Positions 1 through 64,000 of a stretch of 64,000 bases of DNA are shown piece after piece. Each line of letters starts with the position of its first letter. Positions within the stretch are counted from its first letter, which is position 1. Under the pieces are notes generated by a model, which had not been told where the DNA came from, ran no database searches, and saw only the letters and a program-made list of their open reading frames with translations. The position numbers were made by a program, and so were the translations under genes. The DNA lies in assembly GCA_016191085.1 (NCBI GenBank), contig JACPPJ010000032.1, positions 1 to 64,000 on the forward strand. Direction: 5' to 3'. The DNA is from Acidobacteriota bacterium. Lineage in GTDB: Bacteria; Acidobacteriota; Terriglobia; 2-12-FULL-54-10.

Positions 1-393
1 AGGCCGCAGGTGAAAGATGAGCTTCAAGCTTTGATAACGAAAAGGCTGGCTCCCCTGGGTATCGGAGTTATAGAACTTTCCATCACCGACTTTCGGTTCA
101 CACAAGTGTTCCAGGACTCCATCGAGGCGAAGGTGAGAGCGGTCCAACAAGCCCTGGAGGCAGAGAACGCCTTGAAGCGCGTGGGGTTTGAAGCGCAACA
201 GCAAATTACTCGGGCCACAGCCGAAGCCAAGGGACTGGAGCTCCAAAAAGCACAGATAACGACGCAGTTGCTGGAGTTGCGGCAGATCGAGGTGCAGAGA
301 GCCGCCGTGGAGAAATGGAATGGAGTGATGCCCTCCGTGGTCACCAGCGGCGGCCCGGTGCCCATGTTGGACGTGTTTGCCCCACGTCGTTAA
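1..393 (+). CDS. SPFH/prohibitin-family protein, C-terminal part (5' end outside window)
   Basis: The reading frame is open from base 1 to the TAA at 391-393, so the gene starts before the window and the GTG at 10 is an internal valine. The visible 130 residues hold the end of an SPFH (band 7) domain (LGIGVIELSITDFRF), then a long Ala/Glu/Gln/Lys-rich helix (about residues 40-105) typical of the coiled coil that drives ring assembly in prohibitin, HflC and flotillin families. Such proteins are membrane scaffolds that organise proteases or lipid domains. The short C-terminal tail has no transmembrane segment. I cannot tell prohibitin from HflK/C without the N-terminus. Confidence 0.8.
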   Translation, partial: RPQVKDELQALITKRLAPLGIGVIELSITDFRFTQVFQDSIEAKVRAVQQALEAENALKRVGFEAQQQITRATAEAKGLELQKAQITTQLLELRQIEVQRAAVEKWNGVMPSVVTSGGPVPMLDVFAPRR

Positions 394-479
394 AGCGCAA
401 GACTGCTCATCCGGTACCTCGAGCTTGCACTCCGTCCTTTCTCCGTCTACCCAACGGGCAGGTAAAATCGAAATTCGTT

Positions 480-1664
480 ATGAGCCAGAGCCGAGATATA
501 AGAGCTGCGCCCAGGGAGCACGACAGCGAAGATATCCAGCAGTTTGCGGAGGAGATCCGCCGGTTCGTGCGCGCCGAGTTGATCCCTGCCGAGGCGCTGG
601 TCGAGGAAGAAGACCGCATCCCGCAGCGAATCATCCAAGCGATGAAACAGCTTGGGCTATTCGGCATGACCATCCCGGAGAGCTACGGCGGCCTCGGCTT
701 CTCGATGTATGAGGAAGTGCGCATCGTCTTCGAGTTGTGTTTCGCCGCGCCCGCGTTTCGCTCCGCAGTAGGCAGCAACAACGGTATTGGCTCGCTCGGG
801 ATTCTCATTGACGGTACGGAAGAGCAGAAACGGAGGTATCTGCCGAAGATCGCCTCGGGCGACCTGATTGCGTCATTCTGCTTGACCGAGCCGGACGCCG
901 GCTCCGACGCCGCCGCGATCTCAACCACCGCTGTGCGCCACGGCGACTGCTACCGTATCAACGGAACCAAGCGATTCATCACCAACGCTCCCGAAGCTGG
1001 TCTGTATACCGTGTTCGCCCGCACCGGACCGAAGGAGTCCGGGGCGGACGGCATCTCGGCGTTTCTCGTTGAACGCTCGGCGCCGGGGATTAGCGTTGGC
1101 CCGCCGAACAAGAAAATGGGTTTGCGTGGCTCGCATACAGCCGATGTGATCTTTGAAGACTGCCGCGTGCCGCTCGACGCGCTGGTTGGCACGAAGGAGG
1201 GAGTCGGATTCAAGACGGCCATGAAGACGCTGGATCATGCCCGCCTGCACATGGCCGCTGTGGCTGTTGGCATGTCCGCGCGATTGATTGATGAAGGCGT
1301 GCGATACACGAAAGAGCGGAAGCAGTTCGGGCGGCCCATCGCGCAGTTTCAGTTGATCCAGGGAATGCTCGCGGACTGCGAGACTGAGGCGTTCGCGGCC
1401 CGTGCCATGGTGGAACGAACGGCGCGCGCCAAAGACGCCGGAGAGCGCATCACCAAGGAGTCAGCCTGCTGCAAGTATTTCGCAACGGAAGCTCTTGGGC
1501 GCATCGCCGACCGCGTGCTACAGATGCACGGCGGCTACGGCTACATTCGCGAATACCCAGTCGAGCGTCTCTACCGCGACGCAAGACTGCTGCGCCTGTT
1601 CGAAGGCACCAGCCAGATCCAGCAGATCGTCATCGCACGGGAGATGGTGAGAGACGGGAAGTAG
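480..1664 (+). CDS. Acyl-CoA dehydrogenase
   Basis: This 394-residue protein matches the usual length of the acyl-CoA dehydrogenase family, FAD flavoenzymes that introduce the alpha-beta double bond into acyl-CoA thioesters. Visible family motifs are the FAD-binding CLTEPDAGSDAA, the MGLRGSHTADVIFEDCRVP middle domain, the ERKQFGRPIAQFQ helix and the C-terminal YRDARLLRLFEGTSQIQ, whose Glu (about residue 375) sits where the catalytic base lies in medium- and short-chain enzymes. I chose ATG 480, because the upstream extension to 315 overlaps the preceding gene and has no similarity to the family. Substrate chain length cannot be read from the sequence. No ETF or beta-oxidation partner is adjacent. 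Confidence 0.93.
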   Translation: MSQSRDIRAAPREHDSEDIQQFAEEIRRFVRAELIPAEALVEEEDRIPQRIIQAMKQLGLFGMTIPESYGGLGFSMYEEVRIVFELCFAAPAFRSAVGSNNGIGSLGILIDGTEEQKRRYLPKIASGDLIASFCLTEPDAGSDAAAISTTAVRHGDCYRINGTKRFITNAPEAGLYTVFARTGPKESGADGISAFLVERSAPGISVGPPNKKMGLRGSHTADVIFEDCRVPLDALVGTKEGVGFKTAMKTLDHARLHMAAVAVGMSARLIDEGVRYTKERKQFGRPIAQFQLIQGMLADCETEAFAARAMVERTARAKDAGERITKESACCKYFATEALGRIADRVLQMHGGYGYIREYPVERLYRDARLLRLFEGTSQIQQIVIAREMVRDGK

Positions 1665-1695
1665 CCACTAAGCCACAGAGGCGCAGAGAAGAGAA

Positions 1696-2808
1696 ATGTC
1701 AGAGCGCATCCGTATTCTTGGCATCGAGACCTCCTGCGATGAAACGGCTGCGGCGGTTGTCGAGAACGGGTCGCGTCTGTGCTCGAGCGTTGTGGCGTCG
1801 CAGATTGCCACGCATGGCAAATATGGCGGAATCGTTCCAGAGCTTGCCAGCCGCGAGCATCTGCGGGCCATCGTTCCGGTAGTACGGAAAGCAATCGAGG
1901 ACGCGGGTATTGCGTACTCCGATGTGGACGCCATTGCCGTGACGCAAGGGCCTGGGCTGGTGGGCGCGCTCATGGTTGGGCTGATCTACGCCAAGTCTCT
2001 GGCGCTTGCTTTGGACAAGCCGCTCGTGGCCGTGAATCACCTGGAGGGGCATATCTACGCGGTGTTGCTGGAGGAGCGGCTACAGGGGCGGCCAGAGCCG
2101 GAGTTGCCCGCGCTGTCGCTGGTGGTCAGCGGCGGGCACACGTTGCTTGCGATCAGCCAATCATCCGGGCAGGACAAGCGAGTCTTGCATCACCGTCTGC
2201 TAGGGCGCACACGTGATGACGCTGCCGGAGAAGCGTTCGATAAAGTCGCGAAGCTGCTGGCGCTGGGCTATCCCGGCGGGCCGGTGATTGACAAGCTGGC
2301 ACGCTCCGGCAATGCGCACGCGGTCGCGTTTACCAAAGCGAAGATGAAAGGCAATCCGCTCGACTTCAGCTTCAGCGGGACTAAGACGGCGGTGCTGCGA
2401 TATGTCGAGAGCAACGACATGAGCGAAGAGATCGCCGCGCGCCGCGCATACCTGCAACAGCATCCTGGCGCAAAGGCACCCGACCTTTTGCCGCTGTGTT
2501 CACAAAAGACGCTGGACCTAGTGGCCAGCTTTCAGGCGGCGGTAGTGAACGAGTTGGTGCAGCACGTGATCGAAGCAGTGAATTCTGAATCGGTCAACTC
2601 AGTATTCGTGAGCGGAGGCGTGGCGGCGAATTCGCTCTTGCGTGAGCGGTTCGGGAATGTACGAGGACTACCTCCAGTGTTTTTCCCACGTCTGGGCCTT
2701 TCGACAGATAACGCCGCCATGATCGCTGCCGCAGCATTCCCAAAATTCCGCGCCGGAGAATTCGCCGGCTGGGAGCTTCCCGCCGACGCCTCGCTGGCAC
2801 TGGAGTAG
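1696..2808 (+). CDS. tsaD: tRNA N6-adenosine threonylcarbamoyltransferase TsaD
   Basis: TsaD (YgjD/Kae1 family) transfers the threonylcarbamoyl group from threonylcarbamoyl-AMP to A37 of ANN-decoding tRNAs, working with TsaB and TsaE. The 370-residue protein opens with [16 protein letters not shown] and carries the metal-binding HxxxH pair at His115 and His119 (VNHLEGH), the phosphate-binding [11 protein letters not shown], and the C-terminal [11 protein letters not shown] with its conserved Asp. Length is slightly above the usual 330-350 because of an insertion around residues 250-265. It starts 31 bases after the acyl-CoA dehydrogenase stop. The spacer contains a CCACAGAGGCGCAGAG fragment of the dispersed CACAGAG repeat seen elsewhere in the window. 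Confidence 0.97.
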
Positions 2809-2820
2809 CAGACAAACAAC

Positions 2821-2960
2821 ATTCACCGCAGAGAGCACAGAGCACGCAGAGAACTAAAGAGTGCAAAGAGGGAAATAACTTTCTCGGCGGTCTCCGCGAT
2901 CTCTGCGGTCAAATTCTTGATTGATTTTTCTCCGTGGTCTCTGTGCGCTCTGTGGTGAAT
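2821..2960. repeat. CACAGAG-type palindromic intergenic element, copy 1
   Basis: The two ends form an imperfect inverted repeat of about 33 bases: 2821-2853 starts ATTCACCGCAGAGAGCACAG and 2928-2960 ends GCGCTCTGTGGTGAAT. The interior has further CTCTGCGG/CAAAGAGG-like segments. A related element with the same ends lies at 40152-40229. The whole tsaD-DUF4159 spacer (2809-3059) otherwise shows no gene. It could act as a transcript-end hairpin for tsaD, but it has no T-tract. Confidence 0.75.
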
Positions 2961-3059
2961 CTTCAGCAGCTCACAATTCAGCTTGAATCGCCCGAACGGT
3001 CCACGTATCCTGTTTACGAAGCGTCCAATCTTTCAGCACGGTAATTGCCTATTAATCGT

Positions 3060-3848
3060 ATGTCTCGAACATACGCAGTCGGTATCTCTGTCCTCCTCCT
3101 GATCGGAGCCCTGTTCTTGTTGCCTGCGACGGCGCAGCGGCAATACCTGGGTTTCCAAAGGCTATTCAACGATCTGGAAACGGATCGCCGTCCTCCCAAG
3201 GACACGGAGTTCGTCTTCGCGCGTGTGCAGTACAATACCGTGCGCCAGGCGCGAGGGATGCGGGGTTTTCGCGGGTATGAGGGATGGGCACATGATTACC
3301 CGGACGCCGAGGAGCACATTCTCCAACTGGCCGATGAAGCCACAGGAATCAACCTGAACAAAGATTCGTACGTGATCGTGCGCCTCGACAGCGATGAAAT
3401 TTTTCAGTATCCGTTTCTGTACTTCAGCGAAGTTGGGGAAATGTATTTGACACCGCGCGAAATCGAGAACTTCCGCGAGTACCTCAACCGGGGCGGATTT
3501 GCCATGGTGGACGACTTCGATTTCCAGGAACAACTGGATTGGTTTGCCAGCCAGATGCGGCAGGTCTTCCCGGATCGCAGCTTCGTCGAACTCAAGGTGG
3601 AGCACCCCATCTTTCACACCTTTTATGAAATAACAACTCTGGATGTCGAACCGCCCATGCAGGAGCCAGGCCCGCCCAAATTTTACGGCCTTCAAGACGA
3701 GCATGGACGGCTCTGTATGATCATCAACCACAACACCGATATCGGTGATTTCTGGGAATGGATCGATCAGCCAATTTATCCGCTGGCCGCGTCAAAAGAC
3801 GGAATACAGTTTGGCATCAATTATCTGATGTACTCGCTAACACATTAG
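3060..3848 (+). CDS. DUF4159 domain-containing exported protein
   Basis: The first 27 residues form a typical signal peptide (SVLLLIGALFLLPATAQRQ). The rest matches the DUF4159 family: FVFARVQYN near the start, DYPDAEEH, then the glutamine amidotransferase-like core YLNRGGFAMVDDF and the conserved end GIQFGINYLMYSLTH. The family is exported in many Acidobacteriota and Planctomycetota, and its biochemical role is unknown. ATG 3060 was preferred over TTG 3045, which would add five residues before the signal peptide. The next gene starts 13 bases downstream, so the two are probably co-transcribed. Confidence 0.85.
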   Translation: MSRTYAVGISVLLLIGALFLLPATAQRQYLGFQRLFNDLETDRRPPKDTEFVFARVQYNTVRQARGMRGFRGYEGWAHDYPDAEEHILQLADEATGINLNKDSYVIVRLDSDEIFQYPFLYFSEVGEMYLTPREIENFREYLNRGGFAMVDDFDFQEQLDWFASQMRQVFPDRSFVELKVEHPIFHTFYEITTLDVEPPMQEPGPPKFYGLQDEHGRLCMIINHNTDIGDFWEWIDQPIYPLAASKDGIQFGINYLMYSLTH

Positions 3849-3861
3849 AACAACTCCGCCC

Positions 3862-4950
3862 GTGACGATTTCCACCGCTACCTATTTTTCTTCCGATTAC
3901 TTTGCCGCGAGGTCCCGGTTCCGTCGGATGGCGGAAAAAACGGGTGGCCGTCTGGAGTCGTTGGTGATCGATGCGAAAGGTCCTGGCAATGAGGATCTCA
4001 GCATTGACATTGGCTGGTTCGGTGCTGAGAATCCGCGCAGAGCCCTTCTGGTCTCCTCCGGTATTCACGGCGTCGAGTGTTTTGCGGGGTCTGCCATTCA
4101 ACTTCAGCTCTTAGATAACATCCCACAACTCTCGTCGAATTGTGCTCTGGTGCTGGTGCACGCCCTGAATCCGTTCGGTATGGCGTGGCTGAGGCGGTTC
4201 AACGAAAACAACGTGGACCTGAACCGGAACTTTCTTGGGGACGAGAATTATGCGGGGGCGCCCGAGGCCTACGCCAAAGTAGATCCATTTTTGAACCCCC
4301 GCAGCGGTCCTTCTTCGGATTTCTTTTTGCTGAAGGCTACGTGGCTGGTTCTGCGTTATGGCTACACAACGCTCAAGCAGGGTGTCGCCGGAGGACAGTA
4401 TGAATATCCTCGCGGGCTGTTTTTCGGCGGCAAACATCTGGAGCAGGGGCCGGAGAAATACCAATCTTTTGTGGGGCAACGTTTGTCATCGGTGGAGAGA
4501 ATCGTTGTCGTTGACATTCACACAGGGTTGGGGAGATCGGGCGAGGACACTCTGCTGGTGGAGCCAGAGCAGTATGCGCAGCTCCGCGCAATTTTTGGAG
4601 CGCGCGTCGCGCCAGCGGTAGAGGGGGGCCCAGCGTACCGCGTATCAGGAGCTATGGGTCGTTTGTTTACCCGCGTCCTGCCTAAGGCGGGGACATGGTT
4701 TCTTGCACAAGAATTCGGAACCTATCCGCCGCTGAAGATACTGCACGCCTTGAGAGAGGAAAACCGCTGGCATCACTACGGCGCTGGCACGTTAGATCAT
4801 CCGGCCAAACGCCGCCTGAAAGAGGTCTTCGGTCCCGATGATGAACGCTGGCGCCGCGCGGTCCTGGAGCGGGGCGGCGCGCTCGTGAAACAGGCACTCG
4901 AATTCCTGGGTTCGTCTCCCTCCGAGTCGTGGAAGGACAATAAATCCTAG
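3862..4950 (+). CDS. DUF2817 / M14-like metallopeptidase
   Basis: This 362-residue protein shows the zinc carboxypeptidase-like layout of the DUF2817 family. It has SSGIHGVECFAGSA with His69 and Glu72 as the first two zinc ligands, NPFGMAWLRRFNENNVDLNR containing the substrate-binding Asn-Arg pair, and VVDIHTGLG with His220 as the third ligand. A late AQEFGTYPP Glu may be the general base. No signal peptide is visible, so a cytoplasmic peptidase or amidohydrolase is likely. It starts at GTG 3862, 13 bases after the DUF4159 gene. The natural substrate is unknown. Confidence 0.85.
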   Translation: MTISTATYFSSDYFAARSRFRRMAEKTGGRLESLVIDAKGPGNEDLSIDIGWFGAENPRRALLVSSGIHGVECFAGSAIQLQLLDNIPQLSSNCALVLVHALNPFGMAWLRRFNENNVDLNRNFLGDENYAGAPEAYAKVDPFLNPRSGPSSDFFLLKATWLVLRYGYTTLKQGVAGGQYEYPRGLFFGGKHLEQGPEKYQSFVGQRLSSVERIVVVDIHTGLGRSGEDTLLVEPEQYAQLRAIFGARVAPAVEGGPAYRVSGAMGRLFTRVLPKAGTWFLAQEFGTYPPLKILHALREENRWHHYGAGTLDHPAKRRLKEVFGPDDERWRRAVLERGGALVKQALEFLGSSPSESWKDNKS

Positions 4951-5068
4951 CCCGCCATAGACCGAGGTCCTCTGACTGCGCTGAACCTTGGTCCGAATTA
5001 CCCGCGAGCTGATACTTTTCTTGAACGTCGAATCCTGCCATATAACTCGCCAGTGGCCGCTCTCCCCG

Positions 5069-5077
5069 TGCTACACT
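5069..5077 (+). promoter_or_regulatory. Extended -10 element (TGCTACACT) upstream of sigma gene
   Basis: TGC followed by TACACT is a good extended -10 match, with no clear -35 box at the usual distance. A start of transcription near 5084 would give a leader of about 60 bases to the TTG at 5145. The remainder of the 4951-5144 spacer has no recognisable gene. Confidence 0.4.
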
Positions 5078-5144
5078 TTTAAAAATTTGCTGACCTCCAG
5101 ACTTTTTGCTCATCTGGAGCGTCTTCTCTATCGGGAGCCGACTG

Positions 5145-5750
5145 TTGTTTCATTCGATCGAGTCAGACGGGCGGCTGGTGAAGCAAGCCCGTAAGGGTAA
5201 TGTAGAGGCGTTCAACCAACTGATTTCGCGTTGGGAGAAGCGTCTTTATAACTACCTGCTGCGCTTGATTCGACACCGGGAAGATTCGCTGGATGTTTGC
5301 CAGGAAGCGTTTCTGAAGGCGTATCGCAGCCTCAGCAGCCTGGACGACCCGGAGAAGTTTCCGCAGTGGCTCTTCCGGATTGCGCGCAACCTGGCTTTCT
5401 CTCACCTGCGTCGTGAGACGCCGCTGGAGCGCGCGGAAAGCTGGCCGGAAGATGATGGAGAAGATGCTATCCCTCACACGAGGACTTCCACCATCCCCAT
5501 TGGCTCCGCACGGAGCATGTTCGCGCTGGAGCTCGAACACACCGTTGCCAAAGCTCTGGAATGTTTGACGCCGGAGCAGCAGGAGGCAATCGTGTTGAAG
5601 GTCTACCACGGCTTTCGATTCGCCGAGATCGCCGAGATTCTTTCCTGCCCTGTGAGCACGGTGAAATCGAGAATCTACTCAGGTTTTAGCCAATTGCGCG
5701 AATTGCTTTCCGAAACGACTGCGGACGCCATATCAGACCGGCGGCGCTGA
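5145..5750 (+). CDS. ECF-type RNA polymerase sigma factor (sigma-70 family)
   Basis: Region 2 is visible as VCQEAFLKAYRSLSSLDDP followed by FPQWLFRIARNLAFSHLRR. Region 4 is visible as LTPEQQEAIVLKVYHGFRFAEIAEILSCPVSTVKSRIYSG, the helix-turn-helix that reads the -35 element. No region 3 is present, as expected for group 4 (ECF) factors. I place the start at TTG 5145, which has GGGAG eight bases upstream. TTG 5106 is possible but lies very close to the apparent -10 element. The gene precedes a zinc-finger anti-sigma factor and the type II secretion operon, so it may control them. Its promoter target is not evident. Confidence 0.9.
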   Translation: MFHSIESDGRLVKQARKGNVEAFNQLISRWEKRLYNYLLRLIRHREDSLDVCQEAFLKAYRSLSSLDDPEKFPQWLFRIARNLAFSHLRRETPLERAESWPEDDGEDAIPHTRTSTIPIGSARSMFALELEHTVAKALECLTPEQQEAIVLKVYHGFRFAEIAEILSCPVSTVKSRIYSGFSQLRELLSETTADAISDRRR

Positions 5751-5839
5751 CCGCCCGCTGTTCATCAATTTGTAGCCGCCCAAAAGCCGTTGTCATGATC
5801 GCAACTGGCAGCGTCGTTGGGGAATCTCTAGGGGGGCGG

Positions 5840-5917
5840 CCACAGCACCGGAGGCGCGAATGAGTTTGCGTATGTGAACACTTTCCGAGACGCGCCTTAG
5901 TCTCCTCGGTGCTGTGG
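5840..5917 (+). other. Long imperfect hairpin between sigma and anti-sigma genes
   Basis: CCACAGCACCGGAGG (5840-5854) pairs with CCTCGGTGCTGTGG (5904-5917) with one bulged base. An inner GGCGCG/CGCGCC pair (5853-5858 with 5891-5896) extends the stem. It lies in the 204-base gap before the anti-sigma gene and has no T-tract. It might be an attenuating or RNA-stabilising structure. Confidence 0.6.
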
Positions 5918-5954
5918 ACGCTCCCGGCGGTTCTGAAGTTAAGGAGTTTTGAAT

Positions 5955-6659
5955 ATGAACGAAGCAACACGTTGCGAACGCATTAAGCCGGCCTTGCTGG
6001 ACTTACTGATGGACGAGATCTCGCCGCAGCATCGCCGCGACGTCGAAGACCATCTGAAGACCTGCCGCACCTGCTCGGAAGAGCTGACCGAGCTACGGCG
6101 CACGGTTTCTCTTGTCGCGGCCGCAGAGAAATCCGAAGAGATGCCGCGCAGGATTCGCATTGTCGCGGAGCCTGAGAACCGCTGGGCCGCGTTGTGGCGG
6201 AACCCGGCTCGCCTGGCGTTCGCCTCGGCGGGGTTGATGTGTATTGCTATCGCCATGCTGGCGCTGTTCAGAACGACCGTTTCGTACCAGAACGGAAATC
6301 TTCAGATTGCTTTCGGAGCGCAAGCAGTCCCGTCTGCAACGATTCCGTCCGCTGCGCCTGTGGCCACCAACGCATCAGTGTCACCGGGTCGGCCGCTCGA
6401 CCGTGCACAGGTGTACGACATGATCTCCGAAGCAATGGCGGCAATGGATCGCGAACGCCAGCGCGACGCGCAGATGTTGGCCAAGCGCGTTTCGCAGCAG
6501 ATGGAACAAAAATGGCAGCAGGACCTCAGCGACGTGGCCCAGCGGTTTCGATATTTTCAGGATGCCCAAACCATCCTTTACAAGGGCCAGGTGCAGAGCC
6601 AGCAGCTCGTAAGCGCGTTGATGCAGCAATCGGAGCTGCCCGCGGCGCAGCAGCAATAA
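5955..6659 (+). CDS. Zinc-finger (zf-HC2) anti-sigma factor
   Basis: The N-terminus carries the HxxxCxxC zinc-binding signature of anti-sigma factors (His33, Cys37, Cys40 in DHLKTCRTCSEEL). One transmembrane helix follows at about residues 85-104 (LAFASAGLMCIAIAMLALF), and then a periplasmic region. The C-terminal third (about 130-234) is Gln/Arg/Glu-rich and probably a coiled coil. The expected role is to hold the upstream sigma factor at the membrane and release it on an envelope signal. ATG 5955 is fixed by AAGGAG at 5941-5946 with an eight-base spacer; TTG 5949 would be too close. The gene lies 45 bases before the next. Confidence 0.9.
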   Translation: MNEATRCERIKPALLDLLMDEISPQHRRDVEDHLKTCRTCSEELTELRRTVSLVAAAEKSEEMPRRIRIVAEPENRWAALWRNPARLAFASAGLMCIAIAMLALFRTTVSYQNGNLQIAFGAQAVPSATIPSAAPVATNASVSPGRPLDRAQVYDMISEAMAAMDRERQRDAQMLAKRVSQQMEQKWQQDLSDVAQRFRYFQDAQTILYKGQVQSQQLVSALMQQSELPAAQQQ

Positions 6660-6704
6660 CGATCGCACAAGCGGCTCCTGATCCGCTTCCGAAAGGAACT
6701 TTCA

Positions 6705-7333
6705 ATGATAAGCAAGCAAGCTGCAAAGGTGTTCGGATTCATGCTCGCCGTCGCGTTGTGGGCTTCGCCAGCTTCGGCCCAGGTCGCCGGCGGCATCCAC
6801 TCCGCTGCCATCACTGCGGACCAGCCCACCACCATTTCGCCAACCAATGTCGATCTGCATAGCCTCAAGGCGCAGATCGATGCATTCCAGAACGTTCTGA
6901 ACCGCACGATCCAGCAGAAGTTCGGGCATCCTTTTTCGCTGCTGCAGGATGCTAAGGGCATCTACCTGGCGGGTTTCGGCGTGGCATTCCATATGGAGGT
7001 GAACCTGCATCCGTTGCGCATGATGTCGCCGTTCGACCTGCGCCCCTACACGCCCGAAGAAATACGCAAATCGAAAGAGGAAAAGATTGCAAGGATCGCG
7101 CAGTTGAGGACGGAGTTAGCCGATCTATTGATGCGGCACGGCGGGCAATTGAACGCTATGGCGCCGGAGCAAAATATCGCTGTCGCCGTACATCTATTCA
7201 ATTTGCGCCCGGAAGGCCCCGATCTGCCGTCGCAGCTCGTCATGAAGGTAGACCGTCAGATGCTCCTCGATTTCCAAACTCGCCGCCTTACGGCCGAACA
7301 GTTTCAGAAGGCAGCCTCGGTGCTGGAGTTTTG

Positions 7334-7334
<1 letters not shown>
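6705..7334 (+). CDS. Exported protein of unknown function, first gene of the secretion operon
   Basis: I do not recognise the family. The 209-residue product has a clear signal peptide (FMLAVALWASPASAQVAGG). A globular part follows with two predicted helical stretches, around residues 48-70 (SLKAQIDAFQNVLNRTIQQ) and 125-150 (EEIRKSKEEKIARIAQLRTE). A GTIQQKFG/GFGVAFHMEV-like core lies between them. Its TGA overlaps the ATG of gspE (TGATG at 7332-7336), and AAAGGAAC precedes its own ATG, so it is almost certainly co-translated with the type II secretion genes. It could be a periplasmic accessory or sensor for the sigma/anti-sigma pair upstream. That role is inference. Confidence 0.8.
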
Positions 7335-9055
<1,721 letters not shown>

Positions 9056-9058
9056 ATG

Positions 9059-9093
9059 CAGAATTCAGAAGTCAGGAGTCAGAAGTCAGAATA
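9059..9093 (+). repeat. Five tandem heptads of CAGAAGT type between gspE and gspF
   Basis: The units are CAGAATT, CAGAAGT, CAGGAGT, CAGAAGT and CAGAATA. They fill almost the whole gap between the gspE stop and the gspF ribosome-binding site (GGGA at 9094-9097). The same heptad family recurs at 10362-10389, just after gspF. Confidence 0.85.
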
Positions 9094-9098
9094 GGGAC

Positions 9099-10355
9099 AT
9101 GGCGAGCTTTCGTTACAGAGCGGTTACAAGCGCAGGGCAGGTACAGGAAGGCGTGCGCGAAGGCGGTTCCGAACGAGCCGTGGCGCGAGACCTCCAATCT
9201 ATGGGCTTGGTGCCGCTGCATGTCGGCGCAGCGTCAGGCACTGCCATGTCGGGCGCGCATGCTGCTCGGGGGCAGACTGATTTGTCCTCGCGCCTGAGCG
9301 CATGGTTCGCGCTGGGCGGGCGGCGCATTACCAGCCGTGACCGTCTGCTTTTCACTCAGGAACTCGCCACGCTGCTGAACGCGGGCGTTCCGGTGGACCG
9401 CGCGCTCACAATCTGTTCCGAACTCACGGAAAGCAACGCCTTGCGTGGGATCGTCTCAGACATATTGCGACGGGTCAGGTCCGGGAAATCCCTGGCGGAT
9501 GCGCTTGAGGCGCAGGGCGTCTTCAACAAGCTCTATATCAACATGGTGCGGGCAGGACAGGCGAGCGGCACGTTGCATTTGGTAATGCAACGGCTAGCCG
9601 AGTTTGAAGCATCAGCGGCGGAGTGGCGCGGAAATCTGATCTCGTCGCTCATTTATCCGGCCCTGTTAACGCTGGTCGCCATCGCATCTATCGGCGTGCT
9701 GATGAATTTCGTTATCCCTCGATTCGCTCAGGTATTCGAATCCACAGGGCTGCCCATGCCGCTGCCTACTTTCATCCTTTTGCGCGCCGGGCAACTCTTT
9801 CAGCGCTACGCATGGATGGTTATTGTCGCGATCATAGTGGCGGTGATTCTTTTTCGCCGATTCATACGAACGCCTCAAGGCCGCGAGCGCTGGGACCGAT
9901 TTCAATTGCGGGTTCCCCTTATCGGTGAGTTATTGCGTAAAGCCGAAACCGCCCGCTTCGCCCGCACTATGTCTACTTTAGTCGCCAACAGCGTTCCGCT
10001 CGTGCAGTCGCTCGGAATCGTGAAAGAGATGTCCGGCAATTGCGTCATCGCCAGCTCGCTGGATATCGTCGCGCAAGGCGTGAAGCGTGGCGAAGGCATT
10101 GCCGCGCCGGTGCGGAAATCCGGAGCGTTTCCAGCTCTGGCAGCGCATTTACTTGCGGTTGGAGAAGAAACAGGGCGCCTGGATTCCATGTTCGAGCGTC
10201 TCGCCACCGTATATGAGAACGAAACGAAAGTGACGATGCGTCGCTTAACGGCGCTGTTCGAACCCATGGTGATCTTGGGGATGGGTCTTACGGTCGGGGC
10301 GATTGTGCTTTCACTATTGATGGCCATCACCAGCATCAACGATGTGCCGTTTTAA
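9099..10355 (+). CDS. gspF: Type II secretion inner-membrane platform protein GspF
   Basis: This 418-residue protein has the GspF/PilC architecture of two copies of the T2SSF domain. The first starts near residue 80 (LLFTQELATLLNAGVPVDRAL) and includes MVRAGQASGTLHLVMQRLAEF. The second starts near residue 285 (ETARFARTMSTLVANSVPLVQSL) and includes LAVGEETGRLDSMFERLATVYE. Transmembrane helices lie around residues 190-210, 240-255 and 390-410. The short N-terminal region (FRYRAVTSAGQVQEGV) contacts the ATPase GspE in studied systems. It sits between gspE and gspG, as in classical operons. Confidence 0.95.
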   Translation: MASFRYRAVTSAGQVQEGVREGGSERAVARDLQSMGLVPLHVGAASGTAMSGAHAARGQTDLSSRLSAWFALGGRRITSRDRLLFTQELATLLNAGVPVDRALTICSELTESNALRGIVSDILRRVRSGKSLADALEAQGVFNKLYINMVRAGQASGTLHLVMQRLAEFEASAAEWRGNLISSLIYPALLTLVAIASIGVLMNFVIPRFAQVFESTGLPMPLPTFILLRAGQLFQRYAWMVIVAIIVAVILFRRFIRTPQGRERWDRFQLRVPLIGELLRKAETARFARTMSTLVANSVPLVQSLGIVKEMSGNCVIASSLDIVAQGVKRGEGIAAPVRKSGAFPALAAHLLAVGEETGRLDSMFERLATVYENETKVTMRRLTALFEPMVILGMGLTVGAIVLSLLMAITSINDVPF

Positions 10356-10361
10356 GGAGCG

Positions 10362-10389
10362 AGAAGCTAGAAGCCAGAAGTCAGAAGCT
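10362..10389 (+). repeat. Four tandem heptads of AGAAGYY type after gspF
   Basis: AGAAGCT, AGAAGCC, AGAAGTC and AGAAGCT follow the gspF stop directly. They are the same heptad family as 9059-9093. Together the two runs bracket gspF. Confidence 0.8.
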
Positions 10390-10395
10390 TAGGAC

Positions 10396-10515
10396 AATAG
10401 AATGCGCCGAATCCCGAACCCCGAATCTCGATCCCGAAAGATTTATGAAGGAAAATTTTGACTCAGGAAAATAGAATGCGCCGAATCCCGAATCCCGAAT
10501 CTCGAATCCCGAAAG
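10396..10515 (+). repeat. 45-base direct repeat at the 5' end of gspG
   Basis: Bases 10396-10440 and 10470-10515 are near-identical (AATAGAATGCGCCGAATCCC then CCGAATC heptads). The second copy contains the gspG start and leader codons. The first copy holds an equivalent ATG at 10402, but a one-base deletion and a TGA at 10459-10461 leave only a 19-codon open frame. Confidence 0.9.
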
Positions 10516-10937
10516 AGGCGGGTGTAACCTTAATCGAGCTGCTGGTGGTGGTCACCATCATCGCGCTTTTTGCCGCTTTAGTAGGCCCGCGGTTGTTCCG
10601 TCACGTTGGTAAATCCCGCACCACGGCCGCACACGCGCAGATCAACGCGTTTCAAACAGCGCTGGGCGTCTACAAGCTGGACACGGGACGTTTTCCCACG
10701 ACAGAACAGGGGTTGCAGGCTCTTCGGACCAAGCCCGACGGCGTCGAGCGTTGGGACGGTCCATATCTGCCGCAGGAAATTCCGCTCGACCCGTGGGGGC
10801 ATCTGTACGTATACAAATACCCGGGCGACCACGGCGACGAGCCGGACATCGTGTCTTACGGCGCTGACGGGCGTCAGGGCGGTGAAGGTGACGATGCGGA
10901 CGTTCTGAGCTGGACTCACACGTCCGGCGGCCAGTAG
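10476..10937 (+). CDS. gspG: Major pseudopilin GspG
   Basis: This is the main subunit of the type II secretion pseudopilus. The prepilin site is AG/VTLIELLVVV, with cleavage after Gly16, a new N-terminal Val instead of the usual Phe, and Glu at mature position 5. It is followed by the hydrophobic helix. The C-terminal half shows the GspG calcium-loop signature (GRFPTTEQGLQALRTKP, DPWGHLYVYKYPGDHG, GADGRQGGEGDDADVLSW). Cleavage depends on a GspO-type peptidase that is not encoded here. I chose ATG 10476, preceded by AGGA and a seven-base spacer; TTG 10458 also has AGGA because of the direct repeat. The leader residues MRRIPNPESRIPKE are encoded by the repeated heptads. Confidence 0.95.
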   Translation: MRRIPNPESRIPKEAGVTLIELLVVVTIIALFAALVGPRLFRHVGKSRTTAAHAQINAFQTALGVYKLDTGRFPTTEQGLQALRTKPDGVERWDGPYLPQEIPLDPWGHLYVYKYPGDHGDEPDIVSYGADGRQGGEGDDADVLSWTHTSGGQ

Positions 10938-10955
10938 AGAAAAGCGGAGTCGTAC

Positions 10956-11426
10956 ATGGTTCGCGGATCGCGGGTTTATCAAGGCAAGGGAGTCACACTG
11001 CTCGAACTGCTCATCGTGGCGGCGCTTGCCTCGATTCTGCTCGCGCTGGTTTTTCCTTCGATTCGAGCCGGAATGGCCACCGTTTCGCTCCGTTCCTCCG
11101 CTCAGCGTATAGCGGCTGCGGCGAAGTTTGCACGGGATCAGGCTATTTACCGCCAGAGAGCCTTTGAGCTGGAGATTGATAAGAACGCCGGAACCATTGC
11201 GGTCGTCGACACCGCCGGAGAAACTCGCAGCTTCAAAATCTCTGACACCGTGCGAATCGGTAACATTCTGCCGCTTGAGCCGGCGGGCGATTCCGACATC
11301 CGGCGGTTTCTGTTTTCACCCGATGGCAGCTCCGTTGCGTTTGAGATCACTCTGGAAAATTCCCGGCGACGCGTGCAGATTGCGACGGACCCGCTGACCG
11401 GTTTTCCAAAGGTCACGGATCTGTAG
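10956..11426 (+). CDS. gspH: Minor pseudopilin GspH
   Basis: The 156-residue protein has a prepilin leader ending KG/VTLLELLIVAALASI (cleavage after Gly12, Glu at mature position 5) and a single hydrophobic N-terminal helix. A beta-rich domain of GspH/FimT type follows (SSAQRIAAAAKFARDQAIYRQ, then strands to TDPLTGFPKVTDL). GspH is a minor tip component of the pseudopilus, placed between GspG and the GspI-J-K tip complex. The TAG stop at 11424-11426 overlaps a possible GTG start of gspI. Confidence 0.88.
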   Translation: MVRGSRVYQGKGVTLLELLIVAALASILLALVFPSIRAGMATVSLRSSAQRIAAAAKFARDQAIYRQRAFELEIDKNAGTIAVVDTAGETRSFKISDTVRIGNILPLEPAGDSDIRRFLFSPDGSSVAFEITLENSRRRVQIATDPLTGFPKVTDL

Positions 11427-11941
11427 TGAGGCACATGAAGCATACGAACCAAACGAAGCATACGAGGAATTCGAATCCTGTGCATCCTCAGCTTCGTTTG
11501 CCTCCTTTGCCTCGAACCCAACAAGGATTCACATTGCTCGAGATCCTGGTGGCGACGGCGATCCTCGGGACCACCGTAGCCGCGCTATTCAGCTTGCTTT
11601 CTGCATCTTTGGGCAATGTGCAACGTCTTCGGGGTCCTTCGAAGGCACTGTTGCTAGGGCAGAGCCGCATGAACGAAATTCTTACTGTCGCTGCGACAAC
11701 AGCGGGTACGCCTCCGCCGATGCCGCTCGACCAAAAAATCGAAGGCCGTTGGGATGACCAGTACCGTTGGGAAGCTCTTGCCACGCCGGTGAATGTGAAC
11801 AGCGGTGATACGCCTGGCCCTGTGGTCCTGGTCCATGTTTCGCTGGATGTCTTCTGGCGCGCGGACCCCGGCAAACAGGAAAAGAAATTTTCCCTGGAGA
11901 CCGTGCAACTCTGGCCCCGGCAGCCTGAAGGAGTTCAGTGA
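11426..11941 (+). CDS. gspI: Minor pseudopilin GspI with an unusually long leader
   Basis: The prepilin motif QQG/FTLLEILVATAILGTTVAALF marks a class III leader peptide with Glu at mature position 5. The body contains LLLGQSRMNEILT, seen in GspI proteins that nucleate the pseudopilus tip. The leader is 34 residues from GTG 11426, or 31 from ATG 11435, against five to ten in studied GspI. It is encoded by repeat-like DNA (AAACGAAGC at 11451 pairs with GCTTCGTTT at 11491). GAGG four bases before ATG 11435 makes that start equally likely. A still later TTG start would give a normal leader. The stop overlaps gspJ. Confidence 0.85.
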   Translation: MRHMKHTNQTKHTRNSNPVHPQLRLPPLPRTQQGFTLLEILVATAILGTTVAALFSLLSASLGNVQRLRGPSKALLLGQSRMNEILTVAATTAGTPPPMPLDQKIEGRWDDQYRWEALATPVNVNSGDTPGPVVLVHVSLDVFWRADPGKQEKKFSLETVQLWPRQPEGVQ

Positions 11942-12669
11942 CGAGTTCAGTGACCCGGAATATCGCACCGAACAGAATGGGTGGGTTCACGCTCCTCGAG
12001 TTGCTGGTCTCCATGACCATCGTCTCTTTGCTTGCCACCACCGTGCTGTTCGGCTGGCGTGTCGCGGTCTCGGCATGGGAAAAGGCAAGCTCGCACCTGC
12101 AAAAGTCGAGGACAGTTCTGGCGACCAACCACCTGCTGCAGGAGCAGATGGCGTCGATGGTTCCTTACCGCGGAATAGCCAGCACGGGGTTCCATCTTTT
12201 CTTCCAAGGCGAGCCCCTGACGGCGCGTTTTCTGAGCCGCTATTCCCTGACCGGACGCGCGAACTCGGGCCTCTATCGCATCGAATATCAGGTTGTCGAA
12301 GCCGAGGACGGAACCAAGCAACTGTTGATGAATGAGGTGCCCGTGACCAGCCGTGAAGAGTTGGGCGCTCTCATCCAGCAAGCGGACCCTGCTTCTTTTT
12401 CACCTCAGTTGCGGTTCGCGCCTTTTGAACGCGGGCCGCGAACGGTGGTGCTGTTAGCGGGAGTGAAAGACTGCCGGTTCGAGTACTACAAGGCGGCTTC
12501 CGCCCTCGAAGCGGGAACTTGGGTCCCGGAGTGGTTAGGTACTATGAACGAACTGCCTAGAGCCATGGCGATACGCATCACACCGTCCGATGATCCGGCC
12601 GGTGTGGCACCGGCTTCGGTGGTTGCGGCGATCCGGGATTTTTCCATCGCCCCCGTGAGCACACCGTAA
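11938..12669 (+). CDS. gspJ: Minor pseudopilin GspJ
   Basis: This begins at GTG 11938 inside the gspI stop (GTGA overlap), so translation is coupled. The leader ends MGG/FTLLELLVSMTIVSLL with Glu at mature position 5. The 243-residue length and the late motif ERGPRTVVLLAGVKDCRFEY plus ELPRAMAIRITP match GspJ, which forms the tip ternary complex with GspI and GspK. The extracytoplasmic domain is beta-rich. No unusual feature apart from the GTG start. Confidence 0.9.
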   Translation: MTSSVTRNIAPNRMGGFTLLELLVSMTIVSLLATTVLFGWRVAVSAWEKASSHLQKSRTVLATNHLLQEQMASMVPYRGIASTGFHLFFQGEPLTARFLSRYSLTGRANSGLYRIEYQVVEAEDGTKQLLMNEVPVTSREELGALIQQADPASFSPQLRFAPFERGPRTVVLLAGVKDCRFEYYKAASALEAGTWVPEWLGTMNELPRAMAIRITPSDDPAGVAPASVVAAIRDFSIAPVSTP

Positions 12670-12684
12670 ATTTAGGTCGTTTCT

Positions 12685-13770
12685 ATGATCGAGACGATTG
12701 CAAGATCAGAACAGACCCGCGACTGCCAGGCACGGCGGGGGGAGGCCGGAGCCGCTCTGCTGGCAGTGCTGTGGTTAACCGTGGCTCTCACCTTCATGGC
12801 TATGGCGACCGCGCAGTTGGTACGAACGGAGGTTGACGCAGTCCGCAACCAAATGGATTGGCAGCGCAGTTACTATCTCGCGCGTGGCGGGTTGGAGGCC
12901 GCCATTTACTCGATGGCTCGGTACGGCATCAATGTGAATAATGAGGAGCCAGACGTAACGCAAGCCTCCGAATTCGCTCCCGGCAAGCGATGGTTGCAAT
13001 ACCGGTATGACGAGGGGGAGGCCGCCGTCGAGGTGGTTCCCGAGAGCGCTAAGCTGAATGTCAATACCGCCGCGCCGGAGGAACTCGCGAGCTTGTTCGC
13101 ATCTCTCGGCGTGGAGCCGGTGGAAAGCACGAACCTAGCCGTCGCCATCGCTGAGTGGCGCTCGCCGCGCATGTCGGAGGTTGGAACGCCCCTGGACCTT
13201 TATTACGCCAACCTGCCGCAGCCATACGTACCGCGCCACGCTGCCCTCGATGAAGTCGAAGAACTGTTGCCGGTGCGGGGTATGAGCCGTGACCTGTTTT
13301 TTGGGCACGTGGAGAGAACCACGGATGGGCACTGGCGCAAATGGCCGCCGCTCGCCGATCTGCTGACGACAGAGCCGACGTACGGATTCATAAATCCGAA
13401 TTTCGCTTCGTTCGAGGTGTTGAGCAGCCTCGCTGGCTGGAATGCGGCGACCGCCGCAACGGTCATTGCCGCCAGGACGATGGCTCCGTTCCGGACTATC
13501 GAGGAACTGCAAGCGATTATACCGATGCTGGATCCGCTCACTTCCTCGCAGCGCCTAACGCTAGTGCAAGGGCCCATTTACACGTTGACCGCGACCGGCA
13601 TGACACCGAATTCAGGGGTGCGGCGCTCGGTTCGCGCGCTGGTCTATGTCTCCGCTAACCTGCCGCTTTACCACCGCGTACTGGCGTGGTGGGACGATTG
13701 GCCTTCACCCAGCGACTTGCCGCAGTCGCCGGCGAGCAACGAAACATACAGGGGTAGCAGTCCTTCATGA
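12685..13770 (+). CDS. gspK: Minor pseudopilin GspK
   Basis: This 361-residue protein has the GspK hallmarks: a leader ending EAG/AALLAVLWLTVALTF without Glu at mature position 5, then SYYLARGGLEAAIYSMARY. The helix-hairpin-helix-like SAKLNVNTAAPEELASLF and VEELLPVRGMSRDLF belong to the large alpha domain that caps the pseudopilus tip. A second helical domain with a similar pattern follows (FINPNFASFEVLSSLAG). Lack of Glu5 is normal for GspK, which sits at the outermost position. The last codon overlaps the gspL start (ATGA at 13767). Confidence 0.93.
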   Translation: MIETIARSEQTRDCQARRGEAGAALLAVLWLTVALTFMAMATAQLVRTEVDAVRNQMDWQRSYYLARGGLEAAIYSMARYGINVNNEEPDVTQASEFAPGKRWLQYRYDEGEAAVEVVPESAKLNVNTAAPEELASLFASLGVEPVESTNLAVAIAEWRSPRMSEVGTPLDLYYANLPQPYVPRHAALDEVEELLPVRGMSRDLFFGHVERTTDGHWRKWPPLADLLTTEPTYGFINPNFASFEVLSSLAGWNAATAATVIAARTMAPFRTIEELQAIIPMLDPLTSSQRLTLVQGPIYTLTATGMTPNSGVRRSVRALVYVSANLPLYHRVLAWWDDWPSPSDLPQSPASNETYRGSSPS

Positions 13771-15209
13771 ATTTAGCTTTGTTACAAACCGGCATCGGAA
13801 TTGATATCGAGGCGGGGAACTTGACTGCCGTGTGCGTGAAGCGGCAATTGAATCGCTGCCGCGTTCTAGACAGAGTGGAAATTCCCAACTACCGAGCTGC
13901 CGGGTCCGCCGAGTGCCACCGCCTGTACTCCGCGTTCCTCAAGAGAAACGGCCTTCGGATTCCCTGGACCGTAGTCGCGCTGCCGCGATCCATGGTGCTA
14001 ATGCGGTGGCTGAGCTTTCCGGCAGCGGTTGAAAAAGAACTGGCGGCGGCCGTGCAGTTTCAGTTGGAGTCCCTGCACCCGTTTGAGCCGGACGCGATCT
14101 ATTGGGATTACGCGGCGTGGAAACGGCCCCGCCGCGCGTTCAAGGATGCAGCAGTCGGCACGGAACGAATCGAAGTGGCTGTAGCGATTGCGGAGAAAAA
14201 GTACATTGACGAGACTGCGACGTGGTTTCAGGGGGCCGGAATCGGCGTATCGCAGTTCACGGTGACGACAACGGCATTGCTGGGCGCCGTCGCGCCGCGC
14301 GTGCATACGGGCGGCTCGCCGGACCCGCGCGGCAGCGCCGCTTTTTTTGTGCTGGATGCCCGCGCAGATGCGGTTCAACTGATCGGACACGCGCCCGGCT
14401 CGCTGGTTTCGAAAGAAATTCACACGACCGACACGGGTGAGGACCTCGCAGCGGTGAGGCGCGAGTTGCAGCTTGCGCGCTCGGAGTTGAGGGTGGATCC
14501 GGAAGAACGCGTGCCGCTGGTGCTCTGCGGCGGGAATGCCGCCGTGATTTCCGAAGCTGTGGCGGACATGACGTTCGACACACGCGCGATCGAAACGCTG
14601 TTTCCGTTCATGCGGTCAGCACCCGAAGACCATTGCTCAGATCAAGACGCCGTGGCAGTCACGGCGGCATTCTCCGCGGCCGATCGGTCGCTTCCGTATT
14701 CGCTGAACCTGCTTCCGCCCGAAAAGCGGTCTTATCAGTCCGGCATGATATATGCACCGGCTTACGCACTCGCCGGAATCATCCTGCTGCTTTTGATAGC
14801 GGTCGGCGTACGTGGGAGCTATCAGGACTGGCGTTATCAGAAGTTCATTGAACAGCAGATCCAGTCCTTGCAGCCGCAGTTGAGCGCAGTAGAAGAGGCA
14901 GAGCAGCATAGCCGCCAGGCGTATGAACGCCTGACTCTGCTGGAGCAGACCAGGAAGACCGCGACGCTGCCGCTAGAGGTGCTCGGCGAGCTGACCCGCC
15001 TGCTGCCCGATGACGCCTGGGTGCAGGGCCTGCAGTACGACGGAACTACCGTATCGCTGTCAGGCTACGCTAAATCTGCTTCACCGCTGCTGGAAACGCT
15101 GGCAGCGTCGCCGTATTTCGAGAGTCCACAATTTTTGTCAGCGATCAGCAAATCAGGGGACGGGAAAGAACTGTTCCGGATTGGTGTCCGCGTGCGAAAG
15201 GGTAGGTAG
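13767..15209 (+). CDS. gspL: GspL-like assembly protein (PilM-PilN-like fusion)
   Basis: The N-terminal 310 residues look like the actin-like cytoplasmic domain shared by GspL and PilM (GIGIDIEAGNLTAVCV, VVALPRSMVLMRWLSFPAAVEKEL, LVLCGGNAAVISE). A single membrane helix lies at about residues 330-350 (YALAGIILLLLIAVGV). A periplasmic coiled coil follows (residues 365-400), then a ferredoxin-like domain (DDAWVQGLQYDGTTVSLSG) typical of PilN or the GspL C-terminus. GspL anchors the ATPase GspE to the membrane platform. Position after gspK and before a GspM-like gene supports the call. It is diverged from proteobacterial GspL. Confidence 0.88.
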   Translation: MNLALLQTGIGIDIEAGNLTAVCVKRQLNRCRVLDRVEIPNYRAAGSAECHRLYSAFLKRNGLRIPWTVVALPRSMVLMRWLSFPAAVEKELAAAVQFQLESLHPFEPDAIYWDYAAWKRPRRAFKDAAVGTERIEVAVAIAEKKYIDETATWFQGAGIGVSQFTVTTTALLGAVAPRVHTGGSPDPRGSAAFFVLDARADAVQLIGHAPGSLVSKEIHTTDTGEDLAAVRRELQLARSELRVDPEERVPLVLCGGNAAVISEAVADMTFDTRAIETLFPFMRSAPEDHCSDQDAVAVTAAFSAADRSLPYSLNLLPPEKRSYQSGMIYAPAYALAGIILLLLIAVGVRGSYQDWRYQKFIEQQIQSLQPQLSAVEEAEQHSRQAYERLTLLEQTRKTATLPLEVLGELTRLLPDDAWVQGLQYDGTTVSLSGYAKSASPLLETLAASPYFESPQFLSAISKSGDGKELFRIGVRVRKGR

Positions 15210-15240
15210 GCGCACTTTACGCATCAGTGCGAGGAATCTT

Positions 15241-15804
15241 ATGCAATTAGCTTACAGGGATAAGGTAGCGCTGGGCGTAGCCGGTATCGGCGTCGTGCTC
15301 TATGTCCTGTTTCAGTTCGTCGTTTTCCCGGCCTGGGATTCGATGCAGGAGGTGCGGGCGAGTCTGCCGATTCAGGAAAAGAAATTGGCAAAGTACCGTG
15401 AATTGGCCGCGACCGCGCCCTTGCGCCGAACCGAAGCTTCGTCGCAGGAGGCCCGGCTGCGTGAGACCGAGGGAGGATTGCTCAACAGCAAGAACGGGGC
15501 GCTCGCCTCGGCGGAGTTGCAGCAGTTGATCAAACAACTCACCGCTGCGCAGGCGATTGATATTCGCTCCAGCGATTTCTTGCCGAGCCGGCGGCTAAGC
15601 CCGGATTACGTGCAAATTCCAGTAGGACTGCAGTTCACTGCGCGCCTGGATCAACTGGTCGGATTACTCACCGCAGCCTCCGAATCTCCCAAGCTTCTCT
15701 CGGTTTCAAGCCTGATGGTCCAAACTGGCGGCACACCAAAGGAAAGACTGATCAACGTCAACGTGCGGATTGCCGGGATCATGCGCGCCGAAACCGCGAA
15801 TTAA
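15241..15804 (+). CDS. gspM: GspM/PilO-like assembly protein
   Basis: ATG 15241 has GAGGAA with a five-base spacer; the upstream in-frame extension only overlaps gspL and is not used. The 187-residue product has one N-terminal membrane helix (VALGVAGIGVVLYVLFQFVVF), then a Glu/Arg-rich coiled coil (residues 35-80). A ferredoxin-like domain ends PKLLSVSSLMVQTGG. This is the layout of GspM and PilO, the periplasmic scaffold partner of GspL/PilN. Assignment rests on layout and position, because sequence conservation in this family is poor. Confidence 0.8.
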   Translation: MQLAYRDKVALGVAGIGVVLYVLFQFVVFPAWDSMQEVRASLPIQEKKLAKYRELAATAPLRRTEASSQEARLRETEGGLLNSKNGALASAELQQLIKQLTAAQAIDIRSSDFLPSRRLSPDYVQIPVGLQFTARLDQLVGLLTAASESPKLLSVSSLMVQTGGTPKERLINVNVRIAGIMRAETAN

Positions 15805-15851
15805 GGAGAACTGCGACAGGAGGGGAATGCAAAAATCCGTGAGAATCGTTG

Positions 15852-16008
15852 GTAAGGGCACGGTTTTAACCGTGCCGCTAGAGCGCGCCTCAATCCCTGC
15901 GCTTTAGCGCCTGAGGTTTGTTGTTTTGTTATGAGAGACCCAACCTCAGCGGTTAAAAACCGCCTCGCATGTGTGCTTTGTTCGGCACGGTTAAAACCGT
16001 GCCCTTAC
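15852..16008. repeat. Multi-hairpin REP-like element, copy A (inside gsp operon)
   Basis: The ends GTAAGGGCACGG (15852-15863) and CCGTGCCCTTAC (15997-16008) form a perfect 12-base inverted repeat, and each end is itself a hairpin around TTTTAA or TTAAAA. Inside are GCGCTTTAGCGC and the pair CTGAGGTTTG (15911) with CAACCTCAG (15941). It separates gspM from gspC. Related copies are at 21477, 42769 and 46493. Confidence 0.85.
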
Positions 16009-16057
16009 AATCGAGCCGCTACACCGCTCGAATCTTGCAAGTGCGCCGGAGGAAACT

Positions 16058-16771
16058 TTGCATCGTAGACAGCTTGTAATTCTTTATCTCAGCTTATGCA
16101 TCGTTGCGATCTCGCTCGCGTGGAAACTGGCAAGTGACTGGCGACGTGCGGGTCTTAGGTACGCACGCGTTCGCGCCAGCGCGGCCGTTCCGGCTTCCGC
16201 TGCTCGTCCCGCGCCGCCGGTTACGCCCGCAGCGATGACGGTAGCCGAGAACGAAATCATCGCCAAGAACCTGTTCAGCCCGGATCGGACTAACCAAATA
16301 GAGGCGCAAGACGACAAGCTGGAGGCACCTCCTCCCGCTCCTATCGTGTATGGAACTATGAATCTGGGCGGCAACTACGAAGCGTTAATGGCAGAAGGCG
16401 GGCAGGCGGGACGTTCCGCGTTTCGCCGCGTGAAGAACGGCGAGCAACTCGGACGTTACACAGTCGTAGACATCCGCGATGAAAAGGTCGTAGTGGAATT
16501 TCGCGGCCAGAAAACGATCATTGATGTATACGAATCGGCGAACAGCGTACCGCGCGAGACGGCGCGCACAACTGTGGCGGCGACGCCGGTGGTGGAGGGA
16601 GCGGCAGCGCCGCAGCAGGCGCCCGCCGCACCGGAGCCAAGCGCAGCGCCTGCGCCGAGCGCGGGTGCGCAACAGGGTACTGATAGCTCGACCGTTGAAG
16701 GCAATCGCCGGCGAGTCGAGCGCCAGACGCCATTCGGGACGCAGGTGTGGTACGAGGATATCCAGAAATGA
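16058..16771 (+). CDS. gspC: GspC-like inner-membrane protein without a PDZ domain
   Basis: The 237-residue protein has an N-terminal membrane helix (LVILYLSLCIVAISLAW), a Pro/Ala linker, then the GspC-type homology region. This opens with ENEIIAKNLFSPDR and continues as VKNGEQLGRYTVVDIRDEKVVVEF. GspC links the inner-membrane platform to the secretin through this domain. No PDZ domain follows; the C-terminus is a Pro/Ala-rich tract ending VERQTPFGTQVWYEDIQK. A nearly identical VERDTPFGKQ occurs near the start of GspD. It starts at TTG 16058 with GGAGG five bases upstream, and its stop overlaps the gspD ATG (ATGA). Confidence 0.82.
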   Translation: MHRRQLVILYLSLCIVAISLAWKLASDWRRAGLRYARVRASAAVPASAARPAPPVTPAAMTVAENEIIAKNLFSPDRTNQIEAQDDKLEAPPPAPIVYGTMNLGGNYEALMAEGGQAGRSAFRRVKNGEQLGRYTVVDIRDEKVVVEFRGQKTIIDVYESANSVPRETARTTVAATPVVEGAAAPQQAPAAPEPSAAPAPSAGAQQGTDSSTVEGNRRRVERQTPFGTQVWYEDIQK

Positions 16772-19128
16772 GTCATGCAGCCGGAATCGGAGTACGTGAA
16801 ATGCACGCGCTACAGCTCAGGAAGGCGGAAAAGTTGAATCGCAAATGGACCACGGCGCCGATAATTGGTGTCATCATAATTACATTGCTCTGTCCAAATG
16901 GTCTGATAGGTTGGCAGCAAAGTGCCACGTCAGACGAACAGAAAAGAGAAGGCGCCACCGCGCCCGGCGCTCCTTCGTCGCCTGCACAGTCGGAGGAAGA
17001 ATACATTGAGGTGGAGCGCGATACGCCGTTTGGCAAGCAGCGTTTTCGGGTACCCAAGAGTTCAGTCGCCGCTCCACCGTCGCAGGGTCAGTCGCCCGCG
17101 CCCCAGGTAGTGCCAGCGCCAACTGCCCCTGCCAATCAGCCAGCGGGCCCCGCCGCCCTGCAGTCGCAGCAGCCTGCCCCAGGATCGCAGCCTCCAGCGG
17201 CGCCGCCTACTCCTCCGCAAGCAGTGGATGCTACCGTGCCCATCGCCCTCCACCTGGAAAACGCTAACCTGCTGCAGGTGATCGGCATTATTGCGGCAGA
17301 GCTGAAAATGAATTATGTCGTGGACCCCGCGGTCACGGGTTCGGTGAACATCAACACTCTAGGAGAAGTGCGCCGCAGCGACTTGTTCCCGCTCCTTCAA
17401 ATGATCCTGCGGATCAACGGGGCTACGGCGGTACAGGTTGGAAATTTCTTTCGCATTGTTCCGTTGAAGGATGTCCAGAGGTTGCCGATCGAACCGCTGT
17501 TCAACCCCGAAGCGGGAATGCTTGCCCCGGATGACCGGATGGTCATGAATATCATTCCACTGAAATACGTCTCTGCTCCGGACATGACCAAAATCCTTAC
17601 GCCGTTCCTCTCCGAGGGCGGGCACCTGTTCAGCCATGACGCGGGCAACATCCTGGTGATCACCGATAGCAGCCGGAGCATGAAACGCCTGCTGGAATTA
17701 GTGGGCATGTTCGATACGGAGGTGTTCAGCGATCAACGGGCTCGGCTGTATCAGATAAAGCATGGCCAGGCGACCAAGCTGGCCGCGGAGTTGAAAGACA
17801 TTTTCTCCGCATACGGCCTGTCGGGAAGCCCCGCCGTGCGGTTCGTGCCCATTGACCGCATAAATTCAGTGTTGGCTGTCACTGCAAATCCCTCTGTGTA
17901 TAGCGAAGTAGAGAAATGGCTTGAGAAGCTCGACCAACCACGCCAGGAGTCCGGTATCAGAAATTTCATCTACAAGGTCGAGAATGGTAAGGCCGCGGAC
18001 CTCGCCGGTGTGTTGATACAATTGCTTGGCGGCCCGCCTCCTCAACAAGCTGCTTCGCGTCCGGGCGCGCCTCCTGGTCTGGGTGGCGTGCCTGTGGCAC
18101 AAGCTCCGCCGGTCGGAGCGATGCCCGGAAGCGCAGGTGAGCTTTCCCACATCCGAATTGTTCCCGATGTGGTAAATAATCAGATATTGGTTCAGTCCAC
18201 GGCGCAGGAGTTCGAGCAGATTCAGCAAACGCTGAAAGACCTGGATATCATTCCGCGGCAAGTCATGATCGAGGCAAAAGTATACGAAGTGGATCTAACG
18301 GGAAGCCTCTCAGCGGGCGTTTCTGCATTCCTGCAGAACCGTACGAGCACGGAACGGAAACCGCTCGGCAGCTTTGCATCTGCACAAGGAGTCGGCGCCG
18401 CTTCCCTGAGCGCGTCGATCGGCACACTGGTCGGCAAAACGCGCGAGTTAATGCTGTTTCTGAACGCCTTGGAAACGCGGAACCAAGCGCGTGTGATCTC
18501 CGCCCCTTCAATCCTCGCGAGCGATAATATCCCCGCCAATATAAACGTGGGTACTCAGATTCCTGTTCTCACCTCTCAGGCTCTGGTGGCGGGTGCGCAG
18601 GTGGGCGGCAGTAGCTTGTTCACCAACACCATTCAAAATCAGGATACGGGAGTGCTCTTGAGCATTACACCGCGGATCAACTCTTCGGGACTCGTGAACC
18701 TACAAATCCAGCAGGAAGTCAGCGCCCCTTTGGAACCAACGGGCGCGATTCAATCGCCGAGCATTCAGAAAAGGGCTATCTCGACCCAGATCGTGGTTGA
18801 TAACGGCGATACGATCGCGCTTGGCGGCATCATTCAGGAAAATCGCCAGCTTTCCAGGAACCGCGTGCCGTTGTTGGGTAATATCCCCTATCTAGGTCTA
18901 CTGTTCGGCAACACTTCTCTTTCTTCTCAACGGACCGAGTTGATCATCCTGGTTACTCCTACTGTTATCCGGAATCGTTCCGAGTCGCAGCGCGCCACCG
19001 CCGAACTGCGCGACAAATTAAGAGACCTCAGACGCATTCTGGAAGACGAGGAGAAAGAGCAGAAAGAAAGAGAGCGGCGCGAGCGCAAGCAGTCAGATGC
19101 GCAGGCAGGAAGTAAGCAAGCAGATTGA
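16768..19128 (+). CDS. gspD: Type II secretion secretin GspD
   Basis: This is the outer-membrane secretin pore. After an N-terminal hydrophobic segment (residues 30-50) and a Pro/Gln-rich linker come N0 (HLENANLLQVIGIIAAELKM), N1 (IIPLKYVSAPDMTKILTPFL), N2 (LYQIKHGQATKLAAELKDIF) and N3 (YKVENGKAADLAGVLIQLLG, interrupted by a Pro/Gly loop). The beta-barrel domain has GTQIPVLTSQ, GVLLSITPRIN, VDNGDTIALGGIIQE and VPLLGNIPYLGLLF. The 786-residue product ends in a Lys/Glu-rich helix, not an S-domain, so a pilotin is not obviously used. ATG 16768 overlaps the gspC stop. Residues 82-91 share the VERxTPFGxQ motif with GspC. Confidence 0.96.
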   Translation: MSHAAGIGVREMHALQLRKAEKLNRKWTTAPIIGVIIITLLCPNGLIGWQQSATSDEQKREGATAPGAPSSPAQSEEEYIEVERDTPFGKQRFRVPKSSVAAPPSQGQSPAPQVVPAPTAPANQPAGPAALQSQQPAPGSQPPAAPPTPPQAVDATVPIALHLENANLLQVIGIIAAELKMNYVVDPAVTGSVNINTLGEVRRSDLFPLLQMILRINGATAVQVGNFFRIVPLKDVQRLPIEPLFNPEAGMLAPDDRMVMNIIPLKYVSAPDMTKILTPFLSEGGHLFSHDAGNILVITDSSRSMKRLLELVGMFDTEVFSDQRARLYQIKHGQATKLAAELKDIFSAYGLSGSPAVRFVPIDRINSVLAVTANPSVYSEVEKWLEKLDQPRQESGIRNFIYKVENGKAADLAGVLIQLLGGPPPQQAASRPGAPPGLGGVPVAQAPPVGAMPGSAGELSHIRIVPDVVNNQILVQSTAQEFEQIQQTLKDLDIIPRQVMIEAKVYEVDLTGSLSAGVSAFLQNRTSTERKPLGSFASAQGVGAASLSASIGTLVGKTRELMLFLNALETRNQARVISAPSILASDNIPANINVGTQIPVLTSQALVAGAQVGGSSLFTNTIQNQDTGVLLSITPRINSSGLVNLQIQQEVSAPLEPTGAIQSPSIQKRAISTQIVVDNGDTIALGGIIQENRQLSRNRVPLLGNIPYLGLLFGNTSLSSQRTELIILVTPTVIRNRSESQRATAELRDKLRDLRRILEDEEKEQKERERRERKQSDAQAGSKQAD

Positions 19129-19184
19129 GGCAATTTGTTAGGTTATTTCCCCTCGCATCAGTAACATGAAAAAATAATCGTCAC

Positions 19185-19238
19185 ACTTAGGTGCCTCCGC
19201 AGGCACCTAAGTCACTTTGGTGACACCTTCAATTTTTT
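19185..19238 (+). terminator. Tandem hairpins and T-tract after gspD
   Basis: A perfect 12-base-pair stem (ACTTAGGTGCCT with AGGCACCTAAGT, loop CCGC, 19185-19212) is followed by GTCAC-TTTG-GTGAC (19211-19224) and seven T residues at 19232-19238. This is a plausible end for the type II secretion operon. Confidence 0.7.
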
Positions 19239-19702
19239 TCAAAGAAATATCTAAAAACATCTTGCATTCGAGTTTTCGATAGGCTACGATACGACTCTGT
19301 TTTGAACCCAATCGTCTGTCCAACTGTCTGAACCGCTTGTGTGCTGGGGCTGAGTCGGATAACTAAGCGTTGACGGGAACAAATCGGCTAGTAACGCCCC
19401 GGCTGGAACCATCCGCATCGTTAAAAGAGCAGTCAACACCCGGAGGTTGCTCGAACAAAGGTGATTACCTGCAATTCAGCAGAATTCTCTTGCATTCAGC
19501 AACCGCAACTGATATTCAGAAGCATCCGAGTTTCGGGAATGTCATTTTTTGCTTTTGAAGAATTTTCCTGGCGTTTCGCTTCGAGGAGGTGGTCGCAGAG
19601 CGAGAGAAGACGCAAAGCTTTCTTACGTGATGGGCGCTCCACCGAGGTGGCGCTTCAACCTCAACAATTTTCTCGGAAAGAAAAAACACAAGGAGACTTT
19701 AG
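19239..19702 (+). other. Gene-free leader region of the following exported protein
   Basis: I see no convincing gene here. It is AT-richer than its surroundings at the left end. It contains a degenerate CGCAGAGCGAGAGAAGACGC stretch related to the CACAGAG repeats (19593-19615), a GGCGCTCCACC/GGTGGCGC hairpin (about 19628-19650) and an AAGGAG ribosome-binding site at 19689-19694. Confidence 0.5.
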
Positions 19703-21382
19703 ATGAATCACTTGAAGAAAGTCCTTTGGGCACTCGCTGTAACAGTCTCGCTGGGACTGGTTGGAGCGAGCAGCGCCCTGGCCCAAACCACCTCTTGCAC
19801 GGCTAACAGCGTCCCAACGCTGGTGCGCGACAAGGGAATCGCCGAATTGACCGGCTCAATCGTGCTGAATTGCGGCACGACGGGCGCTGGGATTCCTGCT
19901 GGCGCGACTCTCACGGTCAGCATTCAACCCGCGTCTGCTGTTATCACAAACAGCCCGGCGTTTCCTCCGACGATCGACATCGGCGGAGTCATCAATCCGG
20001 GTGGCGCGCCGACCATCAGCGGAAACACCGTTTCGTTCCCGGTGGGAGCCTTGGCAGCGGCCACAACGCCCGTCATCACCATCGGCGTTAATCCCGGCGT
20101 AGCTGGCACAGCCGGAATTCGCGCCAATGTGTTCGCTTCGGGTGTTACTTTCCCGCAGCAGATTAGCACGTTGATCACGTCTTCTCCTGCCGGCACCATC
20201 GCGATCACGAACAACATCCTGAACGTTGCCATTCCGCAACCGGGATTGACCGCTTCGTTCGGGACCACGCCGGGAATCGCTCAGTGCACTTCGGCACAAC
20301 TCGGCGGCGTTCCTACAGCTTTAACTCTAACCGGCCAGATCGTGGGGACGCCATCGGCGGCAGCGGTCACGGCTCTGTTCGCGGTGACTAACCCCACCGG
20401 CTTGCAGGTCCGAACCCCTGCGGGGCTGCAACTGATCACCGCCACGGAGGGTTTCCCGCAGGCTTTCCAGCCGGTTGGCGCGGGCTTCGAAGGTGTTGAT
20501 TCGACACAGGGAACGCGCATTATTGTTTCAATTGCATCCCTACCGTCGAATGTGCTGCTGATTGCGCCGAACTACGTCACCGCTAGCTTTGTCGGCGGCG
20601 CCGGCACCGCCCCGAATTTCCAAATAGGTCTGGTTGCCGGGGCAGATGCGAATGGCGCTGGTGGAGCTAGCCCGGCTGCTGTTGTTTCTGGCGGCGCCGG
20701 AATATTAGGGCTCACCGTCGTCACTGGCAACACTATTACTTATGAGGTCACCGCGTCTAGCAACGCTGTTAACGAAACGATCAACATCCCCGTGGCCTCG
20801 TTCACTACCGGAACTCCTAGCCCCGGTGGCACAGTCGCCGCTACAGTCCAACTGGCTCCGGTCAGCACTGTCGGAACACCGGTAACCACGCCCATTCCGC
20901 GGTTTGGCGCATCCCCGATCTCGGGCAACGTCCTGACCATCATCGCCTGCTTGACCAACATCCTGTTCCCGTGGGCAGCCAATACCGCCGGCTATGATAC
21001 TGGCTTCGCAGTTGCCAATACGACAAGCGACATCTTTGGCACCTCAAGCCAGACCGGAACTTGCACTTACAACTTCTTCGGGAACAATGCGCCGTCCGGT
21101 GGCACATTCACCACCGCCTCATTTGCTGGAGGAGTGGTGGATACGCGACTGCTGTCGGCAATAGCTCCTGGCTTCTCGGGCTACATCATCGTACAGTGCG
21201 GCTTCCAACTCGGGCACGGGTTTGAATTCATTAGCAACGGGTTTGGAGGCGGAGCTGTAACGGTTGGCCAGGGCGGACCTGGACTGATCATTCTACAACC
21301 CGCCGCAGCGACGGGTGGGACTTCGCGGAGAGGCTTGGCTTCCGCTGGTCCGGCCGCGTTCGGCGAAGCGCTTGGACACTAG
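19703..21382 (+). CDS. Large exported protein, paralogue of 29907-32447, with Cys-containing C-terminal domain
   Basis: I do not recognise a named family. The 559 residues start with a clear signal peptide (ALAVTVSLGLVGASSALAQ). Residues 28 to about 400 are a beta-rich, Gly/Ala/Thr-rich module. It shares LVRxxGxxExxGxI, VSIQPAxAxITNSP, FASGVxFPxQ, GTRxxxxxxxLPxN, GADxNGAGG and a closing PIPRF with the exported protein at 29907. The C-terminal part (about 405-530) differs: it has LTNILFPWAANTAGYDTGFA, a Cys pair (TGTCTYNFFG and IVQCGFQLGHGF) and no TIGR03437 module. It directly follows the type II secretion operon and may be a substrate. ATG 19703 has AAGGAG upstream. Confidence 0.85.
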   Translation: MNHLKKVLWALAVTVSLGLVGASSALAQTTSCTANSVPTLVRDKGIAELTGSIVLNCGTTGAGIPAGATLTVSIQPASAVITNSPAFPPTIDIGGVINPGGAPTISGNTVSFPVGALAAATTPVITIGVNPGVAGTAGIRANVFASGVTFPQQISTLITSSPAGTIAITNNILNVAIPQPGLTASFGTTPGIAQCTSAQLGGVPTALTLTGQIVGTPSAAAVTALFAVTNPTGLQVRTPAGLQLITATEGFPQAFQPVGAGFEGVDSTQGTRIIVSIASLPSNVLLIAPNYVTASFVGGAGTAPNFQIGLVAGADANGAGGASPAAVVSGGAGILGLTVVTGNTITYEVTASSNAVNETINIPVASFTTGTPSPGGTVAATVQLAPVSTVGTPVTTPIPRFGASPISGNVLTIIACLTNILFPWAANTAGYDTGFAVANTTSDIFGTSSQTGTCTYNFFGNNAPSGGTFTTASFAGGVVDTRLLSAIAPGFSGYIIVQCGFQLGHGFEFISNGFGGGAVTVGQGGPGLIILQPAAATGGTSRRGLASAGPAAFGEALGH

Positions 21383-21407
21383 TTCAAGAGCTTGCAAGTA
21401 ATTTCGG

Positions 21408-21438
21408 GGAGGCAGCCGCAAGGTTGCCTCCTTTTTTT
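21408..21438 (+). terminator. Strong intrinsic terminator
   Basis: GGAGGCAGCC pairs with GGTTGCCTCC across a GCAA tetraloop, followed directly by TTTTTTT (21432-21438). It ends the exported-protein gene at 19703. Confidence 0.93.
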
Positions 21439-21476
21439 ATTGGGCGCTTGCTGTCCGGAAGTTAGGGCGCGGAATT

Positions 21477-21577
21477 GTAAGGGCACGACTTTAGTTCGTG
21501 CCGATTAGCGCGGCCCTCAGGGGTTTAAACCCCTGAGGTGAAGCCTGGTTTCGGCATGGCTGAAGCCATGCCCTTAC
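21477..21577. repeat. Multi-hairpin REP-like element, copy B
   Basis: The ends are GTAAGGGCACG and CATGCCCTTAC. The interior has a perfect 24-base palindrome centred on TTTAAA (CCTCAGGGG with CCCCTGAGG) and a terminal GGCATGGCTGAAGCCATGCC hairpin. Same family as 15852, 42769 and 46493. Confidence 0.85.
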
Positions 21578-21688
21578 GGCATCTCCTCGCTATATAGCAA
21601 AGCTGAAAATGCCCTAGGGCGTCTGGACGGGTGAGTTGTATGCAGCTGCGGCCGAGCGCTGCGCGCGCCCGGCCAAATCGTACTCAAT

Positions 21689-22510
21689 TTAGTTCTCTGT
21701 TTTTTTCCCGCCAGGCGCAGGCTTTGCGTTAGGTGGTAGGGTGGGATTGTCAGCGGCGGGAAACAGGAAGCCGACTATGTCCAGAATGGCCTGCCCGCCA
21801 CCGGGCTCGACTTTTACTCCGATACCCTGGTGATAGTAGAACGTAAAAGGATCACTTTTCAGCTTGAAGCGGACGTCGGCCTTTTCACCCGGAGCCACTG
21901 TTTCTTTGCTCACACCTACATCAATGCAGTTGCAGAGAGTGACTAGAGAAGCGGTTACCTGAACGGGATGGTCCGCGATGTTCTCAAAAGGAAATTCGAT
22001 CTCGATTACGTCACCCTGTCGTTTCTCTCCAAAATCGTACTCCCTGTAATCGAACTTCAGATCCGGCGTGGGGTTATCGGAAACTGGCTTCACAACCTGG
22101 GAAGCCTTCATGACGCTAGGCAAAGGAGGCGGAGCCGCCATGAACAGATACCATTTACCCTTTACGAGTTTCCACTGCGTGATGGCGTTAAATGTGAGCA
22201 CCTGACCGGCGAATTGCGGAATCTCCTGATCCACACCCACGGTGGCTAAAGCCTGCTGCCCCCCTGGTTTTAACTCAATGTTTCGAATTTGGTATTTCAG
22301 AATGGCTGGCTTCGGCTGCGAGCGGAATATGTCTCGCGATTCCGGGTCTATGTATTTTTCGGCCGTTTTCCACTTGCTTTGGATGTATGCGTCGTAGTAA
22401 CGATTGAGTGTCTCTTCAAGTTTCTTCTGTGGATCGGCAGCGGTGGCCGTCACAGCGGCGGTAACAGCGATCACACAGCATACAAGAACGTCTCGAACCG
22501 ACCTTTTCAT
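21689..22510 (-). CDS. DUF1573 domain-containing exported protein
   Basis: The 273-residue protein has an N-terminal signal peptide (VLVCCVIAVTAAVTATAAD). A helical/NTF2-like region follows (residues 28-125: LEETLNRYYDAYIQSKWKTA with QWKLVKGKWYLFMA). A DUF1573 Ig-like domain comes next (about 150-250: FDYREYDFGEKRQGDVIEIE, then LVTLCNCIDVGVSKETVAPGE), with the CNC cysteines often seen in that family. DUF1573 domains are common in exported Bacteroidota and Acidobacteriota proteins, with no defined reaction. The NTF2-like front half is an unusual partner. AAGGAG precedes the ATG, and TATAAT lies on the minus strand at 22549-22544. It is divergent from the large propeller gene at 22816. Confidence 0.85.
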   Translation of the reverse strand: MKRSVRDVLVCCVIAVTAAVTATAADPQKKLEETLNRYYDAYIQSKWKTAEKYIDPESRDIFRSQPKPAILKYQIRNIELKPGGQQALATVGVDQEIPQFAGQVLTFNAITQWKLVKGKWYLFMAAPPPLPSVMKASQVVKPVSDNPTPDLKFDYREYDFGEKRQGDVIEIEFPFENIADHPVQVTASLVTLCNCIDVGVSKETVAPGEKADVRFKLKSDPFTFYYHQGIGVKVEPGGGQAILDIVGFLFPAADNPTLPPNAKPAPGGKKTEN

Positions 22511-22543
22511 TCCGGGAATCTCCTTCTGGATCTTGAGTCTCTT

Positions 22544-22549
22544 ATTATA
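22544..22549 (-). promoter_or_regulatory. -10 box (TATAAT) for the DUF1573 gene
   Basis: A perfect TATAAT on the minus strand lies 34 bases before the ATG at 22510. It would give a leader of about 26 bases that contains the AAGGAG site. No good -35 box is visible. Confidence 0.5.
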
Positions 22550-22666
22550 CCCTGCGGCGCTAATTGACGCCTCATGATAGATACGCTGAATACGCTGATG
22601 CCCGTTGGCTCTGCCGGGTTGCCCGTGAAAAGCTGTATGGGATCACATAAAGACGCGCTAAGCATT

Positions 22667-22695
22667 TTGCAGCATCGGCGGACCCATGGTACAAC
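22667..22695 (+). promoter_or_regulatory. Candidate promoter for the SBBP propeller gene
   Basis: TTGCAG (22667-22672) and TACAAC (22690-22695) are separated by 17 bases, close to the sigma-70 consensus. The rest of the 22511-22815 gap holds only TACGCTGA direct repeats near 22582-22600. Confidence 0.4.
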
Positions 22696-22815
22696 GCGAG
22701 ACACCGGTGGATTGCCGAACACAAAAACCGTGGGCGCAGCGGTTGAGAGTTGACGCGTGTGTTTTCTTGGGAATACACTTCGCCTTAGCCCATTCTCGTA
22801 AACCAGGGGTTCTTC

Positions 22816-25800
22816 ATGCGACATTTGTTGAATATAGTGCTCGTCGGAATCGTCTTCGCTGTTTCTGCCGCTGCGGTGAACACATCGGCTCCGGCGCAGC
22901 CGAAAATCGTTGACGTGGTCAACAAACTCCCATTGGCTTTTGAAGCGAATCGCGGCCAGACAAATCCGGCGGTGAAGTTCCTGTCCAGAGGTGCCGGCTA
23001 TAATCTATTTTTGACCTCTACTGAAGCCGTATTGGTATTGCGGGCGCAACAAGCTGAAGTGGACGGTGCGGGAGATTCGCATCCGGCCGTTTTACGCATG
23101 AAATTTATCGGAGCAAACCCCTCGGCAGTGACCGGTATCGGCGAACTGTCGGGCAAAGCCAATTACTTTCGCGGAAAAAGCCTGAAGGAGTGGCAAACTA
23201 AAATACCAACTTACTCTAAAGTTCGATATCGCGATATTTATCCGGGCGTGGATTTGCTGTATTACGGGAACGGCAGACAACTGGAGTACGACCTGATAGC
23301 CGCTCCAGGCGCTCGTACCGACTCTATTCGATTGAAGATTGATGGAGCACAGAGGCTGGCATTGCAAGCTGGCGGGGATTTAATCCTCCAGACGGCCGAC
23401 GGCGATGTCCGTTTAGCTAAGCCATTTATCTACCAAGATGTGACGGGCGGACGACGCGAAATACAAGGATCATATGTCATCACCGCTAAGGACGAGATCG
23501 GTTTTCGCATAGGCGCATACGACACCAGCAAACCCCTAGTGATTGACCCCGTCCTGGTGTACGGCACGTATTTAGGCGGTACCGGCAACGACTCCGGGCG
23601 CGCCATTACGGTCGATTCGATCGGAAACGTGTATGTCACCGGTTACACTGAGTCGCTCAATTTCCCCGTCGCCGGAGCCCTGCAAACCAACCTTGGTGGA
23701 AATTCGGGGCGAGATGTTTTTGTGACGAAACTTAATCCTGCTGGCACTGCGCTGGTCTTTTCAACATTCATTGGAGGAGCCGGCCAAGAGCAGGCGAATT
23801 GTATCGCCGTCGATTCGACGGGGAATGTTTACATCGCCGGGAGCACCATGTCCGCCGATTTCCCCGTTATTTTGGGAGGTATTAAGATCACGTACTCATC
23901 ACCATACGAGGATGGCTTCATCACAAAACTGGCTCCTGACGGAGCCACGCTCGTTTTCTCGACGTACTTCGGAGGAACGGGACAGGATCAGATCTTCGGC
24001 ATTGCCGTCGATGCTACTGGCAACGCTTTTATAGCCGGGCGCACCGACTCCGATATATTTCCAACCACGGCAGGCGCATTCCAAACTGCCTCGGCGGGGG
24101 CGCCGGATGCCTTTGTGGCAGAGTTGAATTCACTAGGGAACAATCTCGTTTTCTCGACACTTCTGAGCGGAGAAGGAGTAGACGGGGCGTTTGCGATCGC
24201 CTTGGATTCCATGCTCAACATTGTCGTAACTGGCGTGACAAATTCGCTAAGTTTTCCTTTTCTCAACGCCTTTCAGACTGGCTGGGTCGGTGCTACGGAC
24301 GTTTTCGTAACTAAGCTGAACTCAGCGGGAATGCCGTTGTTCTCCACTTATATCGGGGGCCAAGGGACTGATCAAGGAAACGCCGTTGCGGTCGATACGG
24401 CGGGCAACGTTTATGTCACAGGTCTCACCAATTCTCCTGATTTCCCGACAATGAACGCCCTTCAACAAGCGATCGGGGGTAGCTTCGCCAACGCGTTTGT
24501 TACTAAGTTCAACGCGTCGGGCGGTATGGTGTATTCCACGTATCTTGGCGGAAGCGGTGGCAGCAACGGCACGGGTATCAGCGCGGATGCTACCGGCAAC
24601 GCATTTGTGACGGGAAGCGCTGGTGTGGGCTTCCCGACTGCTAATCCGATCCAGAACACGCCGGGAGGCGGAGTTGCGAATGCATTCGTGTCAAAACTGA
24701 ACGCAACCGGAACCGCTCTCACATATTCCACGTACCTCGGCGGCAATGGCAATGATCAGGGGGCGGGGATCAAGCTGGATTCGGCTGGTAACGCCTACGT
24801 GGTGGGGACAGCGAATTCGACCAATTTCCCTACCGTCCAAGGCTCTTTCCAGGCCGCCGCCAGAGGGGGTAGTGATGCGTTTGTAGTAAAACTGTCGGAG
24901 ACCAACAATCCGGTACCGACGATTACCTCGATTTCTCCGACAACCGCGCAGGCGGGAGGCCCGGCGTTCGCCTTGACGGTAATTGGTTCGAATTTTATCT
25001 TGGGTTCCGCCGTCCAGTGGAACGGTAGCGCGCGCCCGACCACTCTCGTCAGCACCTCACAATTGACCGCTGCCATTCCCGCCAGCGATATAGCTACTGT
25101 AGGTGCGGTACAGGTTACGGTATTCAATCCACCTTCTGGCGGTGGAGCTTCCAACGCGGTCAGTTTCACCATCAATCCATCCGCACCACCGGCCGTTGTT
25201 GCCATTTCCCCGAATACTGTCACGGCTGGCGCAGCAGCGTTCACGCTCACCATTACCGGTTCTAACTTCGGCAGCGCGTCGGTTGTGCAATGGAACGGGA
25301 GTTCACGACCGACGACATTTGTAAGTAGTACACAGCTCACCGCGAGCATCCCTGCTAGTGACGTTGCATTAGCTGGCACGGCTCAGATCGCCGTTTCATC
25401 GCCGTCCGGCGGAGCGTCCGGTGCAGTCACGTTCAGCATCGCGCCCACCACACCCATCATCAACCCGAATGGCGTAGTGAATGGGGCCAGCTTTGCCGCG
25501 GGTGCGGCGGTCGCCGCGGGCAGCGTAACCTCTTTGTTCGGAAATAGTTTCAGCGCCAGTGTTCCCGGCGGCTTAACCGTCGTAGTCAACGGAATCGCAG
25601 CTCCCGTCTATTCTGTGTCGCCGCAGCAGGTGAATTTCCAAATGCCGTGGGAGGTGGCCGGGCTCTCCGAGGTGTCTGTCCAGGTATCGGTCGGGGCCGC
25701 GGCAAGTAGTCCAATTGTGGTACCGCTGGCGGCGTACGCTCCCGGAATTTTCCTGGCGAGCGCTACAGGCACGCAGGGCGCAATCCTAATCGCGGGAAGC

Positions 25801-26142
25801 GCATTTGTTGCGGCGCCCGTGGGGGCGTTCACCGGTTCCCGCCCCGCAAATCGCGGCGAATTCATCACCATCTACTGTACTGGCCTCGGAGCGGTCACGA
25901 ATCAACCCGGTACCGGCGCTAGGGCGTCCGAGTCTCCATTGTCTGCAACGACCGCCGCGCCGGTGGTAACCATTGGAGGTCTGCCCGCCTCAGTCTCTTT
26001 CTCCGGGCTAGCACCAGGATTTTTCGGGCTGTATCAAGTGGATGTGCAGGTACCCCAAAACCTGTCGCCCGGAAGCAGCGTGCCGGTCGTGCTTAACATA
26101 GGTGGAGTCAGCTCCAATAGCGTTACCATCGCAGTTCAATGA
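22816..26142 (+). CDS. SBBP-repeat beta-propeller protein with IPT and TIGR03437-type C-terminal domain
   Basis: This 1108-residue exported protein has a signal peptide (residues 1-27). It continues with a DUF7948-type N-terminal domain (about 30-245: LAFEANRGQTNPAVKFLSRG, YPGVDLLYYGNGRQLEYD). About eight SBBP repeats follow (250-690; units like VDSTGNVYIAGSTMSADFP, each ending in a GTYLGG/STYxGG strand). Two IPT/TIG Ig folds come next (697-875: ITSISPTTAQAGGPAFALTV and VVAISPNTVTAGAAAFTLTI). The last 235 residues are the Solibacter-type module with VSPQQVNFQMPW, YAPGIF, TGLGAV and FSGLAPGFFGLYQVDVQVP. Such proteins are abundant in Solibacter and presumed extracellular. No enzyme motif is visible. 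Confidence 0.9.
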   Translation: MRHLLNIVLVGIVFAVSAAAVNTSAPAQPKIVDVVNKLPLAFEANRGQTNPAVKFLSRGAGYNLFLTSTEAVLVLRAQQAEVDGAGDSHPAVLRMKFIGANPSAVTGIGELSGKANYFRGKSLKEWQTKIPTYSKVRYRDIYPGVDLLYYGNGRQLEYDLIAAPGARTDSIRLKIDGAQRLALQAGGDLILQTADGDVRLAKPFIYQDVTGGRREIQGSYVITAKDEIGFRIGAYDTSKPLVIDPVLVYGTYLGGTGNDSGRAITVDSIGNVYVTGYTESLNFPVAGALQTNLGGNSGRDVFVTKLNPAGTALVFSTFIGGAGQEQANCIAVDSTGNVYIAGSTMSADFPVILGGIKITYSSPYEDGFITKLAPDGATLVFSTYFGGTGQDQIFGIAVDATGNAFIAGRTDSDIFPTTAGAFQTASAGAPDAFVAELNSLGNNLVFSTLLSGEGVDGAFAIALDSMLNIVVTGVTNSLSFPFLNAFQTGWVGATDVFVTKLNSAGMPLFSTYIGGQGTDQGNAVAVDTAGNVYVTGLTNSPDFPTMNALQQAIGGSFANAFVTKFNASGGMVYSTYLGGSGGSNGTGISADATGNAFVTGSAGVGFPTANPIQNTPGGGVANAFVSKLNATGTALTYSTYLGGNGNDQGAGIKLDSAGNAYVVGTANSTNFPTVQGSFQAAARGGSDAFVVKLSETNNPVPTITSISPTTAQAGGPAFALTVIGSNFILGSAVQWNGSARPTTLVSTSQLTAAIPASDIATVGAVQVTVFNPPSGGGASNAVSFTINPSAPPAVVAISPNTVTAGAAAFTLTITGSNFGSASVVQWNGSSRPTTFVSSTQLTASIPASDVALAGTAQIAVSSPSGGASGAVTFSIAPTTPIINPNGVVNGASFAAGAAVAAGSVTSLFGNSFSASVPGGLTVVVNGIAAPVYSVSPQQVNFQMPWEVAGLSEVSVQVSVGAAASSPIVVPLAAYAPGIFLASATGTQGAILIAGSAFVAAPVGAFTGSRPANRGEFITIYCTGLGAVTNQPGTGARASESPLSATTAAPVVTIGGLPASVSFSGLAPGFFGLYQVDVQVPQNLSPGSSVPVVLNIGGVSSNSVTIAVQ

Positions 26143-26154
26143 TTCTTTCGAGTG

Positions 26155-26184
26155 CGCGATGGAGCTGGTTGCGGCTCCATCGCG
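26155..26184 (+). terminator. Hairpin after the SBBP propeller gene
   Basis: CGCGATGGAGC pairs perfectly over 11 bases with GCTCCATCGCG (loop TGGTTGCG), 13 bases after the stop. There is no T-tract, so it may stabilise or terminate the transcript only weakly. Confidence 0.5.
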
Positions 26185-26358
26185 ACGAGGATTCTCATCG
26201 TTGATCGAAGTTCTATGAGACTTGCCTCGTCACATCATCCCTAAAAGTGGCGAAACTTTCTGTGGCATTTCGGGTTAACCTGATAGGGCTGCAAATCTAT
26301 GCCTGTGCCGCGGCACGGTTGCAACGGCTTTGCAGCAGCGAATGCGTTCAGTGCTGTG

Positions 26359-29300
26359 ATGGTTAATCAAATGTTCAGAAGGTCATCTATCAGGTGCTGC
26401 GTATTGCTGTGCGTGACCGCGATTTTTCTTCCACCGATTTCGGCTCAGCTTTGGAAACCGTTGGAAAACGCGGCGACGAGCCGAATCGTCGCTCTTGCTG
26501 CGGATCCCCGGAACGATTCAACTATTTATCTTGCCGCTCCGGGCGGAGGAATTTGGAAGAGCCAAGACAGTGGCCTTTACCGCTGGCTGCCCGTCTTTGA
26601 CTCCTCTTACTCCGTGCAGGTTTGCTCGCTGGTGCTCGATCCGAGTTCCCCAGATGTAATTTACGCAGGCACGGGCGACGATCAGAGTCCTCGCCCGGCG
26701 CAGGGCGTGGCGCGATCTTCCGATGGGGGACAAACCTGGACGACATCGGTGCGCTTTACGAACAAGCCAGTTTGTGCGCTGGCCGTTGATCCGGCAAATG
26801 GCGCGCGTGTTCTCGCGGGATCATCCGAGGGGCTGTTTCTCTCTATGGACTCCGCCTCACATTGGCGCAAGGTCCTGAGCTATCCTGTGACAGCCGTGTC
26901 TTTCGACGGCGAAGGCAACATTTACGCCGGACAACTGGGTCCGGACAGGCCCGGCGCACGCGACAACGTCTTGCTCCGATCAGTGGACGGCGGACTGAAT
27001 TGGACAAGTATCTCTTTACCTGCATCGTTAACCGTCGGCAAGACGAATTGGGTCAGCATACTAGCTCGCAGTAACAGCCTATCTGTTGCAGTCTCTTATC
27101 AAGTCAACGAAAGTTCCGGGTCAGTGCTCGACTTTTACCGAAGCACAGATAGTGGAGCTATGTGGAATATGGTGCCTGAAATCGGCGCGGCTGCACCGCC
27201 GGCGAAAATTTTTGCCGACCCATCCGGGAATATCCTCCATGTTAGTGGGAAAACTTTGCTAGTTTCGCAAGATCAGGGAAATACCTGGAAAGCTATTGGG
27301 TCCGCAACCACCCAAATTCATGATGGCATCTTTACAGTCGGATTGCTCCTGCTAGCAGGCGAGAACGGCTTGGAATCGCTCTTGCCGGGACGGGAACCGA
27401 AGCCCACTGGAACGGTGCTGCCCTTCATTCCCCTAGGACGGTTCTTCGGTGTGGCATTGGATTCTTCGAACAGACCGTGGGCGGCCGGACCGGCGGGGGT
27501 TTTCGGCCCGAATAACCTAGGCGTATTCGGACAGCCGGCCGGAAGCTTGGCCGCGTCGACCACTGGATCGAATATCTATGCGGCCGGAAACAGCGCAGTC
27601 TTTGTATCGACGAATGGCGGTACTGCTTTTTCTTCGACTGCTGTCATCGCAGCCGGAGAATTGCGGGCCGCGTATCCGCCGCTCGTAATTGATCCGAATA
27701 ACGGCGCTATTGCATATGTTGCCGGTCAGCGCGTATACCGCACGGCTAATACCGGGACCTCATGGACAGCGCTCCCAATGTTTAATCCGGATTCGACGCA
27801 CGTCGTAATCGCGCTCGCCATTTCGCCAGTCTCACGGCAGACGCTCTACGTTGCGACTGCGTGTGTTCCGGAGCTGCTCGTCGGAATTTGCAGCAACTTC
27901 TCGATCATTTGGCGTTCGTCGAATTCTGGTCAAACATGGACGAGGATCTCGGCAGTTCCCGGACTGGTGAACCAGCTCAAAGGAGATCCTCTGCAAACGA
28001 ATACGGTGTATGCCGCAATTGGAGCATTTCCGGCTGGGGCCAGTACATCAGCCGGATATGCCCCAGGCGATCTGTTGCGGTCCACTGACGGTGGAGCGAG
28101 CTGGACTTCAGTCATGGGCAATCTACCGCGTGTTCCGATCAATAGCATCGCCATTGATCCCACCTCGGTACCCGTAGCGCCGGCGCCGATTCCCGGACCT
28201 GGCGGAGGTGGCATAATTTTTTTTCCACCGGGGCAGAATCCGCGACAGCAACCGGCGCAGACTATTTATGTAGGAACCGATCTAGGCGTGTTTGTTAGTT
28301 TTAATGCAGGGACACAGTGGACCGCCATCAATTCGGGGCTTCCACCAACGCCGATCACACAACTGGCATTGCGACAGCCGGGAGCCACTTTGATGGCAGC
28401 CACATTTGGTCGTGGCATCTACCAGGCTTCGGTCATGGGGCTGAGCGCCAGTTTGATTGCGAATCCGCTTTCTCTCAACCTCACGCTGTCTCAGAACGCC
28501 AGTAAGTCCAGCCCTGTTTTGCTGGCCAACGTTTCCTCTTCCGCGGCAAATTGGAAATTGACGTCGCTCGATTCGTGGTTAACCGTGCCCCAAACGGACG
28601 GCACACTGCAACCCGCCACATCTGCAGTTGTGCTTCCGACCGTTTCCGCTGCCGCGCTTGCAGTGGGAACGCACCTAGGCCGCTTGCAAATCGCGAACGG
28701 CACACTGGCGCAGAATATCGCGCTTACTCTGCAGGTCACCGTACCACCCGCGGCAATTACGATTTCCAGCGGGGACAACGCCTCAGCCGTAGTCGGGACT
28801 ACCATACCACCTCTGGTCGTCTCAGTCCTGGACGCAAACGGTGCGCCCGTTCCCGGGCTCCCGGTGAGCTTTGCGATCGCCAGTGGAGGAGGGTCGCTCG
28901 GCGGTACAACCAGCACCACTGATGCTGGTGGAAAAGCAAGCACCGTGCTGACGTTACCCAACAGTCCGGCGACTGTTCGGGTGACGGCGACATATGGCAG
29001 CCTTTCCACGACGTTTACGGCCACTGCGGCTTTGGTGGTTGCTCCCACTCTGATGGCGAACTCGGTTGTGAACGGCGTAACGTTCACCTTAGCCGCGCCA
29101 CCGTCGCCGGGTAGCATTATCTCGATTTTCGGCGAGAACCTGGCACAATCCAGCGCATATGCCGGAGACTATCCACTGCCCACCTCTCTACAGGGTACGC
29201 GGGTCTTGTTAGCTGCGCAGGGCAGTGAAATGGAAGTACCGTTGTTCTATGTTTCACCACGGCAGGTGAACGCTTTGGTGCCGACGGACACGCCAGCAGG

Positions 29301-29760
29301 AGCATACAAGTTGCGCGTAACGGTAAATTCCGTCCCCAGCAATTCGGTCGACGTTTCTATCGTCCCATTTTCTCCAGGTATTTTTACAACCGGTGGCGGC
29401 TCGGATCAGGGAATTTTCTTGAAAACGGATGGCTCTCTGGTAAGCGTCTCGAATGCTGCTTCCCCGGGTTCGGTGATCACGCTGTTCGCGACGGGTCTGG
29501 GTGCAGTGGATCCTCCTTTGGAGGCCGGAGCACCTGCATCTTTCGACGAACCCCTGAATCGTACCATCCAGATACCGCGGCTCTTTTTCGATCGCTTCGA
29601 GGGACAAGTGCTATATAGCGGATTGGCGCCTGGCTTCGCTGGAGTTTACCAGCTCAACGTCGTCGTGCCTGCTAACGTCGCGCCGGCAGCCAACGTCTCG
29701 GTGAGTCTCTCCATTGGAGGTGTCACCAGCAAGGGCGTTGCCGTTTCGGTTCAGCCATAG
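26359..29760 (+). CDS. Exported BNR/sortilin-like propeller protein with Ig-like and TIGR03437-type C-terminal domains
   Basis: A signal peptide (SSIRCCVLLCVTAIFLPPISAQ) is followed by a long beta-propeller (about 30-700). Its blades carry Asp-box-like SxDGGxTW motifs (RSSDGGQTWTTSV, STDSGAMWNMV, SSNSGQTWTRI, STDGGASWTSV) typical of BNR/VPS10-sortilin folds. A BACON-like stretch (LSLNLTLSQNASKSSPVLLA) follows, then a Big_1-like Ig domain (VVSVLDANGAPVPGLPVSFA), then the TIGR03437-type end (FYVSPRQVNALVP, FSPGIF, TGLGAV, YSGLAPGFAGVYQLNVVVP). Start is uncertain: ATG 26359 or 26371 fits the signal peptide, while 26299 would add 20 unlikely residues. No catalytic residues are obvious, so a binding or adhesive role is inferred. 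Confidence 0.85.
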   Translation: MVNQMFRRSSIRCCVLLCVTAIFLPPISAQLWKPLENAATSRIVALAADPRNDSTIYLAAPGGGIWKSQDSGLYRWLPVFDSSYSVQVCSLVLDPSSPDVIYAGTGDDQSPRPAQGVARSSDGGQTWTTSVRFTNKPVCALAVDPANGARVLAGSSEGLFLSMDSASHWRKVLSYPVTAVSFDGEGNIYAGQLGPDRPGARDNVLLRSVDGGLNWTSISLPASLTVGKTNWVSILARSNSLSVAVSYQVNESSGSVLDFYRSTDSGAMWNMVPEIGAAAPPAKIFADPSGNILHVSGKTLLVSQDQGNTWKAIGSATTQIHDGIFTVGLLLLAGENGLESLLPGREPKPTGTVLPFIPLGRFFGVALDSSNRPWAAGPAGVFGPNNLGVFGQPAGSLAASTTGSNIYAAGNSAVFVSTNGGTAFSSTAVIAAGELRAAYPPLVIDPNNGAIAYVAGQRVYRTANTGTSWTALPMFNPDSTHVVIALAISPVSRQTLYVATACVPELLVGICSNFSIIWRSSNSGQTWTRISAVPGLVNQLKGDPLQTNTVYAAIGAFPAGASTSAGYAPGDLLRSTDGGASWTSVMGNLPRVPINSIAIDPTSVPVAPAPIPGPGGGGIIFFPPGQNPRQQPAQTIYVGTDLGVFVSFNAGTQWTAINSGLPPTPITQLALRQPGATLMAATFGRGIYQASVMGLSASLIANPLSLNLTLSQNASKSSPVLLANVSSSAANWKLTSLDSWLTVPQTDGTLQPATSAVVLPTVSAAALAVGTHLGRLQIANGTLAQNIALTLQVTVPPAAITISSGDNASAVVGTTIPPLVVSVLDANGAPVPGLPVSFAIASGGGSLGGTTSTTDAGGKASTVLTLPNSPATVRVTATYGSLSTTFTATAALVVAPTLMANSVVNGVTFTLAAPPSPGSIISIFGENLAQSSAYAGDYPLPTSLQGTRVLLAAQGSEMEVPLFYVSPRQVNALVPTDTPAGAYKLRVTVNSVPSNSVDVSIVPFSPGIFTTGGGSDQGIFLKTDGSLVSVSNAASPGSVITLFATGLGAVDPPLEAGAPASFDEPLNRTIQIPRLFFDRFEGQVLYSGLAPGFAGVYQLNVVVPANVAPAANVSVSLSIGGVTSKGVAVSVQP

Positions 29761-29816
29761 CTATCCGCAGTGTTTACCCGCAAGTCTAGGTCCGCGTGAG
29801 GTTTACGACATTAATG

Positions 29817-29822
29817 TATAAT
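29817..29822 (+). promoter_or_regulatory. -10 box (TATAAT) before the exported protein at 29907
   Basis: The TATAAT lies 85 bases upstream of ATG 29907. Transcription from it would begin after the longer alternative start at 29796, which supports the shorter protein. Confidence 0.45.
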
Positions 29823-29906
29823 GTGCAAAGCTTTCCGACTCCTGCACCTCCTCGCGCCTACTCTCGCGAAAGCAAACACAGAACAAGAACGGGGTATTTT
29901 TCCGTC

Positions 29907-32447
29907 ATGAAAAACGTACGAGTGCTCCTGCGAACTGCGCTTACGGTATCAGCGATTTTGACCTGCACGACTGCCGGTTTCAGCCAGGCAACCTGTACTG
30001 TCAGTACAGCCGCGCCACTGGTTCGCTCTCAAGGATTGACAGAGCAGATCGGCACCATTCTATTTACCAACTGCGCGGGCTCGATTCCGCCTGGAGGCGC
30101 CACCGTGGCTGTGAGTATTCAACCGGCAACGGCGCTCATTACGAATAGCCCTGCAGCCGGGTTTGTACCGACGGCAGTGATCTCCACAACAACGGGTGGA
30201 GTCACCAGCGTAGCAGCGGTGGTCAGCGGTGCGGTCAGTTCAAACACCGCAACCTTTGGTATTCCAGCAACAGCGGCCGGGGCGACGCTAGCGTCTATTC
30301 AGATTGGAGCCGTGCCCGGATTGCCGGCGACGGTTCCGATCCGCGTGAACGCATTTGCATCGGGTGTTTCGTTTCCAAATCAGGTCACCGCGTTGCTTTC
30401 GTCCTCGCCGAGCGGCGCATTGGCGGTTGATCGATCCGTTGTCTCTGTCGCGTTTCCACTGCCAGGAGTAACAGTGTCGTTTGCGCCGGGAGCAAGTATC
30501 TTCCAGGGGACTGCCCCTGCTCTTGCCGGTGTGCCCCAGACAGCAGCCTTTGTTGCCGGCGCCCTTCCAGCTTTTACGGCGACTGACACCACCACTTCGC
30601 AGGCCGTTGGCGCAAGCTCGATACCCATAGCTGTAGTTACGGAAGGCTTTGCGTCGGCGTTACTCGTAGCTGGCACGCCGCCAGCGGGCAACGGTGAAGG
30701 GTCAGACACGTCTGGCATCGGAACCCGCGTACTGATCCGACTAAATAATCTACCCGCAAACGTCGCCGTCTACGCACCACAGCTAATCACCACCACCACG
30801 GCCGGTGGAGCTCTCACGCTTGCTCTCGTAACCGGCGCTGATTCGAACGGCGCCGGCGGCTCGATATTGGCGGGCAGTGCGGCGACGGCGAGCTTGATTA
30901 GCGGTACCACGGTGACGTACGAAACTGTTGCGAGCAGCCTCCTACTGATCGAGCGAGCGGACATCCCGCTTGGCTTGTTCACGACGGGCATTCCAACCTC
31001 GACAACGATGACGATGACGGTTTTCGTGGCACCGGTCAGCTCGATAGCTACTGCTGTGGCAACGACTACTGCACCGATCCCCCGTTTTGCTGATGTCGCG
31101 GCACCGCAGTCCGTAGCACCGGGACCACCCACTATTGCAATCAGCAGCAACACTTTAGGTTTCACAGTCCCCTTTGGCGCCAGTCCCTCGCCGCAAACCT
31201 TGCGTATCACTAATGCGGGTGGCGGTGTTCTTAACTGGACGGCGGCCATTAGCTCTATTACCGGTGGCAACTGGTTGACGCTTTCGCCTACCAGCGGAGC
31301 GGCGGATACCAACATATCGATATCGGTCAACAGTTCCTCTTTGGCTGTTGGAACCTACAGTGCCACAGTTCTGTTCTCTGTGCAGGGAGCCACGAACACG
31401 CCGCTTCCCTTGACCGTGACCGTGAATGTCACTTCTACCTCGCTTTTTGTGACATCTTCCTCACTTAATTTCAGCAGCCTTTCCGGTTCTAATCCGCCGG
31501 CCCAGCAGGTGGGAATCTTGAGTGGCGGAGGAGTTTTGAGCTGGATCGCGTCGGTCAGTTCTGGCGTTGGAAACTGGTTGTCGATCTTGCCGAATGCTGG
31601 CACGACTCCTTCATCAGCTTTAGTCATGGTAAATACTGCCGGATTATCGCCGGGCACCTACCAGGGCGTCATTTCTATATCGGCTACGGGAGCATCCAAT
31701 ACGCAGAACGTGATAGTGACCCTGACGCTCGGCGCACCGGCTCCGGTCGTGGTGCCGAACGGTGTGCTGAATGGGGCGAGCTTCTCCAGGGAGGCAGTAA
31801 TTAGTCCGGGCTCATTAGTGTCCCTTTTCGGAACCGATCTGGCGACAACGACCGCGTCAATATCGACTCCGGGAGCGCCCTTGACTCTCGGCGGGACACA
31901 AGTCCTGATCAACGAATCTCCGGCTCCGTTGCTTTATGTGTCTCCCAGCCAGATTAATTTCCAGCTCCCGCCGGGAACGCAGGGACCAATTGTGCAAGTT
32001 GTTGTGGTCTCAAACGGCGTTCGTGGCACTGCGGCCACAGCGACCGTTGCTTCTACTGCACCGGGAATCTTTACGTCGTCTCCAGGCGGAATTGGCCAGG
32101 GGGCGGTTCTCAATCAGGATTCTTCCCTAAATTCTCCGCAGAACCCCGCGCAGGCCGGATCTATTGTCCAGATCTTTGCCACCGGGCTGGGCGCTACTAA
32201 TCCGCCCGCCGTTTCGGGCCAACCGGCAGGAATATCGCCGTTGAGCGAAACCGTGGTCACGCCGGTAGTGCTGATCGGAGGAGTTCAGGCGGAGGTGACT
32301 TACTCCGGCTTAGCGCCGACTACCGTGGGAGTGTATCAGATAAACGCTCGCATTCCGGCCGGGATGGCCGCGGGCAGCGCGGTGCCACTGCAGGTTCGAG
32401 TTGGTTCGGATGTCGCGAGCAATGTGGTTACACTCGCGGTACGCTAA
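29907..32447 (+). CDS. Large exported protein: shared N-terminal module, two BACON-like repeats, TIGR03437-type end
   Basis: The 846-residue product starts with a signal peptide (LLRTALTVSAILTCTTAGFSQ). Residues 27 to about 395 are the same undescribed module as in the protein at 19703 (APLVRSQGLTEQIGTILFT, VSIQPATALITNSP, FASGVSFPNQ, GADSNGAGGS, ending PIPRF). Two BACON-like Ig repeats follow (about 405-505: LRITNAGGGVLNWTA and NWLTLSPTSGAA; about 510-607: VGILSGGGVLSWIAS and NWLSILPNAG). The last 235 residues are the Solibacter-type module (YVSPSQINFQLP, TAPGIF, TGLGATNPP, YSGLAPTTVGVYQINARIP). ATG 29907 is chosen from the signal peptide and the upstream -10 box. The gene is convergent with the next. 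Confidence 0.87.
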   Translation: MKNVRVLLRTALTVSAILTCTTAGFSQATCTVSTAAPLVRSQGLTEQIGTILFTNCAGSIPPGGATVAVSIQPATALITNSPAAGFVPTAVISTTTGGVTSVAAVVSGAVSSNTATFGIPATAAGATLASIQIGAVPGLPATVPIRVNAFASGVSFPNQVTALLSSSPSGALAVDRSVVSVAFPLPGVTVSFAPGASIFQGTAPALAGVPQTAAFVAGALPAFTATDTTTSQAVGASSIPIAVVTEGFASALLVAGTPPAGNGEGSDTSGIGTRVLIRLNNLPANVAVYAPQLITTTTAGGALTLALVTGADSNGAGGSILAGSAATASLISGTTVTYETVASSLLLIERADIPLGLFTTGIPTSTTMTMTVFVAPVSSIATAVATTTAPIPRFADVAAPQSVAPGPPTIAISSNTLGFTVPFGASPSPQTLRITNAGGGVLNWTAAISSITGGNWLTLSPTSGAADTNISISVNSSSLAVGTYSATVLFSVQGATNTPLPLTVTVNVTSTSLFVTSSSLNFSSLSGSNPPAQQVGILSGGGVLSWIASVSSGVGNWLSILPNAGTTPSSALVMVNTAGLSPGTYQGVISISATGASNTQNVIVTLTLGAPAPVVVPNGVLNGASFSREAVISPGSLVSLFGTDLATTTASISTPGAPLTLGGTQVLINESPAPLLYVSPSQINFQLPPGTQGPIVQVVVVSNGVRGTAATATVASTAPGIFTSSPGGIGQGAVLNQDSSLNSPQNPAQAGSIVQIFATGLGATNPPAVSGQPAGISPLSETVVTPVVLIGGVQAEVTYSGLAPTTVGVYQINARIPAGMAAGSAVPLQVRVGSDVASNVVTLAVR

Positions 32448-32552
32448 AGTGCGGTTGTGACAAATAGTCGGTAGACTGGTTTGGCCACTGGCTGCAGCTG
32501 GCATTGTTGCGTCGGTGGGGTAAGTCTTTACGATGGGCGACGCGCGTCGAAG

Positions 32553-35444
32553 TCAAGGAGTAACGTTCATATACGTGGTGTTGCTAGTCGTACCGCCCAT
32601 CTCCAGGACCACGGACACTCTTCCGTTCAATCCGGAGGGGACAACGAAGTTCACCTGGTACACACCGATCATGCCGGGTGCCAGTCCAGAAAAAAGGACG
32701 GTTGCCTGAACGCCTCCCACTCGCAAAACCGGCAGTGTATTGGTCGTCGAGAGAGTGGAAGATGCCGCCGGGTAGCCGCTCGCCACGGTAGGAGTCACAG
32801 CGCCCAATCCGCTGGCATATACGACTAGCTCCTCGCCTGCGCGTCCGGGGGAAGCATCTGAGACGCGGATATTGCCGGAGTGGAACACGTTTCCATCCGC
32901 TCCAGTCTGAAAAATTCCTGGACTGACGTCACTTCGCCTAAGTCGTACTGTTGCCTGACCTTGAGCATTGGCGAGCGTTACCTCTGCGAGCGGTCCGGAA
33001 GTTCCGTAGGGCACCAAAAAATTCACTTGCGTCGGGGAGACAGAAAACAGCGGTGCAGGAGCACCGTTTACCGTCACCGTGGTGTTAGTCAGAGAAACCG
33101 GCAGGGGAAACGGAGTAGCGGGAGTTGCGATTGTGGACGCTAGGTTGCCCCCCGAAAGCACAGCGGACATTCCCGGGGACAGAGGCGCCGGATTAAAACT
33201 TGCCGAGTTGACCAGCGCACCCAGATATGGAACGTTTAGTGAAGTGGCCAAAGCGAAGGCACCGCGTCCGTGGGTTGCGGCGACCAGCAGGCCGGTAGTA
33301 GAGTTCTGCGAAAGCCCTAGCACGATCGCGTTTGGCAGGCCCTGGTTTAAAGGAGTCCACGAGCCATCTGGCGCCAGCACGAAAACGCCGATGTCCGTTC
33401 CCAGGTACACTCGATCCGGAGAATGTGTGTCTATCAAAACGCAATTCACAGGGATATCGGGCAAGTTGGAACTCACGTCCTGCCAACTCACGCCGCTGTT
33501 TTCCGTCCGGAAAACATGACCGCTCCCGAAACCGGATACGCTTACATAAGCAAATTGTGGAAGCTGCGGATGGATCGCAATAGAAGTGACGAAGCGATTA
33601 GGCAGAGCCGCCGTGGGTGCCCAATTCCTGCCATTGTCATTTGAAACTTTCACCAACCCGTCGCTTGTGCCCGCATAGAGCACCTGAGGAGTACTGGACG
33701 AAACAGCCAAGGCACTGATCGTGGCGGAGCGTCCTCCCGTAAGGTCTCCGGATACGGGGAACCAATGGTCTCCTCGATCGCCGGTGGTCCAGACTCGTTG
33801 TGTGCCGAAATACAAGACGCTCTGGCCCGGTACCACGACTAAGGGAGGATAAAACTGCACCCGGTCTGTGGGATCGATGGTTTGCTTCAACAGTGGCCAG
33901 GTCTGGCCGCCATCATCAGATCGAAATATGTCAAAATAGTGGCCAGTCGTGTAGAGCGTCTGAGGACTCATGCTATCGTAGAATGCGGTGCCTGCATCGC
34001 CAAGCCGCCCCTGATCCCAGGCAAAGCCGCCTCCGTAGAGAATCGTGCCATGGTCTTGCGTCGCGCCGACCGACAGATTTGGATTGGTCGGATGCAAGCC
34101 GACATTCTGGAATTGTGTGATGGCGAGCGTCTGGTTCAGGCTCGCAAATCTCTGGCCGCCGTCAGAAGACTTCCAAACACCGCTGTTATTGATCAGATAG
34201 AACGTCTGCGGCTCCGACGGATCGAAGACGACATCATGCTGGCCCTCTGCAATCAGCAGATTTCTCCAACTATTTCCGCCGTCGCTTGTTTTCCACAAAT
34301 CCGAAGCGCCTGCATAAATGACTGCTGGATTCTGCGGGTCAACCTTCACTGTCAAATTGAATAGGCCAACTGCAAAGGGACCTTCCATAAGTGCTTCAGG
34401 AGGAAAACTTGAGATGTTGGTCCAAGTGTTTCCTCCATCGCGCGTCCGATAAAGCCCGTTCAGAGTGAAATCGTTTGAACGCGCAATCAGCGCGTATACG
34501 GTAGAGGGCGAGTTGCGATCTACGGCCAATGCAATCCGGCCAATGGTCTCTTGAGCCGGAAGACCTCCAGCCAGCCGGGTCCACGTTTGCCCGCCGTCAC
34601 TGGTTCTGTAGATGCCATTTTCAGAGCTGCCGAAAGCGTTTCCGACTGCTGCGTAAGCCACGTTGCTGTCTACCGGGTTCAAGACGAAACCGGTGATTAC
34701 GCCAAGCAGGACCGTACGAAAACTTTGACCACCATCGGAAGATTTCCATAGAGCTGTGGAGCGCCCGATGAACAAGGTACCCTGATTTTGTTTGTCAAAT
34801 ACAATCAAAGATGTCGCAGAAGATAGAAAAGTATCGGAGGCCACGCGATTCCAGGTGGCGCCCCCATCCGGAGACCTGTAAACGCCAGCGCCATAATAAC
34901 AATCACGGCAAAAGTTCAGCTCACCGGTTCCGTACCAGACTTCACCGGAGAAAGGGTCCACCGCCACCGCACCGGAGGCGAGAGACGGAAGGTTGTCGGT
35001 CAACGGCACCCACCCCAAGCCACGATTAGAAGATTTCCACACGCCCCCGCCAGCGGCTGCCAAATACACGAAAGAGGGATTAGTAGGATCGACCGCCAAA
35101 CTGGTGACACGACCGCTAACCAGACCACGTGTCGGCGAGTTGATTACGGTTGGACCAATGCTCACCCACTGATTATCAAGCGCAGCGGCGCTTCCGTCAT
35201 CATCCTGACTCCGAAAGCCCCTGCTACGGAGCATCGATTCTCGTTGGGAGATTGCTTTCAACAATCCGTCATCGGGAATACGGCCCAATCCGTAGCTTCG
35301 GCGGCTGTAAAACGAATCTTGTGAGGGAAACCATCCAAGCGACGGCGACACGGTCTGAGAGAGCGCTAGATGTGGCAGCGACCAAGCCAAGGCACAGAGC
35401 GCGATCCTCCCCAATCGCCGGACCGAAGGAAAACAGAACTTCAT
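32553..35444 (-). CDS. Exported BNR/VPS10-sortilin-like propeller protein with TIGR03437-type C-terminal domain
   Basis: The 963-residue protein has a signal peptide (LGRIALCALAWSLPHLALSQ). A long propeller (about 90-730) follows, with many repeated Asp-box blades: WKSSNRGLGWVPL, RSPDGGATWNRV, KSSDGGQSFRTV, RTSDGGQTWTRL, RTRDGGNTWTNI, KTSDGGNSWRNL, RSDDGGQTWPLL. Spacing and linker strands (VDPxNPxxVYA) resemble the two-propeller layout of sortilin/VPS10-like bacterial proteins and xyloglucanase folds. The catalytic Asp of GH74 enzymes cannot be assigned with confidence. The last 230 residues are the Solibacter module (FSVSPTQVNFLVPYG, VSPGIF, SGLGAV, FSGLAPGMIGVYQVNFVVP). It converges on the gene at 29907. 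Confidence 0.87.
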   Translation of the reverse strand: MKFCFPSVRRLGRIALCALAWSLPHLALSQTVSPSLGWFPSQDSFYSRRSYGLGRIPDDGLLKAISQRESMLRSRGFRSQDDDGSAAALDNQWVSIGPTVINSPTRGLVSGRVTSLAVDPTNPSFVYLAAAGGGVWKSSNRGLGWVPLTDNLPSLASGAVAVDPFSGEVWYGTGELNFCRDCYYGAGVYRSPDGGATWNRVASDTFLSSATSLIVFDKQNQGTLFIGRSTALWKSSDGGQSFRTVLLGVITGFVLNPVDSNVAYAAVGNAFGSSENGIYRTSDGGQTWTRLAGGLPAQETIGRIALAVDRNSPSTVYALIARSNDFTLNGLYRTRDGGNTWTNISSFPPEALMEGPFAVGLFNLTVKVDPQNPAVIYAGASDLWKTSDGGNSWRNLLIAEGQHDVVFDPSEPQTFYLINNSGVWKSSDGGQRFASLNQTLAITQFQNVGLHPTNPNLSVGATQDHGTILYGGGFAWDQGRLGDAGTAFYDSMSPQTLYTTGHYFDIFRSDDGGQTWPLLKQTIDPTDRVQFYPPLVVVPGQSVLYFGTQRVWTTGDRGDHWFPVSGDLTGGRSATISALAVSSSTPQVLYAGTSDGLVKVSNDNGRNWAPTAALPNRFVTSIAIHPQLPQFAYVSVSGFGSGHVFRTENSGVSWQDVSSNLPDIPVNCVLIDTHSPDRVYLGTDIGVFVLAPDGSWTPLNQGLPNAIVLGLSQNSTTGLLVAATHGRGAFALATSLNVPYLGALVNSASFNPAPLSPGMSAVLSGGNLASTIATPATPFPLPVSLTNTTVTVNGAPAPLFSVSPTQVNFLVPYGTSGPLAEVTLANAQGQATVRLRRSDVSPGIFQTGADGNVFHSGNIRVSDASPGRAGEELVVYASGLGAVTPTVASGYPAASSTLSTTNTLPVLRVGGVQATVLFSGLAPGMIGVYQVNFVVPSGLNGRVSVVLEMGGTTSNTTYMNVTP

Positions 35445-35621
35445 ACCATTATGACCTTTTGGTGGGGGGGAGCTTTGCTCGAAGCTCCTGCTCTCTAGAT
35501 GCGGATGGGAAGACTATAGCTGGAGCAGAATAAATTAGCAAGTAGGATAATACCAGACCTTATCTCATCTGGTACGACGCGGCCCGTACGTCGCGGGACC
35601 TCCGATTTCCCTCGCCGGGGA

Positions 35622-36152
35622 TCATTCCATAATATCGTTGGCATTGGCGAGGAGTTCGGCTTTTAACCGCGTACTCTTCTCCTCGACAGCCTGAGCCAGT
35701 TCTTCCTTGTATTTAGCCAATCGGCCGCTGAGCGCGGCGTCGGCGGTGGCGATGATCTGCGCACAAAAGATTCCAGCGTTTACCGCGCCCGCTTTGCCGA
35801 TGGCCATGACTCCGACCGGAACGCCCCCGGGCATCTGTACCGCCGCCAGCAATGCATCCATTCCGCCGAGTGAAGAGTTGGCGATCGGTACTGCAATAAC
35901 GGGCAACGTAGTTTCAGCCGCGATTACGCCGGCAAGATGAAACGCGCCACCGGCTCCTGCGACAATCGCTTTAATACCGCGGCCGGCAGCTTTGCGCGCG
36001 TAGGCAGCGGTGCGGGCCGGCGAACGGTGCGCGCTGGATATCTCCATCTCGTATGGAACTTGCAGCTTCTCGAGCATGCGTGCCGTTTCCGTCATAATCG
36101 GCAAATCGGAGTCGCTGCCCATCACAATTGAAACCAGTGGTTTGTCGCTCAT
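35622..36152 (-). CDS. purE: N5-carboxyaminoimidazole ribonucleotide mutase PurE
   Basis: Class I PurE moves the carboxyl group of N5-CAIR to C4 of the imidazole in purine synthesis. The 176-residue product has the N-terminal VSIVMGSDSDLPIM, the active-site SAHRSPARTAAYARKA, GAGGAFHLAGVIAAETTLPV and the closing GKAGAVNAGIFCAQI. I start it at ATG 36152 (MSDKPLV), although ATG 36161 is nine bases upstream and equally possible. A start at 36215 would overlap purD. Neither start has a strong ribosome-binding site, which suggests coupling to purD just upstream. The usual partner purK is not in the window. Confidence 0.95.
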   Translation of the reverse strand: MSDKPLVSIVMGSDSDLPIMTETARMLEKLQVPYEMEISSAHRSPARTAAYARKAAGRGIKAIVAGAGGAFHLAGVIAAETTLPVIAVPIANSSLGGMDALLAAVQMPGGVPVGVMAIGKAGAVNAGIFCAQIIATADAALSGRLAKYKEELAQAVEEKSTRLKAELLANANDIME

Positions 36153-36177
36153 CGCTTTCATCGCTGTTGACAGTAGA

Positions 36178-37458
36178 TTAGAGTGGCCGAACTCGCTGCA
36201 AGCCTTTGCGAGCAATGTCGCGGCGGTAATGCATGCCGTCGAAATGAATTTTAGCGGTAGCTTCGTACGCCGCTGCAGTAGCGGCCGCCAGATCGGAACC
36301 GGCTGCGCTGATCCCCAGGACGCGACCGCCGGCCGTTACGATCTCGCCGTTCTTCGCGGCGGTTCCAGCATGAAAGACCTTGGCGCCGTCAGCCTCGGCT
36401 TCGCTCAGCCCGCCGATTGTTTTGCCGGAAGCGTATTCGCCCGGATAGCCCGCCGAGCAGGCCACTACGCACACGCTCGATCCGGTTTTCCAGGATACCA
36501 TACTGGAGCGTAGCTCGCCGTTGGCGATCGCCAGCAGCGTCTGTGCCAAATCGCCTTGCAATCGAAGCATCAGAGGCTGGGTCTCAGGGTCGCCGAACCG
36601 CACGTTGTACTCGAGGACCTTGGGACCGTCGGCGGTGATCATCAGCCCGCAGTACAGCAAGCCCTTGTAGGTGATGCCTTCCGCGCGCAGCCCTTCTATT
36701 GTGCGCGATACGACTTCGTCAATCACACGTTGCGTAAGGCTCGGTGAAAGTATCCCGTCGTCGCTGTACGCTCCCATGCCGCCGGTGTTAGGGCCGCGAT
36801 CGTCGTCCCATACCTGTTTGTGATCCTGAGTGGGCGCGAGAGGTACAGCCGTCTTGCCGTCGGTCAGAACCAGGAACGAGACTTCCTCGCCTGACAGTTT
36901 CTCCTCCAGGAGAACTTTGCGGCCGGCCTCCCCAACCAACTCGCCGGATAATATGGAGTGCAGCGTTTTCTCTGCTTCGTTGCGATTGGCGCAGACCACC
37001 ACGCCCTTTCCCGCCGCGAGCCCGTCGGCTTTGATGACCAGCGGTCCTCCCCAGCGCCCAAGATCAGCAAGCCCGGTTTGTTCGTTGTCGCACACCGTGA
37101 AATCGGCGGTGGGTATTCCGTGACGACGCATAAACTGTTTGGAGAAGATCTTGCTTCCTTCCAGTTGCGCAGCGGCGCGGTTCGGTCCAAAGATGGGCAG
37201 TTTCCGGCGTTCGAATTCGTCTGCGATTCCGGCCACCAGCGGCGCTTCCGGGCCGACCACGGTCAGGTCGGCGCGCAGCGATTCGGCAAGCTCCGCGAGG
37301 GCTTTGATGTTCTTGAGATCCGCACTCAGGCAAGTCACCTCGCGGGCGATGCCGCCATTTCCCGGGACGCAATACACTTGCTCTACTCCCTCGCTTTGGC
37401 GCAGTTTCCATACCAGCGCATGCTCGCGCCCTCCAGAGCCTATGACCAGCACTTTCAT
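36178..37458 (-). CDS. purD: Phosphoribosylamine-glycine ligase PurD
   Basis: PurD joins glycine to phosphoribosylamine using ATP in the second step of purine synthesis. The 426-residue protein shows the N-domain start VLVIGSGGREHALVWKL, VGPEAPLVAGIADEF, and the ATP-grasp core (PLVIKADGLAAGKGVVVC, LLEEKLSGEEVSFLVLTDG). The signature RFGDPETQ and GGMGAYSDDG are also present. Length and motif order are normal. It lies just upstream of purE on the same strand, so the two purine genes form a small operon. The SH3 lipoprotein gene starts the group 30 bases further upstream. Confidence 0.97.
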   Translation of the reverse strand: MKVLVIGSGGREHALVWKLRQSEGVEQVYCVPGNGGIAREVTCLSADLKNIKALAELAESLRADLTVVGPEAPLVAGIADEFERRKLPIFGPNRAAAQLEGSKIFSKQFMRRHGIPTADFTVCDNEQTGLADLGRWGGPLVIKADGLAAGKGVVVCANRNEAEKTLHSILSGELVGEAGRKVLLEEKLSGEEVSFLVLTDGKTAVPLAPTQDHKQVWDDDRGPNTGGMGAYSDDGILSPSLTQRVIDEVVSRTIEGLRAEGITYKGLLYCGLMITADGPKVLEYNVRFGDPETQPLMLRLQGDLAQTLLAIANGELRSSMVSWKTGSSVCVVACSAGYPGEYASGKTIGGLSEAEADGAKVFHAGTAAKNGEIVTAGGRVLGISAAGSDLAAATAAAYEATAKIHFDGMHYRRDIARKGLQRVRPL

Positions 37459-37487
37459 ATGAAATCCTGATGACCGGCAGCTTCATC

Positions 37488-38471
37488 TTACGATGCCGGG
37501 CGCACTAGCCTCCCGGTCATGATGTAGCTTTTCGTGTAGCGCTTGCCGGACGGGTCTTCCACCTGCAAGCTGAACGCGGGCGCGGGACCCGAGGGAGTTT
37601 CTACGCTGCGCACCTCTATCGGGTAAAACCCGATCAGCTTTCGTTCGCGGTACGAGGTCTCATATCGCGACTTGTTCGGGTTCCATACGAACACGCGAAT
37701 TTCGTCGAAGTCAAACGGTAAGCCGGGGCGCGGGCGAATCGTGGCCCACAGATACCACGGATGAACCTCGTTGCCGTGCTGTTCCCTGTAAAGCTCGAAC
37801 CACGCGCGGATGCGCAGGCCCTCGTTGTAACGTGCAATCTCGATGGGCGGGCTAATATCTAAAAAGTTTTCCCGCAGCCAACCTGTCTTGCCAGCAGCGG
37901 CGCGCACCAGGAACCAGTCTTCGTGCGCCTTGATCGCCACTTCTGCTGCTTCTGTGTCACCGTTTGTCGCAGCACTCGTTATCAGGCGTTCGTCACGTTC
38001 GATGATACGGTGCGCGAGTACATCCATCTTGTCACTTTCCGCCAGCTGATAAAAAATATCAGCGTTCGTGGAGGGCTCCAGATGCAGGTTGGCAACGCGA
38101 CGCAGGGTTGCTGTGCCTTGCGACGGCAGTCCGGCCGCCTCGCTTCCCAGCCGGCGAAAGTCGTCAAGCACTTTCTGCGGCGCCAGGAATCGCGAGTGCA
38201 CCCATCCGGTGCGCCCGTCCTCAACCCGCACCTGGACCCAGCGCGTGCGTTTTGCGACTACTTCCACCTTCTCCCCTCCGTCCAGCGTGGTCACCGTTCC
38301 TGATGACGTGCCCAACTGGTCACGCATCGGCACTTCTCCGCCGCGAACATACGCAATCTCAAAAACTCTGGGCGATGTGTCACGCACACAACCTGTGCTC
38401 AACAACAGAGCGCAGACAAGAAGGAACAGTTTCGGCAATCGAGAAGGTAGCGAACCGCAGCGGTAATTCAT
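37488..38471 (-). CDS. Lipoprotein with two SH3-like domains
   Basis: Residues 1-28 form a lipoprotein signal ending in the lipobox LLSTGC, with Cys28 as the acylated residue. Two bacterial SH3-type regions follow. The first runs from about 45 to 100 (TTLDGGEKVEVVAKRTRWVQ, DGRTGWVHSRFLA). The second runs from about 115 to 220 (RRVANLHLEPSTNADIFYQL, AAAGKTGWLRENFL) with a helical insertion. The C-terminal 110 residues (HPWYLWATIRPRPGLPFDFD) are not familiar. Such domains usually bind peptidoglycan or peptide ligands in the periplasm. I start at ATG 38471; an upstream ATG would place 28 residues before the lipoprotein signal. Function unknown. Confidence 0.82.
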   Translation of the reverse strand: MNYRCGSLPSRLPKLFLLVCALLLSTGCVRDTSPRVFEIAYVRGGEVPMRDQLGTSSGTVTTLDGGEKVEVVAKRTRWVQVRVEDGRTGWVHSRFLAPQKVLDDFRRLGSEAAGLPSQGTATLRRVANLHLEPSTNADIFYQLAESDKMDVLAHRIIERDERLITSAATNGDTEAAEVAIKAHEDWFLVRAAAGKTGWLRENFLDISPPIEIARYNEGLRIRAWFELYREQHGNEVHPWYLWATIRPRPGLPFDFDEIRVFVWNPNKSRYETSYRERKLIGFYPIEVRSVETPSGPAPAFSLQVEDPSGKRYTKSYIMTGRLVRPAS

Positions 38472-38593
38472 CGGCGAGCTTGTATTCTGTGGATGTAACT
38501 TACACACCTCCATTTTACTCCAACAGCATCTCCTGTGCTCGCTCCGCTGAGCCATGTACCAATCTGCCTAATGTGACGGTGGCAGAGCATGCT

Positions 38594-39718
38594 TCAACGG
38601 TTCAGCAGTCCGGAACGGAGGATGCGTCCTTCACGGTCGACCAGGACCTGGAACGTAAACGGCGGAGTGCCGCGGCGCGGCCTTAGAAATTGAATGTCGC
38701 TGATCTGGACGATCTCCATTCCATCTTGTCGTTGAAGCGTAATCCACGGGAACCGGGCGAACCACAGGAACGTCTGGACGTCCGGCAATGATTCCGCTCT
38801 GCGCACCGTTTCATTGGCGGCATTGGCAAAGAATTCGTATCCAGTCTCACGTGAAGAAGCCAGATCAATCGAACTGCGGTAGGTGCCCTCGCTGGTCCGC
38901 ACCAGCCCCGCCCAGCGCCAGAGGGAAGGCGGGGCAGGCAGTGCGGCGATGCCATCGATGGACAATCCCTTATGAATCGCGAACTGCGTCACCCGTTGCA
39001 CGGCGGCACGATGCGCTACCGCACAAAGACTCAGGTATATGGCCACCGCCGCGATCCCGGCGCGGCAGTACGCCGAGGGCCGCCAATTGTATCCCGCGCC
39101 GCGCCACGAGGGCGCCCACAGAATGAGGGCAATTATGGCTGCTGCTGTCGCGAACGTTGAGATCGAGACGTAGATTCCCGAATTGCGCGCGAGCACTATG
39201 ATGCCGCCTGCTACTGCGAGCGATCCACCCCACACCGCGCAAGCTCTCCAGAATGTTTTCGCCCGATTTGAATATGCCCATGCCACGAGCTGGGGCAGAA
39301 GAACGATGCCGGAGAACACCAGATCGACGATGAAGATTACGTCCCAGGAATATCGGGCATAACTGACTGGACTCCAGATCATGGTTCCATACGCCGTGAT
39401 CAGGTCCAGAAAGATGTGCGACGCAATACCTATGCCGTACAGCATGCTGAACAGCAGCCACTTATTTTTCCGGCGTGAGAGGATGCAGGTGATGGCCCCG
39501 AAAACCAATGCAAAGACCGGCAGCATGACAACAGAGTGGGTGACGCCGCGATGGATTTTCAGGAAGGCGATTCCGTCGTCGTAAAACCAGGTGACGAATG
39601 TATCGATGTCTGGGAAAACGGAGCCAAGCGTAACGGCGAGGGTGGCGATACGGCCTTCGCGCTCGGAGAAAGACTTGGCGATCAGCGCGCCAGTGATTCC
39701 GTGCGTTATGGTGTCCAC
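38594..39718 (-). CDS. YdjM/DUF457-type membrane-bound metal-dependent hydrolase
   Basis: The 374-residue protein opens with DTITHGITGALIAKSFS and continues with VFPDIDTFVTWF, HRGVTHSVVMLP and ASHIFLDLITAYGT, the His/Asp motifs of the YdjM (DUF457) family of predicted integral-membrane hydrolases. About seven hydrophobic segments lie between residues 65 and 250. The C-terminal 120 residues are soluble and end QFLRPRRGTPPFTFQVLVDR. E. coli YdjM is LexA-regulated, and a role in envelope phospholipid chemistry has been suggested for relatives, but the reaction is not established. Nothing in the context narrows it. Confidence 0.85.
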   Translation of the reverse strand: MDTITHGITGALIAKSFSEREGRIATLAVTLGSVFPDIDTFVTWFYDDGIAFLKIHRGVTHSVVMLPVFALVFGAITCILSRRKNKWLLFSMLYGIGIASHIFLDLITAYGTMIWSPVSYARYSWDVIFIVDLVFSGIVLLPQLVAWAYSNRAKTFWRACAVWGGSLAVAGGIIVLARNSGIYVSISTFATAAAIIALILWAPSWRGAGYNWRPSAYCRAGIAAVAIYLSLCAVAHRAAVQRVTQFAIHKGLSIDGIAALPAPPSLWRWAGLVRTSEGTYRSSIDLASSRETGYEFFANAANETVRRAESLPDVQTFLWFARFPWITLQRQDGMEIVQISDIQFLRPRRGTPPFTFQVLVDREGRILRSGLLNR

Positions 39719-39777
39719 TGTTAACGAATAACCGGCGAGCAGGAAGTTGTCAATTGTCTGTCGGCCTGCTATCGGCC

Positions 39778-40050
39778 TCAGCGGAGGCGGTAGGTGATTC
39801 TGCCCCGGGTCAAATCGTAAGGTGAGAGTTCCAGGGTGACTTTATCGCCCGCCAGGATGCGAATGCGGTTCTTCCGCAGCCTGCCGGACAGATGAGCCAG
39901 GACCACCTGTTTTTGCTGCTCGAGTTGGACACTGAACATGCCCCCTGGAAACTTCTCGAGTACGACTCCGGTCACCTCGATACCTTCTTCTTTTAGATCT
40001 TCCTCTTTCTTTTGCTTCTTTTCCGCGTGGCGGAATTTTCCTTTGGGCAT
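39778..40050 (-). CDS. infA: Translation initiation factor IF-1 with basic N-terminal extension
   Basis: IF-1 blocks the A site of the 30S subunit during initiation. Residues 23-90 match the whole OB fold ([60 protein letters not shown]). Before it comes an 18-residue Lys-rich tail ([18 protein letters not shown]) that standard 72-residue IF-1 lacks. The gene is not in a ribosomal-protein operon, so this may be a second IF-1 copy. Upstream is glgB, separated by a CACAGAG palindrome. Confidence 0.9.
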
Positions 40051-40151
40051 AGGCTCCCTGTCGAATTTGCAGTTAACTGTGCTGCGTACAGTTCGAGCTT
40101 ATCCTATCATTCCTCTATTGCCGGGTCGAGACCCTGGACGAAGGACTAAAT

Positions 40152-40229
40152 ATTCACCACGGAGATCACGGAGCCCACAGAGAAAATCAATTTTGAACCT
40201 CTGTGCTCTCTGTTGCCTTTGTGGTGAAT
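40152..40229. repeat. CACAGAG-type palindromic intergenic element, copy 2
   Basis: The left arm 40152-40182 (ATTCACCACGGAGATCACGG...) and right arm 40199-40229 (ending TTTGTGGTGAAT) form an imperfect inverted repeat of about 31 bases with a short AT-rich loop. It lies between glgB and infA and shares both ends with the element at 2821-2960. Confidence 0.8.
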
Positions 40230-40239
40230 GGATTCGATG

Positions 40240-42462
40240 CTACTCCTTTTTCAATACCGTAATCGACAAGGGCGGCAATGTCAGGTTTACCGAGTAGGGC
40301 CGGTCGTGCCATGGAATGCTTTCGGCCATGATGCCGCCGCCGTTGCCCAGATTGTCTCCGCCGTATATCTCCGAGTTGCTGTTCAGCAACTCGCGGTAGT
40401 AGCCCTCCTCGGGCACACCGACGCGGTAGTTTTCCCGAACGACGGGAGTAAAGTTGCACGCGAATACCACAAAATCGTGCGGATTCCGGGCCCGCCGCAG
40501 AAAACAAATGAGGCTGCTCGACCAATCGTGAAAATCGATCCACTCAAACCCGGAGGGGTTGAAATCCTGCTCGTACAGTGCCGGCTGCGAGCGGTACAAA
40601 TAGTTCAAATCCTGCACGAAGCGGCGCAGCTTGCTGTGAGAATCGAAGTCCAGCAGATTCCAATCCAGGCCGCTGTCGGCGTTCCACTCGTTCCACTGCC
40701 CGAACTCGCCTCCCATGAACAGGAGCTTCTTGCCGGGCTGCGCGTACATGTACCCATACAGCAGTCGGAGGTTCGCGAACTTCTGCGCATAATCGCCCGG
40801 CATCTTGCTCAGCAGCGCGCGTTTGCCGTGCACTACTTCATCGTGGGAAAGCGGCAGGATGAAATTTTCGTGGAACGCATAGAGCATCACGAAGGTGAGA
40901 TTGTTGTGGTGGTACTTTCGGTGAATGGGGTCTTTCTCCATGTACTGGAGCATGTCATGCATCCACCCCATGTTCCATTTGAATGAGAACCCCAGCCCGC
41001 CCAAATAGACGGGACGGCTGACACCGGGCCACGCGGTGGATTCTTCCGCCGCCGTGAAGGCGCCGGGCTGCTCGTGCGCCAGCTCGTTGAAGCGCTTCAG
41101 GAACTCGATTGCTTCCAGGTTCTCGTTGCCTCCGTAACGATTCGGAATCCACTGTCCCGGCAGTCGCGAATAGTCCAGGTAGAGCATGGACGCCACGGCA
41201 TCCACGCGGAGACTATCAGCGTGGTATTTGTCCAACCAGAATAAGGCGTTTGACAGCAGAAATCCGCGCACCTCGTGACGGCCATAGTTGAAGATGAGAG
41301 TGTCCCAATCCGGGTGTACTCCCTGGCGGGGATCGTCATGCTCATATAGGGCGGTTCCGTCGAAATGCCGCAGACCATGCCCGTCCTTTGGGAAGTGCGC
41401 CGGCACCCAGTCCAGAATCACGCCAATGTCTTGTTGATGGCACTGGTCCACGAAATACATGAACTCCTCGGGCGTGCCGAAGCGGCTGGTCGGCGCAAAA
41501 TAGCCGAGCGTCTGATATCCCCACGAGCCGTCAAACGGATGTTCCATGATCGGCAGCAGTTCGATATGCGTGTAGCCCATCTCTTTGACGTATGGGATTA
41601 GCTGCGCCGCCAGCTCGCCGTACGTCAGGAAACGATTACCTTCCTCCGGATCACGGCGCCAGGACCCCAGGTGTACCTCGTAAACGGACATGGGCTGATC
41701 GAGAAGATTCTTCGTGCTGCGCTTTTCCATCCAGTTGTGGTCGTTCCACTGATAGCGATCAATGTTGAACACCACGGAGCCGCTCTTGGGACGCATCTCG
41801 GCGTAGAACCCGCAAGGGTCGGCTTTCTGCTGCGATAGAAAAGGCGGATGGTTGGAGCGCACCTCGTACTTATAGATGCAATACTCACCCAGGTCCGGCA
41901 CGAACAGCTCCCATACCCCGGAGCCGCCGCGATGCCGCATGGGGTGGCGGCGGCCGTCCCAATCATTGAAATCGCCAATCACGCTCAGGGACTTTGCGTT
42001 GGGAGCCCAAACTGCGAAGACCACTCCGCTAACGCCGTCTACCCGGTGAAGGTGCGCACCCAGCTTGCGATGGAGCTCCAAATGCGTTCCTTCTCCAATC
42101 AGATACAGGTCGAAATCGCTGAGCACAGGAAGAAAGCGGTATGGATCTTCAATGACCTGCTCGCTTCCATTCCTCAGTTTCAATCTAAGTTGGTACGGGA
42201 ATGTGTCGGCTACTTGCGGACAGAAAGCTTCGAATAAACCAGATTCATGCGCTCGCACCATGCGTATGGCGTTGGCGTCGGCGGGAATGACTTCAGCCTC
42301 TCGCGCCTGCGGCAGAAACGCCCGCACCACCACCCCGGAAACTCCGTCGCGTGTTTCTCGGTGAGGTCCCAAGTACGCAAACGGGTCGTTGTGGCTGGCG
42401 GCGAGAAGGCGCTCCAGGTCATCCGGAAGCTTGACGCCTGCCGTTGTCGTTCGACTTTCCAC
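40240..42462 (-). CDS. glgB: 1,4-alpha-glucan branching enzyme GlgB
   Basis: GlgB cuts alpha-1,4 glucan chains and rejoins them as alpha-1,6 branches in glycogen. The 740-residue protein has the N-terminal CBM48 region ([32 protein letters not shown]) and the GH13 barrel. Conserved regions are [32 protein letters not shown] (nucleophile Asp in RVDAVAS), [14 protein letters not shown] (general acid Glu) and [12 protein letters not shown] (third Asp). A C-terminal beta domain ends the protein. It starts at GTG 42462 with GGGGG seven bases upstream. No other glycogen genes are adjacent. Confidence 0.97.
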
Positions 42463-42768
42463 TTCAGGTCCCCCTTACAGGATGATAGCCGATCTTGAGA
42501 ACGACAAACTTTGGACAAATCGGGGGAATGCCCCAATCAGAATTTTGAATCTCGAGTCAAAGCCAGATTTCAAGCTGTTGGATGCCAGCAACTTTTTGGC
42601 TTCGTTCTGTACTTTTTAATTCTTGATGTGCGAGGTGCGCGCGAGGCCCAGATTATGAGCAGATCAAAATGCAGCAACCATTCCACGCCACACAACCTCC
42701 TACTTGCAGCATGCCCAACCTGTAGAACGAGCGCAAGTGGGAAATTGGGTAGTGAGTCAGTTTGAAAA

Positions 42769-42902
42769 CGGAAGGGCATGACTTCAGTCGTGCCGGTACA
42801 ATTAGCAAAGCGAGGCGCTTGAGCGCCTGAGGTGCAAACCCCCAGCGGCTAAAGCCGCGTCGGTGCATTCCGTTTCGGCATGGCTGAAGCCATGCCCTTC
42901 CG
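42769..42902. repeat. Multi-hairpin REP-like element, copy C
   Basis: The ends CGGAAGGGCATG and CATGCCCTTCCG are a perfect 12-base inverted repeat. Inside are AGGCGCTTGAGCGCCT, the CAGCGGCTAAAGCCGCG hairpin and the terminal GGCATGGCTGAAGCCATGCC hairpin shared with copies B and D. Confidence 0.88.
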
Positions 42903-43325
42903 GATTTCACGGATCAGAAGCGCCGAAATTCAAACTGACCCAGCACCGGAAATTGCGACAATTGCTCATGCGAAACCGTTCCAGGATAATTCGTACGCTG
43001 TGAACGGAAATGGAGCTAAACGATAGCAAACGCCCGGCTTAGATGAAGCGCCGAGACTCACATCCGGGTTCACAATGATCTGTAGGCCGCGGCGTCCAAG
43101 CCGCGGACCAGAGAAGCGCCATGGTTAAGAAGCGGTCATGGTTACAAGCAATCTCCTGACGAATCTCTCCGTCAAAGCCATTTACGGGCCCCACGCGATT
43201 CAGGCAAGTTTTTTGAGGGTATTCCGGGCCAGCGCAGGTTGCAAGGCATGATGGCACCGTACTGTTGGATTCTGTACCCGGCAAGACCGTACGCGACCCT
43301 GCCGCGCCGGCCCTGCCTTCTGCGC

Positions 43326-43331
43326 TATAAT
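43326..43331 (+). promoter_or_regulatory. -10 box (TATAAT) for the ccsA-hemA-hemC group
   Basis: GCGCTATAAT lies 28 bases before the ccsA ATG, and GAGGG at 43345-43349 can serve as its ribosome-binding site. There is no clear -35 box. Confidence 0.45.
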
Positions 43332-43353
43332 CAACAGTTATGCTGAGGGTTCC

Positions 43354-44166
43354 ATGACCAACCTATGGCTTTGGGTGTCACTGGGTCTTTATTCGCTGGG
43401 TCTCCTCCACGCCATCCTAACCGTCATTACGCGCCGCGAGAAGATGTTCCGCATCGGGCTTGCGGCGTTGTCGCTGGGAATCGTATTCCATCTGGTGGCG
43501 CTGGTGGAAGACGGGTTGGCTGTCGCGCATTTTCCCATAACCACTCCGGCCGAGGCGGCTTCGCTGGTCGGATTCGTGCTTGCGGGGGCCTTCCTGTTTG
43601 TTTACTGGCGCTATCAGTATCAGTCGCTGAGCGTTTTTGTTTTTCCGCTGGTGTTTGTGCTGACGCTAACGGGCGCGGTCGGGCAAGGTGGTGACGCTAC
43701 GTGGGGCTCTCCGCTGTTGCGCACGGCTTGGGTGTATATTCACGTCTGCCTCATTATCCTGGGCTACACCGCATTCTTTCTGACCTTCGCCGCGGGAGTG
43801 ATGTACCTGATTCAGGAGCATGAGCTTAAGTCGAAGACCCCGCGGGCATTTTATTACCGTTTGCCTCCGCTGGAAGTCATAGACGATCTGGCCTATAAAT
43901 CGCTCGCCATTGGCTTCCCTTTTATTACTCTGGGGATCATCACAGGCGCGGTGTGGGCCAGCACGGTATGGGGGCCGCGATGGCCGCTCGATCCCAAGGT
44001 GGCGCTCTCGCTGGTGAGTTGGTTTATTTATTTGTCATTGTTATTTACGCGATGGAGCGCGGGGTGGCGCGGGCGCAAAGCCGCCTACTTCGCAATCGCC
44101 GGATTCGCCGTGATTTTGGTGACCTGGGGCACCAACACCGGCATGCACTCGTTCGTCTCACCGTGA
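43354..44166 (+). CDS. CcsA/HemX-type cytochrome c assembly membrane protein
   Basis: The 270-residue protein has eight predicted membrane helices. It contains the WASTVWGPRWPLDPK segment, a variant of the tryptophan-rich WGxxWxWDPK motif of heme-handling proteins (CcsA, ResC, CcmC). Conserved histidines include VYIHVCL and the final GMHSF. It lies six bases before hemA, the place where many bacteria carry hemX, a CcsA-like protein that influences glutamyl-tRNA reductase levels. Either a HemX regulator or a cytochrome c synthase subunit is possible. No ccsB/ResB partner is present, which favours the HemX reading. Confidence 0.85.
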   Translation: MTNLWLWVSLGLYSLGLLHAILTVITRREKMFRIGLAALSLGIVFHLVALVEDGLAVAHFPITTPAEAASLVGFVLAGAFLFVYWRYQYQSLSVFVFPLVFVLTLTGAVGQGGDATWGSPLLRTAWVYIHVCLIILGYTAFFLTFAAGVMYLIQEHELKSKTPRAFYYRLPPLEVIDDLAYKSLAIGFPFITLGIITGAVWASTVWGPRWPLDPKVALSLVSWFIYLSLLFTRWSAGWRGRKAAYFAIAGFAVILVTWGTNTGMHSFVSP

Positions 44167-44172
44167 GCGCGT

Positions 44173-45441
44173 ATGAATTTTTGCCTGGTCGGCCTCAGTT
44201 ATAAGACTGCGCCCGTGGAAGTGCGGGAGCGCCTCGCCATCCCCGAGGAGCGTCTGCCCGAAGCACTGCATTCCGTGGTGTCGCTGCCCGGTATCGCCGA
44301 GGCTGTCATTCTTTCCACCTGCAACCGCGTAGAGGTATTTGCGCGCGCTGAGTTCAATGAGGCGAACGCGCCCTTGGCCCTCGGCGACTTCATGGCGAGC
44401 TTCCACGGACTCGATTATCACGACATCGTCCAGTATCTGTACCACTACCGGCAGCGCGAGGCGATCCGGCATATCTTCCGCGTGGCCAGCAGCCTCGATT
44501 CCATGGTGATCGGCGAGGCGCAAATACTGGGACAGGTGAAGGACGCCTACGCGCGCGCCCGAGCCGCAGGCACACTGGCAGGCGTTCTCGATGAAGTGAT
44601 GACGCGCTCGTTCGCCGTGGCGAAGCGCGTCCGCACAGAGACGGGGATTGCTTCGTCGGCGGTTTCCATCAGCTATGCGGCGGTGGAGCTGGCGCGCAAG
44701 ATCTTCGGGACGCTGGAGGGCAAGCACATACTGGTGATCGGGGCGGGGAAAATGAGCGAACTCGCCGCCAAGCACCTCATCAATAGCGGAGCCTCCAACA
44801 TACTGGTCACGAATCGCACGCCGGAGCGGGCGGAGGAAATGGCTGTTATGCTCCACGGCCGCGCTGTGCCGTTCGAGAAGCTGCTGGAATACGCTGCCAA
44901 ATGCGACATCGTCATCAGCTCCACCGGCGCGCCCGGATTTATTATTCGCAAACCGGACGCCCAACGCTTGCTCAGCGAGCGTCGCAACCGGCCCATGTTC
45001 TTCATCGATATTGCCGTGCCGCGCGATATTGATCCGGCAATCAACTCGCTTGACAACATCTTCCTCTATGACATTGACGATCTGCAAAAAGTTGTGGATG
45101 CCAATCTCAAAGAGAGGCTGCGCGAGGCGCAGCGGGGCGAGGAGATCGCCGAGCAGGAGCTTGAAAAGCTGGTCCGCCGTCTCAAGACTCTGGACGTGGT
45201 CCCGACCATTGTCGAGCTGCAGGGACATCTCGAACAGATTCGCATGCAGGAAATGGCGCGCTTGCAGTCGCAGTTCGGTCATCTGACTGAGCAACAGCGC
45301 GCCGCGATAGACATGCTGACCAAGGGCATGGTCAATAAAATCCTGCATGCCCCTGTCTCGCACCTGAAGCATCTCGCCCAGGAGCCGGATGGCTTGAAGG
45401 TAGTCGAAACGGTGCGAAAGATTTTCAACTTGAAGGAGTAA
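44173..45441 (+). CDS. hemA: Glutamyl-tRNA reductase HemA
   Basis: HemA reduces glutamyl-tRNA(Glu) to glutamate-1-semialdehyde, the first committed step of tetrapyrrole synthesis in the C5 pathway. The 422-residue protein starts FCLVGLSYKTAPVEVRERLA and has the nucleophile Cys50 in ILSTCNRVEVFA and VASSLDSMVIGEAQILGQVK. The NADPH-binding GKHILVIGAGKMSELAAKHL and the C-terminal dimerisation helices are also present. It lies between the HemX-like gene and hemC. AAGGAG at the end of the gene is the probable ribosome-binding site of hemC. Confidence 0.97.
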   Translation: MNFCLVGLSYKTAPVEVRERLAIPEERLPEALHSVVSLPGIAEAVILSTCNRVEVFARAEFNEANAPLALGDFMASFHGLDYHDIVQYLYHYRQREAIRHIFRVASSLDSMVIGEAQILGQVKDAYARARAAGTLAGVLDEVMTRSFAVAKRVRTETGIASSAVSISYAAVELARKIFGTLEGKHILVIGAGKMSELAAKHLINSGASNILVTNRTPERAEEMAVMLHGRAVPFEKLLEYAAKCDIVISSTGAPGFIIRKPDAQRLLSERRNRPMFFIDIAVPRDIDPAINSLDNIFLYDIDDLQKVVDANLKERLREAQRGEEIAEQELEKLVRRLKTLDVVPTIVELQGHLEQIRMQEMARLQSQFGHLTEQQRAAIDMLTKGMVNKILHAPVSHLKHLAQEPDGLKVVETVRKIFNLKE

Positions 45442-45446
45442 ACGCC

Positions 45447-46436
45447 CTGGAAAACTCTGCATTCACTCTGGCCACGCGCGGATCGGCGCTGGCGCTGACG
45501 CAATCGCACTGGGTCCAGGCGGAAATCGAGCGCACCGTCCCGGGCAGTCGTGTGGAGATTCTGACCATCCGCACCACCGGCGACAACATGGCTCATCAGC
45601 CGCTGCCGCAGATTGGGGGCAAAGGCCTCTTCACGAAAGAGATCGAGGATGCCCTCCTTGATCGCCGCGCGCATCTGGCCGTACACAGCCTCAAGGACCT
45701 GCCCACAGATCTTCCTGAAGGTTTAGTGCTGGCGTGTGTGCCAAGGCGCGAGGACTCCCGCGATGCTCTGATCAGCCGCACTGGAGCGCGGCTGAACGAG
45801 CTTCCACGAGGCGCGGTGATTGGCACCAGCAGTATCCGCCGCGCGGCGCAGTTGAAGCGCTTGCGGCCCGATCTGCGTATCGAGCCGCTGCGCGGAAATT
45901 TGGATACGCGACTGCGGAAGCTTCGCGAAACGGCGCTCGACGCAATCGTGCTGGCAGTGGCCGGGCTGCGGCGCATGGGACTCGATGCTGAGATCACAGA
46001 GATTTTGCCCGAGCAGATATTGTGCCCTGCTGTGGGGCAGGGAGCATTAGGGATCGAGGCCAGGGCCGATGACGCGCGCACGCTCAATGCGCTGGCCGCG
46101 CTAGAGGACGATTGGGCGCGGCTGACCGTGACGGCCGAGAGATCGCTCCTGAAAAGTCTTGGCGGCGGCTGCCAGATTCCGATAGCAGCCACCGTCGCCC
46201 GGCAGGACAATCGCATTAGCCTTACCGCCATAGTCATGCGGCCCGATGGCGGTGAGATGATCGCGATGGAAGAATTATCTACCTCCATTGCGAATTCCTC
46301 ACGGGCGGAGGCTATCTCGATTGCCGAGGCGCTTGGAAGGAAAACAGCGGAAAAACTGCTGGAGCTTGGAGCCGCCAGGCTTCTGGGAGAGGTGCCTGCT
46401 GGGCAACCGACCCTGCCCGCGCCTCAGGCGCCGTAA
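45447..46436 (+). CDS. hemC: Porphobilinogen deaminase (hydroxymethylbilane synthase) HemC, probable CTG start
   Basis: HemC joins four porphobilinogens into hydroxymethylbilane on a dipyrromethane cofactor. No ATG, GTG or TTG exists in frame before GTG 45552, but that start would remove the conserved TLATRGSALALTQSHWV. A CTG at 45447 has AAGGAG eight bases upstream (45433-45438) and restores the full 329-residue enzyme. With this start the catalytic Asp in HSLKDLP is residue 84 and the cofactor Cys in LGGGCQIPIA is residue 242, the same numbers as in the E. coli enzyme. Other motifs are GTSSIRRAAQL and RGNLDTRLRKL. It follows hemA by five bases, so it is co-transcribed. Confidence 0.93.
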   Translation: MENSAFTLATRGSALALTQSHWVQAEIERTVPGSRVEILTIRTTGDNMAHQPLPQIGGKGLFTKEIEDALLDRRAHLAVHSLKDLPTDLPEGLVLACVPRREDSRDALISRTGARLNELPRGAVIGTSSIRRAAQLKRLRPDLRIEPLRGNLDTRLRKLRETALDAIVLAVAGLRRMGLDAEITEILPEQILCPAVGQGALGIEARADDARTLNALAALEDDWARLTVTAERSLLKSLGGGCQIPIAATVARQDNRISLTAIVMRPDGGEMIAMEELSTSIANSSRAEAISIAEALGRKTAEKLLELGAARLLGEVPAGQPTLPAPQAP

Positions 46437-46492
46437 CAATATCAGAGCCGCGACTATGAAGGAGCGGGTGTGTAGCGAATCTGCCTGCCAGT

Positions 46493-46663
46493 CGGAAGGG
46501 CACGGTTTCAACCGTGCCGAAACCAGATTCCAAAGCGAGTGGCTTTAGCCACTGAGGGCCACTCTCGGGCGTTAATGGTCTCTGCGAATGAGTTGAGAAC
46601 CTCAGCGGCTGAAGCCGGTTTTTTGCGGTGGTATTCGGCATGGCTGAAGCCATGCCCTTTCGG
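46493..46663. repeat. Multi-hairpin REP-like element, copy D
   Basis: The ends CGGAAGGGCACGG and CATGCCCTTTCGG are near-perfect inverted repeats. Internal hairpins are GGCACGGTTTCAACCGTGCC, GTGGCTTTAGCCAC, CAGCGGCTGAAGCCGG and GGCATGGCTGAAGCCATGCC. It lies between hemC and a cupin gene and carries one complete version of each hairpin type. Confidence 0.9.
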
Positions 46664-46701
46664 ATTTCCAAGTTCCGGGTTTAACCGAAGAAGGAACGAT
46701 T

Positions 46702-47028
46702 GTGGAACATCTGCAAATAGAAGATCACGTAGAATTCTCAACCGCCAAACGCATTCGCAAGAAGCTGATCGGTTCGGGGAAAATGGTCGCCGAACTACTC
46801 TGCTACGAGCCCGGGCAAAGCACACCCGTGCACCAGCACCCGCAGCAGGATGAAATCTTTTATGTGCTGGAAGGGACCGGCAAACTCACCGTCAATGGTG
46901 AAGAGAGATCTATCACAGCAAAAAGCCTTATTCTAGTTCCAGCGCGAAGCCAACATGGCTTGGTCGCTGGAGACACTCGCCTGGTCATTCTTTTCTTCAA
47001 AGCTCCCGCCACCACTACCGCAGCCTGA
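46702..47028 (+). CDS. Small single-domain cupin protein
   Basis: The 108-residue product is a minimal cupin barrel: motif 1 is PGQSTPVHQHPQQDEIFYVLEG (metal-binding His-His and Glu) and motif 2 is ILVPARSQHGLVA (last His). It starts at GTG 46702 with AAGGAA six bases upstream. Such proteins bind a divalent metal and may be dioxygenases, isomerases or sensors; the substrate cannot be read here. It is unrelated to the heme genes upstream, from which it is separated by a REP-like element. Confidence 0.85.
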   Translation: MEHLQIEDHVEFSTAKRIRKKLIGSGKMVAELLCYEPGQSTPVHQHPQQDEIFYVLEGTGKLTVNGEERSITAKSLILVPARSQHGLVAGDTRLVILFFKAPATTTAA

Positions 47029-47066
47029 GCAGAGAAAATATCGAGCAGCACGGCTTGCCATGCGCG

Positions 47067-47096
47067 TTGTGAGCGTCTGCGGCTGGCTGCTACAAT
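47067..47096 (+). promoter_or_regulatory. Promoter for the FAD oxidoreductase gene
   Basis: TTGTGA (47067-47072) and TGCTACAAT (extended -10, TACAAT at 47091-47096) are separated by 18 bases. This is the most complete promoter match I find in the window. It lies about 40 bases before ATG 47139. Confidence 0.55.
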
Positions 47097-47138
47097 TTGA
47101 GCACGGACCCGTCGCCAGTCTCCGATGGCGAGGTGCTC

Positions 47139-48557
47139 ATGGCTTCCGGTGAATATGACGGAGTGGTGATCGGCTCGGGGCCCAACGGTCTTTCCGCGGC
47201 GATTACATTGGCGCGAGCTGGATGGAAGGTCCTCGTCATTGAGGAACAGGGCACCATCGGCGGCGGGGCGCGCAGCACCGAGCTGACGCTGCCGGGATTC
47301 ATACACGACGTGTGCTCGGCAGTCCATCCACTAGCCATCTCTTCACCTTTTTTTCGCACCCTGCCGCTATCCGAGTACGGTCTTGAATGGATATATCCGC
47401 CATATCCGGTTGCGCATCCGTTCGACGACGGAACGGCTGCCGTTTTGCAGCGCTCTGTCGAGCGAACGGCGGAATCATTAGGCGCCGATCGCGCTGCCTA
47501 CCTCGACCTGATGCAGGGACCGGTAGCTGATTGGGACGATCTGTCGCGTGTTCTCCTCGGCAAGCCTCAGTTGCCGGAGTATCCGCTGAAGCTGGCGCGC
47601 TTTGCGATGCACGCTGTGCGCTCGATCTCGCGACTGGCGTACAGCCATTTCCAGACGGAACGGGCGCGTGCGCTGTTTGCAGGCATCGCCGCTCACTCCA
47701 ACTTAAGTTTTGACAGAAGACCTAGCGCCGGGTTTGGGTTGGTGCTGGGCGCGGCCGGTCACGCTGTCGGCTGGCCCGTGCCGCGCGGCGGGTCGCAGCG
47801 AATCGCGGATGCGTTGTCGGCCTACCTTCGCTCCCTTGGCGGCAGCATCATCACAGGAACGTCCGTACGATCGCTCAGCGACATTCCTCCAGCACGAGCC
47901 GTACTGTGCGATGTGACTCCGCGGCAGTTGCTGAGGATTGCGGGGGATCGTCTACCGTCCGCGTATCGCAATGGGCTGGCCCGGTACCGCTACGCGCCTG
48001 GAGCGTTCAAGCTGGATTGGGCGTTGCGCGGCCCCATACCGTGGACAGCATCCGAATGTCTTAACGCAAGCACGGTGCACGTCGGCGGCAGCATGGAAGA
48101 AATGGCGGAGTCGGAGCGCGCGACATGGTCCGGGAGAATACCGGAGCGGCCGGTAATGATCGTGACGCAATCAAGCCTGTTTGACTCCAGCCGCGCACCC
48201 GCAGGCCGTCACACGGGTTGGGCATATTGCCACGTACCCAATGGCTGCATTGTCGATATGACCGAGCGAATGGAAGCGCAGATAGAGCGATTCGCTCCCG
48301 GGTTCCGCGGCCAGATCATGGCGCGGCACGTGTTCTCCCCAGCAAAGCTGGAACAGCACAATGCCAATCTGATTGGCGGGGACTTCATGGGTGGAGTCCA
48401 AGACCTGCGCCAGCTACTGTTCCGGCCTACACGGCATTGGTACTCGGCACAGGTGAAAGGGCTGTACCTTTGCTCGTCCTCCACACCGCCGGGCGGCGGT
48501 GTGCACGGCATGTGCGGCTTTTTCGCAGCCGAAGCGGCGCTCCGTGAGTGTGCGTGA
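47139..48557 (+). CDS. FAD-dependent phytoene-desaturase-like oxidoreductase
   Basis: The N-terminus has the dinucleotide-binding VVIGSGPNGLSAAITLARAG followed by VIEEQGTIGGGARSTEL, as in the CrtI/amine-oxidase superfamily. The C-terminus ends LYLCSSSTPPGGGVHGMCG, the second FAD-binding signature of phytoene-desaturase-like (COG1233) enzymes. At 472 residues the length is normal. No other carotenoid genes are nearby, so I would not call it CrtI; relatives act on unknown lipids or retinoids. ATG 47139 has GAGG upstream; TTG 47097 would lie on the promoter start site. Confidence 0.9.
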   Translation: MASGEYDGVVIGSGPNGLSAAITLARAGWKVLVIEEQGTIGGGARSTELTLPGFIHDVCSAVHPLAISSPFFRTLPLSEYGLEWIYPPYPVAHPFDDGTAAVLQRSVERTAESLGADRAAYLDLMQGPVADWDDLSRVLLGKPQLPEYPLKLARFAMHAVRSISRLAYSHFQTERARALFAGIAAHSNLSFDRRPSAGFGLVLGAAGHAVGWPVPRGGSQRIADALSAYLRSLGGSIITGTSVRSLSDIPPARAVLCDVTPRQLLRIAGDRLPSAYRNGLARYRYAPGAFKLDWALRGPIPWTASECLNASTVHVGGSMEEMAESERATWSGRIPERPVMIVTQSSLFDSSRAPAGRHTGWAYCHVPNGCIVDMTERMEAQIERFAPGFRGQIMARHVFSPAKLEQHNANLIGGDFMGGVQDLRQLLFRPTRHWYSAQVKGLYLCSSSTPPGGGVHGMCGFFAAEAALRECA

Positions 48558-48562
48558 TGTAA

Positions 48563-49027
48563 TCACGCCGCGCGTCGGTGAATCTGCTGTCCTTTAGTGC
48601 GGACTGCTTTGCGCGCCGCTGCGCGACGGTTCGCCGGGCCGCGTTCTCGCGCCGATGAACGTGCTTGCCGCGACAGTGCCTGATGAGATGCGGCTGAACG
48701 CCCTTCGCGCTTTAATGCGGTTCTTCTGGCTTGGGAACGCCGCGCTGAAGTCTTGGTTTGGCCCTTTTGCCCGCGCTCCAAATCGCGTTGCGCTTTTGCT
48801 CGGGTGGCTTGCGATGTTTTGCCTTCGCTCGGCGGGGGCAATTTCACGCCCGCTCGTCTGGCTTTCGAAAGTCCGATGGCGATTGCTTGTTTGGGGTTCC
48901 GCGCCCCGTGCTTGCCGCGCCGGATATGCTCCATCTCTTCTTTAACGAATTCACCGGCCTGGGTGCTTGGCGCCTTCCCCTGCCGCTTGTCCTTGCGGGC
49001 TCGTTCCAAAGTTCTCTTTTCTGGCAT
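48563..49027 (-). CDS. Small basic protein with a DUF6496-like core
   Basis: The 154-residue product is very rich in Arg, Lys and Ala. Its first 75 residues hold a conserved core, GEFVKEEMEHIRRGKHGARN followed by KQAIAIGLSKARRAGVKLPP, which resembles DUF6496 proteins. The rest is a low-complexity basic tail (ARRSQARRTALKREGRSAAS) that recalls histone-like or nucleic-acid-binding tails. ATG 49027 is fixed by GGAGGAG just upstream; a longer start would have none. Nucleoid or RNA binding is inference from charge. Transcription converges with the oxidoreductase gene only six bases away. Confidence 0.78.
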   Translation of the reverse strand: MPEKRTLERARKDKRQGKAPSTQAGEFVKEEMEHIRRGKHGARNPKQAIAIGLSKARRAGVKLPPPSEGKTSQATRAKAQRDLERGQKGQTKTSARRSQARRTALKREGRSAASHQALSRQARSSARERGPANRRAAARKAVRTKGQQIHRRAA

Positions 49028-49146
49028 GGTCTCCTCCGCGTGAATGTACAGTTGTTTAGATTCATCGCAGTTGGTGGCGGAGCGCATGCAATGCACGCAA
49101 TAACAGATCGCCTTGAAAGAGACGCTACGGCTGAATGGTATTGGCA

Positions 49147-49152
49147 TATAAT
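49147..49152 (+). promoter_or_regulatory. -10 box (TATAAT) before the hibernation-factor fusion
   Basis: GGCATATAAT lies 134 bases before ATG 49286, with no -35 box at a normal distance. The leader has no other gene. Confidence 0.35.
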
Positions 49153-49285
49153 GAAGTTGTGGAACGGAGTTGCACGCATGTGCTTAAATCCGGCAGTTGC
49201 CATGGCCGCATTTCTTCATCCGCACGCTTCAGCTTGCAGGTCCCCTTTTCTGCGATTCTAATAAAGTCACTTCAGGAGCCGTACC

Positions 49286-50188
49286 ATGCAAGTACACTTC
49301 AGTTATCAGCACGGTTCTCCCCATCAGGAATTAGAAAAAATCATTGATATGCACATACGTAAACTTGAGAAGTTGCTGGTCCGCTTTTCTCCAGACCTGG
49401 TGCATTTACATGGGGTAGTCGAGTTTGGCACGCCCAAATCGGGTACGGGTTGTTCATTGAACTTGTGGTTGCCCACGGCGCGGATACATGCCAGGGAGCG
49501 GGGCAAGGACGTTCCGGCAGCACTGCGGGCCTCTTTTGAACACATTGAAGACCAGTTGAAAAAGCACAAGGAAGTGCTCCGCCGCGAGGGGGAATGGAAA
49601 CGCAAACGATACCGTGGGGAACGTGAAGAGGCGAAAGCGCAGGAAGGTGAGCTGCGGGTTCAGGACCGGCAGCAAGTACGCGAATACCTCGACCAGGTGC
49701 TTCCACAGTTGCGAATCTTTATTCAACGCGAAATTAGATTTCAGGAATTGAGCGGCACGTTGGCACCTGGAGCAGTGCAAGAAGAAGAGATCGTCAACGA
49801 GGTTGTAGCCTCGGCACTCGAAAATCACAAGGGCTTCTCCGATGAGCCCGCGCCTTACCACATATTGCTAAGGGACGCGATTCACGCCCTCAATGGTGCG
49901 CTGCCCAGGGTTGAGTCGGCTTCCCGGCAGGCTGCCAGCGACTCAGGCGACTATGCAGTCACGGCAGAAACCGATCCGGTGGACGCGTTTCTGGCGTTGT
50001 TGCCGGCAAAGAAGCGACAGATATACGTTCTCCACGCGCTCGAGGGGTTCACGTTCGATGAGGCTGCTCAGGTACTAGGTCAGTTGCCCAGCGAAGTCGA
50101 AGAGGCGTTTCGAGAAGTGAGCCGCGAGGTCTCCGCAGCCATTCAGGGTACCCGGTCTTCCGGCACGGCACCAAAGCGTTCAGCATAG
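49286..50188 (+). CDS. HPF/RaiA ribosome-hibernation domain fused to a sigma-70-like domain
   Basis: Residues 1-100 match the HPF/RaiA (sigma-54 modulation) fold that occupies the 30S decoding site in stationary phase: VHFSYQHGSPHQELEKIIDM, LHGVVEFGTPKSGTGCSLNL, ARERGKDVPAALRASFEHIE. A charged linker (100-135) follows. The second half then resembles an ECF sigma factor: a region-2-like IVNEVVASALENHKGFSDEP and a region-4-like LLPAKKRQIYVLHALEGFTF-DEAAQVLGQLPSEVEEAF helix-turn-helix. In long HPF the C-terminal domain is a dimerisation domain; here it is replaced. ATG 49286 has AGGAG seven bases upstream. A hairpin at 50200 ends the unit. The fusion could couple ribosome state to transcription, which is inference. 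Confidence 0.85.
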   Translation: MQVHFSYQHGSPHQELEKIIDMHIRKLEKLLVRFSPDLVHLHGVVEFGTPKSGTGCSLNLWLPTARIHARERGKDVPAALRASFEHIEDQLKKHKEVLRREGEWKRKRYRGEREEAKAQEGELRVQDRQQVREYLDQVLPQLRIFIQREIRFQELSGTLAPGAVQEEEIVNEVVASALENHKGFSDEPAPYHILLRDAIHALNGALPRVESASRQAASDSGDYAVTAETDPVDAFLALLPAKKRQIYVLHALEGFTFDEAAQVLGQLPSEVEEAFREVSREVSAAIQGTRSSGTAPKRSA

Positions 50189-50199
50189 CTTAGCGATTG

Positions 50200-50229
50200 G
50201 GTTCCGCAGATTGGCTTGTCTGCGGAACC
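50200..50229 (+). terminator. Hairpin after the hibernation-factor fusion
   Basis: GGTTCCGCAGA pairs perfectly over 11 bases with TCTGCGGAACC (loop TTGGCTTG), 11 bases after the stop. No T-tract follows. Confidence 0.6.
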
Positions 50230-50319
50230 TGCCACTCCTCATGCCGACATTGCAGCCCAAAAGTGATTCACTGGGACCCTCAATGGGGACCGATTACCGA
50301 GGACGCGATGACGCACATG

Positions 50320-50480
50320 CTAGAGCATTTCTCCTGTTACTGTAGATTATAGCCGCAATGGCGAAACCAAGCGGACGCGTCACGCCGACGCAAATCGTCC
50401 GAGTGCGCCTTCGCCATCGCCTTGTTTGTCGCAACCGAATCGCCTCACCATAATATACACCATCAGGAGAAATGCTCTAG
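50320..50480. repeat. MITE-like element with 17-base perfect inverted ends
   Basis: CTAGAGCATTTCTCCTG (50320-50336) and its exact reverse complement (50464-50480) flank 127 bases. The next 16 bases inward still match at about 11 positions. The interior has no transposase gene. The right end covers the 5' end of the cupin reading frame that follows. Confidence 0.75.
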
Positions 50481-50716
50481 AATACGAAGGTTACACAGTC
50501 TCAAAATACCACTATGCGCCTGGCGTCTTGTTCCCCATGCACACGCACGCGCAGGACAAGAAAAACACAGTGTTGCGCGGTCGCCTTCACATTGCATGGG
50601 AGGGTGGCGATGCGGTTCTTGAATCCGGCGATATGATTGAAATCCCGGCCGGGTGCCGCCACAGTGCGGAAGTGGTGGGAAGCGAAGGTGTGATCAGTTT
50701 GGACGCCACGCGGTAG
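50426..50716 (+). CDS. Small cupin protein, 5' end within an inverted-repeat element
   Basis: Residues 25-96 form a clear cupin: LFPMHTHAQDKKNTVLRGRL with the metal-binding His-His pair, then GDMIEIPAGCRHSAEVVGSE with the last His. The conserved part begins near LEYEGYTVSKYHYAPG at about 50480. The first 18 codons are encoded by the flanking inverted-repeat element. No ATG or GTG exists in frame before the core; TTG 50426 has no good ribosome-binding site. The AGGAGAAATG in the element starts a different frame that stops at once. The gene may have lost its native start through insertion, or may use a non-standard start. Confidence 0.65.
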   Translation: MSQPNRLTIIYTIRRNALEYEGYTVSKYHYAPGVLFPMHTHAQDKKNTVLRGRLHIAWEGGDAVLESGDMIEIPAGCRHSAEVVGSEGVISLDATR

Positions 50717-50745
50717 CAGCGGCGATTCGGTCGCAACATTTCAGG

Positions 50746-53043
50746 CTACGTTTCAATTCTCAAGAACAGATACAGACCGCCTAATCCGAATACCAGGTTC
50801 GGCGACCAAGCCGCGGCGACGGCTGACAACTCGTTCAGGTTGCCGAGTGCTTCAAAGAGGCTACTGACAGCCCAATACACGATAGCAATGCCGATGCTCA
50901 GCGCAATCCCGGTGAGAGCGCCTTTTTTCCCGACTGAAAATGCAAACGGCATCCCGATCAGCGCCATGATGAACGCAAAAAGCGGGAAGGAAAACTTCTT
51001 GTGAATTTGCACCGTGAGAGGTACAACATCAAAACCGCTCTGCTTCAAATCCTGTAAATACGCCCGCAGTTGAATGAAGTTCATCTGCGATGACTGTTTC
51101 ACTTCTTTCCGGAAGTAGGACGGATCTTCGCGCAATTCGGGGAACAGCCGTACTTGAAAGTTCTCATAATCCTGCAGATTGTCATTGCGTAGATCACGTA
51201 CCCAGCCGTCCTCAAATACCCATCCACCGAGCGACTGTTCCCAGACCGCGCGGCTGGCTGAGATGCGCCGCGTTAACTGAAAGGTCTGGGGATCCAACTC
51301 GAAAACCGTTACGCCGCCCAGAACCCGCTCGGCCGGATCAAAGACTTTGTAGTAATAAATCCACGAACCTTTGCCGAACATCCACTGCCGGTCGGGACGG
51401 TAAAACGTCTGTGCCGGACGGCCTTTGATGCGGTTGCGGATAGCGTCCTGGATTTGATTCGACCCCGGTACATAAAAATGGTCGAAAAAGAACATTCCGG
51501 CGCTGAGCAAACCAGAGATGAGAAACACGGGAAGACTGAGCCGATACAGGCTGATCCCTGAAGCCTTCATAGCCGTGATCTCGTTCCGCTGCGTCAGCAG
51601 GCTGAAGCTGATAAGGATGGCGAGCAGCACGCTCAACGGGGTTGTCACGTAGATCAGTTGAGGCGTCAGATGTATGAAGTAATCGACGACTAGACCGATT
51701 GGGATCTCATTACGTATGACGTCGTTCAGCAGATCGACGAAGAAGCTGACTACCTCCGTGAGAACAATGAGTGCTGCAAGCGTGACTACCAGGTAAAACA
51801 AAAAGAGCTTGGTGATATAGCTATCGAGAATGAGCGGGAAAGTTGAGAGTCTGCGGTTTGCAGCGCCTGCCGCGCCTCCCTTCCGCGCGAACAGAGCAGA
51901 CACTCGCCGCTTCAGCGACTCCATCAGCTCAGATAAATATGTGATCCACCCGAACCATGGCGTTACGGCATCCACCCTTGCGATCAAGAAAGCTCCCAAG
52001 GCGGCAAAGAATACGTTGGCCATCCACACTCCCGTCCAAGGTGGCAGCCAGCCCTGGCGCGCAAGGCTGATGCCGCCGATGAACAGCGAGTAATAGATCA
52101 GCACGATCAGAACCGCGAGCACCACACCCGTGGACTTGCCACCGCGGCTGGACGACAGGCCTAACGGGATTCCCGCCAGCGCAAACACTATGGACGCGAG
52201 TGGAATCGCGATTCGGCGATGAAACTCGATGCGTGCCTCGATCCACTGCGGATCGGATCGTGGAGCGTTATAAAGATCAGCCGTTGAACGCTGCGCATTC
52301 GGCTTGACGGAAGTAGGCGGTGGCGGAGGCATCTCGATGGGAATGTCGGTCTCGGAAAAATTGGCCACCGAATACTCGTTCTTGTCGGGCGAGACTTCGT
52401 GAATGTTTCCTCGCGCCAGGTGAAGCTGCAGTTGGTTCTGAGCCGAGTCGCTCATCAGCATGCCCTCTTGCGCAATCGTTATCTTCGGGCCTGCCGGATT
52501 CGATACATCTGCCAAGAACACTCCTCGCCATGCGGGATTAGGCCCGCTAATTACATCTTGCACATAGACGACGAGGTTGGGAAGATTCTCTTCGAAGACA
52601 CGCGGCCTCACCGTCGCAGAGATGTGCCGCAGACCAATTTCCCGCTCGATTTGCACGCGCATTCGATTTGCGGATGGAGCTGCCCAGACGGACAGCCACA
52701 ATGCAAGAGCGCATCCCAGCAAAGCGAACAGCCCTAGTGGAAGCAAGAATGAGCGTACGCCCATGCCGGCTGCACGCAGCGCTACAACCTCCCCTTCGCT
52801 TGCCATACGGCTTAGCGTAATTAATATTCCGATTAAGATTGCCACCGGAACAGTAAAATTCAGCAACGCTGGGAACGACAGCAGAAACAAGGACGCGATA
52901 CTGCGTGCGAAAGCACTTTCGCGTAAGAGAAGTTCGATCAGCCGGTTGGTGTCTCGCAGAAACAGCACGAATGTGAACAGAAGAAGCCCGAGCAGTGCAT
53001 GAGACAACGTCTCTTTCAAAATCTGCCGGTGGAGAATTCGCAC
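50746..53043 (-). CDS. lptFG: LptF-LptG fusion, LPS-export permease in one chain
   Basis: The 765-residue protein contains two complete YjgP/YjgQ-type permease units. The first (about 1-365) starts ILHRQILKETLSHALLGLLL, has the coupling-helix motif VALRAAGMGVRSFLLPLGL, a periplasmic beta-jellyroll and IPLASIVFALAGIPLGLS. The second (about 400-765) starts LDSYITKLFLFYLVVTLAAL and has ITAMKASGISLYRLSLPVFL, another jellyroll and FPLFAFIMALIGMPFAFSVG. LptF and LptG are normally separate chains that pair with LptB ATPase to extract LPS from the inner membrane. The linker (365-400) is Ala/Arg-rich. No stop or frameshift separates the halves. No other lpt gene is adjacent. Confidence 0.92.
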   Translation of the reverse strand: MRILHRQILKETLSHALLGLLLFTFVLFLRDTNRLIELLLRESAFARSIASLFLLSFPALLNFTVPVAILIGILITLSRMASEGEVVALRAAGMGVRSFLLPLGLFALLGCALALWLSVWAAPSANRMRVQIEREIGLRHISATVRPRVFEENLPNLVVYVQDVISGPNPAWRGVFLADVSNPAGPKITIAQEGMLMSDSAQNQLQLHLARGNIHEVSPDKNEYSVANFSETDIPIEMPPPPPTSVKPNAQRSTADLYNAPRSDPQWIEARIEFHRRIAIPLASIVFALAGIPLGLSSSRGGKSTGVVLAVLIVLIYYSLFIGGISLARQGWLPPWTGVWMANVFFAALGAFLIARVDAVTPWFGWITYLSELMESLKRRVSALFARKGGAAGAANRRLSTFPLILDSYITKLFLFYLVVTLAALIVLTEVVSFFVDLLNDVIRNEIPIGLVVDYFIHLTPQLIYVTTPLSVLLAILISFSLLTQRNEITAMKASGISLYRLSLPVFLISGLLSAGMFFFDHFYVPGSNQIQDAIRNRIKGRPAQTFYRPDRQWMFGKGSWIYYYKVFDPAERVLGGVTVFELDPQTFQLTRRISASRAVWEQSLGGWVFEDGWVRDLRNDNLQDYENFQVRLFPELREDPSYFRKEVKQSSQMNFIQLRAYLQDLKQSGFDVVPLTVQIHKKFSFPLFAFIMALIGMPFAFSVGKKGALTGIALSIGIAIVYWAVSSLFEALGNLNELSAVAAAWSPNLVFGLGGLYLFLRIET

Positions 53044-53148
53044 TTATTGCCGCTCCTGGAGCATTCAAAGGATGGGAAATTGTAGCATACTGTCGAAAAG
53101 CGCTTCTGAAGCGCGCGCGCGAGAGCCGTGCCCTATGGATGGTGAAAA

Positions 53149-53859
53149 ATGCGTTGCCCCACGTGCGGCAAATCCGTTAGAAAGAATCAGGAGATTTGTT
53201 CCTATTGCGGATCGCTTCTTACGCAGATCCGCCTGACAGAAAGTGCACCCATTCCGCCGGATGAGACAAACTTGCCGGAACCGGTTTTCACAAAATGGGA
53301 TATGCATCCTCGCCCTCCCGTATTTGGAGCGGAGGAAATTGAGACCGAAGAGATGCACAACCAACTGGACATTCCGGCACCGTCGCAGCCTGGCGAGGAG
53401 CAACGTGAGAAGCGCCGTCCGGTTTCGTTGTTTCAGATCATAGTTATTTTGCTGTTCCTGCTGGCGCCCATCTTCAACTCGTTTCTCCGAAACTTCGTCT
53501 CTGACCGGTCCTCCGGCCCTCCAGTATTACGCGAAGCGGGTTTTTGCGAACGGTACTCCGCCGGCGCGCCGGTGAACGCCAAACGCACTTTTTCGTTACG
53601 GCGCGATCGTCAGGTGGTGTTGTATTCGGAATGGAGGGGAGCGCGCCGGAATCACGCTGTTTCGATGCGGTGGTATACGCCGGAAGGTGCGTTGTCCCCT
53701 CAATCCAACTCTGAAACACAGTATCAAGCTGGACGAAGAGAGTTCGCCGCCGTGAGCGTTCTTCCGCTCCGCGGCGGAATGCCGGAAGGGCAATGGAAAG
53801 CCGAAGTGCTCCTCGATGGGCAATTACGTGGCAAATTGAACTTTGAGCTGACGGAATAG
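53149..53859 (+). CDS. Zinc-ribbon membrane protein of unknown function
   Basis: The 236-residue protein starts with a zinc ribbon (CPTCG and CSYCG; Cys3, Cys6, Cys17, Cys20). An acidic, Pro-rich cytoplasmic linker and one membrane helix follow at about residues 92-112 (SLFQIIVILLFLLAPIF). The extracytoplasmic domain (130-236) is beta-rich and has pairs of strands (VVLYSEWRGARRNHAVSMRW, PEGQWKAEVLLDGQLRGKLN) resembling domains seen with other zinc-ribbon proteins. I do not recognise a named family. It is divergent from lptFG, and its stop is close to the convergent gpsA. Confidence 0.75.
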   Translation: MRCPTCGKSVRKNQEICSYCGSLLTQIRLTESAPIPPDETNLPEPVFTKWDMHPRPPVFGAEEIETEEMHNQLDIPAPSQPGEEQREKRRPVSLFQIIVILLFLLAPIFNSFLRNFVSDRSSGPPVLREAGFCERYSAGAPVNAKRTFSLRRDRQVVLYSEWRGARRNHAVSMRWYTPEGALSPQSNSETQYQAGRREFAAVSVLPLRGGMPEGQWKAEVLLDGQLRGKLNFELTE

Positions 53860-53888
53860 CGTGTGGCGGTCAGCATTCCGCTTCCGAA

Positions 53889-54902
53889 TCACTCTGCGCG
53901 CAGTGCGCGCTCCATTAGCCCCCGGACCGCATCTTGCGGCGAGCGGCCGTGATATAAGAGCGCATACATCTGCTCCGTAATGGGCATTTCGACATCGGTC
54001 TGTCTCGCCAGTTGGATCGTCGCTGCTGTAGTGTTGATGCCCTCGGCCACCATTCGCATGGAACCCAATATTTCGTCAAGCGGCCGTCCTCTCCCAATCT
54101 CGACGCCGACCGTTCGATTCCGGCTCAACGCGCCGGTACACGTCAGTACGAGATCACCCACTCCAGCGAGCCCAGAAAGAGTTTCGCGCCTGGCTCCGCA
54201 GGCGCAGGCCAGCCGTGTAATCTCGGACAAGCCACGGGTGATGAGTGCCGCAATTGCATTCGAACCCAGACCCAAGCCGTCACAGACGCCGGCGGCAATC
54301 GCAATTACGTTCTTAACGGCTCCGCCTATTTCGACTCCTGTAACATCGCTGTTTCTATAAAGGCGAAACGAGGAGGTCGAAAACTCGCGTTGCAGTAGGC
54401 AGGCCACGTCATCATGAGGTGACGCGATCACCACCGCCGTCGGCGAGCCGCACGCAACCTCGCGTGCGAATGTCGGGCCGGAGAGTACGGCAAGCCTGGG
54501 TTTGAATTTCTGCTGTAACATTTCTCCGATAACTTGGCTCATGCGTAACAGCGAATCGCTCTCCAAACCTTTTGTAGCACTCACGAAGATCGGCTCGGCA
54601 TCCCGGTTGGAATCCAAGACGCAACGAATACGTTGATAAACCGCGCGAACGTGCTGCGATGGCACTACGGTTACGACGACCTCGGCGCTATCTAAAGCAG
54701 TCTTGAGGTCGAGTGTCGGCTCCACGTTCTCCGGGACAAGAAAACCGGGAAGATACAGATCATTGACTCGCGTCTTTCGCAAAGAGGCGCAGACCTCCGG
54801 CTCATAGACCCACAACCTGATTTTCTCGGCGCAGTGCGCCAGGCGAATGGATAGAGCCGTTCCCCAACTGCCGGCGCCGATAATTGCGAGAGTCTTGAAC
54901 AT
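53889..54902 (-). CDS. gpsA: Glycerol-3-phosphate dehydrogenase [NAD(P)+] GpsA
   Basis: GpsA makes sn-glycerol-3-phosphate from dihydroxyacetone phosphate for phospholipid synthesis. The 337-residue protein has the Rossmann GAGSWGTALSIRLA, VVPSQHVRAVYQ, FVSATKGLE, SGPTFAREVA, the active-site GGAVKNVIAIAAGVCDGLGL and AGVGDLVLTCTGALSRNRTV. It lies four bases after plsY, whose product uses its product, so the pair forms a phospholipid-precursor operon with thpR and cinA upstream. Confidence 0.97.
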   Translation of the reverse strand: MFKTLAIIGAGSWGTALSIRLAHCAEKIRLWVYEPEVCASLRKTRVNDLYLPGFLVPENVEPTLDLKTALDSAEVVVTVVPSQHVRAVYQRIRCVLDSNRDAEPIFVSATKGLESDSLLRMSQVIGEMLQQKFKPRLAVLSGPTFAREVACGSPTAVVIASPHDDVACLLQREFSTSSFRLYRNSDVTGVEIGGAVKNVIAIAAGVCDGLGLGSNAIAALITRGLSEITRLACACGARRETLSGLAGVGDLVLTCTGALSRNRTVGVEIGRGRPLDEILGSMRMVAEGINTTAATIQLARQTDVEMPITEQMYALLYHGRSPQDAVRGLMERALRAE

Positions 54903-54906
54903 GATG

Positions 54907-55509
54907 CTATCTAGCGCCGCCTAGTCTCGGTTCTTCGCCGCAGAGAAGTCGGTGGATGTTCGAGCCGTGGCGGACAATGATGAGTACAGCGGCAGCCATA
55001 GCTGCGGCCAATAAATGTGTGGGATGTCCAGGCAAGGCAAGCAGAATAAATGGAAAAGCAGCCATCGCTACGACTGACGCGAGCGAAACATAGCGTGTCG
55101 TGGCGGCAACGAGCGCGAAGATACCGGCGGCACAACCGACTGCAAGCGGAGTGAGCAGCAGAAATGCGCCGAAGGCAGTAGCCACACCCTTGCCACCCTT
55201 GAAACGTAGGAATACCGGGAAAACGTGTCCAGCGATTGCCAGCACCGCCGCAAGACTGACCCATTCGGAAGCGTCTCCGAGAAGCAAGCGTGCTACGACG
55301 ACGGCCGTGAACCCTTTGCCCCCATCCAGGAGAAAGGTGGCAGCCCCGGCGCGCAGGCCTGCCCCGCGGAACACATTGGTAGCGCCGATATTGCCGCTCC
55401 CGGTCAGGCGAACATCGCCCCCGAGGCTTGCCTTGTACAGCAGGTACCCAAACGGGATGGAGCCCAGCAGGTACGACGAAACTTCGGCGAGCAGAATCTT
55501 CCAATCCAT
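54907..55509 (-). CDS. plsY: Acyl-phosphate:glycerol-3-phosphate acyltransferase PlsY
   Basis: PlsY transfers an acyl group from acyl phosphate to glycerol-3-phosphate at the membrane, giving lysophosphatidic acid. The 200-residue product has five predicted helices and the three conserved loops: SSYLLGSIPFGYLL, GSGNIGATNVFRGAG, and GHVFPVFLRFKGGKGVATAFG, with the catalytic/binding Asn, Gly and Lys residues. It is followed at once by gpsA. The downstream acyltransferase plsC is not in the window. Confidence 0.96.
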   Translation of the reverse strand: MDWKILLAEVSSYLLGSIPFGYLLYKASLGGDVRLTGSGNIGATNVFRGAGLRAGAATFLLDGGKGFTAVVVARLLLGDASEWVSLAAVLAIAGHVFPVFLRFKGGKGVATAFGAFLLLTPLAVGCAAGIFALVAATTRYVSLASVVAMAAFPFILLALPGHPTHLLAAAMAAAVLIIVRHGSNIHRLLCGEEPRLGGAR

Positions 55510-55519
55510 GTGTGTCGTC

Positions 55520-56080
55520 CTAGGTTCTGGGAGCGATCCCGAACCCGGCGATCTTGTTATACACAGATCCGTTTCTGGACGGCTTACTCTCGTAAAGAAA
55601 AAACTCGGTTGCTGTGAAGGAGCCGAACGCCAGTGGCTCGCGCCGCCGGAGCAGTTCCTGTACGGTAAAAATCTTGCCGGGCGGGTTGATTCGCCCCATT
55701 GTCAAATGAGGAGAATATGGCCGATTCTCTTTTTCAAATCCCAGCGGCATTAAGCTTTCCTCTACGCGTGAGGCTAATTCGGCCAGTTCGGCTCCTGCCG
55801 CTATGCCCAGCCACATCACTCGCGGCGAGCGCTCGTTTGGAAAAAATCCGGCACCTTGAATCGCCACTTGAAAAGAAGCGGCAAGGTGAATCTGCGACAA
55901 ACTCTGCTTAACCTGCTCGATGCGGGCGGGCTGAAGTTCGCCGAGAAACTTGAGCGTGATGTGCAGTCCCTCCGGCCGTGACCACCTGATGTTGGTAGCT
56001 GCGGGTTTGAGTGTGGCCATCAGCTCACCGATGCTGGCGCGGATTTTTTCTGGAATATCAATCGCTATGAATGTGCGCAT
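55520..56080 (-). CDS. thpR: RNA 2',3'-cyclic phosphodiesterase ThpR
   Basis: This 186-residue member of the 2H phosphoesterase family has the two HxTx motifs: LHITLKFLG near residue 41 and SPHLTMGRI near residue 122. The N-terminal MRTFIAIDIPEKIR matches ThpR/LigT proteins, which open 2',3'-cyclic phosphates or join tRNA half-molecules. Start is ATG 56080; GTG 56098 would add six residues and lies seven bases from the cinA stop. It is part of the cinA-thpR-plsY-gpsA group. Confidence 0.93.
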   Translation of the reverse strand: MRTFIAIDIPEKIRASIGELMATLKPAATNIRWSRPEGLHITLKFLGELQPARIEQVKQSLSQIHLAASFQVAIQGAGFFPNERSPRVMWLGIAAGAELAELASRVEESLMPLGFEKENRPYSPHLTMGRINPPGKIFTVQELLRRREPLAFGSFTATEFFLYESKPSRNGSVYNKIAGFGIAPRT

Positions 56081-56105
56081 GTTGATAGCCGCAGGCACCG
56101 CTCGC

Positions 56106-57362
56106 TTACGGTCGCGGCTCTGATTTACTCCCGATCAAAGCTCTCCGGAGCATGTCCAAACCTGCCTGCGCAGCTTGAGAGCGGATCACTTCGCGATCAC
56201 CCGGAAAGCGCCGCTCCAGTACATGCGCACCGTGGGGCTCTGCGAGAGCTATGTACACCAAGCCTACTGGTTTCTCAGCAGTACCGCCGCCCGGGCCGGC
56301 GATCCCGGTGATACCTATTCCGAAGGTAGTGCCTGCACGCCGTCTGATTCCTTCGGCTAACGCCGACGCAACTTCGCTGCTCACTGCGCCGCGCGATTCG
56401 ATGAGTTCCTTGGGGACGCCAACGCAGTGTGTTTTCGCGGTGTTGTCGTAGCACACTACGCCTCCCCAAAAATACGAAGAACTTCCGGGCACGCTGGTGA
56501 TGCGCTGCGCCAGCAGTCCTCCCGTACAACTTTCGGCGACTGCCAAGGCGGCACCATGCTCCCGCAGCAAATTGCCGACGACCTCCTCCAGGCTCTCGCC
56601 CGTGGTAGAAAAGATATACTTCCCGAGCGCCGTCTCGAGTTGCGCAGATAGCTCATGCAATGGAGCCAGCGCTTCCGCCTCATCCCTGCCAAAGCTTTTC
56701 AGATGCAACTGAATCTCGCCGAGAGCGGTCAGGATGGTGGTGACTGGGTTGGCGTACCTGGTATAGATGGGAGCGGCGATTTCATCGGCGGCGGACTCGG
56801 TGATTCCCGTCATTCGCAGTACGCGCGTGCGGATCGCGGAACGCGGCGCTACTTCGCGCAGACGCGGAATACACTGCGTCTCAAACATCGCGCAAAGCTC
56901 TCGCGGCGGGCCGGGGAGCAGCATCATCACCTTGCCGTCTGTCTGTATCCACAAGCCCGGCGCCGTGCCTCGCGGGTTCTCGATGACCGAGGCGCCGTCG
57001 ATCACCATCGCCTGGCGCAGGTTGATCTCGGCCATGCGCAGCCCTCGCGAGCGGAACCGCGCCTCAATTGTTCCAATTATGGATTGGTCAATATGCAGGG
57101 ATCTACCGAGCGCCGCCGCGGCGCAGTCGCGGGTCAGATCGTCCTCGGTGGGTCCAAGACCGCCGATGAGGATCACCAGCGCCGAGCGTTCCCATGCCAG
57201 TGAAATCGCATTGATCAGCCGCTCGCGTTCGTCCCCGATGATGGTTTTCGACACCACATCTATGCCGATCTCATTTAGCTGCGCGGTGATGAACAACGAG
57301 TTCGTATCCGAGCGGTAGGGGGTCAGCAGTTCGGAACCTATGGCTATGATTTCTGCTTCCAT
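56106..57362 (-). CDS. cinA: CinA-family protein (NMN amidohydrolase / competence-damage domain)
   Basis: The 418-residue protein has the N-terminal MoaB/MogA-like domain (MEAEIIAIGSELLTPYRSDTN, LVILIGGLGPTEDDLTRDCA, MLLPGPPRELCAMFE). The C-terminal PncC domain follows (LAVAESCTGGLLAQRITSVP, SRGAVSSEVASALAEGIRRR, IGITGIAGPGGGTAEKPVGL). The N-domain has ADP-ribose pyrophosphatase-type activity in some members, and PncC deamidates nicotinamide mononucleotide for NAD salvage. Length is normal and both active regions look intact. Confidence 0.95.
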   Translation of the reverse strand: MEAEIIAIGSELLTPYRSDTNSLFITAQLNEIGIDVVSKTIIGDERERLINAISLAWERSALVILIGGLGPTEDDLTRDCAAAALGRSLHIDQSIIGTIEARFRSRGLRMAEINLRQAMVIDGASVIENPRGTAPGLWIQTDGKVMMLLPGPPRELCAMFETQCIPRLREVAPRSAIRTRVLRMTGITESAADEIAAPIYTRYANPVTTILTALGEIQLHLKSFGRDEAEALAPLHELSAQLETALGKYIFSTTGESLEEVVGNLLREHGAALAVAESCTGGLLAQRITSVPGSSSYFWGGVVCYDNTAKTHCVGVPKELIESRGAVSSEVASALAEGIRRRAGTTFGIGITGIAGPGGGTAEKPVGLVYIALAEPHGAHVLERRFPGDREVIRSQAAQAGLDMLRRALIGSKSEPRP

Positions 57363-57413
57363 GAGAAGAGTGGGCGGGAAAAAGCAGAGACTTGCTTCAA
57401 GAAAATCGCCGCT

Positions 57414-58436
57414 CTAGACCAGAAGAGGTCTGCCCCGAACGCCCCAGTTCAGATGGTAGACGGATTGATTGCTGACCAAAATGGCGGCCGGGCCACGGGT
57501 GAACGCAAGGCCAACCAAGCCTGAACCTGACACGGCCAAATCAATCTTCGAATCGGGCGTGATGCGGAAAATTCCCCTGCGCCCCGCGTGCGAGGCGGCC
57601 ACAAATAAATTGCCGTCGATGTCGAATGCCATGCCCTGCGGACGGCCGAGACCGCGAAAGAATTTTTCAACCTCGCCCGTCTTCGAGATTCGACAAACGC
57701 TGTCAAAGCTCGATGTGGTCGGGCCGGTTACATACAGGTATCCGTCGGGGCCGAAGGCCAAATGGTACGCCGAGATGCTGGGCTCAAGCGTAGCGAAGAC
57801 GAAAATCTGGCGATCGGGTGCAATCTTGAAGATTGTCCCGCTGCGGTCTCCAACGTAGAGATATTCGTCCTCGTCAAATGCTATACCGGTTGCGATGCCC
57901 ATGCCCTCTGCGAACACGGTTACTGTGCCATTGGCGGCGGCGCGGTATATGCTGCCATCATGCCTGCTGGACAAGTAGAGGGAATTATTACGATCGAACG
58001 CCAGCCCTGTGGGGTTCATAATATCGGTCAGGAACGGTTTGACATTATAGTTGGTGTCGATCTTGTAAACGCTAACTGGAACCTTCTGGCCGCGAGATCC
58101 ACTAAACGTCACGAATATATTTCCGTCGCGATCCAGGGCAGGGTTAGCGATAGGATGCATGTTGTCGGCGATGACGACGCCGATCTCTACGGGTACTGGA
58201 TTGCTCCAGTTCTCAGGGTTGCCTACAGTGACTTCGCACGAAACCGCCCCGTCGGGCACACGAGCCACTAGGTAACGATCCGAGCTGACAACCAGCGTGG
58301 CTTGAACGCCGCCGAATTTCACTTGCGGACGAAGGCTGTTGCCGTTGAAGCAAAAACCATTGCCTCGGATCTGTATTTCACCACCGGCGACGGCGGCTCC
58401 AGGAAATATCTGCTCAATATGCGGTCTGTCACTCAT
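57414..58436 (-). CDS. IPT/TIG plus NHL/SMP-30-type beta-propeller protein
   Basis: The first 80 residues form an IPT/TIG Ig fold (IEQIFPGAAVAGGEIQIRGN, VSSDRYLVARVPDGAVSCEV). Residues 100-335 are a six-bladed NHL or gluconolactonase-like propeller with blades such as MNPTGLAFDRNNSLYLSSRH, GIATGIAFDEDEYLYVGDRS and GRPQGMAFDIDGNLFVAASH. No signal peptide is visible. The start is uncertain (ATG 58436 or 58475), and neither has a clear ribosome-binding site. A terminator for the genes upstream lies at 58491-58517, so it probably has its own promoter. Function unknown; the family is common in Acidobacteriota. Confidence 0.82.
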   Translation of the reverse strand: MSDRPHIEQIFPGAAVAGGEIQIRGNGFCFNGNSLRPQVKFGGVQATLVVSSDRYLVARVPDGAVSCEVTVGNPENWSNPVPVEIGVVIADNMHPIANPALDRDGNIFVTFSGSRGQKVPVSVYKIDTNYNVKPFLTDIMNPTGLAFDRNNSLYLSSRHDGSIYRAAANGTVTVFAEGMGIATGIAFDEDEYLYVGDRSGTIFKIAPDRQIFVFATLEPSISAYHLAFGPDGYLYVTGPTTSSFDSVCRISKTGEVEKFFRGLGRPQGMAFDIDGNLFVAASHAGRRGIFRITPDSKIDLAVSGSGLVGLAFTRGPAAILVSNQSVYHLNWGVRGRPLLV

Positions 58437-58490
58437 GGTGCCGCGGTTGAAAAGCTGCATAAAGTACTTGCTCATGAAAAACTAATCCGG

Positions 58491-58517
58491 AAAATAAAGC
58501 CGAACCAGGACTTCGGC
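58491..58517 (-). terminator. Intrinsic terminator on the minus strand after yacG
   Basis: On the minus strand GCCGAA pairs with TTCGGC across a seven-base loop and is followed by TTTATTTT. It lies downstream of yacG and upstream of the propeller gene. The 58518-58707 stretch has no other feature I can support. Confidence 0.65.
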
Positions 58518-58707
58518 CTTGCGAAACAGGAAAAGACGATCCTAAATTATGCATGATCCAATAGGGTACCGTGCTCTCGACCGGAAACTTAGATCCTTTT
58601 TCTCCTGGTTTCAGCCGCAGTATGACTCTGCCCAGTAATGACAAAGTATAAAGCCGCTGCTGTGCGAATTCCAAGCAGCATTTGGAACCAGGAGCGGATG
58701 CAAGCGT

Positions 58708-58923
58708 TCATTTGCGCTCGCCGGAGCCGGGCTCGACGTCATCGGCGTCGGGCGCGGCTTCCGCTGAATCGGGCAGCGGGACGGCAATTCTGTACCCCCC
58801 GTTCAGCCATCGTCCGAGGTCGAGCAAGCGGCAGCGCTCGCTGCAAAACGGAAATTCAGGATCGGACTTTTTCACTGCTTTGCGGCAGATCGGGCACTTT
58901 GGCTTGTCCACACGGCGAGGCAT
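58708..58923 (-). CDS. yacG: YacG-type zinc-ribbon protein (DNA gyrase inhibitor family)
   Basis: The 71-residue product has the YacG zinc ribbon CPICR ... [21 protein letters not shown] (Cys10, Cys13, Cys27, Cys31) followed by a Pro/Asp/Glu-rich tail. E. coli YacG binds GyrB and blocks gyrase. Length and spacing are typical. It lies downstream of the MEMO1-like gene on the same strand. Its usual neighbour coaE is not present. Confidence 0.92.
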
Positions 58924-58958
58924 TGCAGAACCCAGGCGCGGCAGTGATAAGCCGCAGT

Positions 58959-59804
58959 TCAGAAGAGCATGCCGGCGTATCCCACCGCCATGAGAAATTC
59001 GCCTTCCGGCGCGACATCGTGGCTCGTGGTGTATTCAACGAGCCAGCCCCGTTTTGCGTCCATGACGCGAGCGGCTTCAACCGTAGCGGCAAAAGCTCCG
59101 GCACCACACGCATTTTGGTGAGCCTGCGCTTCATCGAGAATCTCCGCCGCTTTCATCTGTTCAGCGAGCCGGACTATGCGAGCATCATTTTCCTTCACAA
59201 ATTTGTGTGCTTCCGCACCATAGCCTGCAGGCGCAAAGGAATAATTGTCGCCGTAGTGGGTCAGATCCGTAGAGCCGATGACAATCACGGAGCGTTCTAA
59301 GGCTTTCGCAATCTCGCCCACGCGCGCGCCAAGCGGAACGGCGCGGGCATCGGGATTCACCGCAATGGGGACGAACTTCGCGTCTGGAAACAGGTATTTC
59401 ACAAACGGGAGTTCCACCTCGATGCTGTGTTCCTGGTAATGAGCCTTGGGCTCTTCAACCGTCCATTGCGGCGTCTCTTGCAAAATGAGCGAAGCCAGTG
59501 CTTCGTCTACTTCGAGAACTCCAAATGGTGTCTCCCAGCCGCCGCGCGAGTAGATGCCATTGATGGTTGCCCAACGATGCACGGCACCCATGATTATGAA
59601 CGTTTTGGGATTGGCTTTGCGCCGAATCGCTTCGAAAACCTTGGCTGCCACCGCGCCGGAATACATCCACCCCGCGTGCGGAACCACTCCCGCCACTGCT
59701 TGTGCCGGTTCAGCCGGAACCGTGAACCCCGTCAAAAAATCCAGGATAGAGCGGCCGCAGTCACCGGGATAAAACTGGCGAGCAAAGGCTTCCCTGACTC
59801 GCAT
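58959..59804 (-). CDS. amrB: MEMO1-like protein (AmmeMemoRadiSam system protein B)
   Basis: The 281-residue protein matches the MEMO1/AmrB family: [20 protein letters not shown] with the conserved His, [46 protein letters not shown] and [16 protein letters not shown]. The fold resembles class III non-heme iron dioxygenases, with His residues for a metal. In many prokaryotes it lies beside AMMECR1 and a radical SAM protein; neither is visible here. The reaction is unknown. Confidence 0.92.
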
Positions 59805-59907
59805 GAACCGACCTCGTAATACCAGTTTACATCGGATTCACGTGCCGCAAAGAGCGTGCGGGGCCAGTTGCCGGGCAGATGGCAATGGGAGAAATTAAAA
59901 CGCCAGA

Positions 59908-60354
59908 TCAAAACGGAATGTCGTCGTCCGTGATTTCCGGCTGGGCAAAATCGTCTTCGCGCTGATTGGAAGTGCGGGCAGGCGCGGCGGCGCGGGCTGG
60001 CTGCTCGGCGCCAGCTTCGCCACGGCCGCCGAGTGGGATGACGTCGTTGGCGACAATATCGGTTGCGTACCGCTTCTTGCCTTCCTTGTCTTCCCAAGTG
60101 CGATTCTGGATGCGCCCTTCCACGTATACCAGGCGGCCCTTAGTGATATATTGCGAGCAGAACTCAGCCGTTTTTCCCCAAGCCACTATATTGTGCCAGT
60201 CCGTCTCATCTTGCCATTCCCCGGTCTTGTCCTTCGAGCGGCGGTTCGTGGCTAGTGAAAACTTCGCCAACGCTTGGCCGGATGGTGTATAACTCACTTC
60301 CGGGTCTTTCCCTAAGTGTCCTACCAAGATAACTTTGTTGACGCTTCTTGCCAC
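59908..60354 (-). CDS. ssb: Single-stranded DNA-binding protein SSB
   Basis: The 148-residue product has the OB fold (SVNKVILVGHLGKDPEVSYT, QALAKFSLATNRR, DWHNIVAWGKTAEFCSQYI, GRLVYVEGRIQNRTWEDKEG). A low-complexity tail follows and ends in the acidic DDDIPF tip that recruits partner proteins. It starts at GTG 60354 with AAAGGAG seven bases upstream. It is not next to rpsF or rpsR, so this could be one of several SSB copies. Confidence 0.96.
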   Translation of the reverse strand: MARSVNKVILVGHLGKDPEVSYTPSGQALAKFSLATNRRSKDKTGEWQDETDWHNIVAWGKTAEFCSQYITKGRLVYVEGRIQNRTWEDKEGKKRYATDIVANDVIPLGGRGEAGAEQPARAAAPARTSNQREDDFAQPEITDDDIPF

Positions 60355-60463
60355 GTTGAAACTCCTTTGTGATGTGCCGTTCCCGGCCTCAGGCGGCGGT
60401 TTCTAAGGCCCTGATTGTAGCACGACGGAGCGCGGCAGTCCGCGTCCGGCATTCCTGTGAATC

Positions 60464-60925
60464 TCACTCGACTTCCACGATTATCTCCAGCTCGACCGCG
60501 ACGCCAAGCGGCAATTCGTTCACGCCCACCGCAGCGCGGGCGTGTTTGCCGCGGTCCCCCAGAAGCTCGCTGAGAAAGACGGAGGCACCGTCTATGACTC
60601 TGGGCTGCTGCTGAAAACCGGCAGAACTGGCCACGTATCCCGTCACCTTCACGACGCGGCGGATCCGGTCGAGGCTTCCAATCTCATTCTTCACTATCGC
60701 GAGCGCATTCAAGGCGCACACGCGTGCCGCTGTCATTCCTTGCTCCACGCTTAACTCATCGCCCAGATGGCCGCGGAACTGCAATTCACCTTTCACGCGC
60801 GGCACCTGGCCCGAGACAAATATTAAATTGCCGGTTCGCACACAGGGCACATATGCGGCTACAGGAGGCGGCGCTTCGGGCAGTTCCAGCCCCATTTCGC
60901 GCAGCTTGTCCTCAACTGTGGTCAT
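60464..60925 (-). CDS. RidA/YjgF-family protein
   Basis: This 153-residue protein belongs to the longer YjgF-like group (MTTVEDKLREMGLELPEAPP, then YVPCVRTGNLIFVSGQVPRV, ARVCALNALAIVKNEIGSLD, and GVNELPLGVAVELEIIVEVE). RidA itself hydrolyses reactive enamines and imines from PLP enzymes; this subgroup is less characterised. The conserved Arg of active RidA is not obvious at the usual position, so activity is uncertain. Its start codon lies inside the VOC gene end (14-base overlap), showing co-translation. Confidence 0.9.
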   Translation of the reverse strand: MTTVEDKLREMGLELPEAPPPVAAYVPCVRTGNLIFVSGQVPRVKGELQFRGHLGDELSVEQGMTAARVCALNALAIVKNEIGSLDRIRRVVKVTGYVASSAGFQQQPRVIDGASVFLSELLGDRGKHARAAVGVNELPLGVAVELEIIVEVE

Positions 60926-61379
60926 CCCTGCTCCAATCCGGCCTGAGATACGCCTGCGGATAATCCGGCAAAGTCGTAGCGACGAGTTCCAAAACGTTGC
61001 CGTCCGGATCTTCAAAATAAAGGTAACGGTCGTGATCCTCTGAGTGCGTTCCCGGCCCCTTGAGGATCTTGACATCCTTGGATTTCAGAAACTCGGCTGC
61101 TTTGTCTACCTCTTCCGGCGACTTCAGGCGGAACGCTGCATGGTTCAGGCCGATACGCTTGCGATAATCATCTGGCAATCCCTTGGGAACGTGGTACAGC
61201 GCCAGATCGTGAAAATACAAGTTGTGACCTTCTCGATATTGACCGAGGTTCATCCAGCACACCTGCCCTTCCACTTTCCCCGATGTGCGGAACCCGAGGA
61301 CCTCGGAATAAAACTTCTCCGACCGCGCCACGTCGGACACGTTCAGGTTCACATGAGCAACATCTATGAGTCGAATCAT
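60912..61379 (-). CDS. VOC-family (glyoxalase-like) metalloprotein
   Basis: The 155-residue protein has two betaalphabeta-beta-beta units: VAHVNLNVSDVARSEKFYSE at the N-terminus and GLNHAAFRLKSPEEVDKAAE in the second half, ending LYFEDPDGNVLELVATT. His9, His77-region and the late Glu fit the metal-binding site of glyoxalase I, bleomycin-resistance and dioxygenase relatives. The substrate cannot be inferred. It overlaps ridA and follows the SDR gene by 25 bases, so the three likely form one operon of small-molecule enzymes. Confidence 0.9.
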   Translation of the reverse strand: MIRLIDVAHVNLNVSDVARSEKFYSEVLGFRTSGKVEGQVCWMNLGQYREGHNLYFHDLALYHVPKGLPDDYRKRIGLNHAAFRLKSPEEVDKAAEFLKSKDVKILKGPGTHSEDHDRYLYFEDPDGNVLELVATTLPDYPQAYLRPDWSRDDHS

Positions 61380-61404
61380 GGTTGCTGGCTCCTTGCTTGA
61401 AGAA

Positions 61405-62196
61405 CTATATCAGCGAGCGCACAACGCCGCCATCAATCTGAATCGCAGTTCCCGTAATGTAGGATGCCCGCTCGGAGGCGAGAAACGCGACTAGGTTAGC
61501 AAACTCTTCAGGCCTGCCGGCGCGCCCCAACGGAATTTCTTTGGCACGCCTGGCCATGTGGTCTTCCAGTGATACTCCCTCCTGCTCGGCGCGCCGCTGT
61601 GATAGCGCCAGATGCCGCTCCGTCTCGAACGCGCCCGGACATACTGTATTCACGAGAATATTGTATGGCGCTAGCTCCGTAGCCATTGACTTGGACAAGC
61701 CCAATACACCGGCGCGAGCGGTGTTTGAAAGGATCAGATTCGGCTGCGGCTGCTTGGCTGAGAACGATGCGATGTTCACAATTCGTCCCCAGCCTCCTGT
61801 CTTCATGTGCGGCACTGCTTCGCGGCACAAGTGCAGCGTGCTGAGCAGGTTCAACTCCAAGGCTTTTTGCCAAGAATCTTCCGGCAGAGTCAAGAATTCG
61901 CCCGGCGGCGGGCCGCCGGCGTTGGTCACCAGAATATCCAGCTTGCCGAAATGATCGACCGTTCGCTGAATGAGTTTTTTCACTTCGGCTGGAACACTCA
62001 CGTCAGCGGCAATCGGTAGTACCTCTGCGCCCGTTTGACGGCAAATTTCCTCAGCCGCTTTGTCCAGCTTCTCCTTGGTGCGGGAACAGATCGCCACGCG
62101 CGCGCCCTCTTTGGCCAACTCCATAGCGACAGCCTTGCCGAGCCCGGAGCTGGCTCCGCAAACCAGCGCCACCTTGCCGCGCAATCCCAGATCCAT
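61405..62196 (-). CDS. Short-chain dehydrogenase/reductase with atypical active site
   Basis: The 263-residue protein has the SDR Rossmann fold (ALVCGASSGLGKAVAMELAK, VTNAGGPPPGEF, GRIVNIASFSA) and a FabG-like C-terminus (PLGRAGRPEEFANLVAFLAS, SYITGTAIQIDGG). The catalytic YxxxK is replaced: aligning the AGVxGxSKS that follows it puts Ser157 at the Tyr position and Arg161 at the Lys position. Ser144 remains. Binding of NAD(P) should persist, but the classical proton relay is lost. I recall related sequences with SNxxRAG at this spot, so this may be a natural subgroup, not a damaged gene. Confidence 0.92.
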   Translation of the reverse strand: MDLGLRGKVALVCGASSGLGKAVAMELAKEGARVAICSRTKEKLDKAAEEICRQTGAEVLPIAADVSVPAEVKKLIQRTVDHFGKLDILVTNAGGPPPGEFLTLPEDSWQKALELNLLSTLHLCREAVPHMKTGGWGRIVNIASFSAKQPQPNLILSNTARAGVLGLSKSMATELAPYNILVNTVCPGAFETERHLALSQRRAEQEGVSLEDHMARRAKEIPLGRAGRPEEFANLVAFLASERASYITGTAIQIDGGVVRSLI

Positions 62197-62288
62197 TGTG
62201 TATCTCCGCCTCTCGATTCAGGTGCCGGGGAATGGATATTTTAACTTAGATGCCGGAAGAACGTCATGGGCGTGCGCCCATCATCATT

Positions 62289-63896
62289 TTAGGTGGTTCT
62301 CCTGCCCAACGCCGATTGCAGCTCCCTCCATGACACCATGCCGGAGAGAGTTCCGAAGCCCAGAAACATCGCGAGGAATGCGAGGCTCACCGCTGCGACC
62401 TGAATTAACGATCCCGCGATGCTCTGCCACGTGATGGCCGCTTCAATCTCTCGTTGAACGAGGAGTCCCGCCACGGCGGCCACGGCGGCACAGAGCAGCG
62501 TCTTCAACAGCAGCGAGGCAAGGTTTGTTAGACGCATTTGTAAGCGGCGATAAAGAACGACACAGAGCACCGCCGTATATGCGAATACGCCAAGAGAACT
62601 TGCGGCCGCGAGACCTGCGAATTCAAAGTGCTTCCCAAGCTGCCAATACAAGGGAAGCGATGCAAGCGCTATGCCCGTACCGATCAGCGTCGGCGTGAGC
62701 GTGTCCCCGAGAGCGTAAAACCCGCGGCCCACGATGCTTTGTATTCCCCACGCAATTGCGCCCGCCAGAAAAATAATCAGTGCTATGGCGGTCTGCTCCA
62801 TGTCATGCAGCGTGAGCCGGGTGTGTGAAAAGAGTATGTAGACGATCTGACGGCTGAGGATCGCCATCAGTATGGAAACGGGAGTCATCGCCAGGATGAC
62901 GTGAAGCAGCGCGTCTTCGATTCCCGTGTTCAGTTCCTCCCACTTCTTCTCAGCAGCCGACTTTGCGAGAAGCGGAAACGACGCTACGCCCGCCGCCTGC
63001 CCGAAAATTGCCACGACCACCCGCATCAGAACTTTGCCGTAATTGAGCCACGTGATCGAAGCAGGAATCAGAAACGACCCGAACCAACGGATCGCCCAGT
63101 CATCTATGAAAATGAGTGAAAAGCCCACCATAATGGGCACAGAGAGGCGCAAGAAACGACGAAATCCTGGATGCTTTAGATCAATTACAAAACGGAAACG
63201 CGCGTCCAGGCGGGACGCTCCGTACACCTGAATTAAAAAGTTTCCTAAGAACGATCCGGCCAGCACGCCCCATGAAAACGCCTCGATACCCAAACGCTTG
63301 GCGAACAGTACGCCGAACGCGATGATCATGCCGTTGTAAATCAAGGGCGCGAGTGATGGAATCACGAATCGTTGGCGGGCATACTGCACCGCGCTTAAAA
63401 CTCCTCCAAGCACGAAGAACGCCTGCGCAGGCAGCATGATCCGAGTGAGCCTGGTTACAAGCGCATGCTGCTCAGGCTGAAATCCGGGAGCGATCCAGTG
63501 CGTGAGCGGCGAGGCGAATATCTCCGCGACAATCACAAATACCAACAGCAGGACACTGAGGACGCTAAGGACAATGGAGAAGACGCACCACGCTTCGTCC
63601 TCGCGGTTGGCGGCATGATACTCGAGAAACACAGGCAGAAACGTAATGCTGAGCGAGCCGCCGGCGAGCAGATAATTCAACACGTCGGGAATCGTGAACG
63701 CCGCGTAGTACGCGTCAGTGAGAGCGTTCGAGCCCACCTGGTGGGCAATGGCCCACTCGCGGAAGAAGCCGAGCACGCGGCTGAGCAGCACGCTCACCGC
63801 CACAATCCCGGCGGATTTCAGGAACACGCGCCGGCTGGAAAGCGCAGACGTGGACTCGGCCGCAGGTGGTTTCTTGGATGTGCCGCTGGTTAACAA
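62289..63896 (-). CDS. murJ: Lipid II flippase MurJ
   Basis: MurJ moves lipid II across the inner membrane for peptidoglycan synthesis. The 535-residue protein has about fourteen membrane helices and the conserved opening VSVLLSRVLGFFREWAIAHQ, DAYYAAFTIPDVLNYLLAGG, PVFLEYHAANREDEAW and the inner GRGFYALGDTLTPTLIGTG. The conserved Arg residues of the central cavity are present near residues 42-45. The first 25 residues are a soluble tail. It starts at TTG 63896; a GTG near residue 28 is an alternative. Both lack a strong ribosome-binding site. Confidence 0.95.
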   Translation of the reverse strand: MLTSGTSKKPPAAESTSALSSRRVFLKSAGIVAVSVLLSRVLGFFREWAIAHQVGSNALTDAYYAAFTIPDVLNYLLAGGSLSITFLPVFLEYHAANREDEAWCVFSIVLSVLSVLLLVFVIVAEIFASPLTHWIAPGFQPEQHALVTRLTRIMLPAQAFFVLGGVLSAVQYARQRFVIPSLAPLIYNGMIIAFGVLFAKRLGIEAFSWGVLAGSFLGNFLIQVYGASRLDARFRFVIDLKHPGFRRFLRLSVPIMVGFSLIFIDDWAIRWFGSFLIPASITWLNYGKVLMRVVVAIFGQAAGVASFPLLAKSAAEKKWEELNTGIEDALLHVILAMTPVSILMAILSRQIVYILFSHTRLTLHDMEQTAIALIIFLAGAIAWGIQSIVGRGFYALGDTLTPTLIGTGIALASLPLYWQLGKHFEFAGLAAASSLGVFAYTAVLCVVLYRRLQMRLTNLASLLLKTLLCAAVAAVAGLLVQREIEAAITWQSIAGSLIQVAAVSLAFLAMFLGFGTLSGMVSWRELQSALGRRTT

Positions 63897-63951
63897 CTGC
63901 TGTGCTGCCGTCCCTTCTCAAACGCTGTGATCTCTGCCGGGCTCACTGGAA

Positions 63952-63960
63952 TGCTATAAT
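63952..63960 (+). promoter_or_regulatory. Extended -10 element (TGCTATAAT) at the right edge
   Basis: TGC followed by TATAAT is a perfect extended -10. Transcription would begin near 63967, only a few bases before the ATG at 63970. Confidence 0.5.
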
Positions 63961-63969
63961 TCAACGAGG

Positions 63970-64000
63970 ATGAGGAACGCATCGCGTCGCCTTATTGTAA
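63970..64000 (+). CDS. Start of an unidentified gene cut by the window edge
   Basis: ATG 63970 opens a frame (MRNASRRLIV) that runs off the end of the window. GAGG overlaps the start too closely to be a normal ribosome-binding site, but the strong -10 box just upstream would give an almost leaderless transcript. The product cannot be named from ten residues. The true start may lie beyond the window. Confidence 0.3.
   Translation, partial: MRNASRRLIV

What the first reader, a model, noticed from the sequence alone, without database searches (positions are those of the whole stretch)
5145..35444. Possible self-contained secretion system: sigma/anti-sigma pair, type II secretion operon and tagged exported cargo
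Seen: a sigma factor, an anti-sigma factor and an exported protein precede a complete gspE-F-G-H-I-J-K-L-M-C-D operon. Directly downstream lie five proteins of 559-1133 residues with signal peptides. Four of them end in the same ~235-residue module with VSPxQVNFxxP, APGIF, GLGAV and SGLAPGxxGxYQ motifs. Known: this is the Solibacter C-terminal domain (TIGR03437), of unknown role and very abundant in that lineage. Inference: the module could be a type II secretion sorting or surface-anchoring tag, much as PEP-CTERM or the T9SS C-terminal domain are for other systems.
Basis: partly seen in the sequence, partly recalled or inferred. Interest (0 to 1): 0.75.

Follow-up and report, generated by a model that had tools for sequence, protein, structure and literature searches.

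The report
Acidobacterial type II secretion cargo island
A soil bacterium's protein-export machine sits in a conserved gene island with its likely cargo; the repeated end-module thought to be the export tag is really a pair of common immunoglobulin-like domains that also occurs where this machine is missing, while a neighbouring secreted protein with an unusual conserved tail follows the machine much more closely.

Summary
Observation confirmed: ECF sigma, zinc-finger anti-sigma, exported protein, gspE-F-G-H-I-J-K-L-M-C-D, then five exported proteins, four ending in TIGR03437.

New: the island is conserved. In related genomes gspD is followed by a homologue of the 559-aa protein (8 of 12) and a same-strand TIGR03437 protein within 4.2 kb (6 of 12; 0.3 expected by chance).

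The "T2SS tag" reading fails as stated. TIGR03437 is two tandem IPT/TIG Ig-like domains. Eleven of 11 genomes of one family carry 27-119 copies without canonical GspD. An archaeal MAG without any secretin has one. Some copies are N-terminal. Yet outside that family 14 of 15 TIGR03437-rich genomes have GspD.

The 559-aa protein tracks the T2SS better: its C-terminal domain is in all 15 GspD-positive Bryobacterales-type genomes and 0 of 30 others examined, ending in E-x-L-x-[HNQ]-COOH. Its N-terminal region also occurs fused to TIGR03437.

Likely: dedicated T2SS cargo plus general surface Ig modules.

The parts
5106..5750 (+). ECF sigma factor
   Evidence: PF04542/PF08281; homologue just upstream of the T2SS genes in 10 of 11 related genomes with upstream sequence
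5949..6659 (+). zinc-finger anti-sigma factor
   Evidence: PF13490 24.8 bits over cut-off 22.2; homologue in G276
6705..7334 (+). conserved exported protein of unknown family (orf3)
   Evidence: no Pfam/NCBIfam match; homologue upstream of gspE in 8 of 11 related genomes and in G041 and G057
7331..9055 (+). GspE
   Evidence: TIGR02533 653 bits, over cut-off
9099..10355 (+). GspF
   Evidence: PF00482
10458..10937 (+). GspG major pseudopilin
   Evidence: PF08334 132 bits
10956..11426 (+). GspH
   Evidence: PF12019 35.5 bits
11426..11941 (+). GspI
   Evidence: TIGR01707 36.1 bits, below cut-off 44.35; N-methylation motif
11938..12669 (+). GspJ
   Evidence: PF11612 24.5 bits, below cut-off 28; N-methylation motif
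12685..13770 (+). GspK
   Evidence: PF03934, PF21687 over cut-off
13767..15209 (+). GspL (PilM/PilN-like)
   Evidence: PF05137 53 bits; TIGR01709 weak
15010..15804 (+). GspM (frame; true start probably near the end of gspL)
   Evidence: NF040576 79 bits, over cut-off 60
16058..16771 (+). GspC candidate
   Evidence: NF041515 E 0.0025, far below cut-off; homologues at the same place in G175, G314, G310, G315, G319, G309
16747..19128 (+). GspD secretin
   Evidence: TIGR02517 430 bits, over cut-off
19703..21382 (+). p559: exported protein, T2SS-linked family, C-terminal end GEALGH
   Evidence: no Pfam/NCBIfam family; homologues next to gspD in 7 other genomes; profile in 15 of 45 genomes; C-terminal motif
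21689..22510 (-). DUF1573 protein, conserved neighbour
   Evidence: PF07610; near p559 in G308, G309, G311, G312, G317 and in G175 contig C62
22816..26142 (+). SBBP/CoaZ-repeat exported protein with C-terminal TIGR03437 (module about 25474-26139)
26299..29760 (+). Vps10/BNR-repeat exported protein with C-terminal TIGR03437 (module about 29065-29754)
29796..32447 (+). p559-like N-terminal region + BACON + C-terminal TIGR03437 (module about 31764-32444)
32553..35444 (-). Vps10/BNR-repeat exported protein with C-terminal TIGR03437 (module about 32562-33212)

Best explanation
The locus is a canonical, ECF-sigma-linked type II secretion island with its own cargo cassette. Proteins cross the inner membrane by Sec (or Tat), fold in the periplasm and leave through GspD. 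The most T2SS-bound cargo or partner is p559, a secreted protein with a lineage-specific C-terminal domain ending in E-x-L-x-[HNQ]-COOH. TIGR03437 is a tandem pair of IPT/TIG Ig-like domains at the C-terminus of many exported hydrolases and propeller proteins. It most likely works outside the cell as an adhesive, anchoring or spacer module. TIGR03437 proteins probably leave by the T2SS where there is one, but the module is not the T2SS address. Shown: gene content, conserved synteny, co-occurrence, fold of the module, tail motif. Inferred: that p559 and the TIGR03437 proteins are T2SS substrates, that the sigma/anti-sigma pair controls the island, and the surface role.
For: T2SS genes complete by order, with E, G, M and D over curated cut-offs. 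Island conserved: sigma upstream in 10 of 11 related genomes, p559 downstream of gspD in 8 of 12, same-strand TIGR03437 protein within 4.2 kb in 6 of 12 against 0.31 expected. p559 C-terminal domain in 15 of 45 genomes, exactly the 15 GspD-positive Bryobacterales/Terriglobia-type ones; 0 of 11 other GspD-positive and 0 of 19 without full-length GspD. Tail motif: E at -5 in 18 of 19, L at -3 in 16 of 19, H/N/Q at -1 in 18 of 19; the pattern in 14 p559-family ends and 1 other among 1800 frames. TIGR03437 fold: pLDDT 94.5, Pfam TIG in 42 of 50 members, halves homologous (hhalign E 7e-16), IPT-type folds in the PDB. TIGR03437 without canonical T2SS: f71 11 of 11 and an archaeal MAG. Passengers are typical extracellular proteins: two subtilases, matrixin, CotH, kelch, purple acid phosphatase, among 10 scanned.
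Against: No secretion data exist. p559 lies away from the T2SS in some genomes (G175, G307, G313-G316, G319), so the link there is co-occurrence only. The 15 genomes are related, and 12 of them were picked because they carry TIGR03437. GspC, GspI, GspJ and GspL rest mainly on gene order. The strong C-terminal bias of TIGR03437 (21 of 24, 78 of 85 and 18 of 20 proteins) and its co-occurrence with GspD outside f71 (14 of 15) remain unexplained by a mere spacer. f71 might export through its own divergent F-E-secretin operon.
Confidence: 0.6

Rival explanations
1. TIGR03437 is a T2SS sorting tag in Bryobacterales-type genomes; f71 uses the same tag with its divergent F-E-secretin-pseudopilin machine.
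For: 14 of 15 TIGR03437-rich genomes outside f71 have full-length GspD, while the 33 sampled genomes of family f2 in the same class have neither full-length GspD nor strong TIGR03437; TIGR03437 protein next to gspD in 6 of 12; p559's own C-terminal domain and TIGR03437 interchange as C-terminal halves; strong C-terminal bias; phylum-wide association odds ratio 5.5, Fisher p 0.011, uncorrected for kinship.
Against: Module in an archaeal MAG without secretin; N-terminal copies; p559 sits in the same cassette without the module; 33 of 38 GspD-positive genomes in the sample lack strong TIGR03437; fold is a common Ig building block.
Confidence: 0.2
2. The cargo-like genes beside the T2SS are unrelated surface proteins kept together by common descent; T2SS and TIGR03437 merely share a lineage.
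For: TIGR03437 is scattered over the whole genome (39 matches in many contigs), tandem clusters occur elsewhere (C24, C59, C11); no TIGR03437 gene near gspD in G175, G276 or in the seven non-Terriglobia GspD regions read.
Against: p559-gspD adjacency persists at 28-40% protein identity in 8 of 12 genomes, and p559 is absent from all 19 genomes without full-length GspD that were examined; expected chance adjacency of TIGR03437 0.31 of 12 against 6 (assuming independence).
Confidence: 0.2

Closest known systems
Canonical type II secretion system (Gsp, GspC-GspM)
   Same: GspE, GspG, GspM and GspD over curated cut-offs and gene order E-F-G-H-I-J-K-L-M-C-D
   Different: ECF sigma, anti-sigma and an exported orf3 ahead of gspE, and a p559/TIGR03437/DUF1573 cassette behind gspD
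TIGR03437 / IPT-TIG Ig-like domain (PF01833)
   Same: All four window modules pass the TIGR03437 cut-off; 42 of 50 members match Pfam TIG; high-confidence two-domain Ig model
   Different: Two divergent IPT units as a fixed pair with C-terminal bias; named so far only as an uncharacterized C-terminal, paralogous domain (NCBIfam text)
T9SS C-terminal domain (comparison from memory)
   Same: Ig-like beta-sandwich at the C-terminus of many varied exported proteins
   Different: About 225 aa in two domains rather than one short domain; not always C-terminal; T9SS genes were not searched for
PEP-CTERM/exosortase (comparison from memory; only the start of the abstract of PMC1569441 seen in the listing)
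   Same: Many paralogous exported proteins share one C-terminal module
   Different: No short tripartite signal; the module ends in a beta strand

Membership tests
Type II secretion system | full-length GspD secretin with N-terminal domains | tested here: met
   TIGR02517 430 bits, model 2-597 of 600; N0 domain PF21305
Type II secretion system | GspE ATPase of T2SS type | tested here: met
   TIGR02533 653 bits over cut-off 630; PilB model below its own cut-off
Type II secretion system | major pseudopilin GspG and GspF | tested here: met
   PF08334, PF00482
Type II secretion system | minor pseudopilins H, I, J, K | tested here: inconclusive
   H and K over Pfam cut-offs; I and J below cut-offs, placed by order
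Type II secretion system | assembly platform GspL, GspM and GspC | tested here: inconclusive
   M over cut-off; L by PilN/weak TIGR01709; C only E 0.0025 to NF041515
Type II secretion system | secretion of folded periplasmic proteins through GspD | not testable with these tools
   needs a mutant and an exoproteome
TIGR03437 (Soli_cterm) | score over curated cut-off 29.05 | tested here: met
   four window copies 176-226 bits
IPT/TIG domain | sequence match over Pfam gathering score and Ig-like fold | tested here: met
   TIG 36.3 bits against 20.9 for the 31764-32444 module, 42 of 50 members match at E up to 0.01; model pLDDT 94.5
C-terminal sorting tag of a dedicated secretion system | strictly C-terminal | tested here: not met
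   ends within 15 aa of the C-terminus in 21/24, 78/85 and 18/20 proteins; N-terminal copies in L136, L192, L261, L265 and tandem in L135
C-terminal sorting tag of a dedicated secretion system | found only with the cognate machinery (canonical T2SS) | tested here: not met
   11 of 11 f71 genomes rich in TIGR03437 without canonical GspD; archaeal MAG
PEP-CTERM/sortase-type signal | short motif, membrane helix, basic cluster at the C-terminus | tested here: not met
   C-termini end in a beta strand, last residues mostly Q/P/R after V/A/I
T9SS cargo | T9SS machinery in the genome | not tested

The most novel reading that the evidence does not exclude
Bryobacterales-type Acidobacteriota have a T2SS with a dedicated cargo family (p559) whose last five residues, E-x-L-x-[HNQ]-COOH behind a linker of variable length, are an export, retention or processing signal. 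The same passenger region can instead be fused to TIGR03437, so the lineage uses two interchangeable C-terminal address modules on its surface proteins, controlled by an in-locus ECF sigma switch.
Probability: 0.22. Interest if true: 0.78.

Novelty: new variant of a known kind. Interest (0 to 1): 0.55.

Why it matters
T2SS substrates share no generally known linear signal (established knowledge, recalled), so a secreted family that tracks the machine genome by genome, often sits beside gspD and has a conserved five-residue tail is a direct handle on recognition. The work also gives TIGR03437, a domain with tens to over a hundred copies per genome in soil-type bacteria, a fold, and shows that it cannot simply mark T2SS cargo.

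Tried and rejected
First conclusion overturned: after I took f71 for the Solibacter lineage and thought that TIGR03437-rich genomes simply lack T2SS. Named genomes showed that Bryobacterales-type genomes nearly all have GspD; f71 is another, unnamed family (no close DNA match to the named loci).

PF03934 (GspK) was not discriminating: it rings in Bacillus and other control genomes. Any-secretin presence is useless as a test: 295 of 297 genomes match TIGR02517 at E 0.001.

Contamination as the explanation of the archaeal copy was tested and not favoured: the contig is 35% GC like three other contigs of that MAG, gene GC3 0.32, an AglJ-like gene nearby. One MAG remains thin evidence.

PDB sequence searches with the module found nothing useful; GspC candidate likewise. 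Structural neighbour 8co1_A2 (Z 8.8, 2.4 A over 85 residues, 31% identity) belongs to an entry holding a Deinococcus secretin, DR_0774. It hints that an IPT-type domain can sit at a secretin; no paper on it was found (listings only), so it is a lead, not evidence.

p559 C-terminal domain folded alone gave pLDDT 43.6, not used. Module tree: f71 copies need only 2 changes on the tree, so mostly own expansions.

Literature: no paper of the library holds the term TIGR03437; searches gave nothing on its function; only listings and abstract starts were seen, no paper was opened. PMC only, so absence is limited to that library. p559 has no Pfam or NCBIfam model.

Rows dropped: one search kept 19 of 23 p559-domain proteins (dropped: a repeat protein, a weak partial match, and two whose ends do not match the family, their frames running through unreadable stretches). 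One search left out proteins whose C-end lies outside the locus. G315, G316 and G319 were left out of the synteny denominators because the contig ends near gspD.
Full report
What is there. The window is the first 64 kb of an 80.9-kb contig of a 3.47-Mb, 88%-complete acidobacterial MAG. The stated genes are all present in the stated order. GspE, GspG, GspM and GspD pass curated cut-offs. GspI, GspJ, GspL and GspC are weak matches named by order. Five exported proteins follow (559, 1108, 1153, 883, 963 aa). The last four end in TIGR03437. The genome holds 39 TIGR03437 matches.

What the module is. The 50-member alignment A3 (window plus genome-contig loci) gave an AlphaFold2 model of pLDDT 94.5 and pTM 0.89, all beta. 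Pfam TIG matches 42 of 50 members. Splitting the alignment in two and comparing the halves gives hhalign probability 98.6%, E 7e-16. PDB neighbours are IPT-type Ig domains: amylase/CGTase (Z up to 11.6), plexins and Met (Z about 9), Bacteroides surface glycan-binding proteins. So TIGR03437 is a tandem pair of IPT/TIG domains. It ends within 15 residues of the C-terminus in 21 of 24 own-genome proteins, 78 of 85 from the genome-contig loci and 18 of 20 from family f71, but some copies lie just behind the signal peptide. Ten own-genome carriers scanned with Pfam include two subtilases, a matrixin, CotH, kelch and purple acid phosphatase.

Is it a T2SS tag? In 297 phylum genomes, GspD of T2SS type (my line: at least 273 bits; 38 genomes; the tool's tally over the curated cut-off is 28) and strong TIGR03437 (over 75 bits; 12 genomes) coincide in 5 (Fisher p 0.011 without kinship correction). 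The counterexample is family f71: 11 of 11 genomes carry 27-119 matches, none a canonical GspD (best 170 bits, C-terminal half only). GspE agrees in the 9 tested (f71 has only the type next to a roughly 1000-aa secretin, or one next to a PilT-like gene), as does GspG in 3 tested. f71 does have a divergent F-E-secretin-pseudopilin operon, so "no T2SS-like genes at all" would be wrong. In favour of a link: I took 15 genomes behind the genome-contig hits (79 loci kept of 545 confirmed candidates; chosen for carrying TIGR03437). Thirteen are acidobacterial with 27-102 copies; 12 of these 13 have full-length GspD. With G000 and G175, 14 of 15 rich genomes outside f71 have it. An archaeal MAG (record titled Thermoplasmatota) has one TIGR03437 protein and no secretin match; its contig composition agrees with the rest of that MAG and one neighbour resembles archaeal AglJ.

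The conserved island. I read the gspD surroundings of G000, G175, G276 and the 12 GspD-positive genomes behind the genome-contig loci. Upstream: an ECF sigma homologue in 10 of 11 genomes with sequence there, orf3 in 8 of 11. Downstream, of 12 genomes with at least 6 kb: a p559 homologue in 8 (G000, G276, G308, G309, G310, G311, G312, G317) and a same-strand TIGR03437 protein within 4.2 kb in 6 (G000, G309, G310, G311, G312, G314); 0.31 expected from copy density, P 2e-7 if independent, which related genomes are not. The TIGR03437 proteins of G309, G311 and G312 are full-length orthologues (32-34% over about 1180 aa); G310 is more distant; the G000 proteins share only the C-terminal part. G175 has p559, the orthologue of the large protein (35% over 1256 aa to G312; no TIGR03437 score) and DUF1573 on another contig, so the cassette can move as a unit.

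p559. Residues 6-401 are 40% identical to the N-terminal region of the window's 883-aa TIGR03437 protein, so one passenger type bears two different C-terminal parts. A profile of the p559 C-terminal domain matched 15 of 45 genomes: all 15 GspD-positive Bryobacterales/Terriglobia-type genomes, 0 of 9 f71, 0 of 4 f2, 0 of 4 f21, 0 of 11 other GspD-positive, 0 of the two remaining genomes without full-length GspD (G318, G305). The extreme C-terminus is conserved behind a linker of variable length: E at -5 in 18 of 19, L at -3 in 16 of 19, H/N/Q at -1 in 18 of 19. Among 1800 unique frames of at least 200 aa in all fetched loci the pattern E.L.[HNQ] ends 14 p559-family proteins and one other.

Reading. 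The island is most likely a regulated T2SS with its own cargo cassette. p559 is the best candidate for dedicated cargo or a secretin partner. TIGR03437 is a general extracellular Ig-like module that the lineage has multiplied; its carriers may well use the T2SS, but the module does not by itself mark them for it. Export has not been shown for any of these proteins.

Noticed in passing
L296:14720-17029 (G305:C8): A TIGR03437 protein (769 aa, module at the very C-terminus, 234 bits) in a MAG titled Candidatus Thermoplasmatota; contig GC 35% like the rest of the MAG, no secretin in that genome.
   Followed up: partly
L102, L103, L104 (family f71): F-E-secretin (1030-1107 aa)-pseudopilin operon, a divergent T2SS/T4P-like system; f71 lacks canonical T2SS yet is rich in TIGR03437.
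   Followed up: partly
PDB 8co1 chain A2 against module residues 95-227: An IPT-like chain in an entry that also holds the Deinococcus radiodurans secretin DR_0774 resembles the second half of TIGR03437 (Z 8.8, 31% identity over 85 residues).
   Followed up: partly
window:6705-7334: Exported protein without any family match that is conserved upstream of gspE also outside the class (G041, G057).
   Followed up: partly
window:22816-26142: Carries NF058597 choice-of-anchor Z repeats and SBBP propeller repeats ahead of TIGR03437.
   Followed up: no
L158 / G306: A gammaproteobacterial MAG with 2 TIGR03437 copies and a full-length GspD (479 bits): transfer or binning error, not decided.
   Followed up: no
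L289 (G310:C12:338984-340471): A 1580-aa frame with several tandem matches to the p559 C-terminal domain.
   Followed up: no
L304 (G000:C24:8110-17535): Second p559-like gene of the genome lies among three TIGR03437 genes or fragments, again linking the two families.
   Followed up: partly

Follow-up and report, generated by a model that had tools for sequence, protein, structure and literature searches.

Heptanucleotide repeats in the leader sequence of a major pseudopilin gene, and in frame in other genes, of an Acidobacteriota bacterium

The gspG gene of this Acidobacteriota bacterium opens with an array of CCGAATC heptads that must code for the leader of the pseudopilin rather than serve merely as upstream DNA, because there is no ATG, GTG or TTG between the array and the cleavage site. 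The array is coding, is absent from the relatives and belongs to a heptad dispersed in its own genome, and heptads also stand in frame in other genes. The leader is probably a domesticated piece of the CGAATCC family of this genome, tolerated since the leader is cleaved off, so that a heptad repeat would have supplied a secretion protein with its leader. Cleavage by prepilin peptidase is established for pseudopilins in general, and we infer it for the leader described here.

The array lies in a type II secretion operon within the window, by which we mean the whole 64,000-nucleotide stretch of DNA that was analyzed. Pfam and NCBIfam models place gspE at 7331-9055, gspF at 9099-10355 and gspG up to 10937, followed by pseudopilin genes and gspK; gspD lies at 16747-19128. 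The GspG protein scores 142.9 bits against the major pseudopilin model TIGR01710, for which the cut-off is 88.85, and the genome contains three matches to the prepilin peptidase family PF01478 above cut-off. The features of the gspF-gspG region are as follows.

9059..9091, plus strand: heptad array (CAGAAGT)4.7 between gspE and gspF (TRF, sequence)
9099..10355, plus strand: gspF, T2SS inner-membrane protein (Pfam T2SSF, 3.5e-48)
10358..10388, plus strand: heptad array (AGCCAGA)4.4 after the gspF stop (TRF; AGAAG-family matches in the same genome)
10388..10441, plus strand: repeat copy 1, with an SD-like motif, ATG and degenerate CCGAATC heptads, one base deleted (repeat search, TRF)
10402..10461, plus strand: putative mini-ORF of copy 1, 19 codons, its TGA overlapping TTG 10458 (sequence reading)
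10445..10474, plus strand: out-of-frame ATG with a 9-codon ORF, possibly and weakly a relic of an old gspG start (sequence; match at the junction of relative locus L022)
10462..10516, plus strand: repeat copy 2, inside gspG (repeat search)
10476..10937, plus strand: gspG, alternative start TTG 10458 (TIGR01710; Pfam T2SSG, N_methyl)
10476..10523, plus strand: gspG leader, the mature protein being predicted to begin at codon 10524
10481..10513, plus strand: CCGAATC heptad array, 4.7 copies, encoding the core of the GspG leader (TRF, translation)

The direct repeat of about 45 bases that a sequence-only reading had described at this junction is real: 10388-10431 and 10462-10505 match over 44 nt with 93% identity at a spacing of 74 nt, and with one gap allowed the match extends to 10388-10441 and 10462-10516 (54 and 55 nt). 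The copies differ by three substitutions and one indel, copy 1 being one base shorter, and the first 20 nt of the block, which lie outside the heptads, agree at 18 of 20 positions. This match is far beyond chance, as none of 3158 20-mers sampled elsewhere in the window had a comparable partner within 500 nt downstream. It is extremely unlikely that the duplicated block is a chance or assembly artefact, absent from the organism. The window does belong to a fragmented 3.47 Mb assembly (G000:C19; 82 contigs, 88% complete), but the copies are not identical, the gspG reading frame runs open through copy 2, and chance is countered by the sampling result just given.

Each copy contains an SD-like AGGA and AATAGAATGCG, followed by CCGAATC heptads. 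Copy 2 supplies the ATG at 10476, the SD-like AGGA and the heptad codons of the leader, as had been claimed, and TRF reports here a CCGAATC unit in 4.7 copies at 92% (10481-10513), with an internal mismatch. The same ATG in copy 1 (10402) opens a mini-ORF that, with one base missing, stops after 19 codons at TGA 10459-10461, again in agreement with the earlier claim. A third ATG, at 10445, lies upstream of copy 2 and out of frame with gspG, and the AGAAG-type arrays detected by TRF at 10358-10388 and 9059-9091 sit before copy 1 and between gspE and gspF, respectively. Both CCGAATC arrays carry a common CTC variant, an indication that the array had already formed when the entire block was duplicated. 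Since the heptad is dispersed in the genome and no other site there matches the ATG/SD part above chance (the remaining matches that overlap it have E values of 2.8 and 5.2), we take the 54-nt block for a local duplication built around the heptad array and not for a dispersed element in its own right.

Translation from ATG 10476 gives a 16-residue leader, MRRIPNPESRIPKEAG, followed by VTLIE, and the predicted cleavage site is G|VTLIE, with Gly-1 and Glu+5. The gspG frame is closed upstream by an in-frame TGA at 10446-10448, and TTG 10458 and ATG 10476 are the only possible ATG, GTG or TTG starts before the cleavage site; the start used is thus predicted to be one of these two. TTG 10458, which was absent from the sequence-only reading, has AAGGA five bases upstream, and from it the leader would read MTQENRMRRIPNPESRIPKEAG (22 aa). 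The proposal that the repeat became the GspG leader therefore stands insofar as the leader is repeat-encoded, with no start downstream of the array, while a selfish nature, active slippage and a role for the mini-ORF found no support. That interpretation is accordingly partly supported, and 'selfish' and 'regulatory' are unproven as labels for the gspG repeat.

The start region does have an arrangement that could be taken for translational control, either through coupling or attenuation of gspG by the mini-ORF that ends at TTGA or through a G-quadruplex on the G-rich strand. The TGA at 10459-10461 overlaps the alternative start TTG 10458 (sequence TTGA), each of the two possible gspG starts carries a 4-base SD-like match, and similar heptads are reported to form G4 in vitro (PMC4692102). 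We nevertheless regard such control as unlikely. A shuffle test found no RNA structure beyond chance over the gspG start region, whose fold was equalled or exceeded in stability by 199 of 200 shuffled sequences (z = +2.03); three intact GGG tracts and one broken tract (GAG) are present per copy instead of four; and the mini-ORF/TTGA arrangement occurs in none of the 84 relative GspG loci.

These relative loci comprise the best 80 of 119 from a contig search and four from the family, and represent 82 distinct loci, as L022 equals L026 and L025 equals L028. The named relatives among the best 80 of 119 are Acidobacteriota, many of them labelled Bryobacterales. The motifs PNPE, RIPN or ESRIP stand before the cleavage site in the window alone (one of 85 rows, and none of the 84 relative loci), and one of the six search peptides was MRRIPNPE, so any search bias favoured such leaders. 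Mean identity to the window across the 82 relatives is 0.18 for the leader versus 0.72 for mature positions +1 to +30. Gly-1 is conserved in all 85 rows; the cleavage site of the relatives was located by a motif that demands Glu+5, which is therefore not an independent test at that position. By eye, the leaders of the relatives are short and mostly basic, with lengths from the nearest ATG of 8-39 residues (median 12) in the 77 of 82 relatives that have such an ATG. The distance from the gspF stop to the mature protein, 168 nt in the window, is exceeded in three of the 85 rows, once at 179 nt and twice at >400 nt with extra pilin-like coding sequence between. GspG leaders thus vary freely, whereas the start of the mature protein is conserved. 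Unrelated, repeat-free leaders in relatives had been named beforehand as one half of what would speak against a repeat-derived leader, and they do occur; the other half, translation starting downstream of the array, is impossible with ATG, GTG or TTG.

The leaders of the relatives have diverged too far for an empty site of the array to be recognized among them. A candidate empty site, in which 10442-10475 was compared with the leader of L022, gave a match of ATTTTGAC and was rejected, as 101 of 2000 shuffles reach this match, a figure uncorrected for the number of relatives tried. The same match hints that ATG 10445 may be an old gspG start. Insertion and local expansion would both fit the origin of the array, the comparison including a single genome of the genus. 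Repeats of other kinds were observed at the gspF-gspG junction of relatives: L023, from a family relative of a different genus (G001), has its own AGTGACA/ACTCGTC-type heptads in opposite orientations, and L025/L028 has a 15-nt repeat of the gspF end.

Within its own genome the gspG heptad is one of a family. Allowing at most one mismatch, CGAWTCCCGAWTCCCGAWTC (CGAWTCC) has 14 overlapping matches at eight places, two of which are the gspG copies, and a looser search added further weak places. The six family relatives have 0, 0, 0, 0, 1 and 1 matches to CGAWTCC, and a reversed-pattern control gave none. AGAAGYC heptads are present in six of the seven family genomes, this one among them. TRF applied to a sample of 447 kb, made up of the window and 20 further stretches, yielded 42 non-overlapping arrays, of which six have period 7 and five period 14, four of these eleven falling in the window; other common periods were 12 (eight arrays) and 9 (five arrays). 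Period seven is frequent in this genome, yet not the sole period. Several of the sites in this genome lie, by eye, between ORFs and appear to have an inverted second arm (e.g. L013, L014 and L132). No inverted repeat involving the heptad array was found at the gspG locus, and this lack of an arm that several other family copies appear to have counts against an origin of the leader from the dispersed family. Four ORFs that read through heptads (L005, L007, L138 and L139) had no domain match across the array and were not counted as coding. Two further patterns were seen: AGAAGTC heptads occur in the same genome as plus/minus pairs 56-108 nt apart that resemble the arms of hairpin elements (C2:4868-4984, C7:15106-15182, C24:42219-42298 and C26:57881-58009), and L133 and L135 both contain a GATCC...GGATGACA motif.

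Heptads are also found in frame in genes unrelated to secretion. A gspG-type (CGAATCC) array stands in a 1122-aa open frame that, from its domain order and alignment, probably encodes a DnaE2-type polymerase; around the array, 86 positions of the HHH_6 model are spread over 110 residues. RecG contains an in-frame AGAAG array between its helicase domains, where the linker measures 39 aa versus 7-27 aa in the six family relatives. Self-matching of this linker scores 20 at lag 7, compared with 4-7 at other lags in the six relatives (scores without p-values).

No DnaE2 match at E<=1e-15 was found in the six family relatives, and the comparison was therefore moved to the class, in which 71 of 121 genomes have matches (75 loci). 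The loop was located by motif in 64 of these loci, with 11 dropped and some loci cut by contig ends, and arrays were scored with 400 shuffles at lags 4 to 24. At p<=0.01, nine of the 64 loops hold a tandem array, while an equally long control stretch just upstream of the loop holds one in 0 of 64. The best lag is 7 in seven of the positive loops and 14 in the remaining two, and the units are mostly different (GGGATTC, GAAACTN, GTCGACN, CAAGTGG, AAATTTC, CAGTTGC and GGGGCCA-type). The nine are partly dependent, as L165 and L169 come from one genus with related units and L170 and L177 share a similar unit. Six of the nine also have an inverted arm that no more than 1 of 100 mononucleotide shuffles equals; the other three have none. 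Dispersal of loop units from other genomes was examined for one unit, CAAGTGG from the G115 loop, for which G115 itself has 45 overlapping matches, G119 of the same genus 19, and eight other genomes none. At the same site, the loops of L164 and L171 hold repeats of another kind, GC-rich palindromes of the GGGGCAGACCCCCTGGTCTGC type with no heptad period.

These in-frame arrays bear on the idea of a phase-variation switch, in which a change by one or two heptads in either direction would throw gspG out of frame and turn type II secretion off, and for which the array would have been kept. Seven is not a multiple of three, and by computation the loss or gain of one or two heptads loses the pilin frame while a gain of three keeps it; as in phase-variable simple sequence repeats, a change of unit number therefore shifts the frame, and all in-frame ATG, GTG and TTG starts lie upstream of the array. 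Against this, the gspG array is short and imperfect, its heptad number comes from one genome in the genus, and arrays also occur in DnaE2 loops (here and at eight other loci) and in RecG, where switching makes little sense. A switch as the reason for the array is thus very unlikely, and neutral tolerance is likelier than function.

In the domestication of the heptad that we favour, an array would have arisen at, or entered, the gspF-gspG junction. Local duplication of a 54-nt block would then have given two copies, of which one became the N-terminal coding sequence of gspG and the other decayed upstream. Such a change would be tolerated because prepilin peptidase would remove the leader, which should require little besides a start, a degree of positive charge and, adjoining the conserved hydrophobic segment, Gly-1, and because a stop-free heptad permits read-through. 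The same process would place heptad arrays in frame at other tolerant sites, such as the DnaE2 loop and the RecG linker. We infer this order of events, and its neutrality, from the features described above. A broader reading, which we put forward tentatively and hold to be doubtful, is that Acidobacteriota share period seven but not sequence: a sequence-independent process would make genome-specific heptad families that disperse and enter genes in frame, repeatedly at the same tolerant sites (the HHH loop of DnaE2) and with units that vary from lineage to lineage, the gspG leader being one product and the array there conceivably also a secretion frame switch. Orthologous loops that carry different heptads in different genomes, alongside relatives with a minimal loop, amount to a natural experiment in the origin and spread of such repeats and their conversion into protein.

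The gspG case resembles known heptad and in-frame repeat systems without showing all of their defining features. Palindromic elements of Rickettsia were reportedly treated by Ogata in 2000 and 2002. As summarized in part of a review (PMC10969869), these elements of about 150 bp stand in frame inside unrelated genes and encode family-conserved peptides. The heptads likewise stand in frame in unrelated genes (gspG, DnaE2 and RecG), but they form short arrays, their units differ between genomes and no palindrome is present at gspG. Among longer simple repeats, heptads reportedly form the most abundant category in the majority of genomes surveyed, and polymerase slippage across some 7 nt has been proposed (Mrazek 2007, cited in PMC4679880), while the reason for seven is only hypothesised in PMC4679880 and PMC4692102; in another survey, repeats with 4-11 nt units were in general normally or weakly over-represented (PMC4060949).

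Rehm et al. (2015, PMC4692102) described GGGNATC / GGGANTN heptads in Xanthomonas and Nostoc and report 89-93% of the Xanthomonas repeats as intergenic. The same paper cites an enrichment of simple repeats near N-termini, and one of its figure legends names dnaE and xpsF as genes with associated repeats and presents an inverted pair. As in those heptads, the gspG array has period 7 and is dispersed, its minus-strand unit GGGATTC in 4.7 copies fits GGGANTN, and the GGGAATC unit occurs in other arrays of the same genome. Unlike them, the gspG arrays contain only GGGATTC or variants and no GGGAATC unit, lack a run of four intact G-tracts, and include a copy 2 that is coding. Acidobacteria are not mentioned in that paper. 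The TAACTGA heptads of Beggiatoaceae, proposed as possible regulator-binding sites in a study that discusses tolerance at the beginning or end of proteins (MacGregor 2015, PMC4679880), are similarly direct repeats adjoining start codons, but unlike the gspG unit they contain stop codons in the forward orientation. The literature searched showed no heptad-encoded prepilin leaders, no heptads inside Acidobacteriota genes and no case of one protein loop holding different heptads in different genomes.

We also considered pseudopilin leaders as special hot spots for repeats. In the 100 nt before mature GspG, p<0.05 was reached in 5 of 82 loci (the window included) versus none of 82 in either of two mid-gene stretches, and p<=0.01 was reached at 10 of 315 pseudopilin-like starts versus 2 of 630 mid-gene stretches. 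Most of this excess disappeared against other gene starts, and the candidate was set aside. After removal of duplicates, with weak scores counted as p=1 and the start taken as the first ATG of ORFs of at least 250 aa, p<=0.05 was reached in 8 of 200 pseudopilin leaders versus 18 of 472 and 16 of 476 other gene starts, and p<=0.01 in 6 of 200 (two from the window) versus 4 of 472 and 9 of 476. Repeats are therefore not clearly commoner in pseudopilin leaders than at the starts of other genes, and the notion that a cleaved leader is special rests more on logic than on enrichment. Individual repeats were nonetheless seen at such leaders. In the window, the gspI leader (11437-11465) contains a 9/18-nt repeat and the gspJ start (11931-11954) a 12-nt tandem duplication across the gspI stop and the gspJ GTG start, each with the lowest p possible with 200 shuffles. 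In relatives, the pseudopilin-like leaders L100 3463, L076 3006, L037 3027 and L067 4424 carry tandem repeats (p 0.005 to 0.04), their sequences being PGNRRPGNRRPGNRSAG, RNRNRNRRR, NQRRNRRR and a partly duplicated cleavage site, SAGVTLPSAGVTLM.

Follow-up and report, generated by a model that had tools for sequence, protein, structure and literature searches.

The gene at positions 49,286 to 50,188 (+ strand) of the window, by which we mean the whole 64,000-nucleotide stretch of acidobacterial DNA analysed, encodes a protein of 300 amino acids in which an HPF/RaiA (S30AE) ribosome-hibernation domain is followed in the same chain by a module with the fold of an ECF sigma factor. We consider it slightly better than an even bet (probability about 0.55) that the protein is a hibernation factor carrying a retired ECF-sigma module as a protein-docking arm, and not a working sigma factor.

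HPF and RaiA dock in the mRNA/tRNA channel of the 30S subunit, and by analogy the HPF domain of the fusion most likely docks in that channel of idle ribosomes. The retired module would stand in place of the dimerisation domain. Its sigma2 and sigma4 folds persist without the residues for reading -10 and -35 elements, which suggests that it now serves as a docking arm. The likeliest use of such an arm would be to link the transcription machinery to the idle state of ribosomes, with the arm either gripping core RNA polymerase or acting as a sigma mimic towards a sigma-binding regulator. We infer ribosome binding from family membership, and likewise which partner the arm would hold and in which direction regulation would run. 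The commonest setting is an operon with the Balon-like gene baeRF10 in Terriglobia or a stress-survival island in Proteobacteria, and the wide distribution, this operon and the island link point to hibernation as the core function.

To our knowledge, translation shutdown and transcription reprogramming are linked mainly through small molecules. A hibernation domain and a sigma fold in one protein could be a direct physical link between translation and transcription, testable in ordinary laboratory bacteria, as Methylorubrum extorquens AM1 has a relative on a megaplasmid. Both halves are familiar; what appears to be new is their combination, its wide occurrence and the assignment of orf11 given below. 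No description of an HPF-sigma fusion was found in the open-access main texts searched.

Gene and domain architecture

The open reading frame is complete (300 codons), and direct reading places a probable Shine-Dalgarno site, AGGAG (49,274 to 49,278, + strand), a few bases 5' of its ATG; homologues are also preceded by GAGG-type sites. Full-length relatives with 45-50% identity preserve the architecture, so that a chance frame, an oddity of the window alone and an assembly chimera were ruled out. The AlphaFold2 model, built from 44 homologues, has a mean pLDDT of 83. Values are about 90 or higher in the HPF domain and most sigma-like helices (the latter mostly above 85), and residues 108-123 and 209-226 are disordered.

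The HPF/RaiA domain comprises residues 1-100 (49,286 to 49,585, + strand) with the order beta-alpha-beta-beta-beta-alpha. Residues 4-98 match Ribosomal_S30AE (PF02482; E=2.1e-7) with 32.0 bits, above the cut-off of 23.7, and pLDDT in this half is about 89-98. In the Foldseek ranking against the PDB, HPF structures come out on top, among them E. coli HPF (2rql, TMt 0.86, rmsd 1.9) and 4hei (TMt 0.87). The domain is thus confirmed where the initial annotation had placed it. It shares with HPF/RaiA (YfiA) the fold, a Pfam score above the cut-off and a conserved basic C-terminal helix with invariant H-K..L-R, but its chain runs on into sigma2- and sigma4-like domains instead of the dimerisation domain of long HPF. 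The absence of the latter, also foreseen from the sequence, is borne out: S30AE_C (PF16321), matched in 15 of 29 genomes searched, has no match in the window protein or in the whole window genome. There the fusion is the sole S30AE protein detected (assembly 88% complete), and in five of six relatives of the window's family the fusion or a short form is likewise the sole one. Terriglobales carriers of the fusion additionally have a canonical long HPF, so that a substitute for dimerisation is unneeded there; replacement of long HPF by the fusion was rejected except, at most, in the window's family.

A charged linker of low confidence follows (residues 101-127, 49,586 to 49,666, + strand; pLDDT below 50 at 108-123). 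Residues 128-205 (49,667 to 49,900, + strand) form a three-helix bundle resembling sigma region 2. It has no Pfam match of its own; the ECF superfamily model TIGR02937 covers residues 137-271 with no more than 22.9 bits, short of its cut-off of 42.9, the part aligns with true ECF region 2, its three helices are modelled confidently, and Foldseek agrees. The linker between the sigma2- and sigma4-like parts (residues 206-229, 49,901 to 49,972, + strand) is disordered in the model and, by comparison with other linkers, has no QPDE motif. The region-4-like helix-turn-helix occupies residues 230-291 (49,973 to 50,158, + strand), where the model agrees with matches to Sigma70_r4_2 (PF08281; residues 232-265, E=1.8e-7, 31.1 bits against 25.7) and PhyR_sigma-like (PF22233; residues 237-283, E=4.9e-7, 29.9 bits against 27).

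With Foldseek the C-terminal half matches SigW (TMt 0.68), CnrH (TMt 0.69) and the sigma-like domain of PhyR in its complex with NepR (2lfw, TMt 0.62). The comparison with ECF sigma factors proposed in the initial annotation therefore finds a sigma fold, the profile search of the same half finds sigma families above their cut-offs, and the two sigma-like segments described there, as well as their fusion to an HPF domain in one chain, hold on the evidence of Pfam, the sub-cut-off TIGR02937 match, the helices of the model and the fold matches of both halves.

The likeness to PhyR raises the reading that the sigma-like half acts as a mimic which sequesters an anti-sigma factor and frees a stress sigma, with ribosome binding by the HPF domain as the gate; this special case of coupling to transcription we regard as unlikely. 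The PhyR sigma-like domain has also lost its DNA-binding residues, and the sigma half of the fusion resembles it in lacking residues that read DNA. In the window clade no sigma4 model outscores PF22233; for the window protein itself the highest scores of the sigma4 half are those of PhyR models (NF006623, E=1.9e-8; PF22233, E=1.9e-7), and the fold match to 2lfw fits as well. Against it, the PhyR scores lie under the NCBIfam cut-off, and Terriglobales and most tested proteobacterial members score better against Sigma70_r4 models. Unlike PhyR, the window protein has no receiver domain among its Pfam hits, and NepR was found in 0 of 35 acidobacterial genomes, with a positive Caulobacter control.

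Promoter-reading and core-facing residues

By alignment, 29 fusions were compared with 20 ECF sigma factors from five related genomes. The mean net charge of regions 2.3-2.4 is -0.45 in the fusions and +3.8 in the ECF sigmas (Mann-Whitney p=1e-8), and that of the 4.2 recognition helix is 0.07 against 2.7 (p=3e-6), both p values being indicative in view of shared ancestry. None of the 29 fusions is at or above the ECF median in either segment. The basic 2.4 patch is missing in all fusion groups, including the window protein; the 4.2 helix is still mildly basic in Terriglobales members (+1.1), and in the window protein the recognition helix, PSEVEEAFREVS, is acidic with a net negative charge. 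The expectation of the initial annotation that region 4 would read -35 elements thus finds no support, and the sigma half appears, on these alignments, to have no basic promoter-reading surfaces any more.

The core-facing 2.2 helix is equally acidic in both groups (-2.45 in the fusions, -2.85 in the ECF sigmas), and the window bundle retains this character. Two positions of the helix which are invariant in the ECF sigmas (Q in 20/20 and F in 20/20) are replaced in every fusion, by D/N/G and I/V/L respectively; the window protein has N and V. Core binding is therefore possibly lost too, which counts against the docking-arm reading. Compared with SigW, CnrH and SigE, the fusions share the helical sigma2 and sigma4 folds, the acidic 2.2 helix and the sequence of region 4.1, but have an insertion of about 10 residues in sigma2 and an HPF domain in front, along with the replaced Q and F and the lost basic residues of 2.4 and 4.2. 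An effect on transcription, if there is one, may run only through sigma mimicry or docking on RNA polymerase, and the sigma fold may instead be used on the ribosome.

That the protein is a working ECF sigma under HPF control, silent on ribosomes and transcribing stress genes when free, seems to us very unlikely. In its favour, the RefSeq name of members from Proteobacteria is 'sigma-70 family RNA polymerase sigma factor', one Terriglobales relative exceeds the TIGR02937 cut-off with 48.9 bits, and the Terriglobales helix is mildly basic. The loss of the 2.4 patch in every group, the absence of any fusion at the ECF median, the net negative window helix and the low TIGR02937 score of the window protein speak against it.

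Distribution and gene neighbourhoods in Acidobacteriota

The first close relatives came from Terriglobales and from two genomes belonging to the window's family. A scan with an alignment-based profile gave 116 relatives, of which 80 were kept as named loci, whereas a single-sequence scan gave none. Nearly all 80 are full-length fusions of about 346 amino acids from acidobacterial metagenome-assembled genomes, and the fusion is present in about 78 named Terriglobia contigs. Across 299 genomes of the class it occurs in f1, f15 and part of family f9, with an HPF-only form in f6, f10, f11 and some members of f1. At E<=1e-20, 11 of 199 genomes of the phylum gave matches, seven of them outside the class; the six of these that were inspected are all fusions with the same linker motif. 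The fusion, for which the initial annotation had suggested a survey of other Acidobacteriota, thus recurs in Terriglobia and patchily in other acidobacterial classes. Among the members of other classes, an aminotransferase-like gene (assigned by eye) abuts or overlaps the fusion gene downstream at L182 and L183.

The linker motif QPDE/QPDD is present in 73 of 78 Terriglobia loci and also in members from other acidobacterial classes and Proteobacteria, and in 0 of 20 ECF sigmas. Being common to the fusions and absent from the ECF sigmas, it argues for a single origin of the HPF-sigma fusions. The motif is conserved across phyla yet unstructured in the AlphaFold2 model of one homologue (L047, residues about 245-248), which gave no clue to what it does. 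Both halves are under similar purifying selection, with dN/dS in Terriglobales (114 pairs) of 0.103 for the HPF half and 0.115 for the sigma half.

In the HPF-domain tree, the window's family f1 intermixes fused and HPF-only members, with weak support inside the clade, which makes repeated loss of the sigma half probable there. Its absence from relatives in this family indicates that it is dispensable in f1, a point against the docking-arm reading. HPF-only forms of the same HPF subgroup, 110-170 amino acids long, were seen in G003-G006, G011, G026, G033 and G039 (e.g. L005, L009, L013-L018), and one HPF-only form (L012 in G015) still has baeRF10 downstream.

At 67 of 73 testable Terriglobia fusion loci, a baeRF_family10 gene of about 400 codons lies directly downstream on the same strand, usually after 0-60 nt. 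Pfam assigns eRF1 domains to this neighbour, which we take to belong to the eRF1-like group that includes the hibernation factor Balon. One relative from the window's family (G001) has the same arrangement; at the proteobacterial and other acidobacterial members examined outside Terriglobia no baeRF10 neighbour was present. Balon is described as binding the A site together with RaiA, with genes that most often adjoin raiA and also have alternative sigma70 factors and HdeD among their neighbours (PMC10901736). Relatives of the window gene resemble these operons in sitting directly upstream of baeRF_family10; they differ in that the accessible part of that report names sigma70 and RaiA as separate neighbours, and the window has no baeRF10.

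The close association with a Balon-like gene in Terriglobia is among the points in favour of a purely ribosomal role, in which the sigma fold would bind rRNA, a ribosomal protein, baeRF10/EF-Tu or a second copy of the protein, in the last case standing in for the dimerisation domain, without any contact to transcription. We rate this role as possible but doubtful. Precedent comes from archaeal HibA, where an HPF domain is fused to a CBS module contacting the large subunit (PMC13324472), so that HPF is again joined to a second module other than the dimerisation domain; there, however, that module is of another kind and the protein comes from a different domain of life. The lost promoter-reading residues, the replaced Q and F, and the fusion or short form as sole S30AE protein in five of six family relatives would suit this role too. 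It fits less well with the canonical long HPF in Terriglobales carriers, with region 4.1 and an acidic 2.2 helix that remain sigma-like, and with the members that have no baeRF10 beside them.

The window copy is atypical in having no baeRF10 neighbour, no QPDE linker and an acidic recognition helix. No baeRF10 was found in the window or in the window genome (G000), which also weighs against the docking-arm reading, and QPDE/QPDD is missing as well from L021 and L022, the fused relatives nearest to the window protein. A decaying relic, the window copy losing its function along with linker motif, partner and basic helix, would account for these absences and for sister genomes without the sigma half. 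We nevertheless think it very unlikely, because identity among the window protein, L021 and L022 is 50-58% in the sigma2/sigma4 parts, no lower than the 50-53% of the HPF half, the reading frame is intact and dN/dS in the wider family is about 0.1.

Neighbours of the window gene encode an FAD oxidoreductase, a DUF6496 protein, a cupin and LptF/G proteins. The protein with the DUF6496 match (48,563 to 49,147, - strand) is basic and rich in lysine and arginine; its gene immediately precedes the fusion gene and runs in the opposite direction. At 50,746 to 53,043 (- strand) LptF and LptG are apparently joined in one chain of 765 amino acids, in which PF03739 matches two stretches. An E. coli-like lpt-rpoN-hpf context through these genes was considered and rejected, as they lie on the opposite strand and the neighbour shared by the relatives is baeRF10. 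Farther away, a glutamyl-tRNA reductase gene (44,173 to 45,441, + strand) overlaps a long open reading frame (44,158 to 45,462, - strand) without any match in Pfam, probably a shadow frame.

Proteobacterial members and orf11

Outside Acidobacteriota the analysis covered plasmid and E. coli collections. Plasmid records contain the fusion in Alpha- and Betaproteobacteria, where annotations include 'FliA' besides the sigma-70 name given above; this suggests that some genes labelled as sigma factors in databases are not sigma factors. The acidobacterial and alpha/beta profiles match over the whole length (E=6.8e-38). In Paracoccus, Roseomonas and Shinella the fusion gene follows marR, ftsH and an AAA ATPase gene, with hdeD next or one gene on. 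In E. coli, Klebsiella, Acinetobacter and Pseudomonas fragi a 381-residue 'hypothetical protein' is encoded directly after hdeD (DUF308 in P. fragi), and trx-GI comes next, Acinetobacter excepted. This position is that of orf11 in the published gene order of the tLST (PMC8290217). The tLST/LHR neighbours clpK, hdeD, trx and kefB were not found beside the window gene.

Full-length matches of the gammaproteobacterial (orf11) proteins reach E=2.5e-30 against the alpha/beta profile and E=1.6e-15 against the acidobacterial one, and these proteins have the QPDD linker; their HPF half alone is below the Pfam cut-off. Judged by the profile match, the linker and the island position beside hdeD, orf11 of the enterobacterial tLST/LHR (PMC8290217, PMC8407380) is a diverged member of the HPF-sigma family, albeit one very diverged from the window protein. 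This gives a so far unexplained gene of the island for heat and chlorine tolerance its first family assignment. In LHR2 orf11 is broken by an orfC-orfD insertion (PMC5383660), and for its deletion in E. coli MG1655 lacZ::LHR no heat, chlorine or oxidation defect is reported (PMC8407380), a further point against the docking-arm reading. A 'sigma 24 like' factor of the Methylobacillus island appears in the tLST review, with no HPF domain mentioned in its accessible part (PMC8290217).

A broader proposal, which we put forward tentatively and hold less probable than the docking-arm reading itself, is that the HPF-sigma proteins are a class of hibernation factors not described before and spread horizontally, which would provide a physical link from idle ribosomes to the machinery of transcription, be it core RNA polymerase or a sigma/anti-sigma switch, with orf11 as its diverged member, and that some of the 'alternative sigma70' genes adjoining Balon genes are HPF-sigma genes.

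One orf11 locus (L142, 9,001 to 10,146) is annotated 'hypothetical', and the locus was also seen in E. coli genomes; of 5426 complete genomes of that species, 152 contain orf11 DNA.
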